Shown here piece by piece: positions 1-64,000 of a stretch of DNA of 64,000 nt. The translations under genes were made by a program, and so were the position numbers. The stretch's first letter is position 1; each line of letters opens with the position of its first letter. The notes below the pieces were generated by a model, which saw only the letters and a program-made list of their open reading frames with translations, had not been told where the DNA came from and did no database searches. The stretch is from the NCBI GenBank assembly GCA_019084245.1, contig JAHRFE010000024.1, positions 1-64,000 of the forward strand, given 5' to 3'. This stretch comes from Hoeflea sp. (GTDB lineage Bacteria > Pseudomonadota > Alphaproteobacteria > Rhizobiales > Rhizobiaceae).

Positions 1-57
1 TTCCTCTACAAACCCAACGACACGCGCACGCAACTCGACCGGATGCGGCTTGCCCAT
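1..57 (-). CDS. IS630-family transposase, N-terminal fragment cut by window edge
   Basis: The first 19 codons read on the minus strand from an ATG at 57-55 give a start beginning MGKPHPVELRARVV, the usual opening of rhizobial IS630-type transposases, whose first domain is a helix-turn-helix that binds the element's ends. The rest lies outside the window, so I cannot say whether the element is intact. It marks the left edge as accessory DNA next to the low-GC gene that follows. Recognition rests on a short but characteristic N-terminus. Confidence 0.7.
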   Translation of the reverse strand, partial: MGKPHPVELRARVVGFVEE

Positions 58-255
58 GGCGGTTCTCCTTCCATGGGCAAAGTGAATCACAAATCAATCA
101 GTCAGGGAATCCCGAATCTCAAAAGCTGCGACGCGCTTTAGACTGCGCACCTACAGAGACGAAAAGTCGGAGCTTCCATACAGAAACCAGCCTAAGACTG
201 CATATGAAGCAAGAAGCATTTCTCACTATGAATTAGCGATCGGTCTGTGCCATGG

Positions 256-272
256 CATACCTGACAGGTATG
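256..272. promoter_or_regulatory. 17-nt perfect palindrome abutting a start codon
   Basis: CATACCTG-A-CAGGTATG has perfect 8-base arms around one central base. It ends at the first base of the GTG/ATG start cluster of the next gene. This is a typical place for an autorepressor to block transcription or for a hairpin to hide the translation start. No regulator gene is adjacent. Confidence 0.5.
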
Positions 273-274
273 TG

Positions 275-1363
275 ATGGAAATGGAGCGGTGGCTCCAAGA
301 TAAACTTGTTTCCATTATCTCTGACTGGGATAGCTACCATGCAAGCGAGTACGCAAACTTTTCAAGTATGCCAGAATTCGTTTCTCCTCAACCGTTTGAG
401 GTGTGTTTTTCGCTTTGCCTTTTATGTGAAATACCACGGTTTCGTACTCGATTTCGCGCAGAGTTGGATAAGCTGTTTCCGTTGGTTTTTCGTTTCATGC
501 TGCCGAACGGAACTCTGTGGTTTCCAGAGCCTCGTCCGACAACAGCAAACAAAGAAAATATTCGAAAAGACCATGCGCCCGGTCCAAGCCTTTTGACGAC
601 CTGCCTACTAACAAATGCGCTTTTTGCTCTAGAAAGGGAGGACTGGATCGAGCAATACGCATTGCCAGCCTGCGAGTGGATTGCAGGTAGGCAAACGAAA
701 GACGGTGGGTGGCAAGATGAAATGTTTATTTCGATGGACGAAGAAGGTGTTTTGGCAACCTATCTGTCCAGTGAAGCCCTACAAAGATCGGGTGAGGATA
801 GATTTTCTCACAACATATCGAAAGGGAAGCAGAAACTACTAGAACTGCAAACAGATTCCGGCGCTTGGGAATCAAAATTTGTTGATGCGTCTCTGATTAC
901 TCGAAAAATAATTGACCATTTCGTAGATTCTGCTCCGAAGTGGGGCACCGGAACCATCCGCAAGCTGGATAGATCGGGAAGGGAATTCGTTCAGATTGCT
1001 CAGCAAATACTCGCACAGGGTGGTGAATCAAACACCAAAATGGCAGTAGTTGCGCTTTGTCATGGCTTGGAATTCCAATTATACGCTTTGCTTTCAGACC
1101 CGAGTATTGAGACGAATATTTTCAGAAAAGACGGTCAGCAAACCATAGGCGCACGAGAGGCGATGTCGAAACTCCGAGAGCATCTGGTCGCCAAAGGTGA
1201 GGTAAGTGACGTTTCAACGCTGAGATTCCAATCGCAGATCAGCCTGATGATCTCGACACGAGATGCCGTGGTGCACAAGAACGCCTCCGTTTCGAAGAGT
1301 GACGTTCTTCAATGGATTTCTGAGGTTGAAGCATTCACTCGTCATTATAGTCGAAGAAGTTAG
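275..1363 (+). CDS. Hypothetical protein: toroid-like repeats plus C-terminal HEPN-like domain
   Basis: About 362 aa, with GTG 272, ATG 275 and ATG 281 as competing starts. I do not recognise a named family. Around residues 135-200 two repeats, QTKDGGWQDEMF and QTDSGAWESKF, resemble the QW-type repeats of alpha/alpha-toroid (prenyltransferase/terpene cyclase-like) folds. The last 100 residues look like a four-helix HEPN domain ending in RDAVVHK, which fits the R-x4-H catalytic motif of HEPN RNases. GC is visibly lower than in the flanking housekeeping genes, and an IS630 transposase start lies just upstream, so transfer is likely. A defence or toxin role is only inferred from the HEPN motif. 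Confidence 0.55.
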   Translation: MEMERWLQDKLVSIISDWDSYHASEYANFSSMPEFVSPQPFEVCFSLCLLCEIPRFRTRFRAELDKLFPLVFRFMLPNGTLWFPEPRPTTANKENIRKDHAPGPSLLTTCLLTNALFALEREDWIEQYALPACEWIAGRQTKDGGWQDEMFISMDEEGVLATYLSSEALQRSGEDRFSHNISKGKQKLLELQTDSGAWESKFVDASLITRKIIDHFVDSAPKWGTGTIRKLDRSGREFVQIAQQILAQGGESNTKMAVVALCHGLEFQLYALLSDPSIETNIFRKDGQQTIGAREAMSKLREHLVAKGEVSDVSTLRFQSQISLMISTRDAVVHKNASVSKSDVLQWISEVEAFTRHYSRRS

Positions 1364-1553
1364 GTCACTGCGAACGGCCGTTTTGAGCGCAGAGGCTCCG
1401 CCGTCCGCAAATTAAGCGAAGGTCTCCTCCCCGCCCGTTTCAGCCCTTAATCGATATTCGCCCTGGTCGCTCGGCCCTCGCTGCGGACCAATACGATTTG
1501 CGGACATGGTCCTGCTACAAGACGGGATCCTCAATCCCGCCTGTCCGCCTTCC

Positions 1554-3053
1554 TTACTGAAACGCCGTCTCGAAAAAGCTCCTGAGCTTGCGCGAATGCA
1601 GCCTCTCTGACGGCATGGCGGCGAGTTTCTGCATCGCCAGCAGGCCGATCTTGAGGTGCTGGTTGACCTGCGTCTTGTAGAAGGCCGAGGCCATGCCGGG
1701 GAGTTTCAGTTCGCCGTGCAGCGGCTTGTCGGAGACGCAGAGCAGGGTGCCGTAGGGCACCCGGAAGCGGAAGCCGTTGGCGGCGATGGTGGCCGATTCC
1801 ATGTCGAGCGCGATGGCGCGCGATTGCGACAGGCGCTGCACCGGGCCGCGCTGGTCGCGCAGTTCCCAGTTGCGGTTGTCGATGGTCGCCACCGTGCCGG
1901 TGCGCATGATGCGCTTCAGGTCGTAGCCCTCGAGCCCTGTAACTTCGGCGACGGCTTCCTGGATCGCCACCTGCACCTCCGCCAGCGCCGGGATCGGCAC
2001 CCAGGCTGGCAGGTCGTCGTCAAGCACATGGTCCTCGCGCACATAGGCGTGCGCCAGCACATAATCGCCCAGCGCCTGGCTGTTTCTCAAGCCGGCGCAA
2101 TGACCCAGCATCAGCCAGGCGTGGGGCCTGAGCACGGCGATATGGTCGGTGATGGTCTTGGCGTTCGAAGGACCGACGCCGATATTGACCATGGTGATGC
2201 CGGAATGGTCCTTGCGCTTCAGATGATAGGCGGGCATCTGCGGCAACCGCGGCGGGGCGACGCCTTCGGTGGGGCTGCCATGGCCCGCCGGCGTGATCAG
2301 ATTGCCGGGCTCGATGAAGCAGTCGTAATCATTGCCGCCTTCGCTCATCAGCGAGCGGGCGTGCTCGCAGAACTCGTCGATGTAGAACTGGTAGTTGGTA
2401 AACAGCACGAAGTTCTGGAAATGATCCGCTGCGGTCGCAGTATAGTGCGACAGGCGGGCCAGCGAATAGTCGATGCGTTGCGCCTTGAAGGGCGCCAGCG
2501 GCAGCAATTCGCCGGGCGCCGGCTCATAGAGCCCGTTGACGATCTCGTCGTCGGTGGTGGCGAGATCGGGGGTGTCGAACAGATCGCGCAGCGGCATGTC
2601 GAGTTTTTCCGCCACCGCCGCCTCGACATAGGCGCCTTCGCCGAAGGCGAAATGCAGCGGGATCGGCGTGTCGGATTCCGAGATCGTCAGCGGTGTGCCG
2701 TGATTGCGCAGCAACAGTTCGAACTGGGTGATCAGGTAGGTGCGAAACAGCCTGGGCCTGGTGATGGTCGCGGCGTAGCGGCCGGGCGAGACCACATGGC
2801 CAAAGGACAGCCGCGAATCGACCATGCCGAAGGAGGTCGTCTCCAGGCTCACCTGCGGATAGAAGGCGCGGTATCGGCCCCTCGGCTTGTCGGTGGCGAG
2901 ACTTTCAAAGGCCTCGCACAGAAAGCGGGTGTTGCGGTCGTAGATGGCTTCGAGCGCCGACACCGCGGCCGCCGCATCGGAAAATTCCTGCGGTTCGACC
3001 GGATCGGGTGAAATGAAGCCGTTGTGGATGTGGGAAGAGATTCGCTGGTCCAT
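1554..3053 (-). CDS. amn: AMP nucleosidase
   Basis: 499 aa, the usual length for Amn. The enzyme hydrolyses AMP to adenine and ribose 5-phosphate in the cytoplasm and helps control adenylate pools. The N-terminal regulatory domain (about 1-180) is followed by a nucleoside-phosphorylase-like catalytic domain. In it GVGPSNAKTITDHIAVLRPH, the LGHCAGLRNSQ loop, LDMESATIAANGF and the late VSDKPLHGE segment are all family-typical. The start at 3053 gives a full-length protein. A near-consensus -10 (TATACT on the minus strand) lies only a few bases before the ATG, so the leader may be very short. It is transcribed alone. Confidence 0.93.
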   Translation of the reverse strand: MDQRISSHIHNGFISPDPVEPQEFSDAAAAVSALEAIYDRNTRFLCEAFESLATDKPRGRYRAFYPQVSLETTSFGMVDSRLSFGHVVSPGRYAATITRPRLFRTYLITQFELLLRNHGTPLTISESDTPIPLHFAFGEGAYVEAAVAEKLDMPLRDLFDTPDLATTDDEIVNGLYEPAPGELLPLAPFKAQRIDYSLARLSHYTATAADHFQNFVLFTNYQFYIDEFCEHARSLMSEGGNDYDCFIEPGNLITPAGHGSPTEGVAPPRLPQMPAYHLKRKDHSGITMVNIGVGPSNAKTITDHIAVLRPHAWLMLGHCAGLRNSQALGDYVLAHAYVREDHVLDDDLPAWVPIPALAEVQVAIQEAVAEVTGLEGYDLKRIMRTGTVATIDNRNWELRDQRGPVQRLSQSRAIALDMESATIAANGFRFRVPYGTLLCVSDKPLHGELKLPGMASAFYKTQVNQHLKIGLLAMQKLAAMPSERLHSRKLRSFFETAFQ

Positions 3054-3183
3054 GAAGCAGTATAGACGAGAAATCTTGACAAGGAAAAGACGCGGGCGAC
3101 CGAAAGGTGTTTCAGGCTGAAGCGGGAGGGACGCCGTGCTCGGCCAGGTCCCGAAGGTTGTTGCGTATTGCGCAGGGCCGGCC

Positions 3184-3354
3184 TCAGCCGTTGCGCTGCA
3201 GGCTCATGTAGAGAACAAAGCCCGCACCGGTCATGCCCGGGCCCTTGTCGCCGGCATTGGCGAAGGCGAAGGCGCCGACCGGGCCCACAAAAAAGGCGGT
3301 GAAGGCGGCAATCCGCAGGAAAGTGGCAATGGAACGGCGGTGGGGGATGCTCAT
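3184..3354 (-). CDS. Small membrane/exported protein, unknown
   Basis: About 56 aa starting MSIPHRRSIATFLR; an in-frame upstream ATG at 3372 would add six residues. One hydrophobic segment (TAFFVGPVGAFAFA) follows a basic N-terminus, as in a signal anchor. It ends in a short glycine-rich tail (GPGMTGAGFVLYMSLQRNG). No family is recognised. It shares strand and size class with the next small gene, 24 bases upstream, and the two may form a mini-operon. Support is the codon bias and topology only. Confidence 0.4.
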   Translation of the reverse strand: MSIPHRRSIATFLRIAAFTAFFVGPVGAFAFANAGDKGPGMTGAGFVLYMSLQRNG

Positions 3355-3378
3355 CGTGTCAATCCTTCTCAATCGGCA

Positions 3379-3549
3379 TCAGCGCCGAACGCTGCAAGTC
3401 AGTTCGGGAAGGAACACGCAAGCGTCGATTGCGCCATTGTGCCAGCCGCGGCTCTGGTGACCGCCCTTGGCGACGGCGGCTGCCATCAGCAGCGCAAAGA
3501 TCACGAAGATCAGGCAGATGATGATGAAGCGGCGTGCGAGCGTGGTCAT
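3379..3549 (-). CDS. Small single-pass membrane protein, unknown
   Basis: About 56 aa beginning MTTLARRFIIICLIFVIFAL; an upstream in-frame ATG at 3585 would add 12 residues without membrane character. A strongly hydrophobic helix spans residues about 8-25 and is followed by a short polar tail containing two cysteines. I do not recognise it. It lies directly upstream of, and in the same direction as, the other 56-aa protein. Confidence 0.4.
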   Translation of the reverse strand: MTTLARRFIIICLIFVIFALLMAAAVAKGGHQSRGWHNGAIDACVFLPELTCSVRR

Positions 3550-3701
3550 GCGACTGGTTCCCGTTGTGTGAGGGAACAATCGCATGATGCGGCTGAACGC
3601 CGCCTGAGGGGGCCGTTCATCCGCCGTTCAAGTATCTTAACGGGAGGCGGTGCGCCGGGGGCGCGGATTCCTGGCCGGGCAGGCGGACCGCTCCGGCCAT
3701 C

Positions 3702-3730
3702 AAAAAAACCGCGCCGGCGTGCCGGCGCGG
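3702..3730 (-). terminator. Rho-independent terminator of the DUF2147 gene
   Basis: A perfect 10-bp GC-rich stem (ccgcgccggc / gccggcgcgg, 2-nt loop) is followed on the minus strand by seven T residues. It lies 36 bases after the DUF2147 stop codon. Confidence 0.88.
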
Positions 3731-3766
3731 GTCAGGTGATCTGTCAGAGTTTGCGAAAGCGAGCGT

Positions 3767-4105
3767 TTACAGCTTGGCCCAGTTTTCCGAGCGGCAGAGC
3801 ACGCCCAGGACGCAGCCCTTCATCTTCAGGGTGTTTCCGGAGACGGAAGCCGAGCCTGAATAGGTCTTGTCCTTGGCCGGGTCGGTGATGGTGCCGGAGT
3901 ATTTTCCGTTGCTGCCCGTCATCTTGCCGATGCGCTTGCCGGCATGCTTGCCGGTCTTGAGCTGGACGCAGTAGTCGCCGCCACAGGCGGAGATCGCGGC
4001 GGTCTCGCCGCTCTTGGTCTTCCAGTTGCCTTCGATCGGGTCTGCAAGCGCCGGAGCGCTCATGGCGGCGAAAAGCACGCCGGCTGCAATCATATTGCGG
4101 ATCAT
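3767..4105 (-). CDS. DUF2147 family exported protein
   Basis: 112 aa. A cleavable signal peptide is clear: MIRNMIAAGVLFAAMSAPALA then DPIEGNWKT. The mature part carries the DUF2147 pattern: an opening GxW, two cysteines in ACGGDYCVQL, and a closing GNTLKMKGCVLGVLCRSENW. DUF2147 proteins are small periplasmic beta-rich proteins of unknown biochemical role, and this one lies at the short end of the range. It is monocistronic with its own strong terminator. An inverted repeat about 50 bases before the start may be its operator. Confidence 0.85.
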   Translation of the reverse strand: MIRNMIAAGVLFAAMSAPALADPIEGNWKTKSGETAAISACGGDYCVQLKTGKHAGKRIGKMTGSNGKYSGTITDPAKDKTYSGSASVSGNTLKMKGCVLGVLCRSENWAKL

Positions 4106-4155
4106 GATGTTCCTCCCAGGAATGAGCGCTTCCTCAAGCGCATTTCTTACTTAAC

Positions 4156-4169
4156 TTACGTCTACGTAA
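4156..4169. promoter_or_regulatory. Inverted repeat TTACGT-CT-ACGTAA upstream of the DUF2147 gene
   Basis: Perfect 6-base arms with a 2-base spacer, 50-64 bases upstream of the DUF2147 start. Sites built on TTTACGT/ACGTAAA are typical of some MerR-type regulators in proteobacteria, but the regulator here is unknown. Confidence 0.45.
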
Positions 4170-4171
4170 AG

Positions 4172-4577
4172 GTAAACCAGTTCGTATTGGCCAAAGCGGC
4201 TTTTTTTAAGGCGTTTTGCGGGCTCCCGCCAAGGGCCGGATGTCACGGTCCTTGCTCCTCTCCGGGCCAAATGAAAAACCCTCCCCTCAATCCTTGGTTA
4301 GCCGTTCGTAACTTTTCTCACCTCCGCAAAAGCGCCCGCTTCGGCCGCTTCCGCCGATTTGCAACGGGTGCGATGTTTAACGGAATCGCAAATTTACCAA
4401 GCCTTCGGACTTTGTTCGTTCCCAGTTAAGCATGCAATTTAACGCGCTTTTTAATCGAAAGCGGCACACTCCAGCTCAACAAGACAGCGCCGGAGAGAAC
4501 CGGACGCAGGCAGGCATGAGCAGGCTCTTGAGAGCTGACAGGGACAACGAGACACACTTTTTACGGGGACTGGAAAA
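4172..4577. other. Intergenic region, no gene seen
   Basis: About 400 bases between divergent genes. The stretch is less GC-rich than average around 4280-4460. I see no credible ORF. It should hold the promoter of the SEL1-like gene, but no clear -35/-10 pair stands out. Confidence 0.5.
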
Positions 4578-4844
4578 ATGGCACGTTACGAAATTCACGA
4601 TCACGATCAGGCCACCCTCGGCGGCGAAGCCAGGGCCGATGTGTTCTGCGAAATGGGTCTGATGTATGCGACCGGACGCGAATGCGAGGTCGATTACATC
4701 GCCGCCCACAAATGGCTCAACATTGCCGCCATCAAGGGCTCGGATCGCGCCGCCACGCTGCGCGCCGAACTGGCCGAAAGCATGAGCAAGGCCGAACTCG
4801 CCTCGGCGCTCCGCGCCGCGCGCGAATGGATGACCATGCATTGA
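4578..4844 (+). CDS. SEL1-like repeat protein
   Basis: 88 aa. The central part (AADVFCEMGLMYATGRECEVDYIAAHKWLNIAAIKG without its ends) matches one SEL1/TPR-like repeat: a helix with GLMYATG, a VDYIAAHKWLNIAA helix and a following glycine. Single-repeat SEL1 proteins of this size are common in rhizobia and are thought to be protein-protein adaptors. No signal peptide is seen, so it is cytoplasmic. An ATG with GGGGACTGG six bases before it is the natural start. A structured RNA candidate with a terminator follows the stop. Confidence 0.8.
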   Translation: MARYEIHDHDQATLGGEARADVFCEMGLMYATGRECEVDYIAAHKWLNIAAIKGSDRAATLRAELAESMSKAELASALRAAREWMTMH

Positions 4845-4869
4845 GCCTGACCGGCTTGGTGCAGTTCAT

Positions 4870-5005
4870 AAAGACTGACCCGGCGCCTTGGCGTCGGTCA
4901 GCTGAGATCACCTCGAGGGGAACGGGGCGAAGCTCAACTCCGGACACTACGGAGGGCTTCACACAAACGCCGCGATGGACCGAAAACGGTTGATCGCGGC
5001 TTTTT
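4870..5005 (+). ncRNA. Candidate structured RNA (sRNA or 3'UTR-derived)
   Basis: Three consecutive hairpins follow the SEL1-like gene: 4875-4901 (ctgacc...ggtcag, with an inner pairing), 4929-4960 (gaagc...gcttc enclosing ctccg...cggag), then a terminator hairpin at 4969-5005. The spacing resembles trans-acting sRNAs of alphaproteobacteria. I cannot assign it to a named family, and it may simply be a structured 3' end of the upstream mRNA. Confidence 0.4.
4969..5005 (+). terminator. Rho-independent terminator
   Basis: The stem gccgcgat / atcgcggc has an inner CCG-AAAA-CGG extension and is followed by five T residues. It ends transcription from the SEL1-like gene or the RNA candidate. Confidence 0.85.
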
Positions 5006-5077
5006 GCTGACGACTGCGCCGTGCGCTAACCAAATACACAAAGGGCGCAGTGGAGCTTAAAGCAGGCAGGGCGCCCG

Positions 5078-6190
5078 TCAACCAAGATCGGCCATGGTTT
5101 CGACCAGCGCCTGCTCGAAGATGTCGATCTCGACTTCGGGCCCGGTCGAAATCCGGATGCAGCGGTTGAGCGGGGCCACGCCCGGCATGCGGATGAACAC
5201 GCCGCGGCCGACCAGGCCATCCATGATCGTCTTGGCGCGGTCGCCATCGCCACCACAATCGATGGTGACGAAATTGGTGGCCGAGGCGATCGGCTTGAGC
5301 CCATGACCGCGGACAATGTCGGTGATCTGATCGCGCGACGCCACCACCTGGGCAATGACATGGCCGAGCCAGGTCTGGTCCTCCAGCGCCGCAAGTGCAG
5401 CCGCCTGGCCCAGCCGGTTGACGCCGAAGTGGTTTCTGACCCGGTGAAACCGCGCCACGGTTTCCTCGACCCCGAAAACATAGCCGATCCGCTGTCCTGC
5501 CAGGCCATAGGCCTTGGAGAAGGTGCGGAACCTCAGAACATTGGGCATGCCGTCAAGCGCTGCGATCTCCGGGATCGCCGAGGTGGGCGCGGTCTCGCCA
5601 TAGGCCTCGTCCAGCACCAGCATCGTGGTCTCGGGCAGGGCTTTGGCAAAGGCAATCACGCTTGCCGCCGGATGCCAGGTGCCCATCGGGTTGTCGGGGT
5701 TGGAGAGATAGACCAGGGGTGCGTCTTCGCGCCTGACGGCATCGAGCAGCGCGCCCAGATCCTCGTGATCGTCGCGGTAGGGCACCGTGACCAGCCGTCC
5801 GCCAAAACCCGCGACATGAAAATTGAAGGTCGGATAGGCGCCGAGCGAGGTCACCACCGGGGTTCCCGGCTCGACGATCAGCCGCACGATCAGCCCCAGC
5901 AGCCCGTCAATGCCTTCGCCCACCACCACCTGCTCCGGCCTCACGCCAAGATGGGCGGCAAGCCGGGTCCTGAGCTCATGATTTTCCGGGTCGGCATAAC
6001 GCCAGCAGAGCCTTGCTTCCCGGCCAATAGCCTCGATCACCGACGGCGCCGGCCCGAAACCGCTCTCGTTGGCCCCCAACCTGGCAATGAACCGCGCGCC
6101 GCGCGCCCGCTCCTGGGTTTCCGGCCCGACAAAGGGCACGGTCGGCGGAAGCGATTCGGCAAGCGGGGTGAAGCGGGAAAAGGCGGGCAT
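5078..6190 (-). CDS. PLP-dependent class I/II aminotransferase, HisC-like
   Basis: About 370 aa from the ATG at 6190, chosen because GGAG sits six bases before it; an ATG at 6235 would add 15 atypical residues. Fold-type I features are present: the cofactor-binding GEGIDGLLGLIVR region, YLSNPDNPMGTW, VLDEAYGE, and RTFSKAYGLAGQRIGYVFG containing the Schiff-base lysine. The final RISTGPEVEIDIFEQAL is typical of the HisC family. It may make histidinol phosphate from imidazole acetol phosphate, or act on aromatic amino acids. With no other his gene nearby I would not call it HisC itself. Confidence 0.85.
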   Translation of the reverse strand: MPAFSRFTPLAESLPPTVPFVGPETQERARGARFIARLGANESGFGPAPSVIEAIGREARLCWRYADPENHELRTRLAAHLGVRPEQVVVGEGIDGLLGLIVRLIVEPGTPVVTSLGAYPTFNFHVAGFGGRLVTVPYRDDHEDLGALLDAVRREDAPLVYLSNPDNPMGTWHPAASVIAFAKALPETTMLVLDEAYGETAPTSAIPEIAALDGMPNVLRFRTFSKAYGLAGQRIGYVFGVEETVARFHRVRNHFGVNRLGQAAALAALEDQTWLGHVIAQVVASRDQITDIVRGHGLKPIASATNFVTIDCGGDGDRAKTIMDGLVGRGVFIRMPGVAPLNRCIRISTGPEVEIDIFEQALVETMADLG

Positions 6191-6320
6191 GGCGGACTCC
6201 ACAGTCTGAATTGGCTCCACCAGCCCTAGCGCCAACTTCGGCCCGCATCAAGCGTGGGGGTGGAGTTTGGGGGGAGGGATGGAGTGTACAACTATGGATA
6301 ATGGCCTTGCCGCGGCCCCT

Positions 6321-6383
6321 ACCTCCCCCTTGAGGGGAGGTCGGCGACTGGCGTGCAAAGCACGACAGAGCCGGGTGGGGGTA
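6321..6383 (+). repeat. REP-like element, left copy
   Basis: Starts with a 23-nt self-complementary head (acctccccct...gggaggtcg) and ends in ccgggtggggg. Its head and tail recur inverted at 6428-6502. This layout is typical of short intergenic palindromic elements in rhizobial genomes. Confidence 0.75.
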
Positions 6384-6427
6384 TCTGTGCGCTCGGTGTA
6401 GAGGCTCCCTGCGGATCGACATGCGCC

Positions 6428-6502
6428 GACCCCCACCCGGATCAGCTACGCCGTCCGCTGCGCGTCCGTCTTGCTTCTCCGACCTCCCCTCAAGGGGGAG
6501 GT
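6428..6502 (-). repeat. REP-like element, right copy (inverted)
   Basis: Inverse of the element at 6321-6383. The 23-nt head is identical; the middle differs. The two copies face each other with about 45 bases between them and could fold into one long hairpin. Confidence 0.75.
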
Positions 6503-7177
6503 TGAAGCCGCCACAAGCAGCCAAATTCCGGGGATAAATTTCTACCATCGATTCAGTTATTCCAACGATTTACCAAAAATTCGCCCCCGTTTCATCCCCG
6601 CTTCCGCGCGCCGTGCGACACTGATCCCGTCTTCCGCCAGATCGGATGCGCCGGGATAACGGACCCCGGCGCGGCGGGAGGCGGTGAGGTTTTGCGCGGG
6701 GCGCTTCCGTACCCCTGTGCAAGAAGGATGAGGTAACGGACATCCCGGCTTGTCGCCTGAGATCCCCGATGACGCGAAACCGCGTCGTCACCGGACAAGG
6801 GCGAACTCCCAGGCCGGCGCCGGAGATCCCGCGAGGCCTGCGCTCGCGGCCGGCGGACCGGAAGCTGGAGGGCAAACGCCCAAGTGGCTTCCGGCAAGGA
6901 CGGGTTCGGCGGCGGCCGCCGAACAATGACGCCGTCCGACGCGTGTGTCGCGCGCCTGGTCCTGGACACAGCCCGCGCCCGGAAGGCGAGGGCCCGCTCA
7001 CCGGCGGGGCGCGTCCCCACGCGCCAAAGCCAAAACCCTAATATCCATCACGGGCCGTGGGGTCTGTGAACGCGCGCCCCGCATTCCGGCTATGGCCGGG
7101 AGGACTGAATGCCCCATACCGACGGCGAGTTTTTCGCGCGCGGGATTTTGGCGTGGTTGGCCCGCTCGGACCCTCCG
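6503..7177. other. Gene-poor intergenic DNA
   Basis: Open frames exist on several frames and both strands, but they are rich in Arg, Pro, Gly and Ser and show no family resemblance, as expected for shadow frames in GC-rich noncoding DNA. I support no gene here. Confidence 0.6.
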
Positions 7178-7368
7178 TCGTCATCCACGCACCGCCGTCA
7201 CCCTCGGCCGTCGTGCCGAGGGTCTACAGGAGCCGGCCCCGAAACAGGGGTGCAGCGGACAACCCGAGGGGCCAGCAGATATTCGGGACAAGCCCGAGTA
7301 TGAGGAAAACGAGGGGCCTGAGGAGGACGAAACGCGGGGCCTGAGGAAGACGAAACGCGGGGACTGCC
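7178..7368. repeat. Long intergenic direct repeat, copy A, with 23-nt tandem units
   Basis: Shares its order of segments with 7371-7595: a palindromic ccctcggc...gccgaggg core, an aacaggggtgcagcggacaa segment, then tandem units of about 23 nt at 7299-7322, 7323-7345 and 7346-7368. It belongs to the dispersed non-coding repeats common in alphaproteobacteria. Any peptide read from it is probably not real. Confidence 0.75.
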
Positions 7369-7370
7369 TC

Positions 7371-7595
7371 CGTCGTCACCCATGCCCCACCCCCTCCGCC
7401 GTCACCCTCGGCCGTCGTGCCGAGGGTCTACAGACCCCGGCCCCGAAACAGGGGGTGCAGCGGACAACCCGAGGGGCCAGCAGATACTCGGGACAGGCCC
7501 GAGTATGACGAAACGAGGGTCCTGAGTATGACGAAACGAGAGGCCTGAGTATGACGAAACGAGGGGCCTGAGGAAGACGCAACGCGGGCCCTTGG
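7371..7595. repeat. Long intergenic direct repeat, copy B, with four 23-nt tandem units
   Basis: Second copy of the element at 7178-7368. Its tandem array is cleaner: units at 7504-7526, 7527-7549 and 7550-7572 are nearly identical (tatgacgaaacgag... ending cctgag), and a diverged fourth lies at 7573-7595. Confidence 0.75.
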
Positions 7596-7706
7596 AAGAC
7601 GACACGGCGAGGCCCGGACCCCGCCGACCGACCACCCCGTGACTCGCGTCACGCCCACCCCCGCCGCACGCCACCCCCGCGCTTTGCGCCACGGCCTGGA
7701 GCGTCT

Positions 7707-8702
7707 ATGACGAAGCTCCCGCCCTCAAGCCCCCTGAGTCCCGCCATGCCCGCCTTTGCCGAAACCATCCTTGTCGTGTTCACCCTGATCGCCATCGGCT
7801 ATGGCGCGGCGGCGGTGCGGCTGCTCAGGCCCGAGACCGGGGACGGGTTGTCGGATTTCGTCTTCACCATCGCCGTACCGCTCCTGCTGTTTCGCACCAT
7901 TGCCACCGCAACCTTCGATCACGGCGCGCCCTGGGCATTGTGGGCCACCTATTTCACCGCCGTGCTGGTGACCTGGACATCGGCGCACCTGATCATCCGC
8001 GCGGGCTTTGGCCGCGACGCGCGTTCGGGCGTGGTGGCGGGGGTGACGGCGGGGTTCTCCAATCTGGTGCTCGTGGGGATACCGTTCATGTCCGGACTTT
8101 ACGGCGAGCCGGGGCTCGCGGTGCTGTCGCAACTCGTGTCGATCCACCTGCCGATCATGCTGGGCGCCTCGATCGTCCTGTTCGAATGGGCGGTCAAGCG
8201 CGATGGCGCGGGCACGGAGACCAGATCGGCTGCAGCCCTGGTCACGGGCTTCTTCAGGCAACTGATCACCAACCCGCTGATCATCGGCATTTTCGCAGGC
8301 CTCGTGGTCCGGCTTTCGGCAATCCCCATTCCTGGTGTCGTTGACCAGGTGATCGCCAGCCTCGCCGGTGTCGCAGGCCCGCTTGCGCTGTTTGCCATGG
8401 GAATTTCGCTCTGCGGCTATGGCATTCGCGGCCAGGTACGCCAGGCGCTGGCCATGGTGTCGCTCAAGCTCGTGCTGATGCCCGCGGTGGCGCTCGGCAT
8501 GGGGCTGGCTCTCGGCCTGCCGGACTTCCAGCTCAAGGTGGCGGTGGCCGCGGCCTCGCTGCCCGCGGGCGTCAATTCCTGGCTGATTGCCAACCGGCTC
8601 GGCACCGGAGAGCGGCTCGCGTCAACCTCGATGACGCTTGGAACCGCGCTCGCCGCGGTCACCACCGGGGTCTGGTTGCTCATCGTCGAAGCGATCTTGT
8701 GA
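7707..8702 (+). CDS. AEC-family (auxin efflux carrier-like) transporter
   Basis: 331 aa inner-membrane protein with about ten hydrophobic helices. Family features are the opening FAETILVVFTLIAIGYGAA, the GFSNLVLVGIPFMSGLYG segment in the first half and LPAGVNSWLIANRLG near the end. AEC transporters move organic anions such as malonate or malate; the substrate here is unknown. The start at 7707 has GGAG five bases upstream; an internal ATG at 7746 is closer to the conserved part. It precedes glpD on the same strand, but a probable promoter lies between them. Confidence 0.87.
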   Translation: MTKLPPSSPLSPAMPAFAETILVVFTLIAIGYGAAAVRLLRPETGDGLSDFVFTIAVPLLLFRTIATATFDHGAPWALWATYFTAVLVTWTSAHLIIRAGFGRDARSGVVAGVTAGFSNLVLVGIPFMSGLYGEPGLAVLSQLVSIHLPIMLGASIVLFEWAVKRDGAGTETRSAAALVTGFFRQLITNPLIIGIFAGLVVRLSAIPIPGVVDQVIASLAGVAGPLALFAMGISLCGYGIRGQVRQALAMVSLKLVLMPAVALGMGLALGLPDFQLKVAVAAASLPAGVNSWLIANRLGTGERLASTSMTLGTALAAVTTGVWLLIVEAIL

Positions 8703-8729
8703 TGCGAAATCCGAAGCAGGCGATTCTTT

Positions 8730-8781
8730 GTTTTGGTTTCGTTTGTTTTCTTTTGACATTCGCAATGGTTTCGAAATAGAT
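8730..8781 (+). promoter_or_regulatory. Probable glpD promoter with DeoR-type half sites
   Basis: TTGACA at 8753-8758 is followed after 17 bases by ATAGAT (8776-8781). Just upstream, TTTCGTTTGTTTTC repeats the TTTCGNTT-type elements seen in DeoR/GlpR operators, and a further TTTCGAAAT overlaps the -10. Regulation by the GlpR-like protein encoded at 23.8 kb is an inference. Confidence 0.45.
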
Positions 8782-8811
8782 CTTTTGGGGGAGATGCTGC
8801 GGGAGAGGTCA

Positions 8812-10329
8812 ATGGCTGAGGACAGGCTCTATGACGTGTTCGTCATCGGCGGCGGCATCAACGGATGCGGCATCGCCCGTGACGCCATCGGTCGCGGCTA
8901 TTCGGTCTGTCTGGCGGAGATGAACGATCTGGCGTCGGGCACATCCTCCTGGTCCTCCAAGCTCATTCACGGCGGTTTCCGCTATCTCGAATATTATGAG
9001 TTCCGGCTGGTGCGGGAATCGCTCACCGAGCGGGAAGTGCTGCTCGCCAATGCGGCGCACATCATCTGGCCGATGCGCTTCGTGCTGCCGCACCACAAGG
9101 ACATGCGCCCGGCCTGGCTGTTGCGGCTCGGCCTGTTTCTTTATGATCACATCGGCAAGCGCAAGCTGCTGCCCGGCACGAAAACCGTGGACCTCACATC
9201 CTCGCCCGTCGGCAAGCCGCTGAAACCGCTGTTTTCAAAAGGCTTTGAGTATTCCGACTGCTGGGTCAACGACGCCCGCCTGGTGGTGCTCAACGCACTC
9301 GATGCGGCCGAGCGGGGCGCCGACATCCGCACCCGTACGCAGGTGGTCAAGGCCGAGCGCCGGGATGGCGTCTGGGAGATCACCATGCTCGACCGGTCCG
9401 GACCCGCCAGAACGGCCGGGCGTGAGCAAACGGTGCGGGCACGGCTGATCGTCAATGCCGGCGGACCCTGGGTCGACCGGGTGCTGTCGGGCGCCATCGG
9501 CCGCAATGACGCGCACAATGTGCGGCTGGTGCAGGGCAGCCACATCGTCGTGCCGAAACTGCACGATCATGACCGGGCCTATATCTTCCAGAACGGCGAC
9601 GGGCGGATCATCTTCGCGCTGCCCTATGAGGAGGATTTTACCCTGATCGGCACCACCGACCAGGATTACGAGGGCGATCCGAAGGACGTGGCGATCACGG
9701 ACACCGAAATCGACTATCTCTGTGCGGCCGCGAGCGAATATTTCGCAAAGCCGGTCGAGCGCGGCGAAATCGTCTGGACCTATTCCGGCGTCCGGCCGCT
9801 CTATGACGACGGCGCGTCGGCCGCCCAGGAAGCCACGCGCGAATATGTGATCAAGCCCGATCCGGGCGAGGGCGCGCCGCTGCTCAATATTTTTGGCGGC
9901 AAGATCACCACCTACCGCAAGCTGTCTGAATCGATGCTGGAACTGATCGAGGCGCGGCTGGGGAAAAAATCCGCGCCCTGGACGCACCGGGCGGCGCTGC
10001 CGGGCGGCGATTTCCCAGCCGATGGTTTCGACGCCGAGGTAGCCCGGCTGCAGGCGCAATATCCGTTTCTGGCTCCTCATCAGGCGAGGCGCTATGTGCG
10101 CCATTACGGCACGCGGTCGCGGATCCTGCTCGGCAATGCGCGGTCGCTTGCGGATCTGGGGCAGGATTTCGGCCATGACCTTTTCGGCCGTGAGGTCGAT
10201 TACCTGATGGCGCAGGAATGGGCGGTGGAGGCGGCGGACGTGATCTGGCGGCGCACCAAGCGCGGGCTGCGGTTGAGCCAGGACCAGGTGACGGCGCTTG
10301 AAACCTATATGGAGCAACGAGCGGCATAA
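8812..10329 (+). CDS. glpD: Aerobic glycerol-3-phosphate dehydrogenase
   Basis: 505 aa, as expected for GlpD. It is a membrane-associated flavoenzyme that oxidises sn-glycerol 3-phosphate to dihydroxyacetone phosphate and passes electrons to quinone. The FAD-binding Rossmann motif [20 protein letters not shown] is at residues about 11-30, and [19 protein letters not shown] is the family signature. The C-terminal third is the GlpD C-domain. I chose the ATG at 8812 because GGGAGAGG lies three to ten bases before it and it gives the standard N-terminus. glpK follows 79 bases downstream, making a glycerol catabolic unit. Confidence 0.96.
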
Positions 10330-10408
10330 GACATATGACCGCCGAAAGGCTGCGGGCTTTCCGCGCGCGACGAATCCGGATCTTATGGGGCCGGTCAGGG
10401 AGGACAGC

Positions 10409-11896
10409 ATGAGCGGATATATTCTGGCGATCGACCAGGGCACCACATCGAGCCGCGCCATCGTGTTTGACGCCGAGATGCGCATCGCGGGCGTCGGCCA
10501 GAAGGAGTTCACGCAGATCTACCCGCAATCGGGCTGGGTGGAGCACGATCCGGAGGAGATCTGGAAAACCGTCGTCTCGACGGTCAGGCAGGCGCTGAAG
10601 AAGGCGGGCCTCGAGGCGTCCGACATTACGGCTATCGGCATCACCAACCAGCGCGAGACGGTGGTGGTCTGGGAGCGCGACAGCGGCAAGGCAATCCACA
10701 ACGCCATCGTCTGGCAGGACCGCCGCACCGCCTCCTATTGCGAAAAACTCAAGCGCCTCGATCTCGAAAAGACCTTCACCCGCAAGACCGGGCTTCTGCT
10801 CGATCCCTATTTTTCCGGCACCAAACTGTCGTGGATGCTCGCCAATGTGAAGGGCGCCAGGGCGCGGGCGGCGCGCGGCGAACTCTGCTTCGGCACCATC
10901 GACACCTTCCTGATCTGGCGGCTGACCGGCGGAAAATCCTTCGTCACCGATGCCACCAACGCCTCGCGCACGCTGATGTTCAACATCTCGAGCCAGGAAT
11001 GGGACGCGGAGCTCTTGAAGGTCCTGAGGATCCCGGCGGACATGCTTCCCGAAGTCAAGGACTGCGCAGCCGATTTCGGCGTGACCGACAAGGCGCTGTT
11101 CGGCGCCGAGATCCCGATCCTGGGCGTGGCCGGCGATCAGCAGGCGGCGACCATCGGCCAGGCCTGCTTTGAGCCCGGCATGCTGAAATCGACCTATGGA
11201 ACGGGCTGTTTTGCGCTTCTGAACACCGGCGCGGACATGGTGCGCTCGAAGAACCGGCTGCTCACCACCATCGCCTACCGGCTCGACGGCAAGACCACCT
11301 ATGCGCTCGAAGGCTCGATCTTCGTCGCAGGGGCTGCCGTGCAATGGCTGCGCGACGGCATCAAGGTGATCAAGAAGGCCGAGCACAGCGGGGATCTCGC
11401 GGCAGAGGCCGACCCGGCGCAGGATGTCTATCTTGTCCCTGCCTTCACCGGCCTCGGCGCACCGCACTGGGACCCTGAGGCCCGTGGCGCGATCTACGGC
11501 ATGACGCGCAACACCGGCCCGGCCGAGTTCGCCCGCGCGGCGCTCGAGGCCGTCTGCTACCAGACCCGCGACCTGCTCGACGCCATGCACAAGGACTGGA
11601 AGAGTTCCGGCGCCGACACGGTGCTCCGCGTCGATGGCGGCATGGTGGCGTCGGACTGGACCATGCAGCGGCTTGCCGACATTCTCGACGCGCCGGTGGA
11701 CCGCCCGACAATCCTCGAGACCACGGCGCTGGGTGCTGCCTGGCTCGCCGGTCAACGCGCCGGCGTCTGGCCCAAGCAAAAGGCCTTCGCCAGGGCCTGG
11801 GCGCGCGACACCCAGTTCAAGCCGAAAATGGACGACAAGACCCGCGCCACAAAGCTCAAGGGCTGGCGCGATGCGGTACGGCGGACGCTGAGCTAG
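10409..11896 (+). CDS. glpK: Glycerol kinase
   Basis: 495 aa, normal for GlpK. It phosphorylates glycerol to glycerol 3-phosphate, the substrate of the upstream GlpD. FGGY-kinase features are the N-terminal ATPase phosphate loop [37 protein letters not shown], the [20 protein letters not shown] segment and [20 protein letters not shown]. The ATG at 10409 follows AGGGAGGA and matches the conserved start. No glycerol facilitator (glpF) gene is seen next to it. Confidence 0.97.
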
Positions 11897-11947
11897 TTGG
11901 GATAATGAGCACCGGAAGCGGGTAGCTCACATTCTTGGAGAAGAACA

Positions 11948-12280
11948 TTGCTGAGCCGATTTATGACAGTTCTGTCGATAGCATTTTTCATGAGCGCGGG
12001 AGCTCCTCTGGCAGAGGATATCGATGACCCCGTCTATGACAATCTAAAAAACATGGTGACCTCAGAGGTTCAGCTTCAGTGCAAGCCCGGCTCAGATATC
12101 AGTCAGGAGGCGGGGACGTTCTCTATTGCGCCAAGTGGCTACGTGGTTGTTCGGTTTGCCGGCTTCAGTTGCAATTGGGAATACATCAATCATTATTTCT
12201 GCGGCGCTCGCGCATGTACGACGCGGGAGTATGATGTTTCTGGATCGGATATTCGCCTCGTAAAAGAGTATCTGGAATAA
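11948..12280 (+). CDS. Small exported protein, unknown
   Basis: 110 aa if the TTG at 11948 is used; GGAG seven bases upstream favours it over the ATG at 11963. An N-terminal signal peptide (FMTVLSIAFFMSAGAPLAE) is clear, so the protein is probably periplasmic. The mature part has four cysteines (QLQCKPG, FSCNWE, YFCGARACTT) that could form two disulfides. No family is recognised. GC is lower than in glpK next to it, hinting at separate origin. Confidence 0.6.
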   Translation: MLSRFMTVLSIAFFMSAGAPLAEDIDDPVYDNLKNMVTSEVQLQCKPGSDISQEAGTFSIAPSGYVVVRFAGFSCNWEYINHYFCGARACTTREYDVSGSDIRLVKEYLE

Positions 12281-12344
12281 ATATCTAAAGGGTAATCGCT
12301 CAAGCAGTAGGCGGCTGCCACGATATACGGGGCAACTCTAGCCG

Positions 12345-12434
12345 GCCCTGTTCGGCGAAGCTAACGCTGACGCCGGGTGCCACCAGAACCTTCATTTCCT
12401 CGGCTTCCCAATTGCGCTGCAATACGTCACCGAA
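12345..12434 (-). pseudogene. Decayed C-terminal fragment of an L,D-transpeptidase
   Basis: Read on the minus strand the segment gives NWEAEEMKVLVAPGVSVSF, which lines up with NWDAEELAGMVAPGVSVSF at the end of the intact L,D-transpeptidase 0.5 kb away. The nucleotide sequences also align. The SNGC catalytic segment that should precede it is lost. It is a remnant of a duplication, not a gene. Confidence 0.75.
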
Positions 12435-12538
12435 CCGCTTGCGCGGTCTCGTGACTTGGTGCCAGGGCCGTTCCAGAGTATCTTTGCCGCGATCCGCAGC
12501 AGACGGATTGCGGACACACCGGACAGAGGAGCGACGCC

Positions 12539-12910
12539 ATGCAGCTCGGCGCATTTTCCATCAGTCTTGCGGTCAAGGATCTGACTGCCTCCAAGTCGTT
12601 TTATGAAAAGCTTGGGTTCAGGATCGCGGGCGGCGACGCCGACCAGAACTGGCTGATCATGAAGAACGCCGACTGCGTCATCGGCCTGTTTCAGGGCATG
12701 TTCGAGAAGAATATCCTGACCTTCAATCCGGGCTGGACAACGAGTTCAGAGCCGGTCGAGGACTTCACCGACGTTCGCGATCTGCAAAGGCGGCTCAAAT
12801 CCTTGAGCGTCGCCTTTGAAAACGAGGCGGATGAGACGACCGCCGGGCCGGCCAGCTTCATCATCATGGATCCGGACGGCAATCCCATCCTGGTCGATCA
12901 GCATCGCTGA
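12539..12910 (+). CDS. VOC (glyoxalase/bleomycin-resistance fold) protein
   Basis: 123 aa. One VOC domain fills the protein: an initial beta strand FSISLAVKDL, a helix TASKSFYEKLGFRI, and a closing FIIMDPDGNPILVDQHR with the usual DPDGN turn. The family includes metal-dependent lyases, isomerases, dioxygenases and drug-binding proteins. The sequence alone does not tell the substrate. AGAGGAG precedes the ATG. It stands between the decayed and the intact L,D-transpeptidase genes on the opposite strand. Confidence 0.85.
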   Translation: MQLGAFSISLAVKDLTASKSFYEKLGFRIAGGDADQNWLIMKNADCVIGLFQGMFEKNILTFNPGWTTSSEPVEDFTDVRDLQRRLKSLSVAFENEADETTAGPASFIIMDPDGNPILVDQHR

Positions 12911-12931
12911 TGCGTCCGGCGGCGGCCAGCC

Positions 12932-14338
12932 CTACTCCACGAAACTCACGCTCACGCCAGGCGCAACCATTCCCGCCAGTTCCTCGGCGTCCCAGTTGGT
13001 CAGGCGGACGCAGCCATTGCTTTCGGTCTTGCCGATCTTGGAAGGTTCCGGGGTGCCGTGGATGCCGTAAGTGGGCTTTGAGAGCGCGATCCAGATCGTG
13101 CCGACGGGGCCGTTCGGGCCTGGCGGGACCTCGAGGATCTTGTCGTTGTCGCCCTGCTTGAAATTGATCTTGGGATTGTAGGTGTAGCCGGGGTTGCGAG
13201 CGATGCGCTCGATGGTGACCTCGCCGGACGGTGACGGCGTGCTGGTCGAGCCGATGGTGGCGGGGTAGGCCACCACAAGCGTGCCGTTGGCGTCATAGCC
13301 GCGAACCTGCTTGCGGCCCTTGTCGGCAATGATGCGGGTGACATTCCCCGTGGTTTTCTGAGCCGTGTCGACGATCTTGATCTGGACGCCGGGGCGGGAG
13401 AAATCGACATCGGGATTGAGCGAGGCGAGATAGGCCTCATCCATGTGGAAGCGTTCGGCCAGCATCTCGAGCGTCGAGGTGAAGGCCAGGCGCTCAAGCC
13501 GCGCCTTCTCGGCGTAATCGGTCGGCACGGAGGCGATGAACGGGCCGGCTGCGTCCTCGGCGGTGATGGTGTAGGTCGTGAACGCCAGCCCGCCGCTGGC
13601 GGCCAGGCGGCTCATGATCAGGTCGGTATCGGCGGGGTTGATCCGCTCGCCCGTCTTCTCGAAATAGGCGTCGAGCGCCTTGTTGACGTTGGAGCCCATG
13701 CGGCCGTCGATGACGCCCGGCGAGACGCCGTTGCGGTCGAGGTAGACCTGCAGCGCCGCCACTTGCGCCCTGGACAGTTTTGGCCCCGTTGCCGGTTGCT
13801 CCGAACGCGGCATCGAGGGTTCGACAAACCGCGGCGCCTCGATGATTTCGGGCTCATTGGACAGGTCCGACTGGTCGGGCACGGTGCCGGTCATCGGATT
13901 GAGATCGCGGCGCTCGATGCTGGCACCAGGACCCGCATTGGCAAATCCGTCGCGCGAAAACCGCTCCCGCGGCGGCGGCGGCGCTTCTGGAAAGGCGGAG
14001 TCTAGTTCGGCTCCATAAACGGGCTCGTCCCTGAAGCCGCGCCGGTCCCCGTAACCACGGCGGTCCCCGTAGCCGGGCTGCGGATCGCCATACTGCTGGC
14101 GGTATTGCCAGGCGGGGATCTCGAATCCGATCACTTCGTTCCAGTTGTCGATCAACAGGCGGCGGCCCTGGGTATCGAGGACAACGCGCACCGAGCCTGC
14201 CTCCGGAATATGCTCCATCAGTTGCCCGTCGGTGGTGACGAGCACCATGCCATTGGGATCGGCCAGCGCCTGGGGCGCCGAAAGGGCCGTCAACGCCAGA
14301 AGGGCTGCGGTGAAACGAAAAGGGGCGGTCTTGATCAT
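12932..14338 (-). CDS. L,D-transpeptidase (YkuD) with peptidoglycan-binding-like domain
   Basis: About 468 aa from the ATG at 14338, which gives a clean signal peptide (MIKTAPFRFTAALLALTALS...QALA); an ATG at 14380 is possible. Domain order: signal, a charged linker with GYGDRRGYGDRRGF repeats (about 90-110), a peptidoglycan-binding-like helical domain (SRAQVAALQVYLDRNGVSPG), a LysM-like linker, then the YkuD catalytic domain. That domain has YGIHGTPEPSKIGKTESNGC, supplying the catalytic His and Cys, then VRLTNWDAEELAGMV. Such enzymes make 3-3 peptidoglycan cross-links or attach outer-membrane proteins. The same gene's C-terminus is duplicated and decayed at 12.35 kb. Confidence 0.93.
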   Translation of the reverse strand: MIKTAPFRFTAALLALTALSAPQALADPNGMVLVTTDGQLMEHIPEAGSVRVVLDTQGRRLLIDNWNEVIGFEIPAWQYRQQYGDPQPGYGDRRGYGDRRGFRDEPVYGAELDSAFPEAPPPPRERFSRDGFANAGPGASIERRDLNPMTGTVPDQSDLSNEPEIIEAPRFVEPSMPRSEQPATGPKLSRAQVAALQVYLDRNGVSPGVIDGRMGSNVNKALDAYFEKTGERINPADTDLIMSRLAASGGLAFTTYTITAEDAAGPFIASVPTDYAEKARLERLAFTSTLEMLAERFHMDEAYLASLNPDVDFSRPGVQIKIVDTAQKTTGNVTRIIADKGRKQVRGYDANGTLVVAYPATIGSTSTPSPSGEVTIERIARNPGYTYNPKINFKQGDNDKILEVPPGPNGPVGTIWIALSKPTYGIHGTPEPSKIGKTESNGCVRLTNWDAEELAGMVAPGVSVSFVE

Positions 14339-14428
14339 GCGGTCAACCTGGGGCTCATGGGACAATGTTGAAACCATCATTGCCGGATTAAGCTGAATGG
14401 AGGCTGAACAAACGTCGAAAACCCGGCT

Positions 14429-16677
<2,249 letters not shown>

Positions 16678-16678
16678 C

Positions 16679-17883
<1,205 letters not shown>

Positions 17884-17884
<1 letters not shown>

Positions 17885-18678
17885 CAGGCGGCGTCTCCGG
17901 TGTGGGCGCCCGAATGGGCGGCTTTGGTGCGGGCGTTGAGATCGCGCAGGGTTGTGAGCTCAAGCTCGGTCGGGGGCGGGGTCTCGTCAACCTCGTCGGC
18001 GAAGCGGACGGTCCAGCCGCATTCGGCCTGCACCATCTCGCGGGTGACGCCGGGATGCAACAGCACCACGGTGAACTCATGTGTTACAGGATCGGTGCGC
18101 CAGACCGCAAGGTCGGTCACCATCAGCGTTGGGCCCTTGGTGGTGATTCCGAGCCGGGCACGGTGGTCGCCGCCCTCGCCGTGGCCGAAACTGGTGAAGA
18201 AATCTATCTTTTCCACCATGGCGCGCTTCGATTGCTTTAGCGTGATGAAGATCTCGCCGCAGGACGAGGCGATCTCGGGCGCGCCGCCGCCGCCGGGCAG
18301 GCGGGTCTTCGGATGGTCATACTCGCCGATCACGGTGGTGTTGATGTTGCCGAAGCGATCGATCTGGGCCGCACCCAGAAAGCCCACGGTGACGCGTCCG
18401 CCCTGCAGCCAGTAGCGGAACATCTCCGGCACCGAGACGGTGGTGACCGCGGTGTCGCAGAGTTCGCCATCGCCGATCGACAGCGGCAGCACGGATGGCG
18501 CCGTGCCGATGGTGCCGCTTTCGTAGATCAGCGTGACGTCGGGCGCGTGGGTCAGGCGGGCGATGTTGCAGGCGGCCGAGGGCGCACCGATGCCGACGAA
18601 GCAGACATCGGTGTTCTTGAGCGCCCGGGCGGCGGCGATGGTCATCATTTCCGTGGGGGTGAAATCGGTCTCAATCAT
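17884..18678 (-). CDS. pcaJ: 3-oxoadipate CoA-transferase subunit B
   Basis: 264 aa. Together with PcaI it moves CoA from succinyl-CoA to 3-oxoadipate. Class I CoA-transferase beta features are MMTIAAARALKNTDVCFVGIGAPSAA split over the first 40 residues and the ESGTIG motif with the catalytic glutamate at about residue 54. GLPGGGGAPEIASSCGEIFI-like residues follow in the middle (written here approximately). Start and stop overlap with its neighbours (4 bases with pcaI, 1 with pcaF), showing tight coupling. Confidence 0.93.
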
Positions 18679-19529
18679 GACCTGCTCCTCAAATGGCTTA
18701 CCCGGTCGTCAAAAACCTCTGGCGTGGCGTCGAGCACATTCTCCTTCATCCAGGCGAGGAACGTGTCGCGGTCGGCCGCGATCCTGTCCCAGGCGATGTA
18801 GCTCGCATTGTCGCGCGGATAGTAGCCGTGCGCGTAGGACGGATGGGCGCCGCCCGGGACCTCGCAGATGACGGTTACCGTCCAGCCGGGCAGGACGCAG
18901 GCATTGGGGTGGGCTGAAAGATCATCGACGATCTCCTCGACGGTCACCACCGAGCGCTTGGCCGCCAGCACCGCTTCCTTCTGCACGCCGACAATGCCCT
19001 CGACCAGCACATTGCCCTTGCGGTCGGCCTTCTGGGCATGGATGAAGGTGACGTCCGGGCGGATCGCCGGAACGGCGGCCAGTTCCTCGCCGGTGAAGGG
19101 GCAGGTGACCGACTTGATGTTGGGATTGACCCTGGCCAGTTCCGCGCCCTTGTAGCCGCGCAGCATGGCAAACGGCAGGCCGGCGGCACCCGCCTCATAG
19201 GCGTTTGCCATGGCGGCATGGGAATGCTCCTCGATCTCGATCTTGTGCGGCCAGCCGTTCTCGACCGAATCGCGCAGGCGCCTGAGGAGACCGACGCCGG
19301 GATTGCCGGCATAGGAGAAGATCAGCTTGCGCACGGCGCCCATGCCGATCATCTGGTCATAGATGAGATCCGGCGTCATCCGAACCAGCGTCAGATCCTT
19401 GATGCCCTGGCGCAGCGCCTCATGGGCGCTTGCATGCGGGATCAGGTGGGTGAACCCTTCGAAGGCGGCGGTGTCGCCGGAGTTGAGGTTTTGCGCCACC
19501 GCTTCCGGCAGCGTCATGAAGTGAGCCAT
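18675..19529 (-). CDS. pcaI: 3-oxoadipate CoA-transferase subunit A
   Basis: 284 aa. Alpha subunit partner of PcaJ. The AAFEGFTHLIPHASAHEALR segment near the N-terminus and the FSYAGNPGVGLLRRLRDSVE and EEHSHAAMANAYEAGAAGLP stretches are family-typical. AGGACAGGA precedes the ATG. It follows pcaG at only nine bases in the same operon. This longer, about 280-aa version is the CatI/PcaI type found in proteobacterial protocatechuate operons. Confidence 0.93.
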   Translation of the reverse strand: MAHFMTLPEAVAQNLNSGDTAAFEGFTHLIPHASAHEALRQGIKDLTLVRMTPDLIYDQMIGMGAVRKLIFSYAGNPGVGLLRRLRDSVENGWPHKIEIEEHSHAAMANAYEAGAAGLPFAMLRGYKGAELARVNPNIKSVTCPFTGEELAAVPAIRPDVTFIHAQKADRKGNVLVEGIVGVQKEAVLAAKRSVVTVEEIVDDLSAHPNACVLPGWTVTVICEVPGGAHPSYAHGYYPRDNASYIAWDRIAADRDTFLAWMKENVLDATPEVFDDRVSHLRSRS

Positions 19530-19538
19530 TTCCTGTCC

Positions 19539-20147
19539 TCAGATATCGAAGAATATTGTTTCCTGCGGACCCTGCAGGTGGATGTCGTGGCTGAACCGGC
19601 CAGCCCCGCCCTTGGCGATCAAGGTCGTCACCCGGTCGCGGTGCTCGATGCGGGAGAGTACCGGATCGGCGGCATTGGCGTCGGCCTCGTCGGCGAAATA
19701 GATCCGGGTGTTGAGCCCCAGATTGATGCCGCGGGCGACGATCCAGAGATTGATGTGCGGCGCCTGCAGCTTGCCATCGGGGAAGGGCACGCGCCCGGGC
19801 TTGATGGTGTCAAAGCGGAACACGCCGGTTTCGGCGTCGGCCGGGCAACGTCCCCAGCCGGAGAAGTCCGGGCTGGCCTTGGCGTGGTAGATCCCGTCCG
19901 AATCGGCCTGCCAGATTTCCACAAGCGCGTCCTTCAGCAGGTTGCCGCCGCCATCGAAGACCCGGCCTTCCAGCGTGATGCGCTCGCCTTGGGTCTTGTC
20001 GCTCACCATGGTGGTGCCGAGGTCGCTGTCATAGACGCCTTCGATGCCGCAGAAATTGGGCGTGAGCCCGATATGGACGTAGGGGCCCGCGGTCTGCGAC
20101 GGCGATTCCTTGTAAGGATAGAGAGGGCTGTCTGTCGGTCCGGTCAT
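19539..20147 (-). CDS. pcaG: Protocatechuate 3,4-dioxygenase alpha subunit
   Basis: 202 aa from the ATG at 20147, one base after the pcaH stop on the coding strand. It pairs with PcaH in the intradiol dioxygenase that opens protocatechuate to 3-carboxy-cis,cis-muconate. Visible family parts are SPSQTAGPYVHIGLTPN near the N-terminus, LVEIWQADSDGIYHAK, and the LQAPHINLWIVARGIN strand corresponding to the histidine-ligand region of the beta subunit. The alpha subunit itself does not bind iron. Confidence 0.95.
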   Translation of the reverse strand: MTGPTDSPLYPYKESPSQTAGPYVHIGLTPNFCGIEGVYDSDLGTTMVSDKTQGERITLEGRVFDGGGNLLKDALVEIWQADSDGIYHAKASPDFSGWGRCPADAETGVFRFDTIKPGRVPFPDGKLQAPHINLWIVARGINLGLNTRIYFADEADANAADPVLSRIEHRDRVTTLIAKGGAGRFSHDIHLQGPQETIFFDI

Positions 20148-20148
20148 G

Positions 20149-20889
20149 TCAGTTACCCTCCAGTCTGTTCTCGAACAGCGTCGAGCGGCTGCCGCGCAGG
20201 ATGATGTCGAAGCGGTAGGCCAGCGCATCCATCGGCGCGCTGGCGCTCATGTCGAGCCGGGCGGTCAACTGGTCGATCGCCTTGGGATCGTTGATGGTGC
20301 GCACGATCGGGCAGCGCGCAATCAGCGGATCGCCCTCGAAATACATCTGGGTGATCAGCCGCTGGGCGAAGCCATGGCCGAAGACGGAGAAATGGATGTG
20401 GGCCGGGCGCCAGTCGTTCGGGCCGTTCGGCCAAGGATAGGGGCCGGGGCGGATGGTGCGGAAGGCATAGGAACCGTCCTCGCCGGAGATGGTGCGGCCG
20501 CAGCCGCCGAAATTCGGATCCAGCGGCGCCAGGTAGCCGTCCTTCTTGTGGCGGTAACGGCCGCCGGCATTGGCCTGCCAGAACTCGATCAGCACGCCCG
20601 GGACCGGCTGGCCGCGTTCATCCAGCACACGGCCCTCGACGATGATGCGTTCGCCGATGGCGCTCATGCCGGATTGAGCGAAATTCAGCACCAGATCATT
20701 GTCGAGGGGCCCGAGCATGTCATGGCCGAAGGCCGGGCCGGTGGTTTCCGACAGCGAGTTGCCGAAGGCTATCAGCGGGCGGGTGGGCGAGCGCAGCACC
20801 GAGGTCTTGTAGTCGGGCGTCAAGGCCTTGGGATGCCAGGAGCGGTCGCGCGGGAAGAAGTTGGCGATCTGTTTCTGGTTGGATGTCAT
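20149..20889 (-). CDS. pcaH: Protocatechuate 3,4-dioxygenase beta subunit
   Basis: 246 aa. Catalytic subunit of the intradiol dioxygenase. The four Fe(III) ligands are recognisable by context: Tyr in GGRYRHKKD, Tyr in PGPYPWPNG, and two His in [12 protein letters not shown]. The N-terminal [20 protein letters not shown] stretch is also characteristic. It overlaps pcaC by four bases and pcaG follows at once, as in most pca operons. Confidence 0.97.
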
Positions 20890-21281
20890 GACTGGGCCTC
20901 TGGCTTCGCGGCCTTCATTTCCGAGAGCGTCTGCTTGGCGATGCGGATGGCGGTGTTGGCGGCGGGGACGCCGGCATAGACCGCCACATGCAGCAGCGCC
21001 TCGCGAATATCGGATTCACTGGCGCCGGTGTTGGCGGTGGCGCGGATGTGCATGGCGAGTTCCTCCTCATGACCGAGCGCCGCAAGCAGCGCGATCGTCA
21101 CCATCGAGCGTTCGCGGTGGCTCCAGTCGGGACGCGACCAGACCCGTTCCCAGGCGCTGGCCGTGATCAGGTCCTGGAACGGCGCGTCGAATTCGGTGGT
21201 CCGGGCGATCGCCGCATCGACATGCGCATCTCCCAGAATGGCGCGGCGCGTGCGCTCGCCTTCGGATCTCGTGCCGGTCAT
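20886..21281 (-). CDS. pcaC: 4-carboxymuconolactone decarboxylase
   Basis: 131 aa, the size of free-standing PcaC and not the PcaL fusion. It decarboxylates 4-carboxymuconolactone to beta-ketoadipate enol-lactone. The CMD domain is visible: W(S)[19 protein letters not shown]-like residues, the EEELAMHI helix, and [20 protein letters not shown]. It is the first gene of the operon and is divergent from pcaQ. The enol-lactone hydrolase PcaD, the next enzyme, is not encoded in this cluster. Confidence 0.95.
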
Positions 21282-21378
21282 CTGATCCTCCCGAAATTCA
21301 AATTCCTCGAACTCACTTTACATAGTGGAATGGAAATGAATAATGATTTTTTGACGCTTTAATCATCCCGGTTTCGCT

Positions 21379-22296
21379 ATGGATATATCCCGACGCATCA
21401 AGATCCGGCACCTGGAAGCCTTCGTCGAAGTGGCGCGGCAGAAGAGCGTTGGCCGTGCGGCGATCACCCTGTCGCTGACCCAACCGGCGGTGACGCGGAC
21501 CATCCGCGAGCTCGAGCAGATCGTCGGCGCTGCGCTGATCGAGCGCGACGGCCGCGGCATCAGGCTGTCGCACCAGGGCGAGGTGTTCCTGTCCCATGCC
21601 GGCTCCGGACTGGCCGCGGTGCGCGACGGGATCGCGGCGCTGACCAATGTCGCCACCACCGCCGGGCCGCCGGTGCGCATCGGCGCCCTGCCGACGGTGT
21701 CGGCCACCATCATGCCGGGGGCGGTGGCGGAATTCCTGGCCTCGGGCCTCAGGAGTCCGCTGCGGGTGACGACCGGTGAAAACCGGGTGCTGCTCGATCA
21801 GCTGCGCAAGGGCGATCTCGACCTGGTGATGGGGCGGATGCCGGCGCCGGAAAATATGGCGAGCCTCAGGTTCGAGCCGCTTTACCGCGACCGGGTGGTG
21901 TTCGTTGTCGCCAAGAGCCATCCGCTGGCAGGCCAGCGCCAGGTGACGGCGGACATCCTGGCGCGCCATCCGGTGCTCACCCCGCCCGAAGGCTCGATCA
22001 TTCATCCGTTCGTGGAACGGCTGATGCTGGAGCAGGGCATGGCGCGGCCGGGCAAGGCTATCGAGACGGTGTCGGACAGTTTCGGGCGGGCGTTTCTGCG
22101 CGCAAGCGACGGGATCTGGATCATCTCGCGCGGCGTGGTGGCAGCCGAGATCGCCTCGGGCGAATTCGTCGAACTGCCGATCGACACCAGTTCGACCATG
22201 GGTGCTGTCGGCCTGATTACCCGCGACGCCGACCGGCCGCATGACGCGGCGGTGTTCTTTGCAGATATCCTGAGGCGGCGCACGGCGGGAGGCTGA
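21379..22296 (+). CDS. pcaQ: LysR-type activator of the pca operon
   Basis: 305 aa. N-terminal winged HTH (RIKIRHLEAFVEVARQKSVG, LTQPAVTRTIRELE) followed by a LysR substrate domain that would bind the inducer, usually 3-carboxy-cis,cis-muconate or carboxymuconolactone. The divergent position 97 bases from pcaC matches PcaQ in rhizobia, where it activates the pca operon. I did not find a perfect ATAACC-N4-GGTTAA box in the 97-base gap, so the operator is either degenerate or different. Confidence 0.9.
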   Translation: MDISRRIKIRHLEAFVEVARQKSVGRAAITLSLTQPAVTRTIRELEQIVGAALIERDGRGIRLSHQGEVFLSHAGSGLAAVRDGIAALTNVATTAGPPVRIGALPTVSATIMPGAVAEFLASGLRSPLRVTTGENRVLLDQLRKGDLDLVMGRMPAPENMASLRFEPLYRDRVVFVVAKSHPLAGQRQVTADILARHPVLTPPEGSIIHPFVERLMLEQGMARPGKAIETVSDSFGRAFLRASDGIWIISRGVVAAEIASGEFVELPIDTSSTMGAVGLITRDADRPHDAAVFFADILRRRTAGG

Positions 22297-22398
22297 GTAT
22301 TTCCGGGATCATGCCCGGAACAGCGCCTCGGCCACTGGTGCAGGCCGCACAATCTCTTTACATCGGTGTCGACAAGAGAAGTGGATACTGGCAAATCG

Positions 22399-23391
22399 AT
22401 GCAGGACATTCTGGCGCTCGCGACCGCGAACCTTCTTTCCCCGGCCGTACTTTTCTTCGCTCTCGGCTTCCTGGGCACGATGGCAGGATCGCAGTTGACG
22501 CTGCCCGAGGCGGTGGCCAAGACACTGTCGATCTATCTGATGCTGGCGATCGGCTTCAAGGGCGGGGTCGCGGTGGCCGAGCACGGGCTCGGGATCGACA
22601 TTGCCCTTGCGCTGATCGCCGGCGTGGTTCTTTCCGCGTCCATTCCGCTGGTCGCCTTCGGGCTCCTGACCGTCATGGCCCGGCTCGACCGCGTCGACCG
22701 GGCCGCTGTCGCCGCGCATTACGGTTCGATTTCCATCGTCACCTTCGTCGCCGCCAGCGAGGCCTTGCGGCTGGCTGGCCTGAGTTTCGAGGGGTATCTG
22801 GTGGCGGTGGCGGCGGTGATGGAGACCCCCGCAATCCTCGTCGCGCTCTACCTCGCCCATTCAGGCGGCACACCGTCAGGGTCGCCCGGCAAGGCCGGAT
22901 CGGGGGGCGAAAGCCTGATGTCGGAGGTCATGCTCAATTCCTCGGTCGTGGTCCTCGTCGGTTCCTTCGTGATCGGCTACCTCTCCGGCCCCAAGGGGCT
23001 CGCCGATATCGGGCCGTTCATTGTCGATCCGTTCAAGGGCGTGCTGTGCCTGTTCCTGCTCGACATGGGCGCGGTGGCGGGCCGCGGCATCCGGTCCGGC
23101 TGGAAGCACATGAGTCCGGGGCTGGTGGCGTTCGGCCTTATCATGCCCTATGTCGGCGCCGCGCTGGCGCTACTCGCAGGCCTCGCCATCGGGCTCTCCA
23201 CCGGTGGGGTGGCGCTCTTGATGGTGCTCGGCGCCTCGGCCTCCTACATTGCGGTTCCGGCGGCGCTCAGGCTTGCGCTGCCGCAGGCCCGGCCGTCGAT
23301 CTACCTGACCCTGTCGCTCGGCATCACATTCCCCATGAACCTGACCATCGGCATCCCGGCCTATATCGCGATTGCACAGATGACGGCCTAA
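22399..23391 (+). CDS. SbtA-like sodium-dependent bicarbonate transporter (DUF897)
   Basis: 330 aa from the ATG at 22399; GTGs at 22366 and 22381 are possible starts. About ten membrane helices arranged as two inverted halves. Segments such as LSPAVLFFALGFLGTMAGS, TLSIYLMLAIGFKGGVA and PAALRLALPQARPSIYLTLS are typical of the SbtA family, whose cyanobacterial members import HCO3- with Na+. A PII-like gene follows nine bases downstream, as SbtB follows SbtA. It sits directly after pcaQ, 102 bases from its stop. Confidence 0.87.
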   Translation: MQDILALATANLLSPAVLFFALGFLGTMAGSQLTLPEAVAKTLSIYLMLAIGFKGGVAVAEHGLGIDIALALIAGVVLSASIPLVAFGLLTVMARLDRVDRAAVAAHYGSISIVTFVAASEALRLAGLSFEGYLVAVAAVMETPAILVALYLAHSGGTPSGSPGKAGSGGESLMSEVMLNSSVVVLVGSFVIGYLSGPKGLADIGPFIVDPFKGVLCLFLLDMGAVAGRGIRSGWKHMSPGLVAFGLIMPYVGAALALLAGLAIGLSTGGVALLMVLGASASYIAVPAALRLALPQARPSIYLTLSLGITFPMNLTIGIPAYIAIAQMTA

Positions 23392-23400
23392 AATCGGAGC

Positions 23401-23718
23401 ATGTCCATGCACACTTTTGCCAAGAAACAGATCCAGATCATCTGCGAGCGGCCGATCCTCAAGCGCGTCCAACGGCATCTCGCGGGAAACGGCGTCAAGG
23501 GTTTCACCGTGCTGCCAGCGCTGTCGGGCCTGGGCTCGGAAGGCGAGTGGGACCGCGAGGGCATGGTCGGCGACGTCGGCCAGATGGTGATGGTGCTGGT
23601 GGTGCTGGACGCGGCCGACCTTGATCGTGTGCTCACTGATATCTTCGAGGTGGTCAGTCCGCAGATGGGCGTGATCACCATCTCCGATGTCGCCGTCGTC
23701 CGGCCCGACCGGTTCTGA
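23401..23718 (+). CDS. PII-like (SbtB-type) signalling protein
   Basis: 105 aa. The ferredoxin-like PII fold is suggested by QIQIICERPILKRVQRHLAG, the loop FTVLPALSGLGSEGEWDREG, and the closing MVMVLVVLDAADLDRVLTDI segment. SbtB proteins bind adenyl nucleotides and shut the SbtA transporter. Pairing with the transporter gene directly upstream is the main support. It lacks the T-loop tyrosine and length of classical GlnB/GlnK. Confidence 0.82.
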   Translation: MSMHTFAKKQIQIICERPILKRVQRHLAGNGVKGFTVLPALSGLGSEGEWDREGMVGDVGQMVMVLVVLDAADLDRVLTDIFEVVSPQMGVITISDVAVVRPDRF

Positions 23719-23808
23719 CAGGTCCGGCGCCGGACGAACAGCTTGCGATTTTCGCTTCTTTCGCTTTAGACTGTCGGAGTTCCATCCAAGGCCAGGCTTT
23801 TCCCGTCC

Positions 23809-24579
23809 ATGTTCCTCGCCCCGCGCCATTCCGAAATCATCGAGCTCGCCAAGTCCGAGGGCCGTGTGCTGGTCGATGATCTGGCGGCGCGGTTTGACGT
23901 GACGCCGCAGACCATCCGCAAGGATCTCAATGATCTGTGCGACCGGCAATTGCTGATGCGCATTCACGGCGGGGCCATCGTTCCCTCCAGCACCCGGAAC
24001 ATGGAATACGCACAGCGCGGCAAGATCGCGGCGGAAGAAAAGAGCGCCATCGGCGAGGCGGCCGCAGCACTCATCCCCGACAATGCCTCGCTGTTCATCA
24101 ATATCGGCACCACGACAGAGGCGGTGAGCCAGGCCCTGCTCAGGCACGGGCGGCTGATGATCATCACCAACAACATCAATGTCGCCAACCGGATGCGGCC
24201 CTTCGCCCAGTTCGAGGTGGTGATTGCCGGTGGCGTGGTGCGGGCCTCCGACGGAGGCATTGTCGGCGAGGCGGCGGTGGATTTCATCCGCCAGTTCAAG
24301 GTCGATTACGCGGTGATCGGCGCCTCGGCGATCGATCATGACGGTGCGCTGCTCGACTATGACTTTCGCGAGGTCAAGGTGGCCCAGGCGATCATCGCCA
24401 ATGCCCGCCAGGTGATCCTGGTGGCCGATTCGACCAAGTTCGAGCGCACCGCCCCGGTCCGGATCGGCCATCTCGACCAGGTCGACACCTTCGTCACCGA
24501 TCAATGCCCCGATGACAGGATCCGCAAGATCTGCCGCGACTGCGATGTCGAGCTGATCGAGACCATGCGGTCGGGCTGA
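23809..24579 (+). CDS. DeoR/GlpR-family transcriptional repressor
   Basis: 256 aa. N-terminal DeoR HTH (RHSEIIELAKSEGRVLVDDL, FDVTPQTIRKDLNDLCDRQ with the recognition helix), then a sugar-phosphate sensing DeoRC domain with LFINIGTTTEAVSQAL and GGVVRASDGGIVGEAA. It most resembles GlpR, the sn-glycerol-3-phosphate-responsive repressor. glpD-glpK lie 12 kb away, so a link to them is plausible but unproven. It is preceded by TTTCGCTTCTTTCGCTTT (about 23752-23768), which could be an autoregulatory site. Confidence 0.85.
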   Translation: MFLAPRHSEIIELAKSEGRVLVDDLAARFDVTPQTIRKDLNDLCDRQLLMRIHGGAIVPSSTRNMEYAQRGKIAAEEKSAIGEAAAALIPDNASLFINIGTTTEAVSQALLRHGRLMIITNNINVANRMRPFAQFEVVIAGGVVRASDGGIVGEAAVDFIRQFKVDYAVIGASAIDHDGALLDYDFREVKVAQAIIANARQVILVADSTKFERTAPVRIGHLDQVDTFVTDQCPDDRIRKICRDCDVELIETMRSG

Positions 24580-24585
24580 GGCGGG

Positions 24586-25380
24586 CTAGCGGATATTCCG
24601 AGCCTTTTCGACCGCGGCATCGAGCCCTTCGGCAATTGCACCGGAGATTGACGAGTTGCGCATCGCCGCAAGCCCCGCCGCCGTCGTGCCGGCGTAATCG
24701 ATCATCTGTTGCACATGGTCGGCGGGCGAGGCTTCGCTATGGGCGAGCATGGCGCCGGCCGAGAAGAACAATTGCCGGATGGCCCGGTCGGCGATGGCTG
24801 GTGGAATGCCTGCCTTGACCGCGTAGTCTATCATGCAGTCTGCGTAGAAGGCGACAAAGCCCGGGACCGGGCCGGTCATCGCCGTGAAGTGATCGAGGTG
24901 GTTTTCGTCAGCGATCTTGTCGGTCGCGCCGCAGGCTGAGAAGATGTTCGTGACCCGGTCCCGATCGGTGGCGTCAATGGCCGGAGAGGCGACCCAAGGG
25001 CTGTAGGCAAGGCCGAGTTGGGCGGCGGGACTGCTCATGGCCCGGACCACGCGGTCCGAACCGGTCAGGGCCTGAAGCTCCTTGATTGTCATGCCGGCCA
25101 TGACAGAAATCACCAGCTTTCCGGGGGCGTGGATGCCGATGCCCGGCGCCAGGGCCGGCGGGACCGAGAGGATCAGAACCTCGCAGGCGGCGCATAGTTG
25201 GGCATTGTCCGTGGTCACATGGACGTCGGGAAACTGCTCGAATCCTGCTTTGCTTCCGCTTCGGTTGGAGATCCAGAGATCGGAGGCCGGCAGCACCATT
25301 CGATCCAGCAGCGCGTGCGCGATGGCCCGGCCGAGCATCCCTGAACCGCCGATGATGCCAGTTTTGGGCGCGTTCGACAT
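24586..25380 (-). CDS. Pyrroline-5-carboxylate reductase family protein (ProC-like)
   Basis: 264 aa. N-terminal Rossmann fold with GIIGGSGMLGRAIAHALLD (dinucleotide-binding GxGxxG variant), a middle segment LVISVMAGMTIKELQAL, and the C-terminal dimerisation region MTGPVPGFVAFYADCMIDYA. ProC reduces 1-pyrroline-5-carboxylate to proline. Residues near the usual SGSGPAY motif read TGPVPGF, so this is a diverged paralogue and its substrate may differ. It converges with the DeoR gene, with only six bases between stops. Confidence 0.85.
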   Translation of the reverse strand: MSNAPKTGIIGGSGMLGRAIAHALLDRMVLPASDLWISNRSGSKAGFEQFPDVHVTTDNAQLCAACEVLILSVPPALAPGIGIHAPGKLVISVMAGMTIKELQALTGSDRVVRAMSSPAAQLGLAYSPWVASPAIDATDRDRVTNIFSACGATDKIADENHLDHFTAMTGPVPGFVAFYADCMIDYAVKAGIPPAIADRAIRQLFFSAGAMLAHSEASPADHVQQMIDYAGTTAAGLAAMRNSSISGAIAEGLDAAVEKARNIR

Positions 25381-25483
25381 ATATGCTCCTCCGGTTGGTT
25401 ACTCAGCCCGGTCTCCGGATCGGGATCCTATCAAAACGCGCTGGATAGGGAACCTGTCCGGCCAACAGGCATGGTCATGCATT

Positions 25484-25500
25484 TTGCATCCGGGATGCAA
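25484..25500. promoter_or_regulatory. 17-nt perfect palindrome upstream of the proC-like gene
   Basis: TTGCATCC-G-GGATGCAA has perfect 8-base arms, 104 bases upstream of the ProC-like start. Possible operator; the regulator is unknown. Confidence 0.4.
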
Positions 25501-25614
25501 GGGCATCGGGAAGGCCGAAGCATTGATTTCAATCGGTGGGTTGCCCTGGGAAAGGGCTTTGTTTCAATGGTTTGAGACGGGGGTTGTGGCGCGAATCCCG
25601 AAGAATTTAGGGGT

Positions 25615-25638
25615 ACAGATACAGAATACTGTATCTGT
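25615..25638. promoter_or_regulatory. 24-nt perfect inverted repeat upstream of the RND pump
   Basis: ACAGATACAG-AATA-CTGTATCTGT has perfect 10-base arms. This is the size and symmetry of a TetR-family operator, common upstream of RND pumps. It lies about 190 bases before the adaptor gene; a CTATAT-like -10 (25723-25728) follows. No TetR gene is adjacent. Confidence 0.55.
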
Positions 25639-25826
25639 TGCCGGGAAACCACCCAAACCGGCGAACGAGGGGTCTCCGGGAAAAAATCTGAAGCTTGTTC
25701 TTTTTAGACCTTCGTCGTGTGACTATATAGCCCAACATGCGAAACCCTGATCGCAGTCGGGCGCGCGCTTCCGAGCCTTGCCGCCTTGTCGGATCTCTGC
25801 GCGGATAATTTGAGAGCAGGTTTTTC

Positions 25827-26972
25827 ATGGCAATGCCAAGATTTCACACCATTGCCGCCTTTGTCGTGCTGGCTGTTTCGGCCGCATGGGTGGCGACGGG
25901 CGAGTTTTCATCCATCGGCAGCGCGGCGCAGGATCCTGCCGAGGACGCGCCGGCGATCGAACAAACCGCCGCGGAGCCACAAAAGACCTTGCGCACGGTC
26001 GCGGTGACGGAGCCCGATTTCATCGAGCACAACCGCATCATCCGCATTTCCGGCGTGACGGCGCCCGACAAGCGCACGACGCTCGCCACCCGCAGTGCCG
26101 GTATTCTGGGCGAACTCAAGGTCAAGAAGGGCGACACAGTTCAGGTGGGCGAGGTGGTTCTGGTGCTCGATGGCGCCGAAAAACAGTCGATGGTGGACAC
26201 CGCCCGGGCGCTTCTGGATCAGCGCCAGAAGGAAGCCGAGAATGTCGACCGGCTGGTCAAGGAAGGCATCACGCCGACCACGCAGATCGACAGCGCCCGC
26301 TCGGCGCTGGCCTCTGCCCGCTCGCAGCTTGAGGCAGCCCAGGCGGAAGTTGACCGGCTCACCGTCGTGGCCCCGTTTGCGGGCGTGATCGATCAGGTCA
26401 TGGTCGAGGAGGGCAGCTGGCTGCCTTCCGGCGAGGCGGTCGCGGTGCTTTTGCAGCTTGATCCGGTGGTGGCGCGGGGCGAGGTCAGCGAGCGCGAGAT
26501 AGTGCATGTGAAGATCGGCAGCGAGGCCGATATCCGGCTGATCAGCGGCGACATCGTCTCTGGCACCGTCCGCCATGTCAGTCTTGAGGCAACCGCGGGC
26601 ACGAGGACTTTTCCGATCGAGGTGGCGATCCCCAATCCCGACAATCAGGTTCCCGCCGGCATGACCGCGGAGATCATGATCAAGTCCGACCCCGTCACCG
26701 CCGTGAGGCTGCCGCGCTCGGTGGTCACGCTGGATGCCGCGGGCAATCTGGGTCTCCGCATCCTCAAGGCCGATTCCACCGTCGGCTTCGTGCCGATCGA
26801 CCTGATCGACGATTCGCCGGAGGGCCTGGTCCTGAGCGGCGTTCCGCGTGACGCGAAGATCATCGTCGCCGGTCAGGACCTGGTGAGCGAGGGCGACACC
26901 GTCAATGCGGTGCCGGCCGACGCCACGCTGATCACCGGCGCGACCGCCAAGGCGGCGGAGCAATCGCAATGA
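25827..26972 (+). CDS. RND efflux periplasmic adaptor subunit
   Basis: 381 aa. N-terminal membrane segment or signal (FHTIAAFVVLAVSAAWVATG), then the membrane-fusion-protein order: lipoyl half (LATRSAGILGELKVKKGDTV), a helical hairpin (about 115-175), second lipoyl half (VVAPFAGVIDQVMVEEGSWL) and beta-barrel (FPIEVAIPNPDNQVPAGMTA). It links the inner-membrane pump encoded just downstream (4-base overlap) to an outer-membrane channel not encoded here. No lipobox cysteine is seen. A strong palindrome upstream suggests repression by a TetR-type protein. Confidence 0.92.
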   Translation: MAMPRFHTIAAFVVLAVSAAWVATGEFSSIGSAAQDPAEDAPAIEQTAAEPQKTLRTVAVTEPDFIEHNRIIRISGVTAPDKRTTLATRSAGILGELKVKKGDTVQVGEVVLVLDGAEKQSMVDTARALLDQRQKEAENVDRLVKEGITPTTQIDSARSALASARSQLEAAQAEVDRLTVVAPFAGVIDQVMVEEGSWLPSGEAVAVLLQLDPVVARGEVSEREIVHVKIGSEADIRLISGDIVSGTVRHVSLEATAGTRTFPIEVAIPNPDNQVPAGMTAEIMIKSDPVTAVRLPRSVVTLDAAGNLGLRILKADSTVGFVPIDLIDDSPEGLVLSGVPRDAKIIVAGQDLVSEGDTVNAVPADATLITGATAKAAEQSQ

Positions 26973-29900
26973 ATTTCGTCGACGTCGCCATCCGCAATGC
27001 GCGGCTGACGCTCGCGGTCCTGCTGTTCCTGATCGTTGCCGGGTCGATGGCATATGTCTCGATCCCCAAGGAAGCCGAGCCGGACGTCAAGATCCCGATC
27101 ATCTATGTCAGTCTCTCCTATTCCGGAATATCGCCCGAGGATTCCGAGCGGCTGCTGCTCAGGCCGGTGGAAACAAGGCTGAAGAACGTCACCGGCGTCA
27201 AGGAAATGCGTTCGACCGCCTACCAGGGCGGCGGCAATGTGGTGATCGAGTTCATGGCCGGCGCCAACCTCGCCAAGGCGCTCGACGATGTGCGCAACAA
27301 GGTCTCCGACGCCAAGCCGGATCTGCCGCAGGGTGCCGACGAGCCGACCGTCAACGAGGTCAATATTTCCGAGTTCCCGGTTCTCGTCGTCACGCTGTCG
27401 GGTGACGTGCCCGAGCGCGCGCTGACCCGCGCCGCGCGCGAATTGCGCGACCGGATCGAGGAAGTGGGCGGCGTCCTCGAGGCCTCGTTGCAGGGCGCGC
27501 GCGACGATCTGGTCGAGGTGATCATCGATCCGGTGAAATTGTCGTCCTACGGCATGCAGCTTGACCAGCTGATCGCCGGCGTCAACGCGTCGAACTCCGT
27601 CGTGGCGGCCGGCGCGATCGAGGGCGTCGAAGGCCGCTATGCAGTCAAGGTGCCGCTGCTCATCGAAACGGTCGAGGATGTCGCCAATCTGCCGATCATC
27701 GCCGGCTCCAACGCCGTGGTGCGGGCCCGCGACCTTGCCACCATCCGCTCGACCTTCAAGGACGCCGAGACCATCACACGGCTCAATGGCGAACCGGCGA
27801 TCGCCATCGAGGTTTCCAAGCGCACCGGCGCGAACCTGATCGAGACCGTGGATGCGGTCAAGGTCGTGGCCAACGAGTTCAAGGCGCTGCTGCCCGAAGG
27901 CGCGTCGATCGGCTTCAGCCAGGACAAGTCGACCTCGATCCGGCAATTGCTGGGCGATTTGCAGAACTCGGTGCTGACCGCGGTCATCCTGGTGTTCATC
28001 GTCATCCTCTACGCGCTGTCGGGCAGGGCGTCGCTGCTCATCGGTTTTGCCATTCCCGCCTCGTTCCTGATGGGGATCCTGGCGCTATCGCTGGCGGGAC
28101 TGACGGTCAACATCGTGGTGCTGTTCAGCCTGATCCTGGCGGTGGGCATGCTGGTCGACGACGCCATCATCGTCACCGAATTCGCCGAGCGGCGGATGAC
28201 CGAGGGCATGGACCGCAAGGCGGCATTCTCGCTTGCCGCCAAACGCATGGCCGGCCCGGTGACGGCTGCGACGCTGACGCGCGTGGCGGCGTTCTCGCCG
28301 CTGCTGTTCTGGCCGGGCGTGGTCGGCGAGTTCATGAAATACATGCCGATCACGCTGATCGCGACGCTGTCGGCATCGCTGCTCTACGCGCTGGTGTTCA
28401 CGCCGACGCTCGGCGCCATGTTTGCCAAGCCGATGGTCGAGGAAGGGCCCAAGCGCGACGGGCTCTACATGAAGTTTGTCAGCCGCGCGGTGCGGCATCC
28501 CTTCATCGTGGTGTTCTTCACGCTGGCCGCATTGATCGTGGTGCCGGTCGTCTACAGCCAGTACGGCAAGGGCGTGGAATTCTTCCCCAATGTCGAACCC
28601 GATTACGGACTTCTCTATGTGCATGCCCGCGGCAACCTCTCGCTTGAGGAAAAGGATGCGGCGGTCAGCGCGGTCGAGCAGCGGATCCTCGGCTGGCCGG
28701 GCCTGACCAGCGTCTATACCCGCGTCGGCAAGGTTGGCGGCGGCGGGGCGGATATTGCCGAGGATGTGGTGGGAGTTATCCAGTATGAATTTGTCGACTG
28801 GCGGGAGCGCAAACCGGCGGGCGAGATCCTTGATGATTTCCGACGTGAACTGACCGGCTTCCCGGGCGTCGACATCGAGGTGCAGGTGCCGGAAGGCGGG
28901 CCGCCGACCGGCAAGGCGATCCAGATCCAGCTCTCGGCCATCGATCCGGCCGGATTGCCCGAGGTGGCGCGCAGGGTGGCGGCGCAGCTTGAGACCACGC
29001 CCGGGGTGATCGATATTTCCGACGGCCTGCCGCCGCCCGGCATCGACTGGGAAATCAAGGTCGACCGCTCGGTCGCGGCCCGCTACGGCATCGGCCCGTC
29101 CGCAGTCGGAACGGTGGTGCAACTGGTCACGACCGGGTTGAAGCTGACCGACTACCGGCCCGCCGGCGCCGACGACGCCGTCGATATCCGGCTCAGGCTG
29201 CCGGAAGACCGGCGGACGCTGTCGACGCTCGATGATCTGAGGATCGAGACCAACCAGGGCTCGGTGCCGATCTCCAATTTCGTCACCCGGGAACCGGCGG
29301 CCAGTGTCGGCACGCTCACCCGGATCGACGGGGTGCGGACCATCACCGTGCAGGCAGGGATCAGCGAAGGCATCCAGGCCGATCCGCTGCGGCAGGCCAT
29401 TGTCGCTGAACTGGAGAAGGCGGATCTCAATTCACTTGGCATCCGCTGGAAAATGGCGGGCGAGGACGAGGAGCAGGCGGCGGCGGGCGCGTTCCTCACC
29501 AAGGCCTTCGGCGCCGCGCTTTTCCTGATCTTTGTCGTGCTGCTGGCGCAGTTCAACAAGTTCCTGTCGGTGGCGCTGGTGCTGTCGGCGGTGGTGATGT
29601 CGACCATCGGGGTGTTCCTGGGTCTGCTGATCATGGGACAGCCGTTCGGCATCGTCATGAGCGGCATCGGCGTCATCGCGCTGGCGGGCGTGGTGGTGAA
29701 CAACAACATCGTGCTGATCGACACCTACGACCATTTGCGCCGGGAGGGGCTGGACAAGCTCGACGCTATTCTTGAAACCTGCCGCGAGCGCGCGCGTCCG
29801 GTGGTGCTGACCGCCGTCACCGCGATCCTCGGCGTGTTGCCGATCGCGTTTGGCTTCAACCTCGAGATCATGGCGCATGAGACCACCTATGGCGCGCCGT

Positions 29901-30112
29901 CGACGCAATGGTGGGTGTCGCTGTCGAGCGCCATCGTGTTCGGCCTGGCGTTCTCGACCATCCTCACGCTGGTGGTGACGCCGTCGCTTCTGATGATCGT
30001 CACCCGCTCCAAGAACAGCCGGATCACCGCCTGGTGGGAGCGGATGAAGGCGCGCGTCGGGCTTGGCCGCAAGCCGGACGCGGTTCGTGCAAGCTCGCAG
30101 GCCGCCGAGTAG
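26969..30112 (+). CDS. RND efflux transporter permease
   Basis: 1047 aa, full length for an AcrB/HAE-1-type pump with 12 predicted membrane helices and two large periplasmic loops. Typical parts are the N-terminal NARLTLAVLLFLIVAGSMAY, KEAEPDVKIPIIYVSLSYSG, the proton-relay helix AVGMLVDDAIIVTEFAERR (the aspartate pair of TM4) and IGVIALAGVVVNNNIVLIDT in the second half. It is translationally coupled to the adaptor. The substrate cannot be read from the sequence. Confidence 0.94.
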   Translation: MNFVDVAIRNARLTLAVLLFLIVAGSMAYVSIPKEAEPDVKIPIIYVSLSYSGISPEDSERLLLRPVETRLKNVTGVKEMRSTAYQGGGNVVIEFMAGANLAKALDDVRNKVSDAKPDLPQGADEPTVNEVNISEFPVLVVTLSGDVPERALTRAARELRDRIEEVGGVLEASLQGARDDLVEVIIDPVKLSSYGMQLDQLIAGVNASNSVVAAGAIEGVEGRYAVKVPLLIETVEDVANLPIIAGSNAVVRARDLATIRSTFKDAETITRLNGEPAIAIEVSKRTGANLIETVDAVKVVANEFKALLPEGASIGFSQDKSTSIRQLLGDLQNSVLTAVILVFIVILYALSGRASLLIGFAIPASFLMGILALSLAGLTVNIVVLFSLILAVGMLVDDAIIVTEFAERRMTEGMDRKAAFSLAAKRMAGPVTAATLTRVAAFSPLLFWPGVVGEFMKYMPITLIATLSASLLYALVFTPTLGAMFAKPMVEEGPKRDGLYMKFVSRAVRHPFIVVFFTLAALIVVPVVYSQYGKGVEFFPNVEPDYGLLYVHARGNLSLEEKDAAVSAVEQRILGWPGLTSVYTRVGKVGGGGADIAEDVVGVIQYEFVDWRERKPAGEILDDFRRELTGFPGVDIEVQVPEGGPPTGKAIQIQLSAIDPAGLPEVARRVAAQLETTPGVIDISDGLPPPGIDWEIKVDRSVAARYGIGPSAVGTVVQLVTTGLKLTDYRPAGADDAVDIRLRLPEDRRTLSTLDDLRIETNQGSVPISNFVTREPAASVGTLTRIDGVRTITVQAGISEGIQADPLRQAIVAELEKADLNSLGIRWKMAGEDEEQAAAGAFLTKAFGAALFLIFVVLLAQFNKFLSVALVLSAVVMSTIGVFLGLLIMGQPFGIVMSGIGVIALAGVVVNNNIVLIDTYDHLRREGLDKLDAILETCRERARPVVLTAVTAILGVLPIAFGFNLEIMAHETTYGAPSTQWWVSLSSAIVFGLAFSTILTLVVTPSLLMIVTRSKNSRITAWWERMKARVGLGRKPDAVRASSQAAE

Positions 30113-30136
30113 CCGCCGGCGCCCTGCCTGCTCCGG

Positions 30137-31108
30137 CTATTCCGGCTGGCAGATCTGTTTGGCCCGGATGGCCTGCGCGGTGCGCACCACCAGCGTTGCC
30201 ACCGCAAAGGCGAGCACCGCTGTGAGCGTAAAGCCGATGATCCTGTGGGCTTGCGATCCGGTCTCGTGCGCGAAGACGAAGGAGGCGACCGACAGCGCCG
30301 CCACCGGGAAGGTGAGCGCCCACCAGGACAGGGCGAAGGGCAGCCGGAAGAAGCGCGGCGCCTGGGTCAGCACTATCAGGGCGAAGACATAGGCAATGTT
30401 GATCAGGATGCGGGCAAAGGCATCGACGCCGCCGGTCAGCTGGATCCAGGCGACAAAGGCCACCGCCGGCGGCGCGATGAGGATCACCAGCGTCGGCATC
30501 AGCCGCGAGGGCAGCGGTTCGTGGAAGATCAGCCGGTTCATCACCAGGGTCAGAAGCACGATCCAGAACAGCAGTCCGGCCGAGAAGAACAGCCAGGAGA
30601 GCTCGACCGCGCCGAACTGGACGCCCGCCAGCGGCACCACCACATTGCCCACCGCCGGGATGAACCAGGCCGGCGAGAGATGGATCGGCTGGAAGGCGCG
30701 GTGGCCGATCCAGTTGGCGACAACGCTGAGCGCCAGGATGGCCTGGGCGGCGACGCCGACGCTCCAGATCCCATAGGCGAGATCCGGCATCCGCTGCGCG
30801 AGCGCCGTGCCGAGCAGCAGGAGCGAGATCGAGATGGTCGGGAAGAAGGCGATGCGGACCGGGTGATTCCACTCGGCCTTGACCGCCGCGGGATGGCGGA
30901 CAAGCTTGAGGCCGTAGAAGAAGACGAGCACGGCGAAGACGGCGACCGCGGCACCCAGAATGAACTGCGAGGCGGCGCCCGAGGCGCCCGCCGCCTTCTC
31001 CGCCGCCGTCATCGACAGCACGAGGCCGAGCAAGCCCATCATCACGGCAAAGAAGGTGACGGGGAAATTCTCAAGCCGGTCTGGCTCGGTGGCGGACATG
31101 GCAACCAT
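30137..31108 (-). CDS. SLAC1/TehA-family transporter or anion channel
   Basis: About 323 aa starting at the ATG at 31108, chosen because AAGGA precedes it and because a promoter set by the FNR box would start transcription near 31136; an ATG at 31138 would add ten residues. Ten hydrophobic helices with ENFPVTFFAVMMGLLGL at the start, SPAWFIPAVGNVVVPLAG in the middle and FALSWWALTFPVAALSVAS late are SLAC1/TehA features. The family includes tellurite-resistance TehA and C4-dicarboxylate or malate permeases. A perfect FNR/FixK box lies upstream, so expression probably rises at low oxygen. Confidence 0.87.
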   Translation of the reverse strand: MVAMSATEPDRLENFPVTFFAVMMGLLGLVLSMTAAEKAAGASGAASQFILGAAVAVFAVLVFFYGLKLVRHPAAVKAEWNHPVRIAFFPTISISLLLLGTALAQRMPDLAYGIWSVGVAAQAILALSVVANWIGHRAFQPIHLSPAWFIPAVGNVVVPLAGVQFGAVELSWLFFSAGLLFWIVLLTLVMNRLIFHEPLPSRLMPTLVILIAPPAVAFVAWIQLTGGVDAFARILINIAYVFALIVLTQAPRFFRLPFALSWWALTFPVAALSVASFVFAHETGSQAHRIIGFTLTAVLAFAVATLVVRTAQAIRAKQICQPE

Positions 31109-31170
31109 GGTGAAAAGCATCCTTGAATTCAGCTGCATGAATGACGTGGCAGATGAAACATAAACGATCT

Positions 31171-31184
31171 TTGATATAAATCAA
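31171..31184. promoter_or_regulatory. FNR/FixK-type binding site
   Basis: TTGAT-ATAA-ATCAA is a perfect match to the Crp/FNR anaerobox consensus TTGATNNNNATCAA. It is centred about 41 bases before a likely transcription start of the SLAC1 gene, the usual activating position. Confidence 0.8.
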
Positions 31185-31341
31185 ACCAGAGGTGGGGATT
31201 TCCGCAATGAGCTGTTCCGAAACCGGGAGTCCGGTTTCGGGCAATGCAGGCGAAGAGCCGTGGCCGGCGACGGGATGTCATTATTCGTGTTGCGGATCAG
31301 TGCCTGCCGGGCTATTGCGGCGGCTCACGCCGGGTGCTCAA

Positions 31342-31380
31342 CTTGACATTCCAGCCTAACTGCTGAACGATCATTCAATA
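31342..31380 (+). promoter_or_regulatory. Promoter and operator of the ABC importer operon
   Basis: CTTGACA at 31342-31348 is a good rhizobial -35. The 18-nt shared operator CTGAACGATCATTCAATA at 31363-31380 overlaps the region where the -10 should lie, fitting repression by a TetR-type protein. The start codon is 110 bases downstream. Confidence 0.6.
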
Positions 31381-31490
31381 TCCATCTGCCTGAAAAATGG
31401 TGAAAATTGCATAGTCTCAAGGCCTTGCAGCGCCGGTGATCGTTTGACGCGGTTGGTCCTGATAAAGTGCAGAGTATTCAAGGAGCGCCT

Positions 31491-32618
31491 TTGAACACCT
31501 CGACACCATCCTCCACGCAAGAGCCCTCGTCAACGCAAGCTCCCTGCGCGGTCTCGGCCCGCTCGCTGAGCAAGGTGTTTGGCTCAGGCTCCAACGCCTT
31601 CAAGGCACTGGACAATGTGTCGGTGGACATTCGGGAGAATGAGTTCTTCACCCTGCTCGGACCGTCAGGCTGCGGCAAGACCACCCTGTTGCGGCTGATC
31701 GCGGGCTTTGAGCAGCCCACTTCAGGCGAGGTCCTGCTTGACGGCGAAGATCTGTCCGCCAAGCCGCCCTATCAGCGCCCGGTCAACACGGTGTTCCAGA
31801 ACTACGCGCTGTTTCCGCACATGACGGTGGCCGAGAACATCTCGTTCGGGCTCGAGATGCTCGGCCGTCCGAAAGACCAGATCAAGTCGGTGACGGCGAA
31901 CATGCTGCGGCTGGTTCAGCTTGAAGCCATGGCCGACCGGCGGATCACCCAGATTTCCGGTGGTCAGCAGCAGCGCGTGGCGCTGGCGCGCGCGCTTGCG
32001 CCGCAGCCCAAGGTTCTGTTGCTCGACGAGCCGCTGTCGGCGCTCGATCTGCAATTGCGCAAGGAAATGCAGCTGGAACTCAAGCGGCTGCAGACCGACA
32101 CCGGCATCACCTTCGTGTTCGTGACCCATGACCAGGACGAGGCGCTGACCATGTCCGACCGGATCGCGGTGATGAATGGCGGAAAGATCCTGCAGATTGG
32201 AACGCCGCGCGAGATCTACGACAAGCCGCAGCACCGCTTCGTCGCGGGCTTCATCGGAGAGATCAATCTGGTGCCGGTCGAGGCAATGGGGGCCCATGAC
32301 TACGCCATCGCCGGCGTAGGAAGCCTGCGCTCCGATGAGGCGTCGGTGGTGCCGAAGGGCGATCATGCGGTGCTGGCGATCCGGCCGGAACGCATCGCCC
32401 TTTCGGCGCCGGGGCCAGGCAAGCTGCCCGGGGTCGTCACCAATGTGGTGTATCACGGCACCGACACGATCTTTCACATCAGGCTGGCCGACGGGCTGGA
32501 ACTCAGGGCCCGTTCCCAGAACAACACCGCCCGGATCCAGTCCTTCGCCAAGGGCGACCAGATCGGCTGGACTGTCGATGCCGCCTCGGTCTCCGTCCTG
32601 GCCGACGACCCGTCATGA
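31491..32618 (+). CDS. Polyamine-type ABC importer, ATP-binding protein
   Basis: 375 aa using TTG at 31491, six bases after a full AAGGAG; a GTG at 31467 lacks this. PotA/PotG-like order: Walker [11 protein letters not shown]-loop [13 protein letters not shown], signature [15 protein letters not shown], Walker [14 protein letters not shown]-loop [14 protein letters not shown], then a C-terminal TOBE domain (about 270-370). Drives import through the two permeases that follow. It overlaps the first permease by four bases. Polyamine-type importers also carry betaines, opines and other amines. Confidence 0.93.
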
Positions 32619-33511
32619 CAAGGGCCGGTAAGAACATCCTGTTTCGCGCGCTGCTGATCGGGCCTGCGCTGCTGGCGATCACGGTCTTCATGATCATTCC
32701 GCTGGGCCTGATGGCCTATATCTCGTTCCGGGGCAGGGACTATTCGGGCGGGGTGCTATGGGATCAGTTCACCGCGGAGGCCTATGTACGGCTGTTCTTC
32801 GAAAGTGAGCTCGACGGCACGCTGGCGCTGAACTTCAACTATATGTACATCATCCTGCGCTCGGTGTGGCTGAGTTTTCTCACCATGGTGATTTCGCTCG
32901 CCGTCGGCCTGCCGGTGGCGATGTTCATGGCGACACGGGACGCCAAGTGGAAAGCGGTGCTGGTGTTCATGGTGACGCTGCCGTTCTGGACCAATCTCCT
33001 GGTCCGGAACTACGCCTGGATCCTGCTCCTGCGCGATCACGGCATCATCAATTCGGCGCTGCTGTGGCTCGGGATCATCTCCGAGCCGCTGCCGCTGTTG
33101 CACAATTCCTTCGCCGTCGCCGTCGGGCTCACTTATTCCTTCCTGCCGTTCATGGTGCTGCCGATCTATGCAAGCCTCGAGAAGATCGATCTGAGGCTGG
33201 TCGAGGCCTCGTTCGATCTCTATGCCAACCGCTGGCAGACCATCAAGCGGGTCATCCTGCCGCTGGCCTTTCCGGGCATTGTCGCCGGCTGCGTGCTGGT
33301 CTTCGTGCCCGCGCTTGGCGCCTATATCACGCCGGAACTGCTCGGCGGCGGCAAGACGCTGATGATCGGCAACCTGATCGGGTTCCAGTTTGGCGCCGCG
33401 CGCAACTGGCCGTTCGGCGCGGCTTTGGGGATGTTCCTGCTGGCGCTGGTGCTGACCTCGCTGTGGCTTTACGCCCGGCGCTACCGTGGTGACCTGGAGC
33501 GATTGCAATGA
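32615..33511 (+). CDS. Polyamine-type ABC importer, permease 1
   Basis: 298 aa, PotB/PotH-like with six membrane helices. The EAA loop that docks the ATPase is visible as [20 protein letters not shown] followed by [16 protein letters not shown]. The N-terminal helix [20 protein letters not shown] and the extended first loop are typical of this permease class. It overlaps its neighbours by four bases on each side. Confidence 0.93.
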
Positions 33512-34341
33512 AGATCAATCCGTTCCGCAACCGCGCCTTTCCCGGCGACGCCCGGCACTGGCCGGGGCTGTTCACCGCAACGGCGGCGTTCTTCGCCTAT
33601 GTCTATCTGCCGATCCTGATCCTGATCGCGCTGTCCTTCAACGAGAACCGGACGGTGACGATCTGGACCGGATTCTCGCTCGACTGGTACCGGATGGCAT
33701 TTTCCAACCGCGACATTGTCAGCGCCGCGACCAATTCGCTGATCATCGCCTCGGTCGCCTCGGTGAGTGCGACGACGCTGGCGACGCTGGCCGCGCTGAG
33801 GATGGCGAGCAACGACCGGTTTCTGGGCAAGACCGGGATCAATGCGGTGTTCGCGCTGCCGATCACGGTGCCCGAGATCGTGCCGGCGGTGGCGACCCTG
33901 ATGTTCTTTGCGAGCCTCGGCTTCACCTTCGGGCTCGGCACGGTGATCATCGGCCATATCGTGTTCTGCATTCCGTTTGCCTATCTGCCGATCCGGGCGC
34001 GGCTTGAAGGCATGGACCCGAAGATCGGCGAGGCGGCGGCGGATCTCTACGCCAATCCGGTGCAGGCCTTCTGGCGGGTGACGTTGCCGCAGCTTGTTCC
34101 GGGGATTCTCTCGGGCCTGGTGCTGGCCTTCATCATCTCGCTCGATGATTTCGTCACCACATTCTTCCTCGGCGGTGCGGGTTCGACCACATTGCCGATC
34201 TATATCTTCGGTCTGGTGAGAACCGGCGTCACCCCGGAGGTCAACGCGATCTCCTCGCTGATGCTGCTCTTGTCGCTCTCTTTAGTCTCCCTGTCGCTGT
34301 TTCTGGGACGGGATCAAAATCGGAAAACCGGGCCCGATTGA
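33508..34341 (+). CDS. Polyamine-type ABC importer, permease 2
   Basis: 277 aa, PotC/PotI-like, six membrane helices. The EAA loop reads GEAAADLYANPVQAFWRVT then LPQLVPGILSGLVLAF; ISLDDFVTTFFLGGAGSTTL is a strong PotC-type signature. Together with permease 1 it forms the heterodimeric channel. The substrate-binding protein gene starts 33 bases downstream. Confidence 0.93.
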   Translation: MKINPFRNRAFPGDARHWPGLFTATAAFFAYVYLPILILIALSFNENRTVTIWTGFSLDWYRMAFSNRDIVSAATNSLIIASVASVSATTLATLAALRMASNDRFLGKTGINAVFALPITVPEIVPAVATLMFFASLGFTFGLGTVIIGHIVFCIPFAYLPIRARLEGMDPKIGEAAADLYANPVQAFWRVTLPQLVPGILSGLVLAFIISLDDFVTTFFLGGAGSTTLPIYIFGLVRTGVTPEVNAISSLMLLLSLSLVSLSLFLGRDQNRKTGPD

Positions 34342-34374
34342 GACGTCAAAGCCCGCACACAATTGGAGAACATC

Positions 34375-35442
34375 ATGAACACCACCAACAGGGTAGGAAA
34401 GCATACAGCCAAACTGCTGATGGCTTCGGCCATGGCTCTGACCGCACTGAGCGGCAGCGCATGGGCCGCAGGCGAACTCAATCTTTACAACTGGTCGAAC
34501 TATTTCGCGCCGGAACTGCTTGAACGCTACGAGAAGGAAACCGGCACCAAGGTCAACATCGACAGCTTTGCCTCGGAAGAGGACCTTCTGGCCAAGCTGC
34601 AGGCCGGCGGCGGCGGCTATGACGTGATCTTTCCCGGCACCACCACGCTCGGCGTGATGGTGGAAAAGGGCATGCTGGCCAAGATCGACGTCAACAAGAT
34701 GGAGAACTTCAAGAATCTGCTGCCGGCCTTCACCACCATCGCCGGCGATGAGGATCGTACCTATTCCGCGCCCTACATGTGGGGCACGACCGGCTTCACC
34801 TACGATCCGGAAATGGTAGAGGGCGGCCCGCTCGAGGACAGCTGGAAGGAAATCTTCGAGCCCAGGGACGGCCTCAAAGGCAATATCGCCATGCTCAACG
34901 AGATGTCGGATGTCTGGAATGCTGCGGCCTATTACACCGGCGTCAGCAAGTGCACCGAGGACCCGGCCGAGGCCCAGAAGATCCTCGACGTGCTGATGGC
35001 GCAGAAGCCGCATGTGAAGCTCTATTCCAACGACGGCACCATCGACCGGATGATCGCCGGCGAAGTGGCGGTTCACATGCAGTGGAATGGCGCGGCGCAC
35101 CGGGTCAAGGAAAAGAAGCCCGATGCTGTCTACGTCTATCCCAGGGAAGGCACCACCTTCTGGACCGATGTCATCGCGGTGCCGAAGGACGCGCCGAACC
35201 TCGAGGAGGCGAAGAAATTCGTCAACTGGATGATGTCGCCGGAAGTCGCGGCGATCGCATCGAACTACACCGGCTATTCCAACGCGGTGTCGGGTTCGGG
35301 CGAGTTCCTGAAGGAGGATCTGAGGGCCGATCCGGCCGTCAACACGCCCGAGGAATACAATGACCGGCTGCGGGCGTTCGAGAACTGCTCGCCGGCGTCC
35401 AAGGACCTGCGCGAGAAGGTCTGGACCAAGCTCAAGTCGTAA
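34375..35442 (+). CDS. Polyamine-type ABC importer, periplasmic binding protein
   Basis: 355 aa, PotD/PotF family, from the ATG at 34375 with GGAGA five bases upstream. A signal peptide ends at LSGSAWAAG. The mature protein starts ELNLYNWSNYFAPELLERYE, the family hallmark, and has GGYDVIFPGTTTLGVMV and YMWGTTGFTYDPEMV in the binding cleft. Which amine it binds cannot be decided from sequence; the polyamine-binding acidic residues are only partly recognisable. A strong terminator follows. Confidence 0.93.
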   Translation: MNTTNRVGKHTAKLLMASAMALTALSGSAWAAGELNLYNWSNYFAPELLERYEKETGTKVNIDSFASEEDLLAKLQAGGGGYDVIFPGTTTLGVMVEKGMLAKIDVNKMENFKNLLPAFTTIAGDEDRTYSAPYMWGTTGFTYDPEMVEGGPLEDSWKEIFEPRDGLKGNIAMLNEMSDVWNAAAYYTGVSKCTEDPAEAQKILDVLMAQKPHVKLYSNDGTIDRMIAGEVAVHMQWNGAAHRVKEKKPDAVYVYPREGTTFWTDVIAVPKDAPNLEEAKKFVNWMMSPEVAAIASNYTGYSNAVSGSGEFLKEDLRADPAVNTPEEYNDRLRAFENCSPASKDLREKVWTKLKS

Positions 35443-35461
35443 TGTGAAGACGTTATAGACA

Positions 35462-35494
35462 GGGCCGGGGCGTTTGCGCGCTCCGGCCTTTTTT
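35462..35494 (+). terminator. Rho-independent terminator of the ABC importer operon
   Basis: Stem ggccgg / ccggcc with a GC-rich inner loop, followed by six T residues, 20 bases after the binding-protein stop. It lies between convergent operons. Confidence 0.85.
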
Positions 35495-35499
35495 GTTGC

Positions 35500-35727
35500 C
35501 TATTCGTCTGGCGACCGGCGCGACCGGGCGACGGCGTCGGGGTCCTCGGAATCGAGGTTGCAGCAGATGCGGTAGGCTTCGAGCAGGTCGGCGTCCAGCT
35601 TGCCGGATCGGTAGAAATACATCGCCGCGCCGTAGCGGGCCATGCCCGAGCCGGGCGCGCCCAGCGGCAGGCGGAGCAGGGCAAGCTGCTCCCGGTCTTC
35701 CGGTGTTTCGGCCTCGATAGGCTGCAT
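35500..35727 (-). CDS. 75-aa conserved-looking small protein, unknown
   Basis: The frame beginning MQPIEAETPEDREQLAL has GGAGAGG four bases before the ATG. It is short, acidic and probably cytoplasmic, with an amphipathic helix DADLLEAYRICCNLDSEDP near the C-terminus. I do not recognise a family. It is the last gene of the four-gene oxidoreductase operon, 32 bases after the GcvT-like gene, so a role as a small subunit or assembly partner is plausible but unproven. Confidence 0.65.
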   Translation of the reverse strand: MQPIEAETPEDREQLALLRLPLGAPGSGMARYGAAMYFYRSGKLDADLLEAYRICCNLDSEDPDAVARSRRSPDE

Positions 35728-35759
35728 AGTCCTCTCCCCTGGCCGGACGGCCCGGTCCC

Positions 35760-36965
35760 TCAGTAGTCGCCCGGCGGTGTGGCCGTGCGGCGCGGGTGCA
35801 CGAAGAAGGGCTTGTCGACCAGCTGGCAGCGCGCCATGCGCCGTTGCCAGCGGATTTCCTTCTGAAGATAGATCTCGACCCACAGATCGCCGGTGACCGA
35901 CTGGCCATAGGGCGCATCGAGCCAAGCGTAGGCGATGTTGCGCTTGCAGGTGGGCGACCACAATGCGGAGGTGACCATGCCGACTTGGCGGGTCTTCTTG
36001 TGATAGACCAGCGCGTTGTGGGCCGGCTTGTCGCGCTCGATCTCGATCGCCACCAATTTTCGGCGCGGGGTCTTTTTGGAAAGGTCCAGCAGCGCGCGGC
36101 GGCCATTGAAATGCGGCTTGTCGAGCGCCACCAGCCAGTCGAGGCCAAGCTCATAGGGCGTGCTGGCGCGGTCGGTCCGGAGTACGGTCTGGGCCGAGAG
36201 GAAATCGACCTTCGGCAGCAGGAAGCCCGCCTCGATGCGGGCCATCTCCAGCGCCTCGTAGCCGATGATGCGCAGGCCGCGGAGCTTGCCCGCCGCCATC
36301 AGCGCGTCCCAGACGGTGAGCGCGTCGGCAGGCTTGATCCACAGCTCGTAGCCGAGATCGCCGGTGAAGCCGGTGCGGGAGATGCTGACCGTGGCGCCGG
36401 CGATGATAAATTCGGCGATGCCGAAGGGTTTGAGCGTTTCGATGCCGGTGAGTCCCAGGTCCTTGAGCAGGGCGCAGGAGGTCGGGCCCTGCAGCGCCAG
36501 ACCCGCGACTTCGCGGGTGACGTCGCGGATTTGGACGTCGAAGCCCCAGGCGATGTCTTCGAGCCAGGAGAGCTGCGGCTCCTGGCAGCAGAGGCGGAAC
36601 TCGGTTTCGGAATAGCGGAACACGGTGCCGTCATCAACGACCTGGCCGTCCTCGTCGCACCAGATGCAATAGGCGACGCGGCCGAGCCCGAGCTTGCGGA
36701 TGTCGCGGGTGACCAGCCGGTTGACCACCCTTTCCGCGTCCGGGCCGGTGATGGCGTATTTGCACATCGGCGAGATGTCGAACAGGGTCGACTGGTTACG
36801 GATGGCGAAATACTCGAACTCGACCGTGTCGAGCACGGAGGGCGAGGCGTAGCCCATCCAGTTGACCCAGGATTGCTGGCGGTTGTGCGCGACAAGGCGC
36901 TCGTGAAACGGGCCGGGTTCGAGGCCCAGATGCACCTGTGCGACAGGGTTTGCTGTGGCTGCCAT
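35760..36965 (-). CDS. GcvT-like aminomethyltransferase/demethylase family protein
   Basis: 401 aa from the ATG at 36965, which starts one base after the preceding stop. GcvT fold: ISPMCKYAITGPDAERVVNR, a central ALQGPTSCALLKDLGL, and RTGFTGDLGYELWI, the tetrahydrofolate-binding motif region (SRTGFTGxxGYE). The C-terminal barrel ends with WSPTCKRNIAYAWLDA. The family includes glycine-cleavage T protein, dimethylglycine and sarcosine oxidases and DMSP demethylase, all moving one-carbon units to tetrahydrofolate. With two FAD oxidoreductases beside it, a demethylation role is likely. Confidence 0.88.
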   Translation of the reverse strand: MAATANPVAQVHLGLEPGPFHERLVAHNRQQSWVNWMGYASPSVLDTVEFEYFAIRNQSTLFDISPMCKYAITGPDAERVVNRLVTRDIRKLGLGRVAYCIWCDEDGQVVDDGTVFRYSETEFRLCCQEPQLSWLEDIAWGFDVQIRDVTREVAGLALQGPTSCALLKDLGLTGIETLKPFGIAEFIIAGATVSISRTGFTGDLGYELWIKPADALTVWDALMAAGKLRGLRIIGYEALEMARIEAGFLLPKVDFLSAQTVLRTDRASTPYELGLDWLVALDKPHFNGRRALLDLSKKTPRRKLVAIEIERDKPAHNALVYHKKTRQVGMVTSALWSPTCKRNIAYAWLDAPYGQSVTGDLWVEIYLQKEIRWQRRMARCQLVDKPFFVHPRRTATPPGDY

Positions 36966-36966
36966 C

Positions 36967-38478
36967 TCAGTGTCCCCCGTCGCGAAGGGCGGCGCGGGCC
37001 GCGTTGAAACCGGCGGCGCCGGAAATGTCGCCGCCGGGATGGGCGCCCGCGCCACAGAGATAAAGGCCCGCCACCGGCATCCGGTACTGCGCGGCGCCGT
37101 CGAACGGCCGCAGCATCAGCAGCTGGTCGACGCGCAATTCGCCGTGATGCCAGTGCCCGCCGTAAGCGCCGTAGCCCACTTCGATGTCGACGGGCGACAT
37201 CACGCGGGTTCCGTGGACCGTGGGAGCGATGCCGGGCAGGGCGTCGTCCAGTACCGTGAGGACGGAGGTCGAGAGCCTTGCCTTGGCGTCGTCGGTCCAG
37301 CCGCCGGTGAGATCATGCGGCGCGAACTGGGCGCTGACCGAGAGCCGCCTGGCTGCGCCGTCATAGGTGGCTTCGAGCACCGGACGGTTGGGCAGATTGC
37401 CATATTTGGCGGCGTTGAAGGCGGTTTCGATCGCCTGCATGGTGGGCGCCACCACGAGGCGCTGGCCGGAAGTGAGCGCGCCGCCGCCGCGCAGCTTTGG
37501 CGGTTCCACGATGTCGAAATCGAGGCGCGCGACCATGCCCTTCGAGGCCGAGGTGCGGCAGCGGCGGACGAACTCGCCGTCGAGATGGGCGACGCCCAGC
37601 AGCGTGAGCAGCGTCACCTTCGGCGAGGCGTTGGAGAGCACCAGCGGGGCCGCAATCTCTTCGCCGGATGCCAGCCGCACGCCGGCGGCCCGATCGCCAT
37701 CGACCAGGATCTTTTCCACCGGCGCACCGGTGCGGATCCCGCCGCCGGCGGCGGTGACGCAGTCGGCGAGCGCCTTGACCAGCGCGTCGGGACCGCCTTC
37801 GGGCATCACCCGCAGGCCATGGCCATGGGACGACTGCGAGGCCATGCGGTAGAGCAGGGTCAGCACGGTGCCGGGCGAACGCGGGCCCATGGCGCCGCCA
37901 AGGGTTGCGTCCATGGCGAGCGCGCCTGCCAGCGGGCCGTCGCCGATTTCGTCATTCAGCAGGTCCCAGACATTGGACAGCACGATGCGCAGCAGGTCGC
38001 GCATCTCCGTCTTGCCGAGCAAGCGCAGCTTGAGCGCCATGCGGGCCAGCGCCGTCGCTTCACCGAGGCTCGCCTTGCCGAGCCCGGGCGGGGTCTCGAG
38101 AATCATCGCGCCGAGCACTTTTGCCTGCCGCCCGAGCCGGGCATAAAGCGCGCCGTAGTCATGTTCCGTGATGGCGTCGGTGCCGGTCACATGTCCGCCG
38201 GTGATGCGGAGCGGCTGGCCGTCGGCGCCGAAGGTCAGGGTCTCGAGCGGCCTGGTGCCGTGCAGCAGTTTCTGGTCGAGTTGCAGCGCCTTGATGATTT
38301 CCGGGCGCAGCGCGTAGGGCAGGGGCGCCACGCGAAACTCCGCGTCGCCGAGCATGCCGCCGAGATGATCGCGGGCTTCGAGCACCAGCACCTTCCTGCC
38401 CTTGCGGGCAAGCGTTGCGGCGGCGACCAGGCCGTTGTGGCCGGCGCCGATGATGATGGCGTCGTAGCGCGGGCTCAT
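36967..38478 (-). CDS. CrtI-like FAD/NAD(P)-dependent oxidoreductase, second copy
   Basis: 503 aa from the ATG at 38478, which overlaps the preceding gene's stop by four bases. N-terminal FAD motif AIIIGAGHNGLVAAATLARK, the GG-doublet region LGGMLGDAEFRVAPL, and a C-terminal LYLCGAGAHPGGDISGAAGF that closes the FAD site. This places it in the phytoene desaturase/PYROXD2-like superfamily. No other carotenoid gene is nearby and the partners are a GcvT-like protein and an amine importer, so carotenoid synthesis is unlikely. Confidence 0.87.
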   Translation of the reverse strand: MSPRYDAIIIGAGHNGLVAAATLARKGRKVLVLEARDHLGGMLGDAEFRVAPLPYALRPEIIKALQLDQKLLHGTRPLETLTFGADGQPLRITGGHVTGTDAITEHDYGALYARLGRQAKVLGAMILETPPGLGKASLGEATALARMALKLRLLGKTEMRDLLRIVLSNVWDLLNDEIGDGPLAGALAMDATLGGAMGPRSPGTVLTLLYRMASQSSHGHGLRVMPEGGPDALVKALADCVTAAGGGIRTGAPVEKILVDGDRAAGVRLASGEEIAAPLVLSNASPKVTLLTLLGVAHLDGEFVRRCRTSASKGMVARLDFDIVEPPKLRGGGALTSGQRLVVAPTMQAIETAFNAAKYGNLPNRPVLEATYDGAARRLSVSAQFAPHDLTGGWTDDAKARLSTSVLTVLDDALPGIAPTVHGTRVMSPVDIEVGYGAYGGHWHHGELRVDQLLMLRPFDGAAQYRMPVAGLYLCGAGAHPGGDISGAAGFNAARAALRDGGH

Positions 38479-40079
38479 GCGGAGAACCCCATATCGATCT
38501 TGTGACCGAGGTCGCTCAGCACTTCGCGCGCGGCATTGGCGCCGGGGGCGCCCATGACGCCGCCGCCGGGATGGGTGGAGGATCCGCACATGTAGAGCCC
38601 CTTGATCGGCGAGCGGTACTGGGCGTAGCCCGGCACCGGGCGGTTGAACAGCAGCTGGTCGAAGGTCAGTTCGCCCTGGAAGATGTTGCCCTCGGTGAGG
38701 CCCACCTGATCCTCGATGTCCTTTGGCGTGCGGATCTCCTTGTGGACGATCAGCTTGCGGAAATCCGGGCTGTGGCGCGCGATCTTGGAAATCACGGTCT
38801 CGGCGAAGGCCTCGCGGTTGGCGTCGTCCCACTGGCCGTTCGCCAGCTCATAGGGCGCGTACTGCACGAAGATCGTGGCATAGTGCTTGCCGGGCGGCGC
38901 CATGGTCGGGTCGATCTGGGTCGGGATGAGGAAATCGACATAGGGGCTTGCCGACCAGCGGCCGTCCTTCCAATCGTCATAGGCGCGTTCGATCTCTTCC
39001 ATGTCGTCGAGAAAATGCAGATCGCCACGCAGGAACGAAGCGTCCTTCGGCGCGCCGGTGAAGGTGGGCATGCCGTCGAGCGCGATGTTGAGTTTTCCGG
39101 ACGAGCCGCGAAACCGGTAGCGCTTGACGCCCTTGACGAAATCCTGCGGCAGATCCTTCTCGTCGGTGTGGTCGACGAAAGTGCGGCGCACATCCATGCC
39201 GGAGACGACCGTTTCCGCATGCAGTTCGTCGCCATTGTCGAGCGCCACGCCGCGGACCTTGCCGTCGCGGATGATGAAGCGGTCGAGGCCGGAGCCCATG
39301 CGGATTTCGCCGCCCGAGGCCTCGAACGAGCGCGCCATGGCCTGGGTGATCGAGCCCATGCCGCCGCGGGCAAAGCCCCAGGCGCCGATCGCGCCGTCGA
39401 CCTCGCCCATGTAGTGGTGCAACAGCACATAGGCCGTGCCGGGCGAATAGGGTCCGAGGCCGGTGCCGATGATGCCGGAGCCGGCGATATAGGCCTTGAT
39501 CATCGGGGTTTCGAAATACTGGTCGAGATATTCGGCGATCGACATGGTCCAGAACCGAACCGTCTCGGCCATTTCGCGGGCGCCGAGGCCGTGGAACCGC
39601 TTGAGGATGTAGAGCAGCTCGGAAATGTCGCGCGGTTTCAGCGAGGCCGGGTCAGGGGCGGTGCGCAGTAGCAGCGGCTTGATGAACTTGCACTGGCGCA
39701 TCACCGCGCGGGAATAGCGTTCATAGCCGTCGGCGTCGCGCGGCGAATGGCGGACCAGTTCGCGGCGCAGCGCGTCATGGTCGGACATGTAGGCGAAATA
39801 GTCGCCCTTGGAATCAAACACCGCGCCGCCCTCGTAGGGGATCACCTGCAACCCGTACCTGGGCAGTTCCAGCGCGCGGATGATTTCGGGGCGGAGCAGC
39901 GAGCAGACATAGGAGCAGTTGGAATAGGTCCAGCCGGGCGTCAGCGACAGGCTGACCGCAGCGCCGCCGACATGGTTCTCCTTCTCGACGATCAGGGTCT
40001 TCAGACCGGCGCGGGCCATGAAGCAGGCGGCGGTGAGGCCGTTGTGGCCTGCTCCTACGATGATCGCGTCATATGTCAT
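38475..40079 (-). CDS. CrtI-like FAD/NAD(P)-dependent oxidoreductase, first copy
   Basis: 534 aa from the ATG at 40079. N-terminal AIIVGAGHNGLTAACFMARA, VGGAAVSLSLTPGWTYSNCS, and C-terminal LYMCGSSTHPGGGVMGAPGA. A diverged paralogue of the next gene, so the pair probably forms a heteromer or carries out successive oxidations. First gene of a four-gene operon (this, second oxidoreductase, GcvT-like, 75-aa protein). The promoter (TTGACT, 16 bases, CTAGCC on the minus strand) is overlapped by the shared operator. Confidence 0.87.
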   Translation of the reverse strand: MTYDAIIVGAGHNGLTAACFMARAGLKTLIVEKENHVGGAAVSLSLTPGWTYSNCSYVCSLLRPEIIRALELPRYGLQVIPYEGGAVFDSKGDYFAYMSDHDALRRELVRHSPRDADGYERYSRAVMRQCKFIKPLLLRTAPDPASLKPRDISELLYILKRFHGLGAREMAETVRFWTMSIAEYLDQYFETPMIKAYIAGSGIIGTGLGPYSPGTAYVLLHHYMGEVDGAIGAWGFARGGMGSITQAMARSFEASGGEIRMGSGLDRFIIRDGKVRGVALDNGDELHAETVVSGMDVRRTFVDHTDEKDLPQDFVKGVKRYRFRGSSGKLNIALDGMPTFTGAPKDASFLRGDLHFLDDMEEIERAYDDWKDGRWSASPYVDFLIPTQIDPTMAPPGKHYATIFVQYAPYELANGQWDDANREAFAETVISKIARHSPDFRKLIVHKEIRTPKDIEDQVGLTEGNIFQGELTFDQLLFNRPVPGYAQYRSPIKGLYMCGSSTHPGGGVMGAPGANAAREVLSDLGHKIDMGFSA

Positions 40080-40112
40080 GGCCGGTCCCGGATTGGTAAA
40101 ATCCAAGGCTAG

Positions 40113-40130
40113 AATAAACTGAGCGTTCAG
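40113..40130 (-). promoter_or_regulatory. Shared 18-nt operator, oxidoreductase operon/TetR intergenic region
   Basis: On the minus strand CTGAACGCTCAGTTTATT, containing a perfect ACTGA-ACGC-TCAGT dyad. It lies between the -35 (TTGACT) and -10 (CTAGCC) of the oxidoreductase operon and 150 bases upstream of the divergent TetR gene. Confidence 0.65.
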
Positions 40131-40279
40131 TCAAAAAATTTGTTCCGCAAAGTTTTCGCGGCCTGCGCCCGGGCGCCTGCGCTCGATGGAATACCCGGCG
40201 CTCCGGTGCGCTCACCTGCTGCATAATTTGATTGCGGGAACCGATTCCGCTTTGCGCAAATATGCAGTAGACAGGGGGC

Positions 40280-40900
40280 ATGTCACACCCGGCCGATGTC
40301 CAGAAGATCTCTCCCACCAGCCTGCGCACCCAGGCCCGGATGATCGAGGCCGTGGTCGATGTGGTGGCCCAGCATGGCATCTCCGGCACCACCTTCGCCA
40401 ATGTCTCGGCGGCGGCGGGTGTGTCCCAGGGCGCGCTGGTGTTTCACTTCAAGACCAAGGAAGGCCTGCTGACGGAAACCCTGTCGCGGCTGCTGCAGGA
40501 ATACGAGCAGGCGTGGAGCGCGGCGTTCGCATCGCCTGATCCGCTGGACCGGATCCTCGGTCTCATTCGCGCCGATTTCAAGCCGTCGATCTGCAGCCGC
40601 AAGAAGCTGGCGTTGTGGTTTTCGTTCTGGGGCGAGGCCGGGGTGCAGCCGCTTTACAACAGGATCTGCGTCGCCGCCGAGGATGTCCGTCACCAGGCGA
40701 TGCTGGGCAGTTGCAGTGAACTGGTGGAGACCACAGGCGGCCCCGACCCGGTCCTGCTGACCAATTCGATCGACGCCTTCACCGACGGGTTGTGGCTTCA
40801 GATGCACATCCAGAGCCAGCCGATCACCCGGGCCGAAGCGCTCGACTCGGCGCTGGCGCATCTGCGGCTGCTGCTGCCGCATCACGCCGGCCGGATCTGA
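40280..40900 (+). CDS. BetI-like TetR-family regulator 1
   Basis: 206 aa. N-terminal TetR HTH: QARMIEAVVDVVAQHGISGT, TFANVSAAAGVSQGALVFHF with recognition helix GVSQGALVFHFKTKEGLL. The C-terminal ligand domain resembles BetI, the choline/betaine regulator. It is divergent from the oxidoreductase operon, and the shared operator stands in the gap, so it is a candidate master repressor of the 31-49 kb regulon. AGGGGG precedes the ATG closely. Confidence 0.88.
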   Translation: MSHPADVQKISPTSLRTQARMIEAVVDVVAQHGISGTTFANVSAAAGVSQGALVFHFKTKEGLLTETLSRLLQEYEQAWSAAFASPDPLDRILGLIRADFKPSICSRKKLALWFSFWGEAGVQPLYNRICVAAEDVRHQAMLGSCSELVETTGGPDPVLLTNSIDAFTDGLWLQMHIQSQPITRAEALDSALAHLRLLLPHHAGRI

Positions 40901-41047
40901 ACCGGCAGCGGCCGGGGGTGCTTCAAGTGAGAAACCTGCCCCTCCGATCGGCTGCCGGTCTCTCGGAAAACGCCTGCGATATTGCGGCCCCGATGGCGGG
41001 CGCCTGACGCCGGAAACCGCGCGGTCGAGGGGGCGTCAAACTTCCGC

Positions 41048-41065
41048 TATTGAATGAACGTTCAA
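41048..41065 (-). promoter_or_regulatory. Shared 18-nt operator upstream of the methyltransferase
   Basis: Minus-strand reading TTGAACGTTCATTCAATA; contains the perfect palindrome TGAACGTTCA. It lies 74 bases before the methyltransferase start. Confidence 0.65.
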
Positions 41066-41138
41066 CAAACTTGTTGCAATCCGGGTTCATTCCGCCAATA
41101 CTTCGTCAAACGCAATTGAGCGAGGACCACGATCCATC

Positions 41139-41984
41139 ATGCGAGATGGCATTCCCGATCCGACATCAAAGGCGCCTGCTGTTTCCTCGCCCGTCGAGGC
41201 TGCGCCGGAATATGACGACACCGCGATCCGCTTTCTGGAAGCGCTGTGGGGGGAGGGCTTCCTGTCGCCGGGCGGACCGGACGAGGTCCGCAGGGTTGTC
41301 GCGGATCTGGATTTTGCCGGCAGCCACGTGCTGGACATCGGCTGCGGTTCGGGCGGCATCACCCTGTTCCTGGCCAGGGAATACGGGCCTGCCGAGATCG
41401 TCGGCTATGATGTCGAGCAGCCGGTCGTGGATCTCGCCACGAAGCGCGCCGGCGAGCAGGGCCTTGACGATATCGCCCGTTTCGTGCGCGGCGACCCCGG
41501 GCCGCTGCCGTTTCCCGTCGAGAGCTTCGACATCGTCTTCTCCAAGGACGCGCTCATTAACGTGGCCGACAAGGAGGCGCTGTTCGCCGACATCTTCCGG
41601 CTGCTCAAGCCCGGCGGCGAGTTTGCGGCGAGCGACTGGCTGACCTCGCATGACGGCGATCCGTCCGACGCGATGCGGACCTATCTCGCAGCCGAGGGGC
41701 TGAGTTTCGGCATGGCGTCGGCCGCCCGCTACGAGGCGGCGATGAAGCGCGCCGGTTTTGTCGATGTGCAGACCGTCAACCGGAATGAATGGTACAGGGA
41801 CGTGGCGCGGGGCGAACTCGAGCGCCTCAAGGGTCCGCTCCATGCGCCGGTCGCCGCGGTCGTCGGATCGGACTATGTCGACAAGAACATCAAGACCTGG
41901 AGCGCCATGCAGACGGTGCTCGACAGCGGCGAGCATTGCCCGACCCATCTGTCGGAATTAGGCCGGTTTGACACGCACCCCTGA
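41139..41984 (+). CDS. Class I SAM-dependent methyltransferase
   Basis: 281 aa. SAM motif I VLDIGCGSGGITLFLAREYG at about residues 64-83, acidic motif II region VGYDVEQPVVDLA, post-motif SFDIVFSKDALINVADKEAL, and LLKPGGEFAASDWL. These parts most resemble phosphoethanolamine and sarcosine/dimethylglycine N-methyltransferases, but the substrate is uncertain. A BetI-like gene follows 17 bases downstream in the same unit, and the shared operator precedes it. Confidence 0.85.
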   Translation: MRDGIPDPTSKAPAVSSPVEAAPEYDDTAIRFLEALWGEGFLSPGGPDEVRRVVADLDFAGSHVLDIGCGSGGITLFLAREYGPAEIVGYDVEQPVVDLATKRAGEQGLDDIARFVRGDPGPLPFPVESFDIVFSKDALINVADKEALFADIFRLLKPGGEFAASDWLTSHDGDPSDAMRTYLAAEGLSFGMASAARYEAAMKRAGFVDVQTVNRNEWYRDVARGELERLKGPLHAPVAAVVGSDYVDKNIKTWSAMQTVLDSGEHCPTHLSELGRFDTHP

Positions 41985-42001
41985 TCAAGAGGAACATTGC
42001 C

Positions 42002-42661
42002 TTGAGCGAAGGACATGAACATGAGAATTCCGCGCCGGCGACGGAGGCTGCCCGCCGCCGCGAGCCCAAGGCGCTGCGCCGCGAACAACTGATCAACGCC
42101 ACGATCGATTCACTGGCCAAGCGCGGCTATGCCGCCACCACGCTCGCCGATGTGGCCGATGGCGCGGGATTGTCGCGCGGGATCGTGAATTTCCATTTCG
42201 CCAGCAAGGAAAACCTGCTGGCCGAAACCATCCGGTTCCTGCAAGACGAGTACACCGCCAACTGGCAGGCGACGGTGAAGAAGGCCGCCCCCGACACGGC
42301 GTCGCAACTGCTAGCCATGGTGACGGCGGATCTCGACAAGAAGATCTGCACCCACCGCAAGCTGGCCGCCTGGTTCGCGCTGATCGCCGAGGCACGCTCC
42401 AAGCCCGCCTATCATGAAATGGCTTGGGAACGGGACGCCAAGTACCGCTCGACGCTGACCTCGATCTGCAAGCTTGCCAAGGAAGAAGGCGATTATGCGT
42501 TTGACCCGCAGAGCACGGCGGATGCGATCTACGCCATGCAGGAAGGGTTGTGGCTCAGGATGATGCTGTTTGGCCGCGGCTACAAGCGCGAGGCGGCGCT
42601 CGGCGTCGTGCTCGATACGCTGTGCACGATTTTTCCCATGCACTTCGCGATTGATAAATGA
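42002..42661 (+). CDS. BetI-like TetR-family regulator 2
   Basis: 219 aa from a TTG at 42002, with AAGAGG eight bases upstream. TetR HTH: REQLINATIDSLAKRGYAAT, TLADVADGAGLSRGIVNFHF. Ligand domain BetI-like (KLAAWFALIAEARSKPAYHE). Co-transcribed with the methyltransferase. It is only distantly similar to regulator 1, but the recognition helices share the pattern G-S-x-G-x-V-x-F-H-F, so both may see related operators. The stop is followed at once by AT-rich inserted DNA. Confidence 0.87.
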   Translation: MSEGHEHENSAPATEAARRREPKALRREQLINATIDSLAKRGYAATTLADVADGAGLSRGIVNFHFASKENLLAETIRFLQDEYTANWQATVKKAAPDTASQLLAMVTADLDKKICTHRKLAAWFALIAEARSKPAYHEMAWERDAKYRSTLTSICKLAKEEGDYAFDPQSTADAIYAMQEGLWLRMMLFGRGYKREAALGVVLDTLCTIFPMHFAIDK

Positions 42662-42746
42662 ACGGAATGCGCGTTAAAAAGACAGTATCGACAACGGATT
42701 CTATGATTTCCACGTCGCTTAATTTCGCACTAATTTCCATTATGCA

Positions 42747-43994
42747 ATGGTGGAGCTAAATACTGAAATGAGAAAACTGTTTCACGGGTTGAATGACTCG
42801 AATGGCATTTTTATCTATAATCTACTGATTCCAGTTGAAATTCATTCAGATGCCCAGGATCTATTTCATATTGACGAAACGCGCATATGGAAGAATAAAA
42901 CTGAAAAAATTGAAACGTCACCGATACAATTGAAAATCATAAAGCCATTTTTCGTTGAAAAATTGGTGAGCAGTCATGTGCATGAATATTTCTTTAGAAA
43001 AATATTTTCTGAATATATTGAGAAAATCGATAATTTGAATATAAAAGTTTGTACAGATGGTTGTGGTATTGTTTATATAGATATTTCTGCAAGGCTGGTT
43101 GGAAAAGAAATTTTGGATATAAGAAAAATTCAATATAAAATTCTCTCGGGGGAAAATCATACGGAAGGATTTTGTTTTAATAAGTCAATATTTGAGAACG
43201 ATCTCGATGAGTTGATACTTGAAGTTTTCGGTTTTGTTGTAAATGGTAATTATTCGTTTTTACCAAGTTATTTTGAAAATGTAATATTATACGAGTCTGA
43301 AATAGAAAATCATATAGTTAGTGCAATGAATTTTATGTCGCTTGACGGAGATATTTATTTTGATTCAAATATTAGAAATGAAAATGGAAATAGCTATGTT
43401 TGTGGCAATTATAATATTACAATATTTATAACAGATTCAGATATATTTTTGTACCAACGGTTTAGTGATATTATTCGACATTTATATTTGGGATGGATAT
43501 ATATAAGGCATCTTAGGTCGCAAATTCAAAAGAGTTATTTGGATATTGTTGTAGCTGGAGGAAATAAAAGAGTTAGTGCGGCGGATTATAATAATTTAGT
43601 ATCGAAAATAAATTTAATAAATTCATTTTTATACTTGTCTGATGGAGAGGTTGTATGTGAATGGGGCGATGAATATCAGATTTACAGTGTTTTGTGGCGG
43701 GCTTGGGGAGGTGATAAATTTATTGAAAGCACTCAATCTCTAATTGATAAAGTAAAGACAGCTTTTGAATTTAAATCAAAACAAGAAAATATGAAATACG
43801 AAGGTATTGTTCAGCAAATATTAGGGGTTCTAACCGTTTTCTCAATTTTAGGCGTCGGAGCTCAGATGATAGAATTTATTTCTTCGAATGAAGATCCATC
43901 TAGTGAATACAGATATATAGCATCAATTGTTTTGCTTTCTATTTCTCTTATATTTACAGCTATTATTATTTATATTGGTCGCAGACGAGGGTAG
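42747..43994 (+). CDS. AT-rich gene for a CorA-like membrane-anchored protein, unknown
   Basis: 415 aa (start 42747, or ATG 42768). GC is about 30% by eye, against over 60% in both neighbours, and codon use is wholly different, so it is recently acquired. Residues 1-340 are soluble, rich in Ile, Asn, Tyr and Ser, with no motif I recognise. Residues about 335-355 form a helix (QSLIDKVKTAFEFKSKQENM) leading into two membrane helices (about 357-377 and 392-411), then GRRRG. Helix plus two C-terminal membrane spans is the CorA-like layout, but the GMN motif is absent. A phage-defence effector is possible by analogy only. Confidence 0.75.
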   Translation: MVELNTEMRKLFHGLNDSNGIFIYNLLIPVEIHSDAQDLFHIDETRIWKNKTEKIETSPIQLKIIKPFFVEKLVSSHVHEYFFRKIFSEYIEKIDNLNIKVCTDGCGIVYIDISARLVGKEILDIRKIQYKILSGENHTEGFCFNKSIFENDLDELILEVFGFVVNGNYSFLPSYFENVILYESEIENHIVSAMNFMSLDGDIYFDSNIRNENGNSYVCGNYNITIFITDSDIFLYQRFSDIIRHLYLGWIYIRHLRSQIQKSYLDIVVAGGNKRVSAADYNNLVSKINLINSFLYLSDGEVVCEWGDEYQIYSVLWRAWGGDKFIESTQSLIDKVKTAFEFKSKQENMKYEGIVQQILGVLTVFSILGVGAQMIEFISSNEDPSSEYRYIASIVLLSISLIFTAIIIYIGRRRG

Positions 43995-43998
43995 GGTT

Positions 43999-44092
43999 CT
44001 GGCTTAGTGTCTCGTACTGGTCGTGGGTGACCATGATGAAGGTGATGCCGATCCGGTTGGCGTTATCGCGTTCTATATCATCGATTTCCTTT
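43999..44092 (-). pseudogene. Remnant of an ABC importer ATPase (PotA-like)
   Basis: The minus strand reads NRIGITFIMVTHDQYETLS, the strand and H-loop of an ABC ATPase (compare [14 protein letters not shown] in the intact gene at 31.5 kb). Walker A, signature and Walker B are missing upstream and everything after the H-loop is missing downstream. It directly follows the permease stop, where the ATPase of this operon would be expected, and abuts the AT-rich insert. Confidence 0.8.
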
Positions 44093-44899
44093 TCACGGGC
44101 GAAGCTCCATCTTGCGTTCGGCGCGGCGGCGGAACAGTTCGGCGGCGGTGAGCAGGACGAGGGAGGCGGCGATCAGGATCGAACCGAGCGCCAGCACGTT
44201 CGGCAGCTTGGCGGCAAACCGCAACTGGCCCCAGATATAGACCGGCAGGGTCGGCTCCGTGCCGCTGAGGAAAAAGGCGAGAATGAACTCGTCAAGCGAG
44301 ATGGTGAAGGTGACCAAGAGGCTCGAGACGATCGAGGGGGCAAGCATCGGCAGCGTCACCCGGCGAAGCGTGCCGAAGGCGGTTTCGCCCAGATCGCGCG
44401 AGGCCTCCTCCATGCTCGGATCGAAGCCTTCGAAACCCGAGACCAGGACGGTGACCGAATAGGGCACGCAGATGAGCAGATGGCCGAGGATCACGGTGAT
44501 CAGCGACAGCTCGAGCCCGAGCCCGAGCAGGACCACCAGCAGCGAGATGGCGATGATGATCTCAGGCAGGATCAAGGGCGCCATGATAAGCCCGCTGGCG
44601 GCGCCCAGGCCGCGAAAGCGGTGGCGGGTGATGGCGCGGGCGGCGCAGATGCCGAGCACCGTGCTCAGGAAGGCGGCGCTGACGCCGACGATCAGCGAGT
44701 TCCACGCAGCCCCCAGCATTGCGGCATTGCCCGACAGGCCCTCGTACCATTTCAGCGTGAAGCCCGCGAGCGGCAGCATCGGCGTGGCGGAATCGTTGAC
44801 GGAAAAGATCGGCAGCAGCAGCACCGGGAAATACAGGATCGCCACATAGAAGATCACATAGGTCGACAGCACGCGTCGGGGCGAGGGAAGAAGCTTCAT
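44093..44899 (-). CDS. Second amine-type ABC importer, permease PotC-like
   Basis: 268 aa, six membrane helices. EAA loop: MEEASRDLGETAFGTLRRVT followed by LPMLAPSIVSSLLVTF; TISLDEFILAFFLSGTEPTL matches the PotC/PotI signature. It overlaps the upstream permease by four bases. Its own ATPase gene is reduced to a fragment and no binding protein is seen, so it either works with the ATPase of the importer at 31.5-35.4 kb or is non-functional. Confidence 0.9.
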   Translation of the reverse strand: MKLLPSPRRVLSTYVIFYVAILYFPVLLLPIFSVNDSATPMLPLAGFTLKWYEGLSGNAAMLGAAWNSLIVGVSAAFLSTVLGICAARAITRHRFRGLGAASGLIMAPLILPEIIIAISLLVVLLGLGLELSLITVILGHLLICVPYSVTVLVSGFEGFDPSMEEASRDLGETAFGTLRRVTLPMLAPSIVSSLLVTFTISLDEFILAFFLSGTEPTLPVYIWGQLRFAAKLPNVLALGSILIAASLVLLTAAELFRRRAERKMELRP

Positions 44900-45858
44900 T
44901 TGAAGAGCCTCTTGAGGCCCAGCAGCATGAGAACGATGGCGCCTGCGACCAGGGAGACGATCACCATGGTGGTAACGGCCAGTGCTGCGCCCAGAGGCCA
45001 GTTCGACGCCTTGCCGAACTGCGCCTGGATGGCGTTGGCGATCATCACGCCGTCCTTGCCGCCGACCAGCCTTGGCGTGACGTAATCGCCCACGGTTGGG
45101 ATCATGACGATCAGAAGCGCGGCGATGATGCCGGGCATGGTCAGCGGCAGGGTGACGCGCAGGAACCGCCGCACTGGCCCGTCGCCCAGGTCGGCCGCCG
45201 CCTCGAGCAGCGAGCGGTCGAGCTTTTCGAGCGAGACGAACAGCGGCAGGATGGCGAAGGCGGCCCAGCTGTGGGCAAGGGTGATGATGACGGCGTTGAC
45301 ATTGTAGATCAGCCAGTTGAGCGGCTCGGCGATGACGCCGAGATAGAGCAGGCCCGAATTGAGTACGCCCTTGTAGCCCAGGATCACCTTCCACGACAGG
45401 ATCCGGAGCAGGTAGCCGGACCAGAAGGGGACGGTGATGATGAACAGCCACAGGCCCTTGTAGCGCCCGCCATGAAACGACACGAACCAGGCGACCGGAT
45501 AGGCGAGGATGACGGTGACGAAGGCGACTGTCACCGAGACGAACAGGGAGCGCATCAGCAGGTCGCGGTAGATCGGCTCGGTCAGCGCCGCCTTGTAATT
45601 GTCGAGCGTGAAGGTGCGATCGATGGTCAGATAATCCTGCGTCCAGAAGCTGTGGGTGATGATGACGATGATCGGCCCGATCAGCAGAAGCACGGCGTAG
45701 ATCAGCGGCGGCGAGATGGTCAGCCAGCCCTTGCCGGTCTCGGTCTGCAGGAAGCGCGGGCCGCCTGTCCGGCGGGCCGAGCGCTCGACTGGCAGTGTGG
45801 GGGCAGATGGCTGCAAATGCGCTTCCTCGCCGTGACCGGGCTTGCCGGCGGTTCCCAT
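44896..45858 (-). CDS. Second amine-type ABC importer, permease PotB-like
   Basis: About 320 aa from the ATG at 45858. The start is uncertain: an open frame continues to an ATG at 45990, but that would put the shared operator inside the gene. The first 45 residues are polar, then six helices starting ISPPLIYAVLLLIGPIIVII. EAA loop LLEAAADLGDGPVRRFLRVT, then LPLTMPGIIAALLIVM and PTVGDYVTPRLVGGKDGVMI, typical of PotB/PotH. Divergent from the aminotransferase gene with the operator between them. Confidence 0.88.
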   Translation of the reverse strand: MGTAGKPGHGEEAHLQPSAPTLPVERSARRTGGPRFLQTETGKGWLTISPPLIYAVLLLIGPIIVIITHSFWTQDYLTIDRTFTLDNYKAALTEPIYRDLLMRSLFVSVTVAFVTVILAYPVAWFVSFHGGRYKGLWLFIITVPFWSGYLLRILSWKVILGYKGVLNSGLLYLGVIAEPLNWLIYNVNAVIITLAHSWAAFAILPLFVSLEKLDRSLLEAAADLGDGPVRRFLRVTLPLTMPGIIAALLIVMIPTVGDYVTPRLVGGKDGVMIANAIQAQFGKASNWPLGAALAVTTMVIVSLVAGAIVLMLLGLKRLFK

Positions 45859-45961
45859 GCCGGCTTGCGTTTGCCTGTTCTTCTGGGGCAGGCCCGTAAC
45901 AGATCGTCCTGATTGGAGGCCAAAAGAGAGTTGAATGCAAGCCGTTTTTCTGCCAAATTGA

Positions 45962-45979
45962 CTGAACAGCCATTCAATA
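45962..45979 (+). promoter_or_regulatory. Shared 18-nt operator between permease and aminotransferase genes
   Basis: CTGAACAGCCATTCAATA agrees at 15 of 18 positions with the site before the ABC importer operon. TTGACT overlaps its left end as a possible -35. It could govern both divergent units. Confidence 0.65.
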
Positions 45980-46049
45980 AGCTCTGCCAATGGCGCCCTC
46001 GAACCCGTTGAAATCCGGCGCCATCCCTTCGTTTCAGGAATCCCATGTC

Positions 46050-47444
46050 ATGCCCGATACCCAAGCCCTTCTGCACATGAAAGCCACCCAGGATGCGAAG
46101 GATCACCTGATCCAGCCCTGGCCGTCGGCGGGCTCGATCGGCGCGGAAGCCCGCGGCATGCTCGGCTCGGGCGAGGGGATCTATGTGCATGACGACAAGG
46201 GTCGCAAGCTGATCGACGGACCGGCCGGGATGTGGTGCACCAATGTCGGCCACCGCAACCAGGCGCTCGCCGATGCCATGAAGGACCAGGCGCTGGAGCT
46301 GTCCTACAATTCGCCCTGGTACACGTCGAACGAGCCGTCGGCGGAACTGGCGCGGCGGATCGCCGACCATGCGCCCGGCGACCTCAACCATGTGTTCTTC
46401 ACCACCGGCGGATCAACGGCGGTGGAAAGCGCGCTCCGGTTTGCGCAGTTCTACAACAATGTCCGCGGGCTCGAGGGCAAGAAGAAGATCATCTGCCGCG
46501 ATGGCGGCTATCATGGCAGCACCTATCTGTCGGCGAGCCTCAATGGCAGCCAGCGCTCGCGCAACTGGATGGATTTTGCCGACGAGATGATGATCCGGCT
46601 CTCGTGCCCGGATCCGTTCCGCCGCCCCAAGGGGATGAGCCTTGAGGCGTTCCGGGATCAGCTGGTCACGGAGTTCGCCGATGCCGTCACTGAGCATGGC
46701 GCGGAAAACATCGCGGCCTTCGTCGGCGAGCCGATCATGGCCTCGGGCGGGGTGATCGTGCCGCCGGAAGGCTACTTCAAGGCGATCCGCGAGATCTGCA
46801 CCGAGAACGATATCCTGTTCATCGTCGACGAGGTGGTCACCGCTTTCGGTCGGCTCGGGCATGTGTTTGCCTCGGAGGCCTGTTTCGACGTGGTGCCCGA
46901 CATCATCACCTTCGCCAAGGGCGTGACCTCGGGCTATTTTCCTTTGGGCGGCATGGTGGTGTCGGACCGGCTGCTCTCCAGCCTGCGGGCGTCGAACCAT
47001 CCCGAGGCGATGTATGCCCACGGGCTCACCTATTCCAGCCACCCGATCGGCTGTGCGGTGGCGCTCAAGAACTTCGATATCCTCGAGGGCGGTCTTCTGG
47101 ATTACACGCGCGAGATCACGCCCTATTTTCACGAGAAGCTGAAGGCGCTCGAGGAGCTTGAACTGGTCGGCGAGGTGCGCGGCATGGGGCTGATGGCCTG
47201 CATCGAATGCGTCGCCGACCGCGACAGCCACAACCCGATCCGGCTCGACACCGAAGTCGGCGTGCGCATCGACCGCCATTGCCAGGAACTCGGGCTGCTG
47301 CTGCGGCCGCTGGTGCATATGTGCGTGATGTCGCCGCCCCTGGTGATCACCCGCGCGCAGATCGACACCATGGCCGGCATTCTGCATGAGGGGATTTCGC
47401 GCACCATGCGCGACCTGCGCCAGGAGGGCGTCTGGAACGGGTGA
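46050..47444 (+). CDS. Class III (omega) aminotransferase
   Basis: 464 aa from the ATG at 46050, ten bases after AGGA; an in-frame ATG at 45990 has no ribosome site. PLP fold-type I: GPAGMWCTNVGHRNQALADA, FFTTGGSTAVESALRFAQFY, CRDGGYHGSTYLSASLNG, FIVDEVVTAFGRLGHVFASE and the Schiff-base lysine in IITFAKGVTSGYFPLGGMVV. The family uses terminal amines (beta-alanine, taurine, putrescine, GABA) with pyruvate or 2-oxoglutarate. Being in the shared-operator regulon, it probably removes the primary amine from an intermediate. Confidence 0.92.
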   Translation: MPDTQALLHMKATQDAKDHLIQPWPSAGSIGAEARGMLGSGEGIYVHDDKGRKLIDGPAGMWCTNVGHRNQALADAMKDQALELSYNSPWYTSNEPSAELARRIADHAPGDLNHVFFTTGGSTAVESALRFAQFYNNVRGLEGKKKIICRDGGYHGSTYLSASLNGSQRSRNWMDFADEMMIRLSCPDPFRRPKGMSLEAFRDQLVTEFADAVTEHGAENIAAFVGEPIMASGGVIVPPEGYFKAIREICTENDILFIVDEVVTAFGRLGHVFASEACFDVVPDIITFAKGVTSGYFPLGGMVVSDRLLSSLRASNHPEAMYAHGLTYSSHPIGCAVALKNFDILEGGLLDYTREITPYFHEKLKALEELELVGEVRGMGLMACIECVADRDSHNPIRLDTEVGVRIDRHCQELGLLLRPLVHMCVMSPPLVITRAQIDTMAGILHEGISRTMRDLRQEGVWNG

Positions 47445-47475
47445 GCCACACAGTTCAGTATGTGAGGTCAAACGA

Positions 47476-47510
47476 AAAACACCCGCCCGGGTCTCCGGAG
47501 CGGGTGTTTT
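47476..47510. terminator. Bidirectional terminator between aminotransferase and Rieske genes
   Basis: Stem aaaacacccgc / gcgggtgtttt (11 bp) with a 13-base loop; A-run on one side and T-run on the other serve both convergent genes. Confidence 0.85.
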
Positions 47511-47532
47511 CATATCAATCGGTCGTATTGGA

Positions 47533-48735
47533 TCAGCCTTCTGCCGCCATCTCCGCGTTCAGCCGGGCGACATCGTCTTCGTGAGGACGCTGGTCCAGCG
47601 TGGCAACCGGCAGCACCGCACGCAGATGATCGTGGTGGCTGCGCACGCCATATTCGAGATCGGAAAGATAGAAGCCCTTGAAGGCGCTCGAATTCATCGC
47701 CTCGTTCGACCATTCGGTCAGGCGCACGTCCTCGCCCATGGTCTCGGAATCGATGCGCACGGCGAGCTTGCGGGCAACCGTCTGCTGCCTTGTCTCGTCG
47801 CGGTAGCGGTAGATCGCGCCGCGCAGCAGGGTCTCGCCGGTCGACAGCGGGAATTCCTGGTAGAACTGCACCAGCTCCGGCGTCACCGCGATCACGGCAT
47901 TGGGGAACAGCCCGTAATAGACCCAGGCGCGCTTGAGGTAATCCGGCATGCCGGGGCGCGGCTGCATGGCCTTGAGGTAGTTGCGCACGCTCCAGCGCCG
48001 GCCCTTGTCGTTGCACTCGGCATAGGACCGCGACATGCCGTTCACGAACGGCTCGTCGAAATAGGAGCGGCCATAGAGATCCTGCAACGCCGGGTGGGCG
48101 AGCGCCACATGATAGCCCTCATTGTCGACGTCGCGGACCGACTTCCAGTTGACCTTGGAGACCATGGTCCAGATCTCGCCCGCGGGCACCATGTCAGCCA
48201 TGGCGAAATGGCCGATCTCCTCGGCAAAGGGCCTGAAAAGGTCAGCCACGGATGCCTGCGGTCCCTTTTCGAAGCGGACAAAGACAAAGCCGTTCCAGAT
48301 CTCGGCTTCGAGCGGCTGCAATCCGAATTCGACCTTGTCGAGGTCCGGGAAGGACTTGGGCCTTGCTGCGCCACGCAGGGTGCCGTCGAGATTGTAGACC
48401 CAGCCGTGGAACGGGCAGACCAGCGCGCCCTTGCAGGATCCCCTCTCGTCGGCCACGACGCGGGCGCCCCGATGCCGGCACATGTTGTGGAAGGCGCGCA
48501 CCTCGCCATCCGTGCCGCGCACCAGAAGCGCACGCTCGCCGCACATGTCGAAGGCGAGGTAATCACCCGATTCCGGAATATCCGAAATATGGCAGGCGAT
48601 CTGCCAGTGCTTGCGGAACAGCTCCTGCTTCTCAAGCTCCAGAAAGGCATTGCTGTGATAGGTCCAGCCCGGCAGCCCGCACCGGTCCCAGGTCTCGGGG
48701 ATCGATATATCGCGATGGGACATGGGGCTGTTCAT
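47533..48735 (-). CDS. Rieske non-heme iron oxygenase alpha subunit
   Basis: 400 aa from the ATG at 48735. Rieske [2Fe-2S] ligands Cys86/His88 (MCRHRGARV) and Cys107/His110 (CPFHGW) are intact. The mononuclear iron site is at NEGYHVALAHPALQ (His209, His214) with acidic residues just before it that bridge the two centres. Length and sequence style fit the group that demethylates or oxidises quaternary amines (glycine betaine, stachydrine, carnitine) rather than aromatic dioxygenases. No reductase or beta subunit gene is adjacent. A variant of the shared operator precedes it. Confidence 0.9.
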   Translation of the reverse strand: MNSPMSHRDISIPETWDRCGLPGWTYHSNAFLELEKQELFRKHWQIACHISDIPESGDYLAFDMCGERALLVRGTDGEVRAFHNMCRHRGARVVADERGSCKGALVCPFHGWVYNLDGTLRGAARPKSFPDLDKVEFGLQPLEAEIWNGFVFVRFEKGPQASVADLFRPFAEEIGHFAMADMVPAGEIWTMVSKVNWKSVRDVDNEGYHVALAHPALQDLYGRSYFDEPFVNGMSRSYAECNDKGRRWSVRNYLKAMQPRPGMPDYLKRAWVYYGLFPNAVIAVTPELVQFYQEFPLSTGETLLRGAIYRYRDETRQQTVARKLAVRIDSETMGEDVRLTEWSNEAMNSSAFKGFYLSDLEYGVRSHHDHLRAVLPVATLDQRPHEDDVARLNAEMAAEG

Positions 48736-48747
48736 GGGGCACCTGTT

Positions 48748-48765
48748 TTTTGAGTAATTGCTCAG
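48748..48765 (-). promoter_or_regulatory. Shared operator, diverged copy, upstream of the Rieske gene
   Basis: Minus-strand CTGAGCAATTACTCAAAA: a dyad TGAG-N6-CTCA, 13 of 18 positions equal to the site at 31363-31380, 12 bases upstream of the start codon. Confidence 0.5.
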
Positions 48766-49200
48766 AAAAATAGGCCGATCCCGGCGCGGCGTCAAGTCTG
48801 GAGGGCTTGAACTCGACAGATCCTTCGGACCGGTTTTTCAGCAGTTGCAGGAGCGCGCGGCGATGCTCGGCCCAGCCGCAGCGTCGCGCGGAGATGTCAT
48901 CGGCAGCATCGCGAAGCAATCCGCGACGATCAGGTCGTTCTCCACATTCGTCCCTGGCCCGTTCGACATTGCGCAGTCTCAAGTGCTGTATGGGCATGAA
49001 GTCTGTTTGCCGTCAGTGACTTCCGGCAGCCTGTTGGCTGGTGTCGCTGACCTTATGTACCGCCGCCGCGCTGTCCTGGCGATCGGTCGCCGCGTCGAGG
49101 GGCGCTCGAAGAGAGACGCGGACCATTCGGAGACACGTTCTGGGTCAAGTGCCGAGACTCCGAAGAGCGGATGGCCCTGCCAGCGCCCTTTGAAACACAA
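48766..49200. other. Intergenic region, no gene supported
   Basis: Between the Rieske gene and the tRNA. Open frames on both strands here run into the tRNA in antisense or lack any recognisable motif, so I list none. Confidence 0.5.
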
Positions 49201-49202
49201 AG

Positions 49203-49222
49203 AAAAGGCCCCGATTGGGGCC
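49203..49222 (-). terminator. Terminator of tRNA-Ser
   Basis: Minus-strand stem ggcccc / ggggcc with an AATC loop followed by TTTT, 26 bases after the tRNA 3' end. Confidence 0.75.
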
Positions 49223-49247
49223 CATGGTCGGATTCGGTGTTTGAGTG

Positions 49248-49338
49248 TGGCGGAGAGGATGGGATTCGAACCCACGATACCCTTTTGAGGTATACTCCCT
49301 TAGCAGGGGAGCGCCTTCGACCACTCGGCCACCTCTCC
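49248..49338 (-). tRNA. tRNA-Ser (anticodon GCU)
   Basis: 91 nt including an encoded CCA (49248-49250). The acceptor stem GGAGAGG pairs with CCTCTCC, the anticodon loop reads CTGCTAA, a long class II variable arm (tatacctcaaaaggtat) is present, and the T loop is GGTTCGAATCC. It reads AGC and AGU codons. Confidence 0.97.
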
Positions 49339-50200
49339 GTTGCCCGTCTGTTACCTTAGCATGACAGCGTAATCAACCTGAATTCCGGCGGGAATTGATC
49401 CTTGGCGACGAACGGAGCCGCGGGGACGCCGGCGCCGCCGCATCACCTCCGGGACGGTCGGGAATTCAGCATCCATGCCGCGCTCCCGCGGGACGTCTTT
49501 CGGGTTGGCTTTCTAGGCGCAATCTGGCCTGGCCGCGAACTGGGCGGATTGATGGATGTCCTGGTTTGCCTTGCTTATGATACGCTGGCGGCAGAGGGGC
49601 TGTGTTGCACTGTGCGTCCCCTCTGATCCGCGATTCTCCTGATCTGGAAAACACGGACGACGACGGCCCGAGCCCGGAAGGCCTGTCTTCGAACCCGGTG
49701 CGTGGTTTCATCAAGCCACTATCAAAGTGCGTTCCATCGGCCAGCGCGGGGATCCCCGCAATCCCCGCGGTGGTCGGAGACAGGCCAGCGCGCGCAAGGC
49801 CATCCCGGTGATTCCGGATGGCTGCATCGGACAGATCCGAGGTTGGAACTGATTCCCGGTCATGCGCCATGATTTAGAGGCGATTCCCCCATAAGGGCCG
49901 GAATCCCTTGCGTCACGCTCGGGATTTCCGGGCGGCCCGGCCTCCAATTCCTAACAAGGGGTAAACAAATCGCGGGCTTGGCGCGGATTTCGTGTCATTT
50001 GTGCAACAGGATGAGGGGAAGGCATGGCGCGGACCCGCTGAGCGGAGTGATCGGCGTTGCGCGGCCCGCGCTGGTGAGTATGTTCACTCTCGAAGCCAAG
50101 ACGAAGTTCGTCTGTCTTCTTCCATTGTGGGGATGGGACAGGAAGCACTGTCCTTCAGCGACAACCCAGACCATCTAAACTTTTGACTGGAGGTCAGAAC
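49339..50200. other. 860-base intergenic region upstream of the porin
   Basis: No convincing gene. Short frames on both strands have atypical composition. It contains a near-palindrome ccggaatccc...gggatttccgg around 49899-49932 and must hold the porin promoter, probably with a long leader; I could not place a -35/-10 pair with confidence. Confidence 0.5.
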
Positions 50201-51337
50201 ATGAACATTAAGAGCCTTCTCATCGGCTCCGCAGCGGCCCTCGTCGCTGTATCCGGCGCCCGCGCCGCAGACGCCATCATCGCAGCCGAGCCTGAGCCCG
50301 TTGAATACGTTCGCGTTTGCGACGCTTTCGGCGTTGGCTACTTCTACATCCCGGGCACCGAAACCTGCCTGCGCATCAGCGGCTATGTCCGCGTTGACAA
50401 CAACTTCGCCGACCACGACGTCACCGGCGCGTTCAATGCGACTGCAACCGGCCTGGCACGTGCAGGCGGCCCCTATGCTGCTATCGTTCGTGGACCTTCT
50501 TCCAGCAGAATGTGGCAGACCACTCGTGCTCGCGTCAACTTCTCCGCGAAGTCGGACACGGAATATGGCACGCTCGAAGGCTACATCGGCATGCAGGGCA
50601 ACGACGGCGCCATGGGCGTTGACGAAGTCTTTCTTGAACTCGGCGGCCTGAGAATGGGTATGTTCTATCACTGGCTCGACAGCGGTCTCGCCGGTGAAAC
50701 CGACAGCATCGCCGGTCTGAACACCAGGTTCAACTCGATCAGGTACCAGATGAGCGGCGGCGCATTCACCTACGGTGTTTCGCTCGACCAGCTGGGTGCC
50801 TCATGGGCAACCAATTCGGCCGTTGCTGTCGCTGGGACTGAAGGCGTTGGTGTTTCCGGTAATCTTGGCGGCACCTTCGGCGCCGTTACAGCAAGCCTGA
50901 CCGGCTTCTACGACACCGAAGTCAATGAAGGCGGCGTTCGCTTCCTGGCTTCGGCCCAGGTTGGTCCTGGCACGCTGGGCGTGATGGCGCTCTACAACAC
51001 CGGCCCGAATGCTTACGTCTCGGCAACTGGCTTCGGCGTTTCGGCTACTGCCTTCATGTACACCGAATGGTATGCTGGTGCGGACTACACGTTCCAGGCA
51101 ACTGACAAGCTGAAGCTTGGCGTTGCCGGCCAGTACACTGCTTTCAAGACCAACGAGATCGTCAGCCGCGATGCTGGCGACGCCTGGAAGGTTGGAGCAA
51201 CTGCCGACTACGCAATCACCACCGGCCTGGCTCTCAAGGCTGACGTGCATTACGAAAGCTACGACGCCAGTGCCTATGTTGGCACCGTCGAGCGTGACAG
51301 CTGGACCGGCAAGATCCGCCTGCAGCGCTCGTTCTAA
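50201..51337 (+). CDS. Porin (rhizobial RopA/Omp2b type)
   Basis: 378 aa. Signal peptide MNIKSLLIGSAAALVAVSGA then RAADAIIAAEPEPVEYVRVC, the hallmark of the alphaproteobacterial porin family. ETCLRISGYVRVDNNF opens the 16-strand outer-membrane barrel, and the last residues IRLQRSF end in the aromatic Phe needed for barrel assembly. GGAGG seven bases upstream fixes the start at 50201. It is probably a general diffusion pore. Translated codons are strongly biased, suggesting high expression; a strong terminator follows. Confidence 0.95.
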   Translation: MNIKSLLIGSAAALVAVSGARAADAIIAAEPEPVEYVRVCDAFGVGYFYIPGTETCLRISGYVRVDNNFADHDVTGAFNATATGLARAGGPYAAIVRGPSSSRMWQTTRARVNFSAKSDTEYGTLEGYIGMQGNDGAMGVDEVFLELGGLRMGMFYHWLDSGLAGETDSIAGLNTRFNSIRYQMSGGAFTYGVSLDQLGASWATNSAVAVAGTEGVGVSGNLGGTFGAVTASLTGFYDTEVNEGGVRFLASAQVGPGTLGVMALYNTGPNAYVSATGFGVSATAFMYTEWYAGADYTFQATDKLKLGVAGQYTAFKTNEIVSRDAGDAWKVGATADYAITTGLALKADVHYESYDASAYVGTVERDSWTGKIRLQRSF

Positions 51338-51359
51338 TCAAACTTCGGTTTGACCAGAC

Positions 51360-51389
51360 AACCCGGCAGCTCACGCTGCCGGGTTTTTT
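51360..51389 (+). terminator. Rho-independent terminator of the porin gene
   Basis: Stem aacccggcagc / gctgccgggtt with a TCAC loop, followed by a T-run. Confidence 0.92.
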
Positions 51390-51488
51390 CGTTTGAATTC
51401 GGGCTTCGGCGCCACTGCATAATTCCATAAATCTGAATCGATTTAAGGCAAAAGTTATGCGGCGGTTTTAAGTGCTACAGCGGGCTTT

Positions 51489-51508
51489 GTGCGTTTGATT
51501 AAACGCAC
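51489..51508. promoter_or_regulatory. 20-nt perfect inverted repeat
   Basis: GTGCGTTT-GATT-AAACGCAC in the gap before the OmpA-like gene, 210 bases upstream of its start. May be an operator or a cruciform; no T-run follows, so it is not a terminator. Confidence 0.45.
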
Positions 51509-51718
51509 GGCGCAGGTGGCTTGCGCGGTCGCGCGGATTGCCCATCCCGCCCCCGAGGAGCGAGCTTTGAAAGACGGTGTGCTGCCGGGCGTTCAATCGG
51601 ATGATCCAGGTCTCAGCGCGCCGGACGACGTCCATGATCCGCTTCCCCCTCTTTTGGCTTGGCCTGTTTCAATCAGGGGTGCTAGGTTTGCGTCCATCGA
51701 GTGTTTGGCGGAGACCTC

Positions 51719-53485
51719 ATGGGCAATTGGAAATACTGGATATGGCCGGGTCTGGCGGCGGTGGGGTGCCTTACGGCGCTTGCGATCTGGTTTGAGGCTT
51801 CTGTTGTCCAAGCGGATCTGCAAATGCGTGCGTCAACGGCGCTCCGGCAGGACCATGCCTGGGCGAAGGTGTCGCTTGACGGGCGCGATCTGACTCTGAC
51901 CGGGATTGCGCCGGATGAAGACAGCCAGGTAGAGGCTCTCGCGATTGCCCGTGACGTATACGGGGTGAGAGTGGCGAGCGACGTTTCCACCTTGCTGCCG
52001 GAGGAAAAACCCTATCGCCTGACGATCGAAAAGACCGCGGGCGGGGTCAGCCTCAGCGGCTTTGTGCCGAATGAATCGGCGCGGGTGAACCTCATTGCCA
52101 TGCTCACAAGGATGCTTCCCGGCATTGCGCTCACCGATCAAATGAGACTGGCGCGTGGCGCGCCCGAGGGCCTGGTCTCGCTGGCGGGTTACGGCCTGGC
52201 GGCATTCCCGCGATTTTCCACCGGTACGGTGGAGATTACCGATCGTTCCCTCGCCATCCGCGGCCAGGCGCTTGATCCGGAGGATCATGAGGTTGCTCTG
52301 GCGGCGGTGGCCTCGATTCCTGAGGCGGCGGGCATGGTGAGTTCGGTCGATATCACCCCCGCTGTCGTGACGGGCAATTACACATGGACAGCCTCGATCG
52401 GCCCTGACGGGCTGAGGCTTGAGGGATATGCGCCGGATGCCACGACCCGCGCGGCCATTCTTGCCGGCGCCAAGGCGATCGCGCCGGATATGAGCGTCGA
52501 GGACCGGATGCGGTTCGCATCCGGCGTTCCTGACGGCATGGACTGGAAGGCCGCAGCCGAGGATGCGCTGTCGATCGTTTCGGACCTCAGCGAGGGAACG
52601 GCGGTTGTCCGCAACAGGGTTCTTGATCTCAGCGGCCAGGCTGTTGACGCGGAGGCTTTCCGAAGGGTTCAGTCGGTGCTGTCCGCACCTTTCTCCAGCG
52701 GCCTGGTTCTCGGGACCGCGGATATCGGGGTGGCGAATGTTGCGTCCTCTGAATGGACGGCGACGCGCCGTGGCGAGGATCTTGTGCTCGCAGGATCGCT
52801 GCCGAGCGAAGCGGCGAGGGCCAGATTGCTGGAGATTGCTGGTCTGAAGTTCGGCCAGATGAAGATCGATGACACTCAGGACATCGCCACCGGCGTGCCG
52901 GAGGGATTCGAGGCGGCTGTGCTGGTTGTGTTGCAGGCCTTGAGCAGGCTCGATGACGCAGAGGCGCGGATCGTCGGAGCTACGGTTCTTGTCCGGGGGC
53001 TTGCCTTGAATGAGGCTGCGTCCCGGGATGTGGCGCGGCTTCTGAGCGAAGCATTGCCGGAAGGCTTCACAGCCGAGCCCGCGATCGAGACAGCGACGGC
53101 GCCTGACAATGTCCTGCCCGCGCCTGCCTGTCAGGAGGAGTTGAACCGGCTGACAGCTCGCAATACCGTGCTGTTTGAGACTGGCGAAGCGGCAATTCGG
53201 GATCATTCCTATGGATTTCTGGACCGGATTGCCTTTGCCGCACGGCAATGCGGCGATGTGCGGCTGGAAATTTCCGGTCACACCGATTCCGATGGTTCGG
53301 AGGCGGACAATCTGGCCTTGTCTGAGCGGCGCGCAGAAGCAGTGCTCGATTTCATGATTGCCGCCGGTGTGCCGGCGGAGCGGATGGACGCCACCGGGTA
53401 TGGCGAAAGCCGTCCGTTGGAAAGCAATGAAACCGACGCCGGCAAGGCTGCCAATCGCCGGATCGAGTTTCGCGTTCTTGATTAA
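51719..53485 (+). CDS. OmpA-family protein with BON-like repeats
   Basis: 588 aa from the ATG at 51719 (GGAG six bases upstream). An N-terminal membrane anchor (WKYWIWPGLAAVGCLTALAI) is followed by four BON-like repeats (LTLTGIAPDEDSQVEAL, VSLSGFVPNESARVNL, LRLEGYAPDATTRAAI, LVLAGSLPSEAARARL). The C-terminal OmpA peptidoglycan-binding domain has FETGEAAIRDHSYGFLDRIA and EISGHTDSDGSEADNLALSE, then GYGESRPLESN and NRRIEFRV. It links the inner membrane to peptidoglycan. It heads a likely operon with a 32-aa membrane peptide and an HhH protein. Confidence 0.9.
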   Translation: MGNWKYWIWPGLAAVGCLTALAIWFEASVVQADLQMRASTALRQDHAWAKVSLDGRDLTLTGIAPDEDSQVEALAIARDVYGVRVASDVSTLLPEEKPYRLTIEKTAGGVSLSGFVPNESARVNLIAMLTRMLPGIALTDQMRLARGAPEGLVSLAGYGLAAFPRFSTGTVEITDRSLAIRGQALDPEDHEVALAAVASIPEAAGMVSSVDITPAVVTGNYTWTASIGPDGLRLEGYAPDATTRAAILAGAKAIAPDMSVEDRMRFASGVPDGMDWKAAAEDALSIVSDLSEGTAVVRNRVLDLSGQAVDAEAFRRVQSVLSAPFSSGLVLGTADIGVANVASSEWTATRRGEDLVLAGSLPSEAARARLLEIAGLKFGQMKIDDTQDIATGVPEGFEAAVLVVLQALSRLDDAEARIVGATVLVRGLALNEAASRDVARLLSEALPEGFTAEPAIETATAPDNVLPAPACQEELNRLTARNTVLFETGEAAIRDHSYGFLDRIAFAARQCGDVRLEISGHTDSDGSEADNLALSERRAEAVLDFMIAAGVPAERMDATGYGESRPLESNETDAGKAANRRIEFRVLD

Positions 53486-53510
53486 CGGGCATCAATATGG
53501 GGATATTTCC

Positions 53511-53609
53511 ATGTGGTATATGATGACACATCTCTGGCTCTGGATTCTATGCGCATTCCTGGTCGGAGCGTTGGTGGGGTGGAAGACATGCGGGCGCAAG
53601 CGGACCTGA
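53511..53609 (+). CDS. 32-aa single-pass membrane peptide
   Basis: MWYMMTHLWLWILCAFLVGA then a short basic tail with CGRKR. GGGGA lies eight bases upstream. One helix fills residues about 5-26, with a Cys on each side. It lies 25 bases after the OmpA-like gene and 25 before the HhH gene on the same strand. Its N-terminus (helix then VGWKTCGRK) resembles the N-terminus of that HhH protein (GCLCGCWLKGR), suggesting a common membrane-anchor design. Function unknown. Confidence 0.65.
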   Translation: MWYMMTHLWLWILCAFLVGALVGWKTCGRKRT

Positions 53610-53634
53610 TGTTCAGCTTGACCGGAGGGGAGAA

Positions 53635-54402
53635 ATGACGATGTTCTTTTTACAGACGCTGTTCTTTGTCGCGGTGGCCTTCGGGCTGGGATGTCTGTGC
53701 GGATGCTGGCTCAAGGGCAGGTTCGGGAGGCCGCATCCACACTCGGGCGCTGCCGGTGCGATCACCCACGAGGGCGCCGCCCGGACAGCGACGGCCGGCG
53801 AGCTCGCCTCTTCATGGCCGCATTACGAGCCGGCGACGTCGCTGCAGCCGATCGCCGCGTTGACGCCCAAGCCCGCAGCGGAAGCCAAGCCTGAACCGGA
53901 CGCCAAGTCTTCCGTGTCGATCGCCACCGCGCCAGCTGCGGCGACGGAGGCTCCGGCCAGCAAGGCGGCCAAGCCAAAGGCGGGCAAGCCCGCAGCCAAG
54001 CCCGCAGCCAAGCCCGCTTCGGACAAACCTTCTGCAAGAAAATCCGCTGCGGCGGCAAAACCGGCAAGTTCAAAAGCCGCGAAGCCCAAAGCAGCCAAGG
54101 CCAAGTCTGAAGCCGCGGCCGTTGCCGACAACCTCAAGCAGATCAAGGGCGTGGGACCGCAGATCGAGGCCAAGCTGAATGCGGCGGGGATCAACAGCTT
54201 TGCCCAGATCGCGGCCTGGACCAAGAAGGAACAGGCGGATTTTGGCGAACAACTGTCCTTTGCGGGGCGCATCGAGCGGGAGGACTGGGTGGCCCAGGCC
54301 AGGATTCTCGCCAAGGGCGGCTCCACCGACTTCGCCAAGCGCGTCGCCAAGGGCGAGGTTGCAAGTTCGGCGGGCGGCAAATCGAAACCCGGCAAGAAGT
54401 AA
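53635..54402 (+). CDS. Membrane-anchored helix-hairpin-helix protein with Ala/Lys/Pro linker
   Basis: 255 aa; GGAGGGGAG precedes the ATG. N-terminal helix (MFFLQTLFFVAVAFGLGCLCG), an alanine-lysine-proline linker of about 100 residues with AAKPAAKPA-type repeats, then a C-terminal helix-hairpin-helix domain: LKQIKGVGPQIEAKLNAAGI, FAQIAAWTKKEQADF and LSFAGRIEREDWVAQARILA. The same C-terminal module is fused to NuoE in many alphaproteobacteria. The HhH fold usually binds DNA; the anchor suggests a membrane-near role. Confidence 0.85.
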   Translation: MTMFFLQTLFFVAVAFGLGCLCGCWLKGRFGRPHPHSGAAGAITHEGAARTATAGELASSWPHYEPATSLQPIAALTPKPAAEAKPEPDAKSSVSIATAPAAATEAPASKAAKPKAGKPAAKPAAKPASDKPSARKSAAAAKPASSKAAKPKAAKAKSEAAAVADNLKQIKGVGPQIEAKLNAAGINSFAQIAAWTKKEQADFGEQLSFAGRIEREDWVAQARILAKGGSTDFAKRVAKGEVASSAGGKSKPGKK

Positions 54403-54451
54403 GGCCGCCAGTCGGCTGCTTGGTTTAAAGGCCAGCCATTGTTGGCCGGGT

Positions 54452-55387
54452 TCAGTGACGCCGCTGCTTGTCGACCGAGGCAAAAAAATCGCGCAGGATC
54501 TGCGGGATGCCGGACAGGTGCAGGATCGGCGCGTGGCCGTGACCGGGGATGGTGACGGTCTGCAAGGACGGCACGCGCGCTTTCATGTCTGTCAGCGTTT
54601 TTTCCGAGAGCAGCGTCGAATGCTCGCCCCTGAGCGCCATCAGCGGCATGCCTCCGAGACCCTCGAATTGCGGCCACAGGGTCGGCAGTGGCGTGTTCAA
54701 ATCGACGCCCTTGAGGCCGTCGAGCAGAGCCGGGTCGTAATCGGGGACCAGCTTGCCTGCCTTTTCCACATAGATGGCGCGGGCGAAATCAGCCCAATCG
54801 GCTTCAGTCAGCGCTGAAAAGCTCTTCGAATGCGCCTCGGCGAGGATCTGAGCCGCGTCGTCCCAGGTTTTGGGCCTCGGTGTGCGCGACAGGTAGGCCT
54901 TGATCTGCGCCAGCCCCGCGCCTTCAATCACCGGGCCGATGTCATTGAGCACGCCGGCCGCCATGATGCCGGGCCGCGTCGCCGCCAGCACATGCATGAT
55001 CAGGCCGCCGCGCGAAGTGCCGATGAAGATCGCGTGTTCAAGCCCGAGCGCTGCCATGCCGCTGAGCAAATCCTCGGCCTCGACAACAATGGTATAGCGC
55101 GACGGATCCTTGTCCCAGCCGGACCGGCCGCGGCCGCGGTAGTCAAAGCTGACCACGCGGCGGGGCGCTTTCTCATCGCGGGACAGGATCAGCGCCAGAT
55201 CGTGAAAATCGCGGGTGTTGCGGGTCAGCCCGGGCAGGCAGACCACGGGCAGGCGGCCGCGGGTGGCTGGGTCGTGGCGGCCGTAGTCGGCCGCGTGCAG
55301 CTTGAGGCCGTCGCTCGCGGAGAAATACACATCTTCATGCCTGGAGGCCGCTGGCATCGCCGCCGCACCGGGTTTGTTGTCCGCCAT
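54452..55387 (-). CDS. Alpha/beta hydrolase
   Basis: 311 aa. Alpha/beta hydrolase fold with nucleophile elbow IFIGTSRGGLIMHVLA (Ser in G-T-S-R-G), the oxyanion segment VCLPGLTRNTRDFHDLA, acid region near LRGEHSTLLSEKTL and catalytic His in TIPGHGHAPILH. Cytoplasmic, no signal peptide. Not obviously PcaD: the pca cluster is 32 kb away and the lid region differs, but a role as the missing enol-lactone hydrolase cannot be excluded. It converges with the HhH gene. Confidence 0.87.
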   Translation of the reverse strand: MADNKPGAAAMPAASRHEDVYFSASDGLKLHAADYGRHDPATRGRLPVVCLPGLTRNTRDFHDLALILSRDEKAPRRVVSFDYRGRGRSGWDKDPSRYTIVVEAEDLLSGMAALGLEHAIFIGTSRGGLIMHVLAATRPGIMAAGVLNDIGPVIEGAGLAQIKAYLSRTPRPKTWDDAAQILAEAHSKSFSALTEADWADFARAIYVEKAGKLVPDYDPALLDGLKGVDLNTPLPTLWPQFEGLGGMPLMALRGEHSTLLSEKTLTDMKARVPSLQTVTIPGHGHAPILHLSGIPQILRDFFASVDKQRRH

Positions 55388-55454
55388 ACTCAGATCCTGT
55401 TCTGTGTCACACAGACCATGCCTATAACGCGTTTTTGGCGCAGTGCGACAGACC

Positions 55455-57512
55455 TCATCGGCGACCGAAGCGGAGATCCTGCTCGATGCTGGCCGGCTGG
55501 CCGAGCCGCGCCTTGTAGACCTGGTAGTTCTCCATGACGCGCTGCACGTAGTGGCGGGTTTCGGTAAACGGGATCATCTCGATCCAGTCGACCACTTCGT
55601 CGAGCGGTCGGCCGCGCGGATCGCCAAAGCGCTCGATCCATTGCGGCACCCGGCGCGGGCCTGCATTGTAGGCGATGAAGGTGAGGATGTAGGAGCCGCC
55701 GAAATCGCTGATCTGCTCGCCCAGGAAATGCGCGCCCAGGGTCGCGTTGTATCCGGCGTCGGTGGTCAGGCGGTCCTGGGAATAGGGCAGGCCGTGGCGG
55801 GCGGCGACGCCCCTGGCGGTTCCGGGCAGGATCTGCAACAGGCCCCGGGCATTGGCCGGCGAGACAGCCGCCTTGTCAAAGGCGCTTTCCTGCCGGGCGA
55901 TGGAGTAGGCCAGCGCCTTGCCGGATCCTGAGATATTGGCGCTGGCGGGCACTGCGCCCAGCGGATAGGCGAGTGCTGCCACGTCGAGCCCGCGGCCCCA
56001 GGCAATCCTGCCGACCTGAAGCGACACGCGGTGATCGCCGCGTCTTTCGGCCATGGCGGCAAGGATCGCCAGCTCGCCGGGACTGTCGAGTTCGGCGGCA
56101 AGGCCGCGATAGAGCATGTCGGCGCGCGCTTCAAAGCCCGCGTCTTCCAGCTTGCGGATGGCCTGCACCGCCTCGCGGCCGGCAAACCGGACGCGGTCCG
56201 CCTGGGATGGAGAGGGATAGGCGATGTTGAGGGACTTCCGCTCGAGCCGGGCGCTGGCGAGTTGGCCGTAGAATGTCGAGGGAAACTGCGCGGCGAGCGC
56301 GTAATAATCCGCCGATTTGCCTCCGCCTCCGGCTTCCGCGGCGCGGCCCAGCCAGTAGTTGGCGCGGGCCTTGGAGATCTGGCCATCGGCGACGCTGAGA
56401 ATGGCGGAAAAGTGCTTCTGCGCGGTCCTGGCGTCCTTGAGCCCCCGCAGCGCATACCAGCCGGCATGGAACTCCGCTTCCGCGAAATCCGTCGGGCTCT
56501 TTGCCAGATGGGCGGCGGCGAGCCGGTAGGCGGCCTTGGCGTCGCCCTTTTCGTAAAGACCGCGGCTGATGACGCGCGCCTCGTTCCACCATTTGTCCGG
56601 ATCGACAAGAAGGTCGGGATCACGCGGCATCCTGGCAAGCAGGTCCGCCGCCTCCTTGTTGCGCTCAAGTTCGCGATAGTGGCGGATCCGCAAGAAGAGA
56701 TAGGATGGCTGATCATGCCAGGACGCGTGCACCGCGGCTATCGCGTCTCCGGCCTTGGCGGGGCTGCGGATGATGGCTGACCAGGCGCGGTAGAGCGACT
56801 GCGCTTCGGCCTTGTCCGCCAGGATCTTGGCGTCATTGACGTGATCGCGGTAGAGCAGCATTTCCATACGGCGGAAATGGTCTTTCTTGTCGAGAAGCTT
56901 GTCGAATTCGCTCAAGAAGATCCGCGCGTCCCTGTCATCCATGGTCACGCTGCGCCAGAAGCTCGAGGCAAGCGAGCGGGCGCGTTTGGTGTCGCCGGTC
57001 GCCACCAGGGCCCGGATCAGGATGATGGCGCCCCGGGCGGTCTCGGGTCTTGTGTCGCCAAAGGCTGCGAGCACCTGCGCGGACGGGGGATTTTCGAAAA
57101 ACATTGCGCGTTCGGACAATTGCCGCAGGGATTTCAGCCCCGGCCAGCCCTCAAGTTCGGTGGCAGCCCGTGCGATTTCAGCCGACGGCACGCCCTCCAG
57201 CCCTGAAATGGCGATTGCCCAGGTCAGGATATGATGGTCGAGCGTGTTACGGCCCATGCTGTCTCGAATAGTCCTGGCGCCGGACGCATTGCCTTTCCCG
57301 AGCGCTTCAAGGCCTGCCTTCAGCTCGCGGCTCGCCGGGACCGACGTGGTGGATACCTGGCTCGGACGGGGAACTGCCGCGGTCGTTTCGCCGCTGACCT
57401 CCGGCCGCGGCGCGGGCAGGGGGATCGCGCCGCTGGGCAGTGGCGCGGCTGCAGTCATGGACGCGAGCACGGTTGAAACGGCAAACAGCGTGGCCAGAGC
57501 GGTCTTTGACAT
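55455..57512 (-). CDS. Soluble lytic murein transglycosylase
   Basis: About 685 aa from the ATG at 57512, seven bases after GGAAG; an ATG at 57518 is also in frame. Signal peptide (TALATLFAVSTVLASMTAAA), a long alpha-helical superhelix of TPR-like repeats (about 60-500), then a C-terminal SLT domain: YSIARQESAFDKAAVSPANA with the catalytic Glu, GLLQILPGTARGVA, and YILTFIAYNAGPRRVPQWIE. It cleaves glycan strands to 1,6-anhydromuropeptides in the periplasm. Stands upstream of dapA on the other strand. Confidence 0.94.
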   Translation of the reverse strand: MSKTALATLFAVSTVLASMTAAAPLPSGAIPLPAPRPEVSGETTAAVPRPSQVSTTSVPASRELKAGLEALGKGNASGARTIRDSMGRNTLDHHILTWAIAISGLEGVPSAEIARAATELEGWPGLKSLRQLSERAMFFENPPSAQVLAAFGDTRPETARGAIILIRALVATGDTKRARSLASSFWRSVTMDDRDARIFLSEFDKLLDKKDHFRRMEMLLYRDHVNDAKILADKAEAQSLYRAWSAIIRSPAKAGDAIAAVHASWHDQPSYLFLRIRHYRELERNKEAADLLARMPRDPDLLVDPDKWWNEARVISRGLYEKGDAKAAYRLAAAHLAKSPTDFAEAEFHAGWYALRGLKDARTAQKHFSAILSVADGQISKARANYWLGRAAEAGGGGKSADYYALAAQFPSTFYGQLASARLERKSLNIAYPSPSQADRVRFAGREAVQAIRKLEDAGFEARADMLYRGLAAELDSPGELAILAAMAERRGDHRVSLQVGRIAWGRGLDVAALAYPLGAVPASANISGSGKALAYSIARQESAFDKAAVSPANARGLLQILPGTARGVAARHGLPYSQDRLTTDAGYNATLGAHFLGEQISDFGGSYILTFIAYNAGPRRVPQWIERFGDPRGRPLDEVVDWIEMIPFTETRHYVQRVMENYQVYKARLGQPASIEQDLRFGRR

Positions 57513-57822
57513 CTTCATCTTCCGTTCGAAATAATTGCACCATGGGGCTGGCGGGCGGATCACGTTACGTAAAACTATCAACCGCTGGTGAAGCAGATCT
57601 TAACAAATGCTTATTGGCATCATTCAAATGCGATACTCTGGCCCAAATGCGGGGAATGTGCGGCGCAGCGACCTGTGCGCCGGGTCCAAGCCGCGATTTG
57701 CCGCAAAAGCGCCTGCAGAAGCCTTGCAAGGCTTTTCCACACCACCGATTTCCTGTATCGGCTGCATGACAGATGAATGACTGCGCCTTTGCCGCGCAGA
57801 GTTAGTGTTTTTGGAGATCAGC
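57513..57822. other. Intergenic region between slt and dapA
   Basis: 310 bases carrying both divergent promoters. No RNA gene or small ORF is convincing. GGAG seven bases before dapA is its ribosome site. Confidence 0.5.
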
Positions 57823-58704
57823 ATGTTCAAGGGTTCCATTCCTGCGCTCATTACCCCTTTCACCGAAAATGGCGCGGTGGACGAGGATGGCTTTGCAAGC
57901 CATGTCGAGCGGATGATCAAGGCCGGCAGCCACGGCGTTGTGCCCGTCGGCACGACCGGGGAATCCCCGACGCTCACCCATGCCGAGCACAAGCGGGTGG
58001 TGGAACTGTGCGTCGAGGTTGCCGCCGGCCGGGTGCCGGTGATCGCCGGCGCCGGATCCAACAACACGGCTGAATCGATCGAGCTTGCCGTTCACGCAGA
58101 GAAGGCGGGCGCCGACGCCTTGCTGGTGGTCACGCCCTATTACAACAAGCCGACGCAGAAGGGCCTGTACCAGCATTTCAAGGCAGTCGCCGAGGCGAGC
58201 AAGCTGCCGATCATCATCTACAACATCCCGCCGCGGTCGGTCGTCGACATGTCGGTGGAGACGATGGCGGCGCTCGCCCGCGATTTCTCCAACATCATCG
58301 GCGTCAAGGACGCGACCGGCAATCTGGCCCGGGTGCCCGAACAGCGCATGGCCTGCGGCAAGGATTTCGTGCAGTTGTCGGGTGAGGACCCCACGGCGCT
58401 CGGCTTCAATGCCCATGGCGGCGTCGGCTGCATCTCGGTCAGCGCCAATGTGGCGCCACGCGAATGCGCCGAGTTCCAGGAAGCAACGCTCAGGGGCGAT
58501 TACGCCACGGCGCTGACGATGCTGGACCGGCTGATGCCGCTGCACAAGGCGATCTTCACCGAACCCGGAGTTGCGGGCGTCAAATATTGCCTGGGCAAGA
58601 TGGGCCTGATCAACAATGTCGTCCGCTCGCCGCTGACCACGGTTGAACCCGGCACCGCCGCCTTGCTTGACAAGGCGATGGCGCATGCAGGCGTGATCGG
58701 CTGA
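57823..58704 (+). CDS. dapA: 4-hydroxy-tetrahydrodipicolinate synthase
   Basis: 293 aa. Condenses pyruvate and aspartate semialdehyde, the first committed step to diaminopimelate and lysine. Motifs: GTTGESPTL with the catalytic Thr, [17 protein letters not shown] with the proton-relay Tyr, and [10 protein letters not shown] with the Schiff-base Lys. ATG at 57823 fits the ribosome site; an in-frame start six codons upstream is less likely. smpB starts one base after the stop, so the two are one transcript. Confidence 0.97.
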
Positions 58705-58705
58705 T

Positions 58706-59188
58706 ATGGCTCCCAAGAAGGAAGACAAGTCGCAGTATGGCAAGGTCGTCGCGGAAAACCGCAAGGCGCGGTTCAACTACGAGATTGTCGATACGTTCGA
58801 GACAGGTCTGGTTCTGACCGGCACCGAAGTGAAATCGCTTCGTGAAGGCAAGGCCAACATCGCCGACTCCTACGCCAATGAAGAGGGCGGCGAGATGTGG
58901 CTGATCAACTCCTATGTTCCCGAATACCTGCAGGCCAACCAGTTCAACCACGAGCCCCGGCGACGTCGCAAGATCCTGGTCAAGCTCAAGGAGATCGCGC
59001 GGCTCGGGCAGGCGGTTCAGCGTGACGGCATGACCCTGGTGCCGCTCAAGATCTATTTCAACGACAAGGGCACGGCCAAGCTGCAACTGGCTTTGGCAAA
59101 GGGCAAGAAGCTGCACGACAAGCGCGAAACCCAGAAGGAACGCGACTGGAACCGGGACAAAGCCCGGGTGCTGCGTGATCGCGGCTAG
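58706..59188 (+). CDS. smpB: SsrA-binding protein SmpB
   Basis: 160 aa. Binds tmRNA and brings it to stalled ribosomes in trans-translation. Features: [40 protein letters not shown] (oligonucleotide-binding fold) and the basic tail [20 protein letters not shown] that enters the mRNA channel. Directly follows dapA, a common order in alphaproteobacteria. Confidence 0.97.
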
Positions 59189-59229
59189 GCTGCGCCCTTA
59201 TCAGCGGCGCGCCATTCGGCCGGATGTGA

Positions 59230-59817
59230 TCAATCCTCGAATTCGTCCCCTTCGTATTCACCGGCCGGGACGGGGCGCAGGGGACGCTCGGAGGGATCGC
59301 GGCCGATTTCAGCCTTGAGGCTGTTCAGGTCTATGAAATAATCGGCCTTTCGGCGCAGATCGTCGGCGATCATTGGCGGCTGGGAGGTCAGCGAGGAGAC
59401 CACGGTCACCTTGCGGCCCTTGCGCTGCAGCGCCTCGACCAGTGTGGTGAAATCGCCATCGCCGGAAAAAATGACCAGATGATCGACCACGTCGGATTGT
59501 TCCATGGCGTCGATGGCCAGTTCGATGTCCATGTTGCCTTTTACTTTGCGGCGCCCCATCGAATCGGTGAATTCCTTGGCGGGCTTGGTCACCACCTTGT
59601 AGCCGTTGTAATCCAGCCAATCGATCAGCGGCCGGATCGAAGAATATTCCTGATCCTCGATCAGCGCGGTGTAATAATAGGCGCGCAGCAGATAGCCGCG
59701 GGACTGAAAGGCTTTCAGCAATTTCCGGTAGTCAATATCGAAATTCAGGCTTCTTGAAGCGGCATATAGGTTCGCCCCATCAATGAACAGCGCGATTTTT
59801 TCTCTTGGATCAAACAC
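59230..59817 (-). CDS. NYN-domain (LabA/DUF88) protein
   Basis: 195 aa from a GTG with AAGGA nine bases upstream. PIN-like NYN domain with conserved acidic residues: IALFIDGANLYAA, DSMGRRKVKGNMDIELAIDA and VIFSGDGDFTTLVEAL. The family is predicted to be metal-dependent RNases acting on RNA. The C-terminal tail is proline- and acid-rich. It lies opposite to smpB and rpoZ, as in many Rhizobiales genomes. Confidence 0.9.
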   Translation of the reverse strand: MFDPREKIALFIDGANLYAASRSLNFDIDYRKLLKAFQSRGYLLRAYYYTALIEDQEYSSIRPLIDWLDYNGYKVVTKPAKEFTDSMGRRKVKGNMDIELAIDAMEQSDVVDHLVIFSGDGDFTTLVEALQRKGRKVTVVSSLTSQPPMIADDLRRKADYFIDLNSLKAEIGRDPSERPLRPVPAGEYEGDEFED

Positions 59818-60194
59818 TTATGGCATTCCTTTCAAAACTCGTTTTCAACGTATTTGGGCTTAATGTGGCAATGGGATGACAGAAAATAGCTCGACTTCGA
59901 ACTTGTTGATTATCATACAGTTACCATTCAGCGGGCCTTTGGCGACTCAAATTGTCGTGAATTTTACCAAATGCTGCGATCAGCGACATTTTTCAAGTAC
60001 CACTGTCTGTTTTGCATGCAATTATGCTAATTAAGTTGTCCCGTGCCTTCCGGCGCTGGGTTTGGCCAGCATCACGATGCCGCTCCGTCAATTGACTGTG
60101 GAATAACGGCTTTTGAACCAAAAGACTTGAAATGGCCACACAATGTGTTTAACGCATGGGCAACTCCCCCATAGCAGTTTGCAAAGGACAGGCA
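59818..60194. other. Intergenic region upstream of rpoZ
   Basis: 377 bases, clearly more AT-rich than average, between the divergent NYN and rpoZ genes. A possible rpoZ promoter starts with TTGAAA near 60126. No ORF or RNA gene is convincing. Confidence 0.5.
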
Positions 60195-60596
60195 ATGGCC
60201 CGCGTCACAGTCGAAGATTGCATCGACAAAGTTGATAACCGTTTTGAACTGGTGCTACTCGCCAGTCACCGCGCCCGCCAGATTTCGCAGGGCGGTCAGA
60301 TCACCATCCCGCGCGACAATGACAAGAACCCGGTCGTTGCCCTGAGAGAAATTGCTGACGAGACCCTCTCGCCGGGCGATCTCAAGGAAGACCTGATTCA
60401 CTCGCTTCAGAAACATGTTGAAGTCGATGAGCCCGAGCCTGATCCGGGCCGGTTCATCCCCGCCGGTGAAACCGTCGAGGAAGCTGCCGCCGAGGACGAT
60501 CAGCCGGAAGCGGTTTCGTTCGGCTCGATGTCCGAAGAAGATCTGCTTGCCGGCATTGAAGGGCTTGTCCCGCCGGAAAAAAGCGACGATTATTGA
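60195..60596 (+). CDS. rpoZ: RNA polymerase omega subunit
   Basis: 133 aa. The conserved part [33 protein letters not shown] and [14 protein letters not shown] is at the N-terminus; the acidic C-terminal tail is normal for alphaproteobacteria. AAAGGAC precedes the ATG at 60195. It helps assemble RNA polymerase and is part of the ppGpp binding site in many bacteria, fitting the rsh gene 131 bases downstream. Confidence 0.96.
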
Positions 60597-60727
60597 GAAA
60601 CAGGATGAAGCCCGCTGATTTGCATTGAATTGGCGGTGCTTGTTTCGAAAGCCGAAAAACAGCTGATGCAATGCAATGCGCCGGTCGTTCGATTCGGCGC
60701 ATTTTCTTGTCGTGGAGAGCACTTGCG

Positions 60728-62965
60728 ATGATGCGTCAGTACGAGCTCGTGGAGCGCGTGCAGAAATACAAGCCGGACGTCAACGAGGCCCTGCTCAACA
60801 AGGCCTATGTTTACGCCATGCAGAAGCATGGCAAGCAGATGCGCGCCAGCGGCGATCCCTATATTTCCCATCCGCTGGAAGTGGCCGCGATCCTGACCGA
60901 AATGCGGCTTGATGAATCGACCATCGCCGTCGCCCTGCTGCATGACACCATTGAAGACACCACCGCCACGCGGGCCGAGATCGACGAGCTGTTCGGCGAG
61001 GATATCGGGCGGCTGGTCGAGGGGCTGACCAAGATCAAGAAGCTCGATCTTGTCACCAAGCGGGCCAAGCAGGCGGAAAACCTGCGCAAGCTGCTGCTGG
61101 CGATCTCCGACGATGTGCGCGTGCTCTTGGTCAAGCTCGCCGACCGGCTGCACAACATGCGCACGCTGGAACATGTGCCGCCGGAAAAACGCGCCCGCAT
61201 CGCCGAGGAGACCATGGATATCTACGCGCCGCTGGCCGGGCGCATGGGCATGCAGGAGATGCGCGAGGAGCTCGAACAGCTCGCCTTCAAGAACCTTAAC
61301 CTGGAAGCCTATGAGACGGTGACCGGCAAGCTCGCCGAGCTGTCCGAACGTAACCGGGATCTGATCCACACCATCGAGGACGAACTGTCGGCGCTGTTCA
61401 GCCACGAGGGCCTCAAAGCCACGGTCAAGGGCCGGCAGAAGAAGGCCTATTCGGTGTTTCGCAAGATGCAGTCCAAGTCGCTGTCGTTCGAGCAGCTCTC
61501 GGACGTGTTCGGCTTCCGGATCATCGTCGACACCGAGGCCGACTGCTACCGGGCGCTCGGCATCGTGCACATGCGCTGGTCGGTGGTTCCGGGCCGGTTC
61601 AAGGACTATATCTCGACGCCGAAGCAGAATGACTACCGCTCGATCCACACCACCATTGTCGGCCCTTCGCGGCAGCGCGTGGAACTGCAGATCCGTACCG
61701 GACGGATGCAGGACATCGCCGAACGCGGCGTGGCGGCGCATGCGCTCTACAAGGATGGGATAACCGGCGGCGATCAGCTGTTGTCAAAGGATTCGCGGGC
61801 CTATTCGTGGCTGCGCCAGACCATCGAAGCCCTGTCGGTCGGTGACAATCCGGAGGATTTTCTCGAACACACCAAGCTTGAACTGTTCCAGGACCAGGTG
61901 TTCTGTTTCACGCCGAAGGGCCAGCTGATTGCGCTGCCGCGCGGCGCGACGCCGATCGATTTCGCCTATGCGGTGCATACCGATATCGGCGACACCTGCG
62001 TCGGCGCCAAGATCAATGGCCGGATCATGCCGCTGGTGACGCGTCTGGCCAATGGCGACGAGGTCGAGATCCTGCGCTCGGGCGTGCAGGTACCGCCGCC
62101 GGCCTGGGAAGAGATCGTCGTGACCGGCAAGGCTCGCGCCGCCATCCGCCGGGCGACCAAGGCTGCTGTGCGCAAGCAGTATTCGGGGCTGGGCATGCGG
62201 ATCCTCGAGCGCACCTTCAACCGCGCCGGCAAGCCGTTGTCGCGCGAAGGGCTCAAGCCGGTGCTGCATCGCCTGGGCCAGAAGGATGTCGAGGACATGC
62301 TGGCCGCCGTCGGCCGCGGCGAGATCGTGTCAGAGGACGTGTTCAAGGCGGTCTATCCCAATCATCAGGAAACGCGAGTGTCGCCGCGCAAGCCCGCCGA
62401 CGAGGGCTGGTTCAACCTGCGCAGCGCCGCGGGCCTGATCTTCAAGCTGCCCGGGCTCAACAAATCGCAGAAATCGGCCACGACCACGCGCAAGATCGGG
62501 CCCGACCCGGACATGGCGGCCATGCCCATTCGCGGCATGGACGACAATGCGGTGGTGCGCTTCGGTCCCGGCGGCGCAGTGCCCGGGGACCGGATCGTCG
62601 GCATTCTCGAGCCGGGCGCGGGGATCACCATCTATCCGATCCAGTCGCCGGGCCTGACCAAGTTCGACGACGAGCCCAACCGCTGGATCGATATCCGCTG
62701 GGACATCGACGAGAACAACAAGAACCGGTTTCCGGCCCGGATCCTGGTGACCGCCATCAATGCGCCTGGAACGCTGGCCGAAGTCGCCCAGACGATCGCC
62801 GCGAGCGAGACCAATATCCAGACCCTGTCGATGGTGCGCGTCGCCGCCGATTTCACCGAGATGCTGGTTGATCTTCAGGTCTGGGACCTTAAACATCTCA
62901 ATAATCTGATCACCCAGCTCAAGGAACTGGGGTCGGTGTCCACGGTCGAACGGATCTACGAATAG
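60728..62965 (+). CDS. rsh: Bifunctional (p)ppGpp synthetase/hydrolase
   Basis: 745 aa, the single long RSH enzyme of alphaproteobacteria. Order: HD hydrolase domain (SHPLEVAAILTEM, ALLHDTIEDTTATRAEID), synthetase domain (GRQKKAYSVFRKMQ, VFGFRIIVDTEADCYRALGI, PKQNDYRSIHTTIVGPSRQR), TGS domain (about 390-450, FTPKGQLIALPRGATPIDFA) and a C-terminal ACT domain (INAPGTLAEVAQTIAASETN). GGAGAG lies eight bases before the ATG pair at 60728. It controls the stringent response. Confidence 0.97.
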   Translation: MMRQYELVERVQKYKPDVNEALLNKAYVYAMQKHGKQMRASGDPYISHPLEVAAILTEMRLDESTIAVALLHDTIEDTTATRAEIDELFGEDIGRLVEGLTKIKKLDLVTKRAKQAENLRKLLLAISDDVRVLLVKLADRLHNMRTLEHVPPEKRARIAEETMDIYAPLAGRMGMQEMREELEQLAFKNLNLEAYETVTGKLAELSERNRDLIHTIEDELSALFSHEGLKATVKGRQKKAYSVFRKMQSKSLSFEQLSDVFGFRIIVDTEADCYRALGIVHMRWSVVPGRFKDYISTPKQNDYRSIHTTIVGPSRQRVELQIRTGRMQDIAERGVAAHALYKDGITGGDQLLSKDSRAYSWLRQTIEALSVGDNPEDFLEHTKLELFQDQVFCFTPKGQLIALPRGATPIDFAYAVHTDIGDTCVGAKINGRIMPLVTRLANGDEVEILRSGVQVPPPAWEEIVVTGKARAAIRRATKAAVRKQYSGLGMRILERTFNRAGKPLSREGLKPVLHRLGQKDVEDMLAAVGRGEIVSEDVFKAVYPNHQETRVSPRKPADEGWFNLRSAAGLIFKLPGLNKSQKSATTTRKIGPDPDMAAMPIRGMDDNAVVRFGPGGAVPGDRIVGILEPGAGITIYPIQSPGLTKFDDEPNRWIDIRWDIDENNKNRFPARILVTAINAPGTLAEVAQTIAASETNIQTLSMVRVAADFTEMLVDLQVWDLKHLNNLITQLKELGSVSTVERIYE

Positions 62966-63169
62966 ACTCTGGCGCAATCTTGATGGAATGTTGCAGTCAA
63001 GGTGGCCGAACTGCGCGACGTTGCCGATCATCCGGGGGATCGGGTCTTTACCAGTTCTTCGGTGTTTCCGGGCTATACTCGTGACCGAAAACCGGCGGCG
63101 TTGCCGGCTAAATGCCAAAATTGCCGGTTTGACTTAGGGCTGACACAAAGAGAGCGGTATACGGGGATC

Positions 63170-63781
63170 ATGCTGTTTCGTCGCCGAAAACCAGAGGGAT
63201 TCTTCAACCGGATGCGCACCGCGCTCTGGCCGCGGAGATCGTTCGGACGGTCGTTTCAGTATTTCATCAAGCGGGTGCTGAGACTGACCGCGACACCGCA
63301 TGCGATTGCCGCAGGCGTGGCGGCGGGCGTGTTTGCCTCGTGGACGCCCTTGCTCGGTTTCCATTTCATCCTGGCCTTTGCGCTTGCCTATGTCCTGGCC
63401 GGCAACATGGTTGCCGCGGCGCTCGGAACCGCCTTCGGCAACCCGCTGTCGTTTCCCTTCATCTGGGCCTCGACGCTAAAGCTCGGAAACATGCTGATCG
63501 GCGTCGAGGTTGGCGCGCATCAGCGCCATGTTGATCTTGAGGCCTTGCTCCGGCGGCTCGATGTCAGCCAGCTGTGGGACCCGGTGATCAAGCCGATGCT
63601 CATCGGCGCCATTCCGCCAGGGATCGTCTGTGCCGTCGGATTTTATGTCCTGACCTATTGGGGCGTCGGCTTGTTTCAGAGACGCCGGAAATTGAGGCTC
63701 GCCGCGCGGGCCAAGAGCCGGATCCAGGAAATCGCTGCGGCGCGCAGCGAAAGAGCCGCAAACAGGGCGAAGCGGGCGTGA
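63170..63781 (+). CDS. DUF2062 membrane protein
   Basis: 203 aa from the ATG at 63170, three bases after GGGG. DUF2062 features: [60 protein letters not shown], then a further membrane helix ([19 protein letters not shown]) and a basic tail. Three to four membrane helices; function unknown. The stop overlaps the acpS start, and the place between rsh and acpS is conserved in Rhizobiales. Confidence 0.92.
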
Positions 63782-64000
63782 TCATAGGTATCGGCAGCGA
63801 CCTGATGGATATCAGGCGTATAGAAAAAACGCTCGAGCGGCACGGCGAGCGGTTCACGCACCGCTGTTTCACCGAGGTGGAACGCGTGAAGTCGGATCGC
63901 CGTGCGGCCAGGGCGGCGTCCTATGCCAAGCGGTTTGCCGCCAAGGAAGCGTGCTCCAAGGCGCTCGGCACGGGGCTATCGCAGGGCGTGTTCTGGCGCG
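63778..64000 (+). CDS. acpS: Holo-[acyl-carrier-protein] synthase, 5' part
   Basis: Starts with GTG at 63778, overlapping the DUF2062 stop. The readable 74 residues contain [15 protein letters not shown] with the Mg-binding Asp, [11 protein letters not shown] and [17 protein letters not shown] with the KEA(C/A)SKA motif. The enzyme attaches phosphopantetheine to ACP. The gene continues past the window edge. Confidence 0.95.

Follow-up and report, generated by a model that had tools for sequence, protein, structure and literature searches.

Introduction

BetI, a member of the TetR family, is the choline-responsive repressor of the bet genes, and the Stc2-like demethylases belong with the Rieske-type quaternary-amine oxygenases. 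Another regulator, TmaR, controls the trimethylamine genes of roseobacters (PMC13390433). The locus considered here lies in a 64-kb stretch of DNA (the window) from Hoeflea, a marine member of the Alphaproteobacteria, in which a Rieske oxygenase, a GcvT-type protein, FAD oxidoreductases, and an importer, each assigned by family match, are all present in one cluster. It resembles the TmaR system in what appears to be locally regulated breakdown of methylated amines by a marine bacterium, and differs from it in that the report on TmaR deals with trimethylamine and mgd genes and contains neither "tetr" nor "palindrom" in its main text (PMC13390433).

The two TetR proteins of the cluster are similar to BetI in their best NCBIfam models, their TetR_C_6 domain, the amine-related genes around them, and the palindromes by their own genes. 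They differ in scores far below the cut-off, and a true BetI is encoded elsewhere in the genome with a different palindrome. The cluster oxygenase shares the Rieske and ring-hydroxylase alpha domains with the quaternary-amine oxygenases. Its best solved relative is carnitine monooxygenase (E 1.4e-31, in an alignment limited to residues 22-221), whereas its GbcA score is 141 against a cut-off of 670. The GcvT-like protein has the folate-binding domain and C-terminal barrel of TMAO demethylase and GcvT-type proteins; unlike these, it is a stand-alone protein of 401 aa that reaches 270 bits against the TMAO demethylase cut-off of 1100 and 215.5 against the GcvT cut-off of 300. Our literature search, which had most subscription papers outside its range, found no description of this gene set or of an assigned substrate, and within the same range a full-text search with six spellings of the operator letters gave no occurrence.

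Results and Discussion

Gene Layout

The features of the cluster are collected in Table 1. The cluster is present in Rhizobiaceae, roseobacters, SAR11-type cells, and Gammaproteobacteria, similar gene sets are carried by three annotated plasmids, and in many other bacteria these genes are preceded by one or the other operator class. All comparisons between loci were anchored on ox2. The 75-aa ORF gave no match in Pfam and NCBIfam searches. A second permease pair had been reported in the preliminary description, and two permease genes are indeed found; they are the remainder of importer 2, which is broken in the Hoeflea strain studied, its ATPase and binding-protein genes having been lost.

Table 1. 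Genes and candidate operators of the cluster (positions in the window)
Feature	Positions	Strand	Remarks
Class A candidate operator before potA1 (importer 1)	31363..31380	+	0 mismatches in L035, L037
Importer 1, PotABCD-like: ATPase, two permeases, binding protein	31467..35442	+	start codon of first gene uncertain
Small 75-aa ORF	35505..35729	-	54-74% identity to L035, L037, L038 counterparts
GcvT-like folate-dependent aminomethyltransferase	35760..36965	-	family match
ox1, FAD oxidoreductase, CrtO/phytoene-dehydrogenase-like	36967..38478	-	family match
ox2, FAD oxidoreductase, CrtO/phytoene-dehydrogenase-like	38475..40079	-	family match
Class B candidate operator in divergent ox2/tetR1 intergenic region; Hoeflea form ACTGARCGYTCAGT	40118..40131	.	
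TetR1, TetR_N + BetI-type TetR_C_6; recognition helix region SQGALVFHF	40280..40900	+	
Class A candidate operator before mtase-tetR2	41048..41065	-	
SAM-dependent methyltransferase (mtase), class I	41139..41984	+	
TetR2, TetR_N + TetR_C_6; recognition helix region SRGIVNFHF	42002..42661	+	
AT-rich ORF, 30% GC, no assigned kind	42747..43994	+	occupies potA2 + potD2 place of relatives
potA2 remnant, short, broken	43995..44090	-	20 residues match potA2 place at 70-75% (L035, L036, L038, L040-L042)
permC2 + permB2, two permeases of importer 2	44093..45858	-	
Class A candidate operator between divergent permB2 and aminotransferase	45962..45979	+	by eye just 3' of likely -10
Class III aminotransferase (amt)	46050..47444	+	NCBIfam PRK07036, above cut-off
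Rieske oxygenase	47533..48735	-	nearest characterised kin GbcA, carnitine monooxygenase
A-like drifted palindrome TGAGTAATTGCTCA	48751..48764	.	directly 3' of Rieske TTGACG-N17-TATTTT

Candidate Operators in the Window

Five 18-nt strings had been described as one operator shared by five units, and all of them are found at the positions and on the strands given for them. Compared with CTGAACGNTCATTCAATA, the sites at 31363, 41048 (minus strand), 45962, 40113 (minus strand), and 48748 (minus strand) show 0, 1, 2, 4, and 5 mismatches, respectively. A scan of the window at ≤3 mismatches returns 4 places, versus 0.14 (sd 0.38) in shuffled sequences, with none of 100 shuffles reaching 4. The strong matches are not chance, and the statement that the sites are absent elsewhere holds for the window at this threshold. 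The importer 1 operator stretch is contained in two of the eight named Hoeflea loci, L035 and L037. Read by eye, TTGACA at 31343 would be followed by a -10 region that the 31363 site overlaps.

Of the five sites, three belong to one class, one to another, and one is intermediate. The two classes emerge from a comparison of 80 loci: class A is TTGAATGNNCATTCAA, at 31363, 41048, and 45962, and class B has the roseobacter form TTTGAGCGCTCAAA and the Hoeflea form ACTGARCGYTCAGT. For the fourth site, by tetR1, the plus strand gives a closer fit to CTGAACGNTCATTCAATA (3 mismatches at 40119-40136), and the actual element is the palindrome ACTGAGCGTTCAGT, spanning 40118-40131. With 5/14 mismatches to the roseobacter pattern and 4/16 to class A, the letters of this Hoeflea form diverge, and it was assigned to class B because of its place, its spacing, and the kinship of TetR1. 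The Rieske site fits either class poorly. Inside its class A TGA-N8-TCA, the mtase site contains a perfect TGAACGTTCA (TGA-N4-TCA, the class B spacing), and the potA1 site contains TGAACGATCA; no nested TGA-N4-TCA is found in the amt site. Each regulator is adjoined by a palindromic candidate operator, that at 40118 by tetR1 and that at 41048 before mtase-tetR2, and the same is seen in relatives.

The Two TetR Proteins and the Associated Operator Classes

The statement that two BetI-like TetR genes lie inside the regulon is borne out by the domain scores, which are above the cut-offs in both proteins: 41.5 (TetR1) and 49.3 (TetR2) bits for TetR_N, with a cut-off of 24, and 58.2 and 64.5 bits, respectively, for TetR_C_6, with a cut-off of 27. 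The best NCBIfam models for both are those of BetI, yet the 96.9 and 109.6 bits obtained fall short of the 201.3-bit cut-off of the BetI equivalog. In a tree that leaves out fifteen matches by ORF length (L037, L045, L108, and twelve distant ones), the TetR1 rows make up a 25-member clade (support 99/95), to which the roseobacter TetR2 rows are joined (93/84); the SAR11 rows group with Woeseiaceae (94/85). The TetRs beside class A form no single clade, with the root placed by midpoint. The Hoeflea TetR1 gene may come from the roseobacter side. The helix region is GIVNFHF in all 38 rows of the class A groups; that of roseobacter TetR1 is VAVFYF or VAAFYF in 16 of 17 rows and VLVFYF in the remaining one.

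Among the loci with a site of either class before ox2 (43 in all, 17 with B and 26 with A), the class always tracks the neighbouring TetR, without exchange. Of the 18 roseobacter-type loci carrying a TetR1-type gene, 17 have a class B site (≤1 mismatch) and none a class A site (≤2 mismatches) in the 200 bp upstream of ox2, whereas class A occurs there in 16/16 rhizobial and 10/10 SAR11-type loci and class B in 0/26. These 26 loci are TetR2-type, one of them (L089) ending before its TetR, and the count omits three loci with a truncated ox2 (L075, L101, and L113). Among 2510 other windows of the same loci, 36 have class A and 6 class B, with true sites among some of them. The Fisher value for class against TetR type, 2e-12, overstates the case because loci within a clade are not independent. 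Four of the five roseobacters with both TetR types (L071, L074, L077, and L109) carry both operators, with class B in front of tetR1/ox2 and class A in front of different units. In L049, the TetR1-type gene encodes the usual helix, but neither a B nor an A site precedes ox2, and L150 (Fuscovulum) has neither operator and also a different recognition helix. For three later plasmid loci, the forecast of the class was correct in two.

Proposed Regulon

We consider it probable that the cluster is a derepressible catabolic regulon under two paralogous BetI-like TetR repressors with two operators, class A being the target of TetR2 and class B that of TetR1. As for the single amine-catabolic regulon proposed earlier, a regulon that is real, conserved, and local stands; its ox2/tetR1 site does not belong to the common operator, being a different one associated with a different TetR clade.

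We infer the binding, the direction of control, the inducer, and the order of reactions as follows. TetR2, encoded with the methyltransferase, would bind the class A sites before mtase-tetR2, importer 1, and the divergent permB2/aminotransferase pair, and probably also the Rieske site, and TetR1 would bind the class B site between tetR1 and the ox2-ox1-gcvT operon. With the substrate absent, both would repress; the imported amine, or an intermediate, would occupy the TetR_C_6 pocket and release them. The derepressed PotABCD-type importer would then take up the compound, which the Rieske oxygenase and the two FAD oxidoreductases would oxidise, the GcvT-like protein would transfer a one-carbon unit to folate, and the aminotransferase would take off the nitrogen. 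The substrate would most likely be a quaternary or N-methyl amine of the betaine type, and could be homarine or another named compound. The operators provide a sequence tag for finding the genes of the cluster, including transporters, and could hence help to identify what a marine methylated-amine pathway acts on.

That a single operator serves a single regulon, with both TetRs or one of them reading all five sites and the differences being tolerated drift, is improbable. The letters of A and B do overlap through the nested motifs of the mtase and potA1 sites, both TetRs are BetI-like, and the genes lie close together, but the class before ox2 follows the neighbouring TetR wherever either class is present, L049 having neither, and the operators are clearly different in the four loci just named that carry both TetR types. 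Moreover, the nested TGA-N4-TCA does not indicate double reading, since it is contained in 26/26 rhizobial and SAR11-type class A words, and the amt site lacks the nested core. One shared operator in the form originally given was rejected, as the class tracks the neighbouring TetR.

Under two repressors with two operators, the nested motif suggests how the classes might be related. It is conceivable, if unlikely, that a repressor lineage changed its operator by adopting a palindrome that lay within the earlier one. The TetR1 ancestor would have moved from TGA-N8-TCA to the nested TGA-N4-TCA with few recognition-helix changes and its targets kept, and Hoeflea with both TetRs would retain both stages in one cell. 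Competition of TetR1 and TetR2 on composite sites is given lower odds and appears distinctly doubtful, because the nested core is not peculiar to Hoeflea. TetR types with matched changes in recognition helix and operator constitute a natural series on shifts of TetR specificity.

Promoter Positions

The sites had been described as lying on promoters, which agrees with the Rieske, amt, and potA1 sites (on or just 3' of the likely -10, by scan or by eye) and disagrees with the mtase site, located upstream of the likely promoter. In the promoter scan, the Rieske site comes directly after TATTTT, and for tetR1 the scan gives ATGTCA-N18-TAAAAT at 40073-40102, the class B site beginning 16 bases further. 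At potA1, mtase, and amt it called nothing; the promoters of these three units were read by eye, which is weak evidence. Of its 13 calls, many fall inside the AT-rich ORF. A position on or just after the -10 is the usual one for a repressor.

By eye, the class A site of mtase is upstream of TTGCA[AT]-N17-AATA[AC]T in 8/8 Hoeflea sequences, and a site upstream of the likely -35 is a poor fit to plain repression. TetR2 could accordingly be thought to activate some promoters, such as that of mtase, and to repress others. We regard this as highly improbable, given the repressor-like placement of the Rieske, amt, and potA1 sites and the by-eye reading of the promoters.

Conservation in Hoeflea and Genome-Wide Scans

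The candidate operators keep their sequence and place across related Hoeflea loci, the strong sites standing at the same places in the relatives. Seven of the 11 Hoeflea genomes with a close ox2 were searched, together with three lacking it. The mtase site pattern is found in 7/7 and the potA1 pattern in 6/7 of the former, the class B 22-mer occurs as a single copy in each of the seven and in 0/3 of the latter, and ACTGAACGCTCAGT stands before ox2 in 8/8 Hoeflea loci. None of the three genomes searched without a close ox2 contains the site words of mtase, potA1, or ox2.

Random matches throughout the genome had been named as evidence against a regulon; the tight class A patterns are not scattered in this way, and loose patterns do match at random. 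Over the whole genome, TGAACNNNCATTCAATA gives 14 matches at ≤2 mismatches, versus 3 for the reversed control, and 3 of its 4 matches at ≤1 mismatch are inside the window. The looser TTGAAYGNNCRTTCAA is not specific (at ≤2 mismatches it has 34 places, of which 4 lie in the window, and its control has 19), and the loose class B ACTGARCGYTCAGT at ≤2 mismatches is not above control in the Hoeflea genome (15 places versus 19). In 28 whole genomes, the exact class A word TGAAYGNNCRTTCAATA occurs at 18 places, 15 of them within 25 kb of ox2; it is present in 11/14 ox2-bearing genomes and 1/14 others, with 0 for reversed controls, and two exact places in ox2-bearing genomes are far from ox2. The concentration at target genes holds for exact class A and the class B 22-mer, the loose patterns not being concentrated.

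The weakest alternative, in which a regulator encoded elsewhere, for example the true BetI at C27:313522 (226 bits, above the family cut-off), reads the sites while the local TetRs have another role, could draw on the TGAA..TTCA palindromes before other TetR genes of the genome (C42:135731 and C14:47281), but is extremely improbable, as the palindrome adjoining betI is a different sequence, TTGATTGAGCAGTCAATCAA, and the site words are missing from the three searched Hoeflea genomes without a close ox2. Genuine BetI control was rejected on the BetI cut-off of the local TetRs and the differing betI palindrome.

Outside the cluster, we sampled 7 more of the 34 class A matches (≤2 mismatches) in six loci, L151-L156, and two class B near-matches, L157 and L158, and none of these looked like a probable regulon member. 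The match is within an ORF in 6 of these 8 loci (ORF starts being uncertain; it is at the ORF start in L153 and L157) and intergenic in the other two, L151 and L156. The palindrome at C42:135731 lies between a flavin monooxygenase gene and another TetR gene, and is taken as the putative own site of this adjoining TetR gene.

Predicted Operator Sites at the ox2 Locus

The window comes from contig 41 (genome size 4.82 Mb), and its ox2 protein shares 94–96% identity with the ox2 of eight loci, of which seven carry the Hoeflea label. The region carries importer 1 (PotABCD-like, first gene potA1), a GcvT-like protein, the CrtO-like FAD oxidoreductases ox1 and ox2, a SAM methyltransferase (mtase), two BetI-like TetR regulators (TetR1 and TetR2; these last five names were coined in this analysis), two permeases, a class III aminotransferase (amt), and a Rieske oxygenase.

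The preliminary description held that five transcription units share one 18-nt operator. Each of the five quoted strings is found as given; they differ from CTGAACGNTCATTCAATA at 0, 1, 2, 4, and 5 positions, and the fourth, from the ox2/tetR1 gap, fits better on the opposite strand (3 mismatches). At up to 3 mismatches, CTGAACGNTCATTCAATA occurs at four places in the window versus 0.14 in shuffles. In the Hoeflea comparison set (eight loci, L035–L042, of which L039 is labelled Alphaproteobacteria only), four sites are kept wherever the stretch is present, namely those of ox2 (8/8), mtase (7/7), amt (6/6), and potA1 (2/2), their sequences being unchanged while the flanking sequence has diverged. 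Judged from these comparisons, the regulon and its sites are real, conserved, and local, but one operator does not serve all units: two predicted operators would serve two sister repressors. Systems of this kind, TetR-controlled catabolic regulons, are already known; here one is attached to a widespread pathway.

Coordinates of the features discussed
Feature	Sequence	Position	Strand
Class A site, potA1	window	31363	
75-aa small ORF after gcvT	window	35505-35729	
tetR1 promoter scan match	window	40073-40102	
Class B site, ox2/tetR1 gap	window	40118-40131	
Class A site, mtase	window	41048	
AT-rich ORF with potA2 remnant beside it	window	42747-44090	
Class A site, amt	window	45962	
tRNA-Ser (GCT)	window	49248-49338	minus
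17-mer beside another TetR gene	L031 (G000:C42:135731)	5731-5747	
Cluster with class A sites	L092	8095-20859	
Palindrome upstream of true betI	L115	~2131-2150	

Two Predicted Operator Classes

Across at least 80 compared loci around ox2 relatives (flanks up to 10 kb), two distinct palindromes are found upstream of ox2: class A, TGAATGNNCATTCA, in rhizobial and SAR11-type loci, and class B, TTTGAGCGCTCAAA, in roseobacter-type loci. The latter group takes in L050 (labelled Rhodospirillaceae), L052 (Geminicoccus), and L053 (Kiloniella). Among the ten SAR11-type loci, L094 alone carries that label; the other nine, unlabelled alphaproteobacterial single cells or bins, were grouped with it by gene content, eight of them also by the TetR tree.

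In the 200 bp before ox2, class B is present in 17 of the 18 roseobacter-type loci with TetR1 beside ox2 (L049 being the exception) and class A in none, while class A is present in 16/16 rhizobial loci with TetR2 and in 10/10 SAR11-type loci (L089 ends before its TetR), with no class B in either, although loci of one clade share ancestry and these tallies are not independent trials. Other windows of the same loci contain A in 36 and B in 6 of 2510 cases, some of which are true sites at other genes. Neither strict pattern is found in this interval in Hoeflea (0/8), where ACTGAACGCTCAGT stands upstream of ox2 in all eight loci, in the Woeseiaceae type (0/5), where TGAATGAATACTCATTCAT adjoins tetR in 5/5, or in the 20 usable of 23 other, mostly gammaproteobacterial, loci. 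In four gammaproteobacterial clusters (L055, L056, L104, and L105), TTATATGNNCATTTAA lies ~80–130 bp before the Rieske gene and is perhaps a third operator class.

Regulators

The tree, built from 70 TetRs plus the BetI of the genome (71 rows), was rooted at the midpoint, and several long branches were flagged by the tool. Eight Hoeflea TetR1 and 17 roseobacter rows form one clade (99/95), which the roseobacter TetR2 rows adjoin (93/84). The class A TetRs form no single clade: Hoeflea TetR2 groups weakly with rhizobial rows (88/83), and the SAR11-type rows group with Woeseiaceae (94/85). This would fit class A as the older operator and B as the later one, a fit that is no proof from a midpoint-rooted tree with long branches. 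The helix region reads GIVNFHF in 38/38 rows of the Hoeflea TetR2, rhizobial, roseobacter TetR2, and SAR11 types. Of the 17 roseobacter TetR1 rows, 16 have VAVFYF or VAAFYF and one has VLVFYF, and all 8 Hoeflea TetR1 rows have ALVFHF or VLVFHF.

The five roseobacter loci with both TetR types are the best internal control for the class following the regulator. In L071, L074, L077, and L109, class B precedes tetR1/ox2 and class A (0–3 mismatches) precedes tetR2, mtase, or the second importer; in L049, A is present and B absent.

Of the 20 plasmid records found to contain an ox2 relative, three were examined after the classes had been defined, and the operator class agreed with that forecast from the TetR type in two. 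Parasedimentitalea (TetR1-type helix) has an exact B between TetR and ox2 and another with 1 mismatch before the binding-protein gene. In Shinella zoogloeoides (TetR2-type helix), whose genus was already represented in the comparison set, A is exact in the gap between aminotransferase and permease and also precedes Rieske (2 mismatches) and ox2 (3). The Fuscovulum locus (helix SHGLVLFHF) has neither class, apart from a single chance-level match within ox1. Chance expectation per plasmid locus is 0.2–1.45 for A at up to 3 mismatches and 0–0.1 for B at up to 2.

Genome-Wide Scans

TGAAYGNTCATTCAATA was sought at up to 1 mismatch in 10 Hoeflea genomes, seven of the 11 with a close ox2 and three without. 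The mtase site is found in 7/7 of the former and the potA1 site in 6/7, the latter mostly assigned by distance to ox2; among the hits are a likely amt site in G003 and one stray match in G011. The 22-base ox2 site occurs once per genome in 7/7 and in 0/3 of those without a close ox2. Exact TGAATGNTCATTCAATA is present in 6 of 121 same-family genomes, five having a close ox2 at 8.6–22.8 kb and G165 only a 26% relative. TGAAYGNNCRTTCAATA was sought in 28 genomes: every non-Hoeflea genome of the family that carries a close ox2 (14) and 14 hand-picked ones lacking it. It has 18 distinct positions, 15 of them no more than 25 kb from ox2, with matches in 11/14 versus 1/14 genomes and none for the reversed control. 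G085 and G083, with one such place each far from ox2, are evidence against confinement. Loose patterns are not specific in the window's own genome (A, 34 places versus 19 in the control; B, 15 versus 19).

Two further palindromic or operator-like sequences were noted. TTGAACGATCGTTCAT in L031, flanked by a flavin monooxygenase gene and a further TetR gene, is a 17-mer taken as that separate TetR's operator; its form TGAACGATCGTTCAATA is found in 5/7 Hoeflea genomes with a close ox2 and 1/3 without (G002). TTGATTGAGCAGTCAATCAA lies directly upstream of the genome's true betI.

Promoters

Promoter placements were read by eye, except for Rieske and tetR1, which come from a promoter scan. The potA1 site overlaps a likely -10, the amt site lies just past one of its own, and the class B site lies 16 bases beyond the tetR1 promoter match. 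The mtase site sits upstream of TTGCA[AT]-N17-AATA[AC]T in 8/8 sequences compared, an arrangement that speaks against simple repression of mtase. The Rieske promoter, TTGACG-N17-TATTTT, is directly followed by the palindrome, with a similar arrangement in L035, L041, and L042. The Hoeflea forms of this site (TGAGTAATTGCTCA, TGAGTGTTCACTCA, TGAGTAGACACTCA, and TGAGTATTCACTCA) are taken as a drifted class A; the rhizobial site is TGAATGAACGTTCA (L063, L066, L069, L070, and L102, the loci with the whole stretch).

Pathway and Importer 2

The Rieske oxygenase, kin to carnitine monooxygenase and GbcA, together with GcvT, the FAD oxidoreductases, the class III aminotransferase, and the Pot-type importer, suggests that the pathway degrades a betaine-type or N-methyl amine by oxidation. 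We infer this pathway, since just two of the NCBIfam matches shown for window proteins exceed their cut-offs, PRK07036 (aminotransferase) and the polyamine ABC ATPase subfamily. The cluster of L092, a SAR11-type single-cell genome, additionally contains an MFS protein as well as a CoA ligase, a CaiD-like hydratase (crotonobetainyl-CoA-hydratase-like, 288 bits against a cut-off of 500), and two acyl-CoA dehydrogenases; these last three kinds of enzyme would match a carbon chain like that of carnitine or butyrobetaine.

The second permease pair of the preliminary description is present as two genes, but the pair alone probably does not form a functional importer. L035 and other relatives have an ATPase gene and a binding-protein gene (potA2/potD2) after permC2; in the window their place is occupied by a 415-aa ORF of 30% GC versus 62% in the window, with no match in Pfam, NCBIfam, or PADLOC. 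Beside it lies a potA2 remnant, 20 residues of which show a 70–75% match to the potA2 position in six Hoeflea loci.

The tRNA-Ser gene lies directly beyond the cluster edge. The small ORF after gcvT is 54–74% identical in three Hoeflea loci, and a small hypothetical gene occupies the corresponding position in Shinella.
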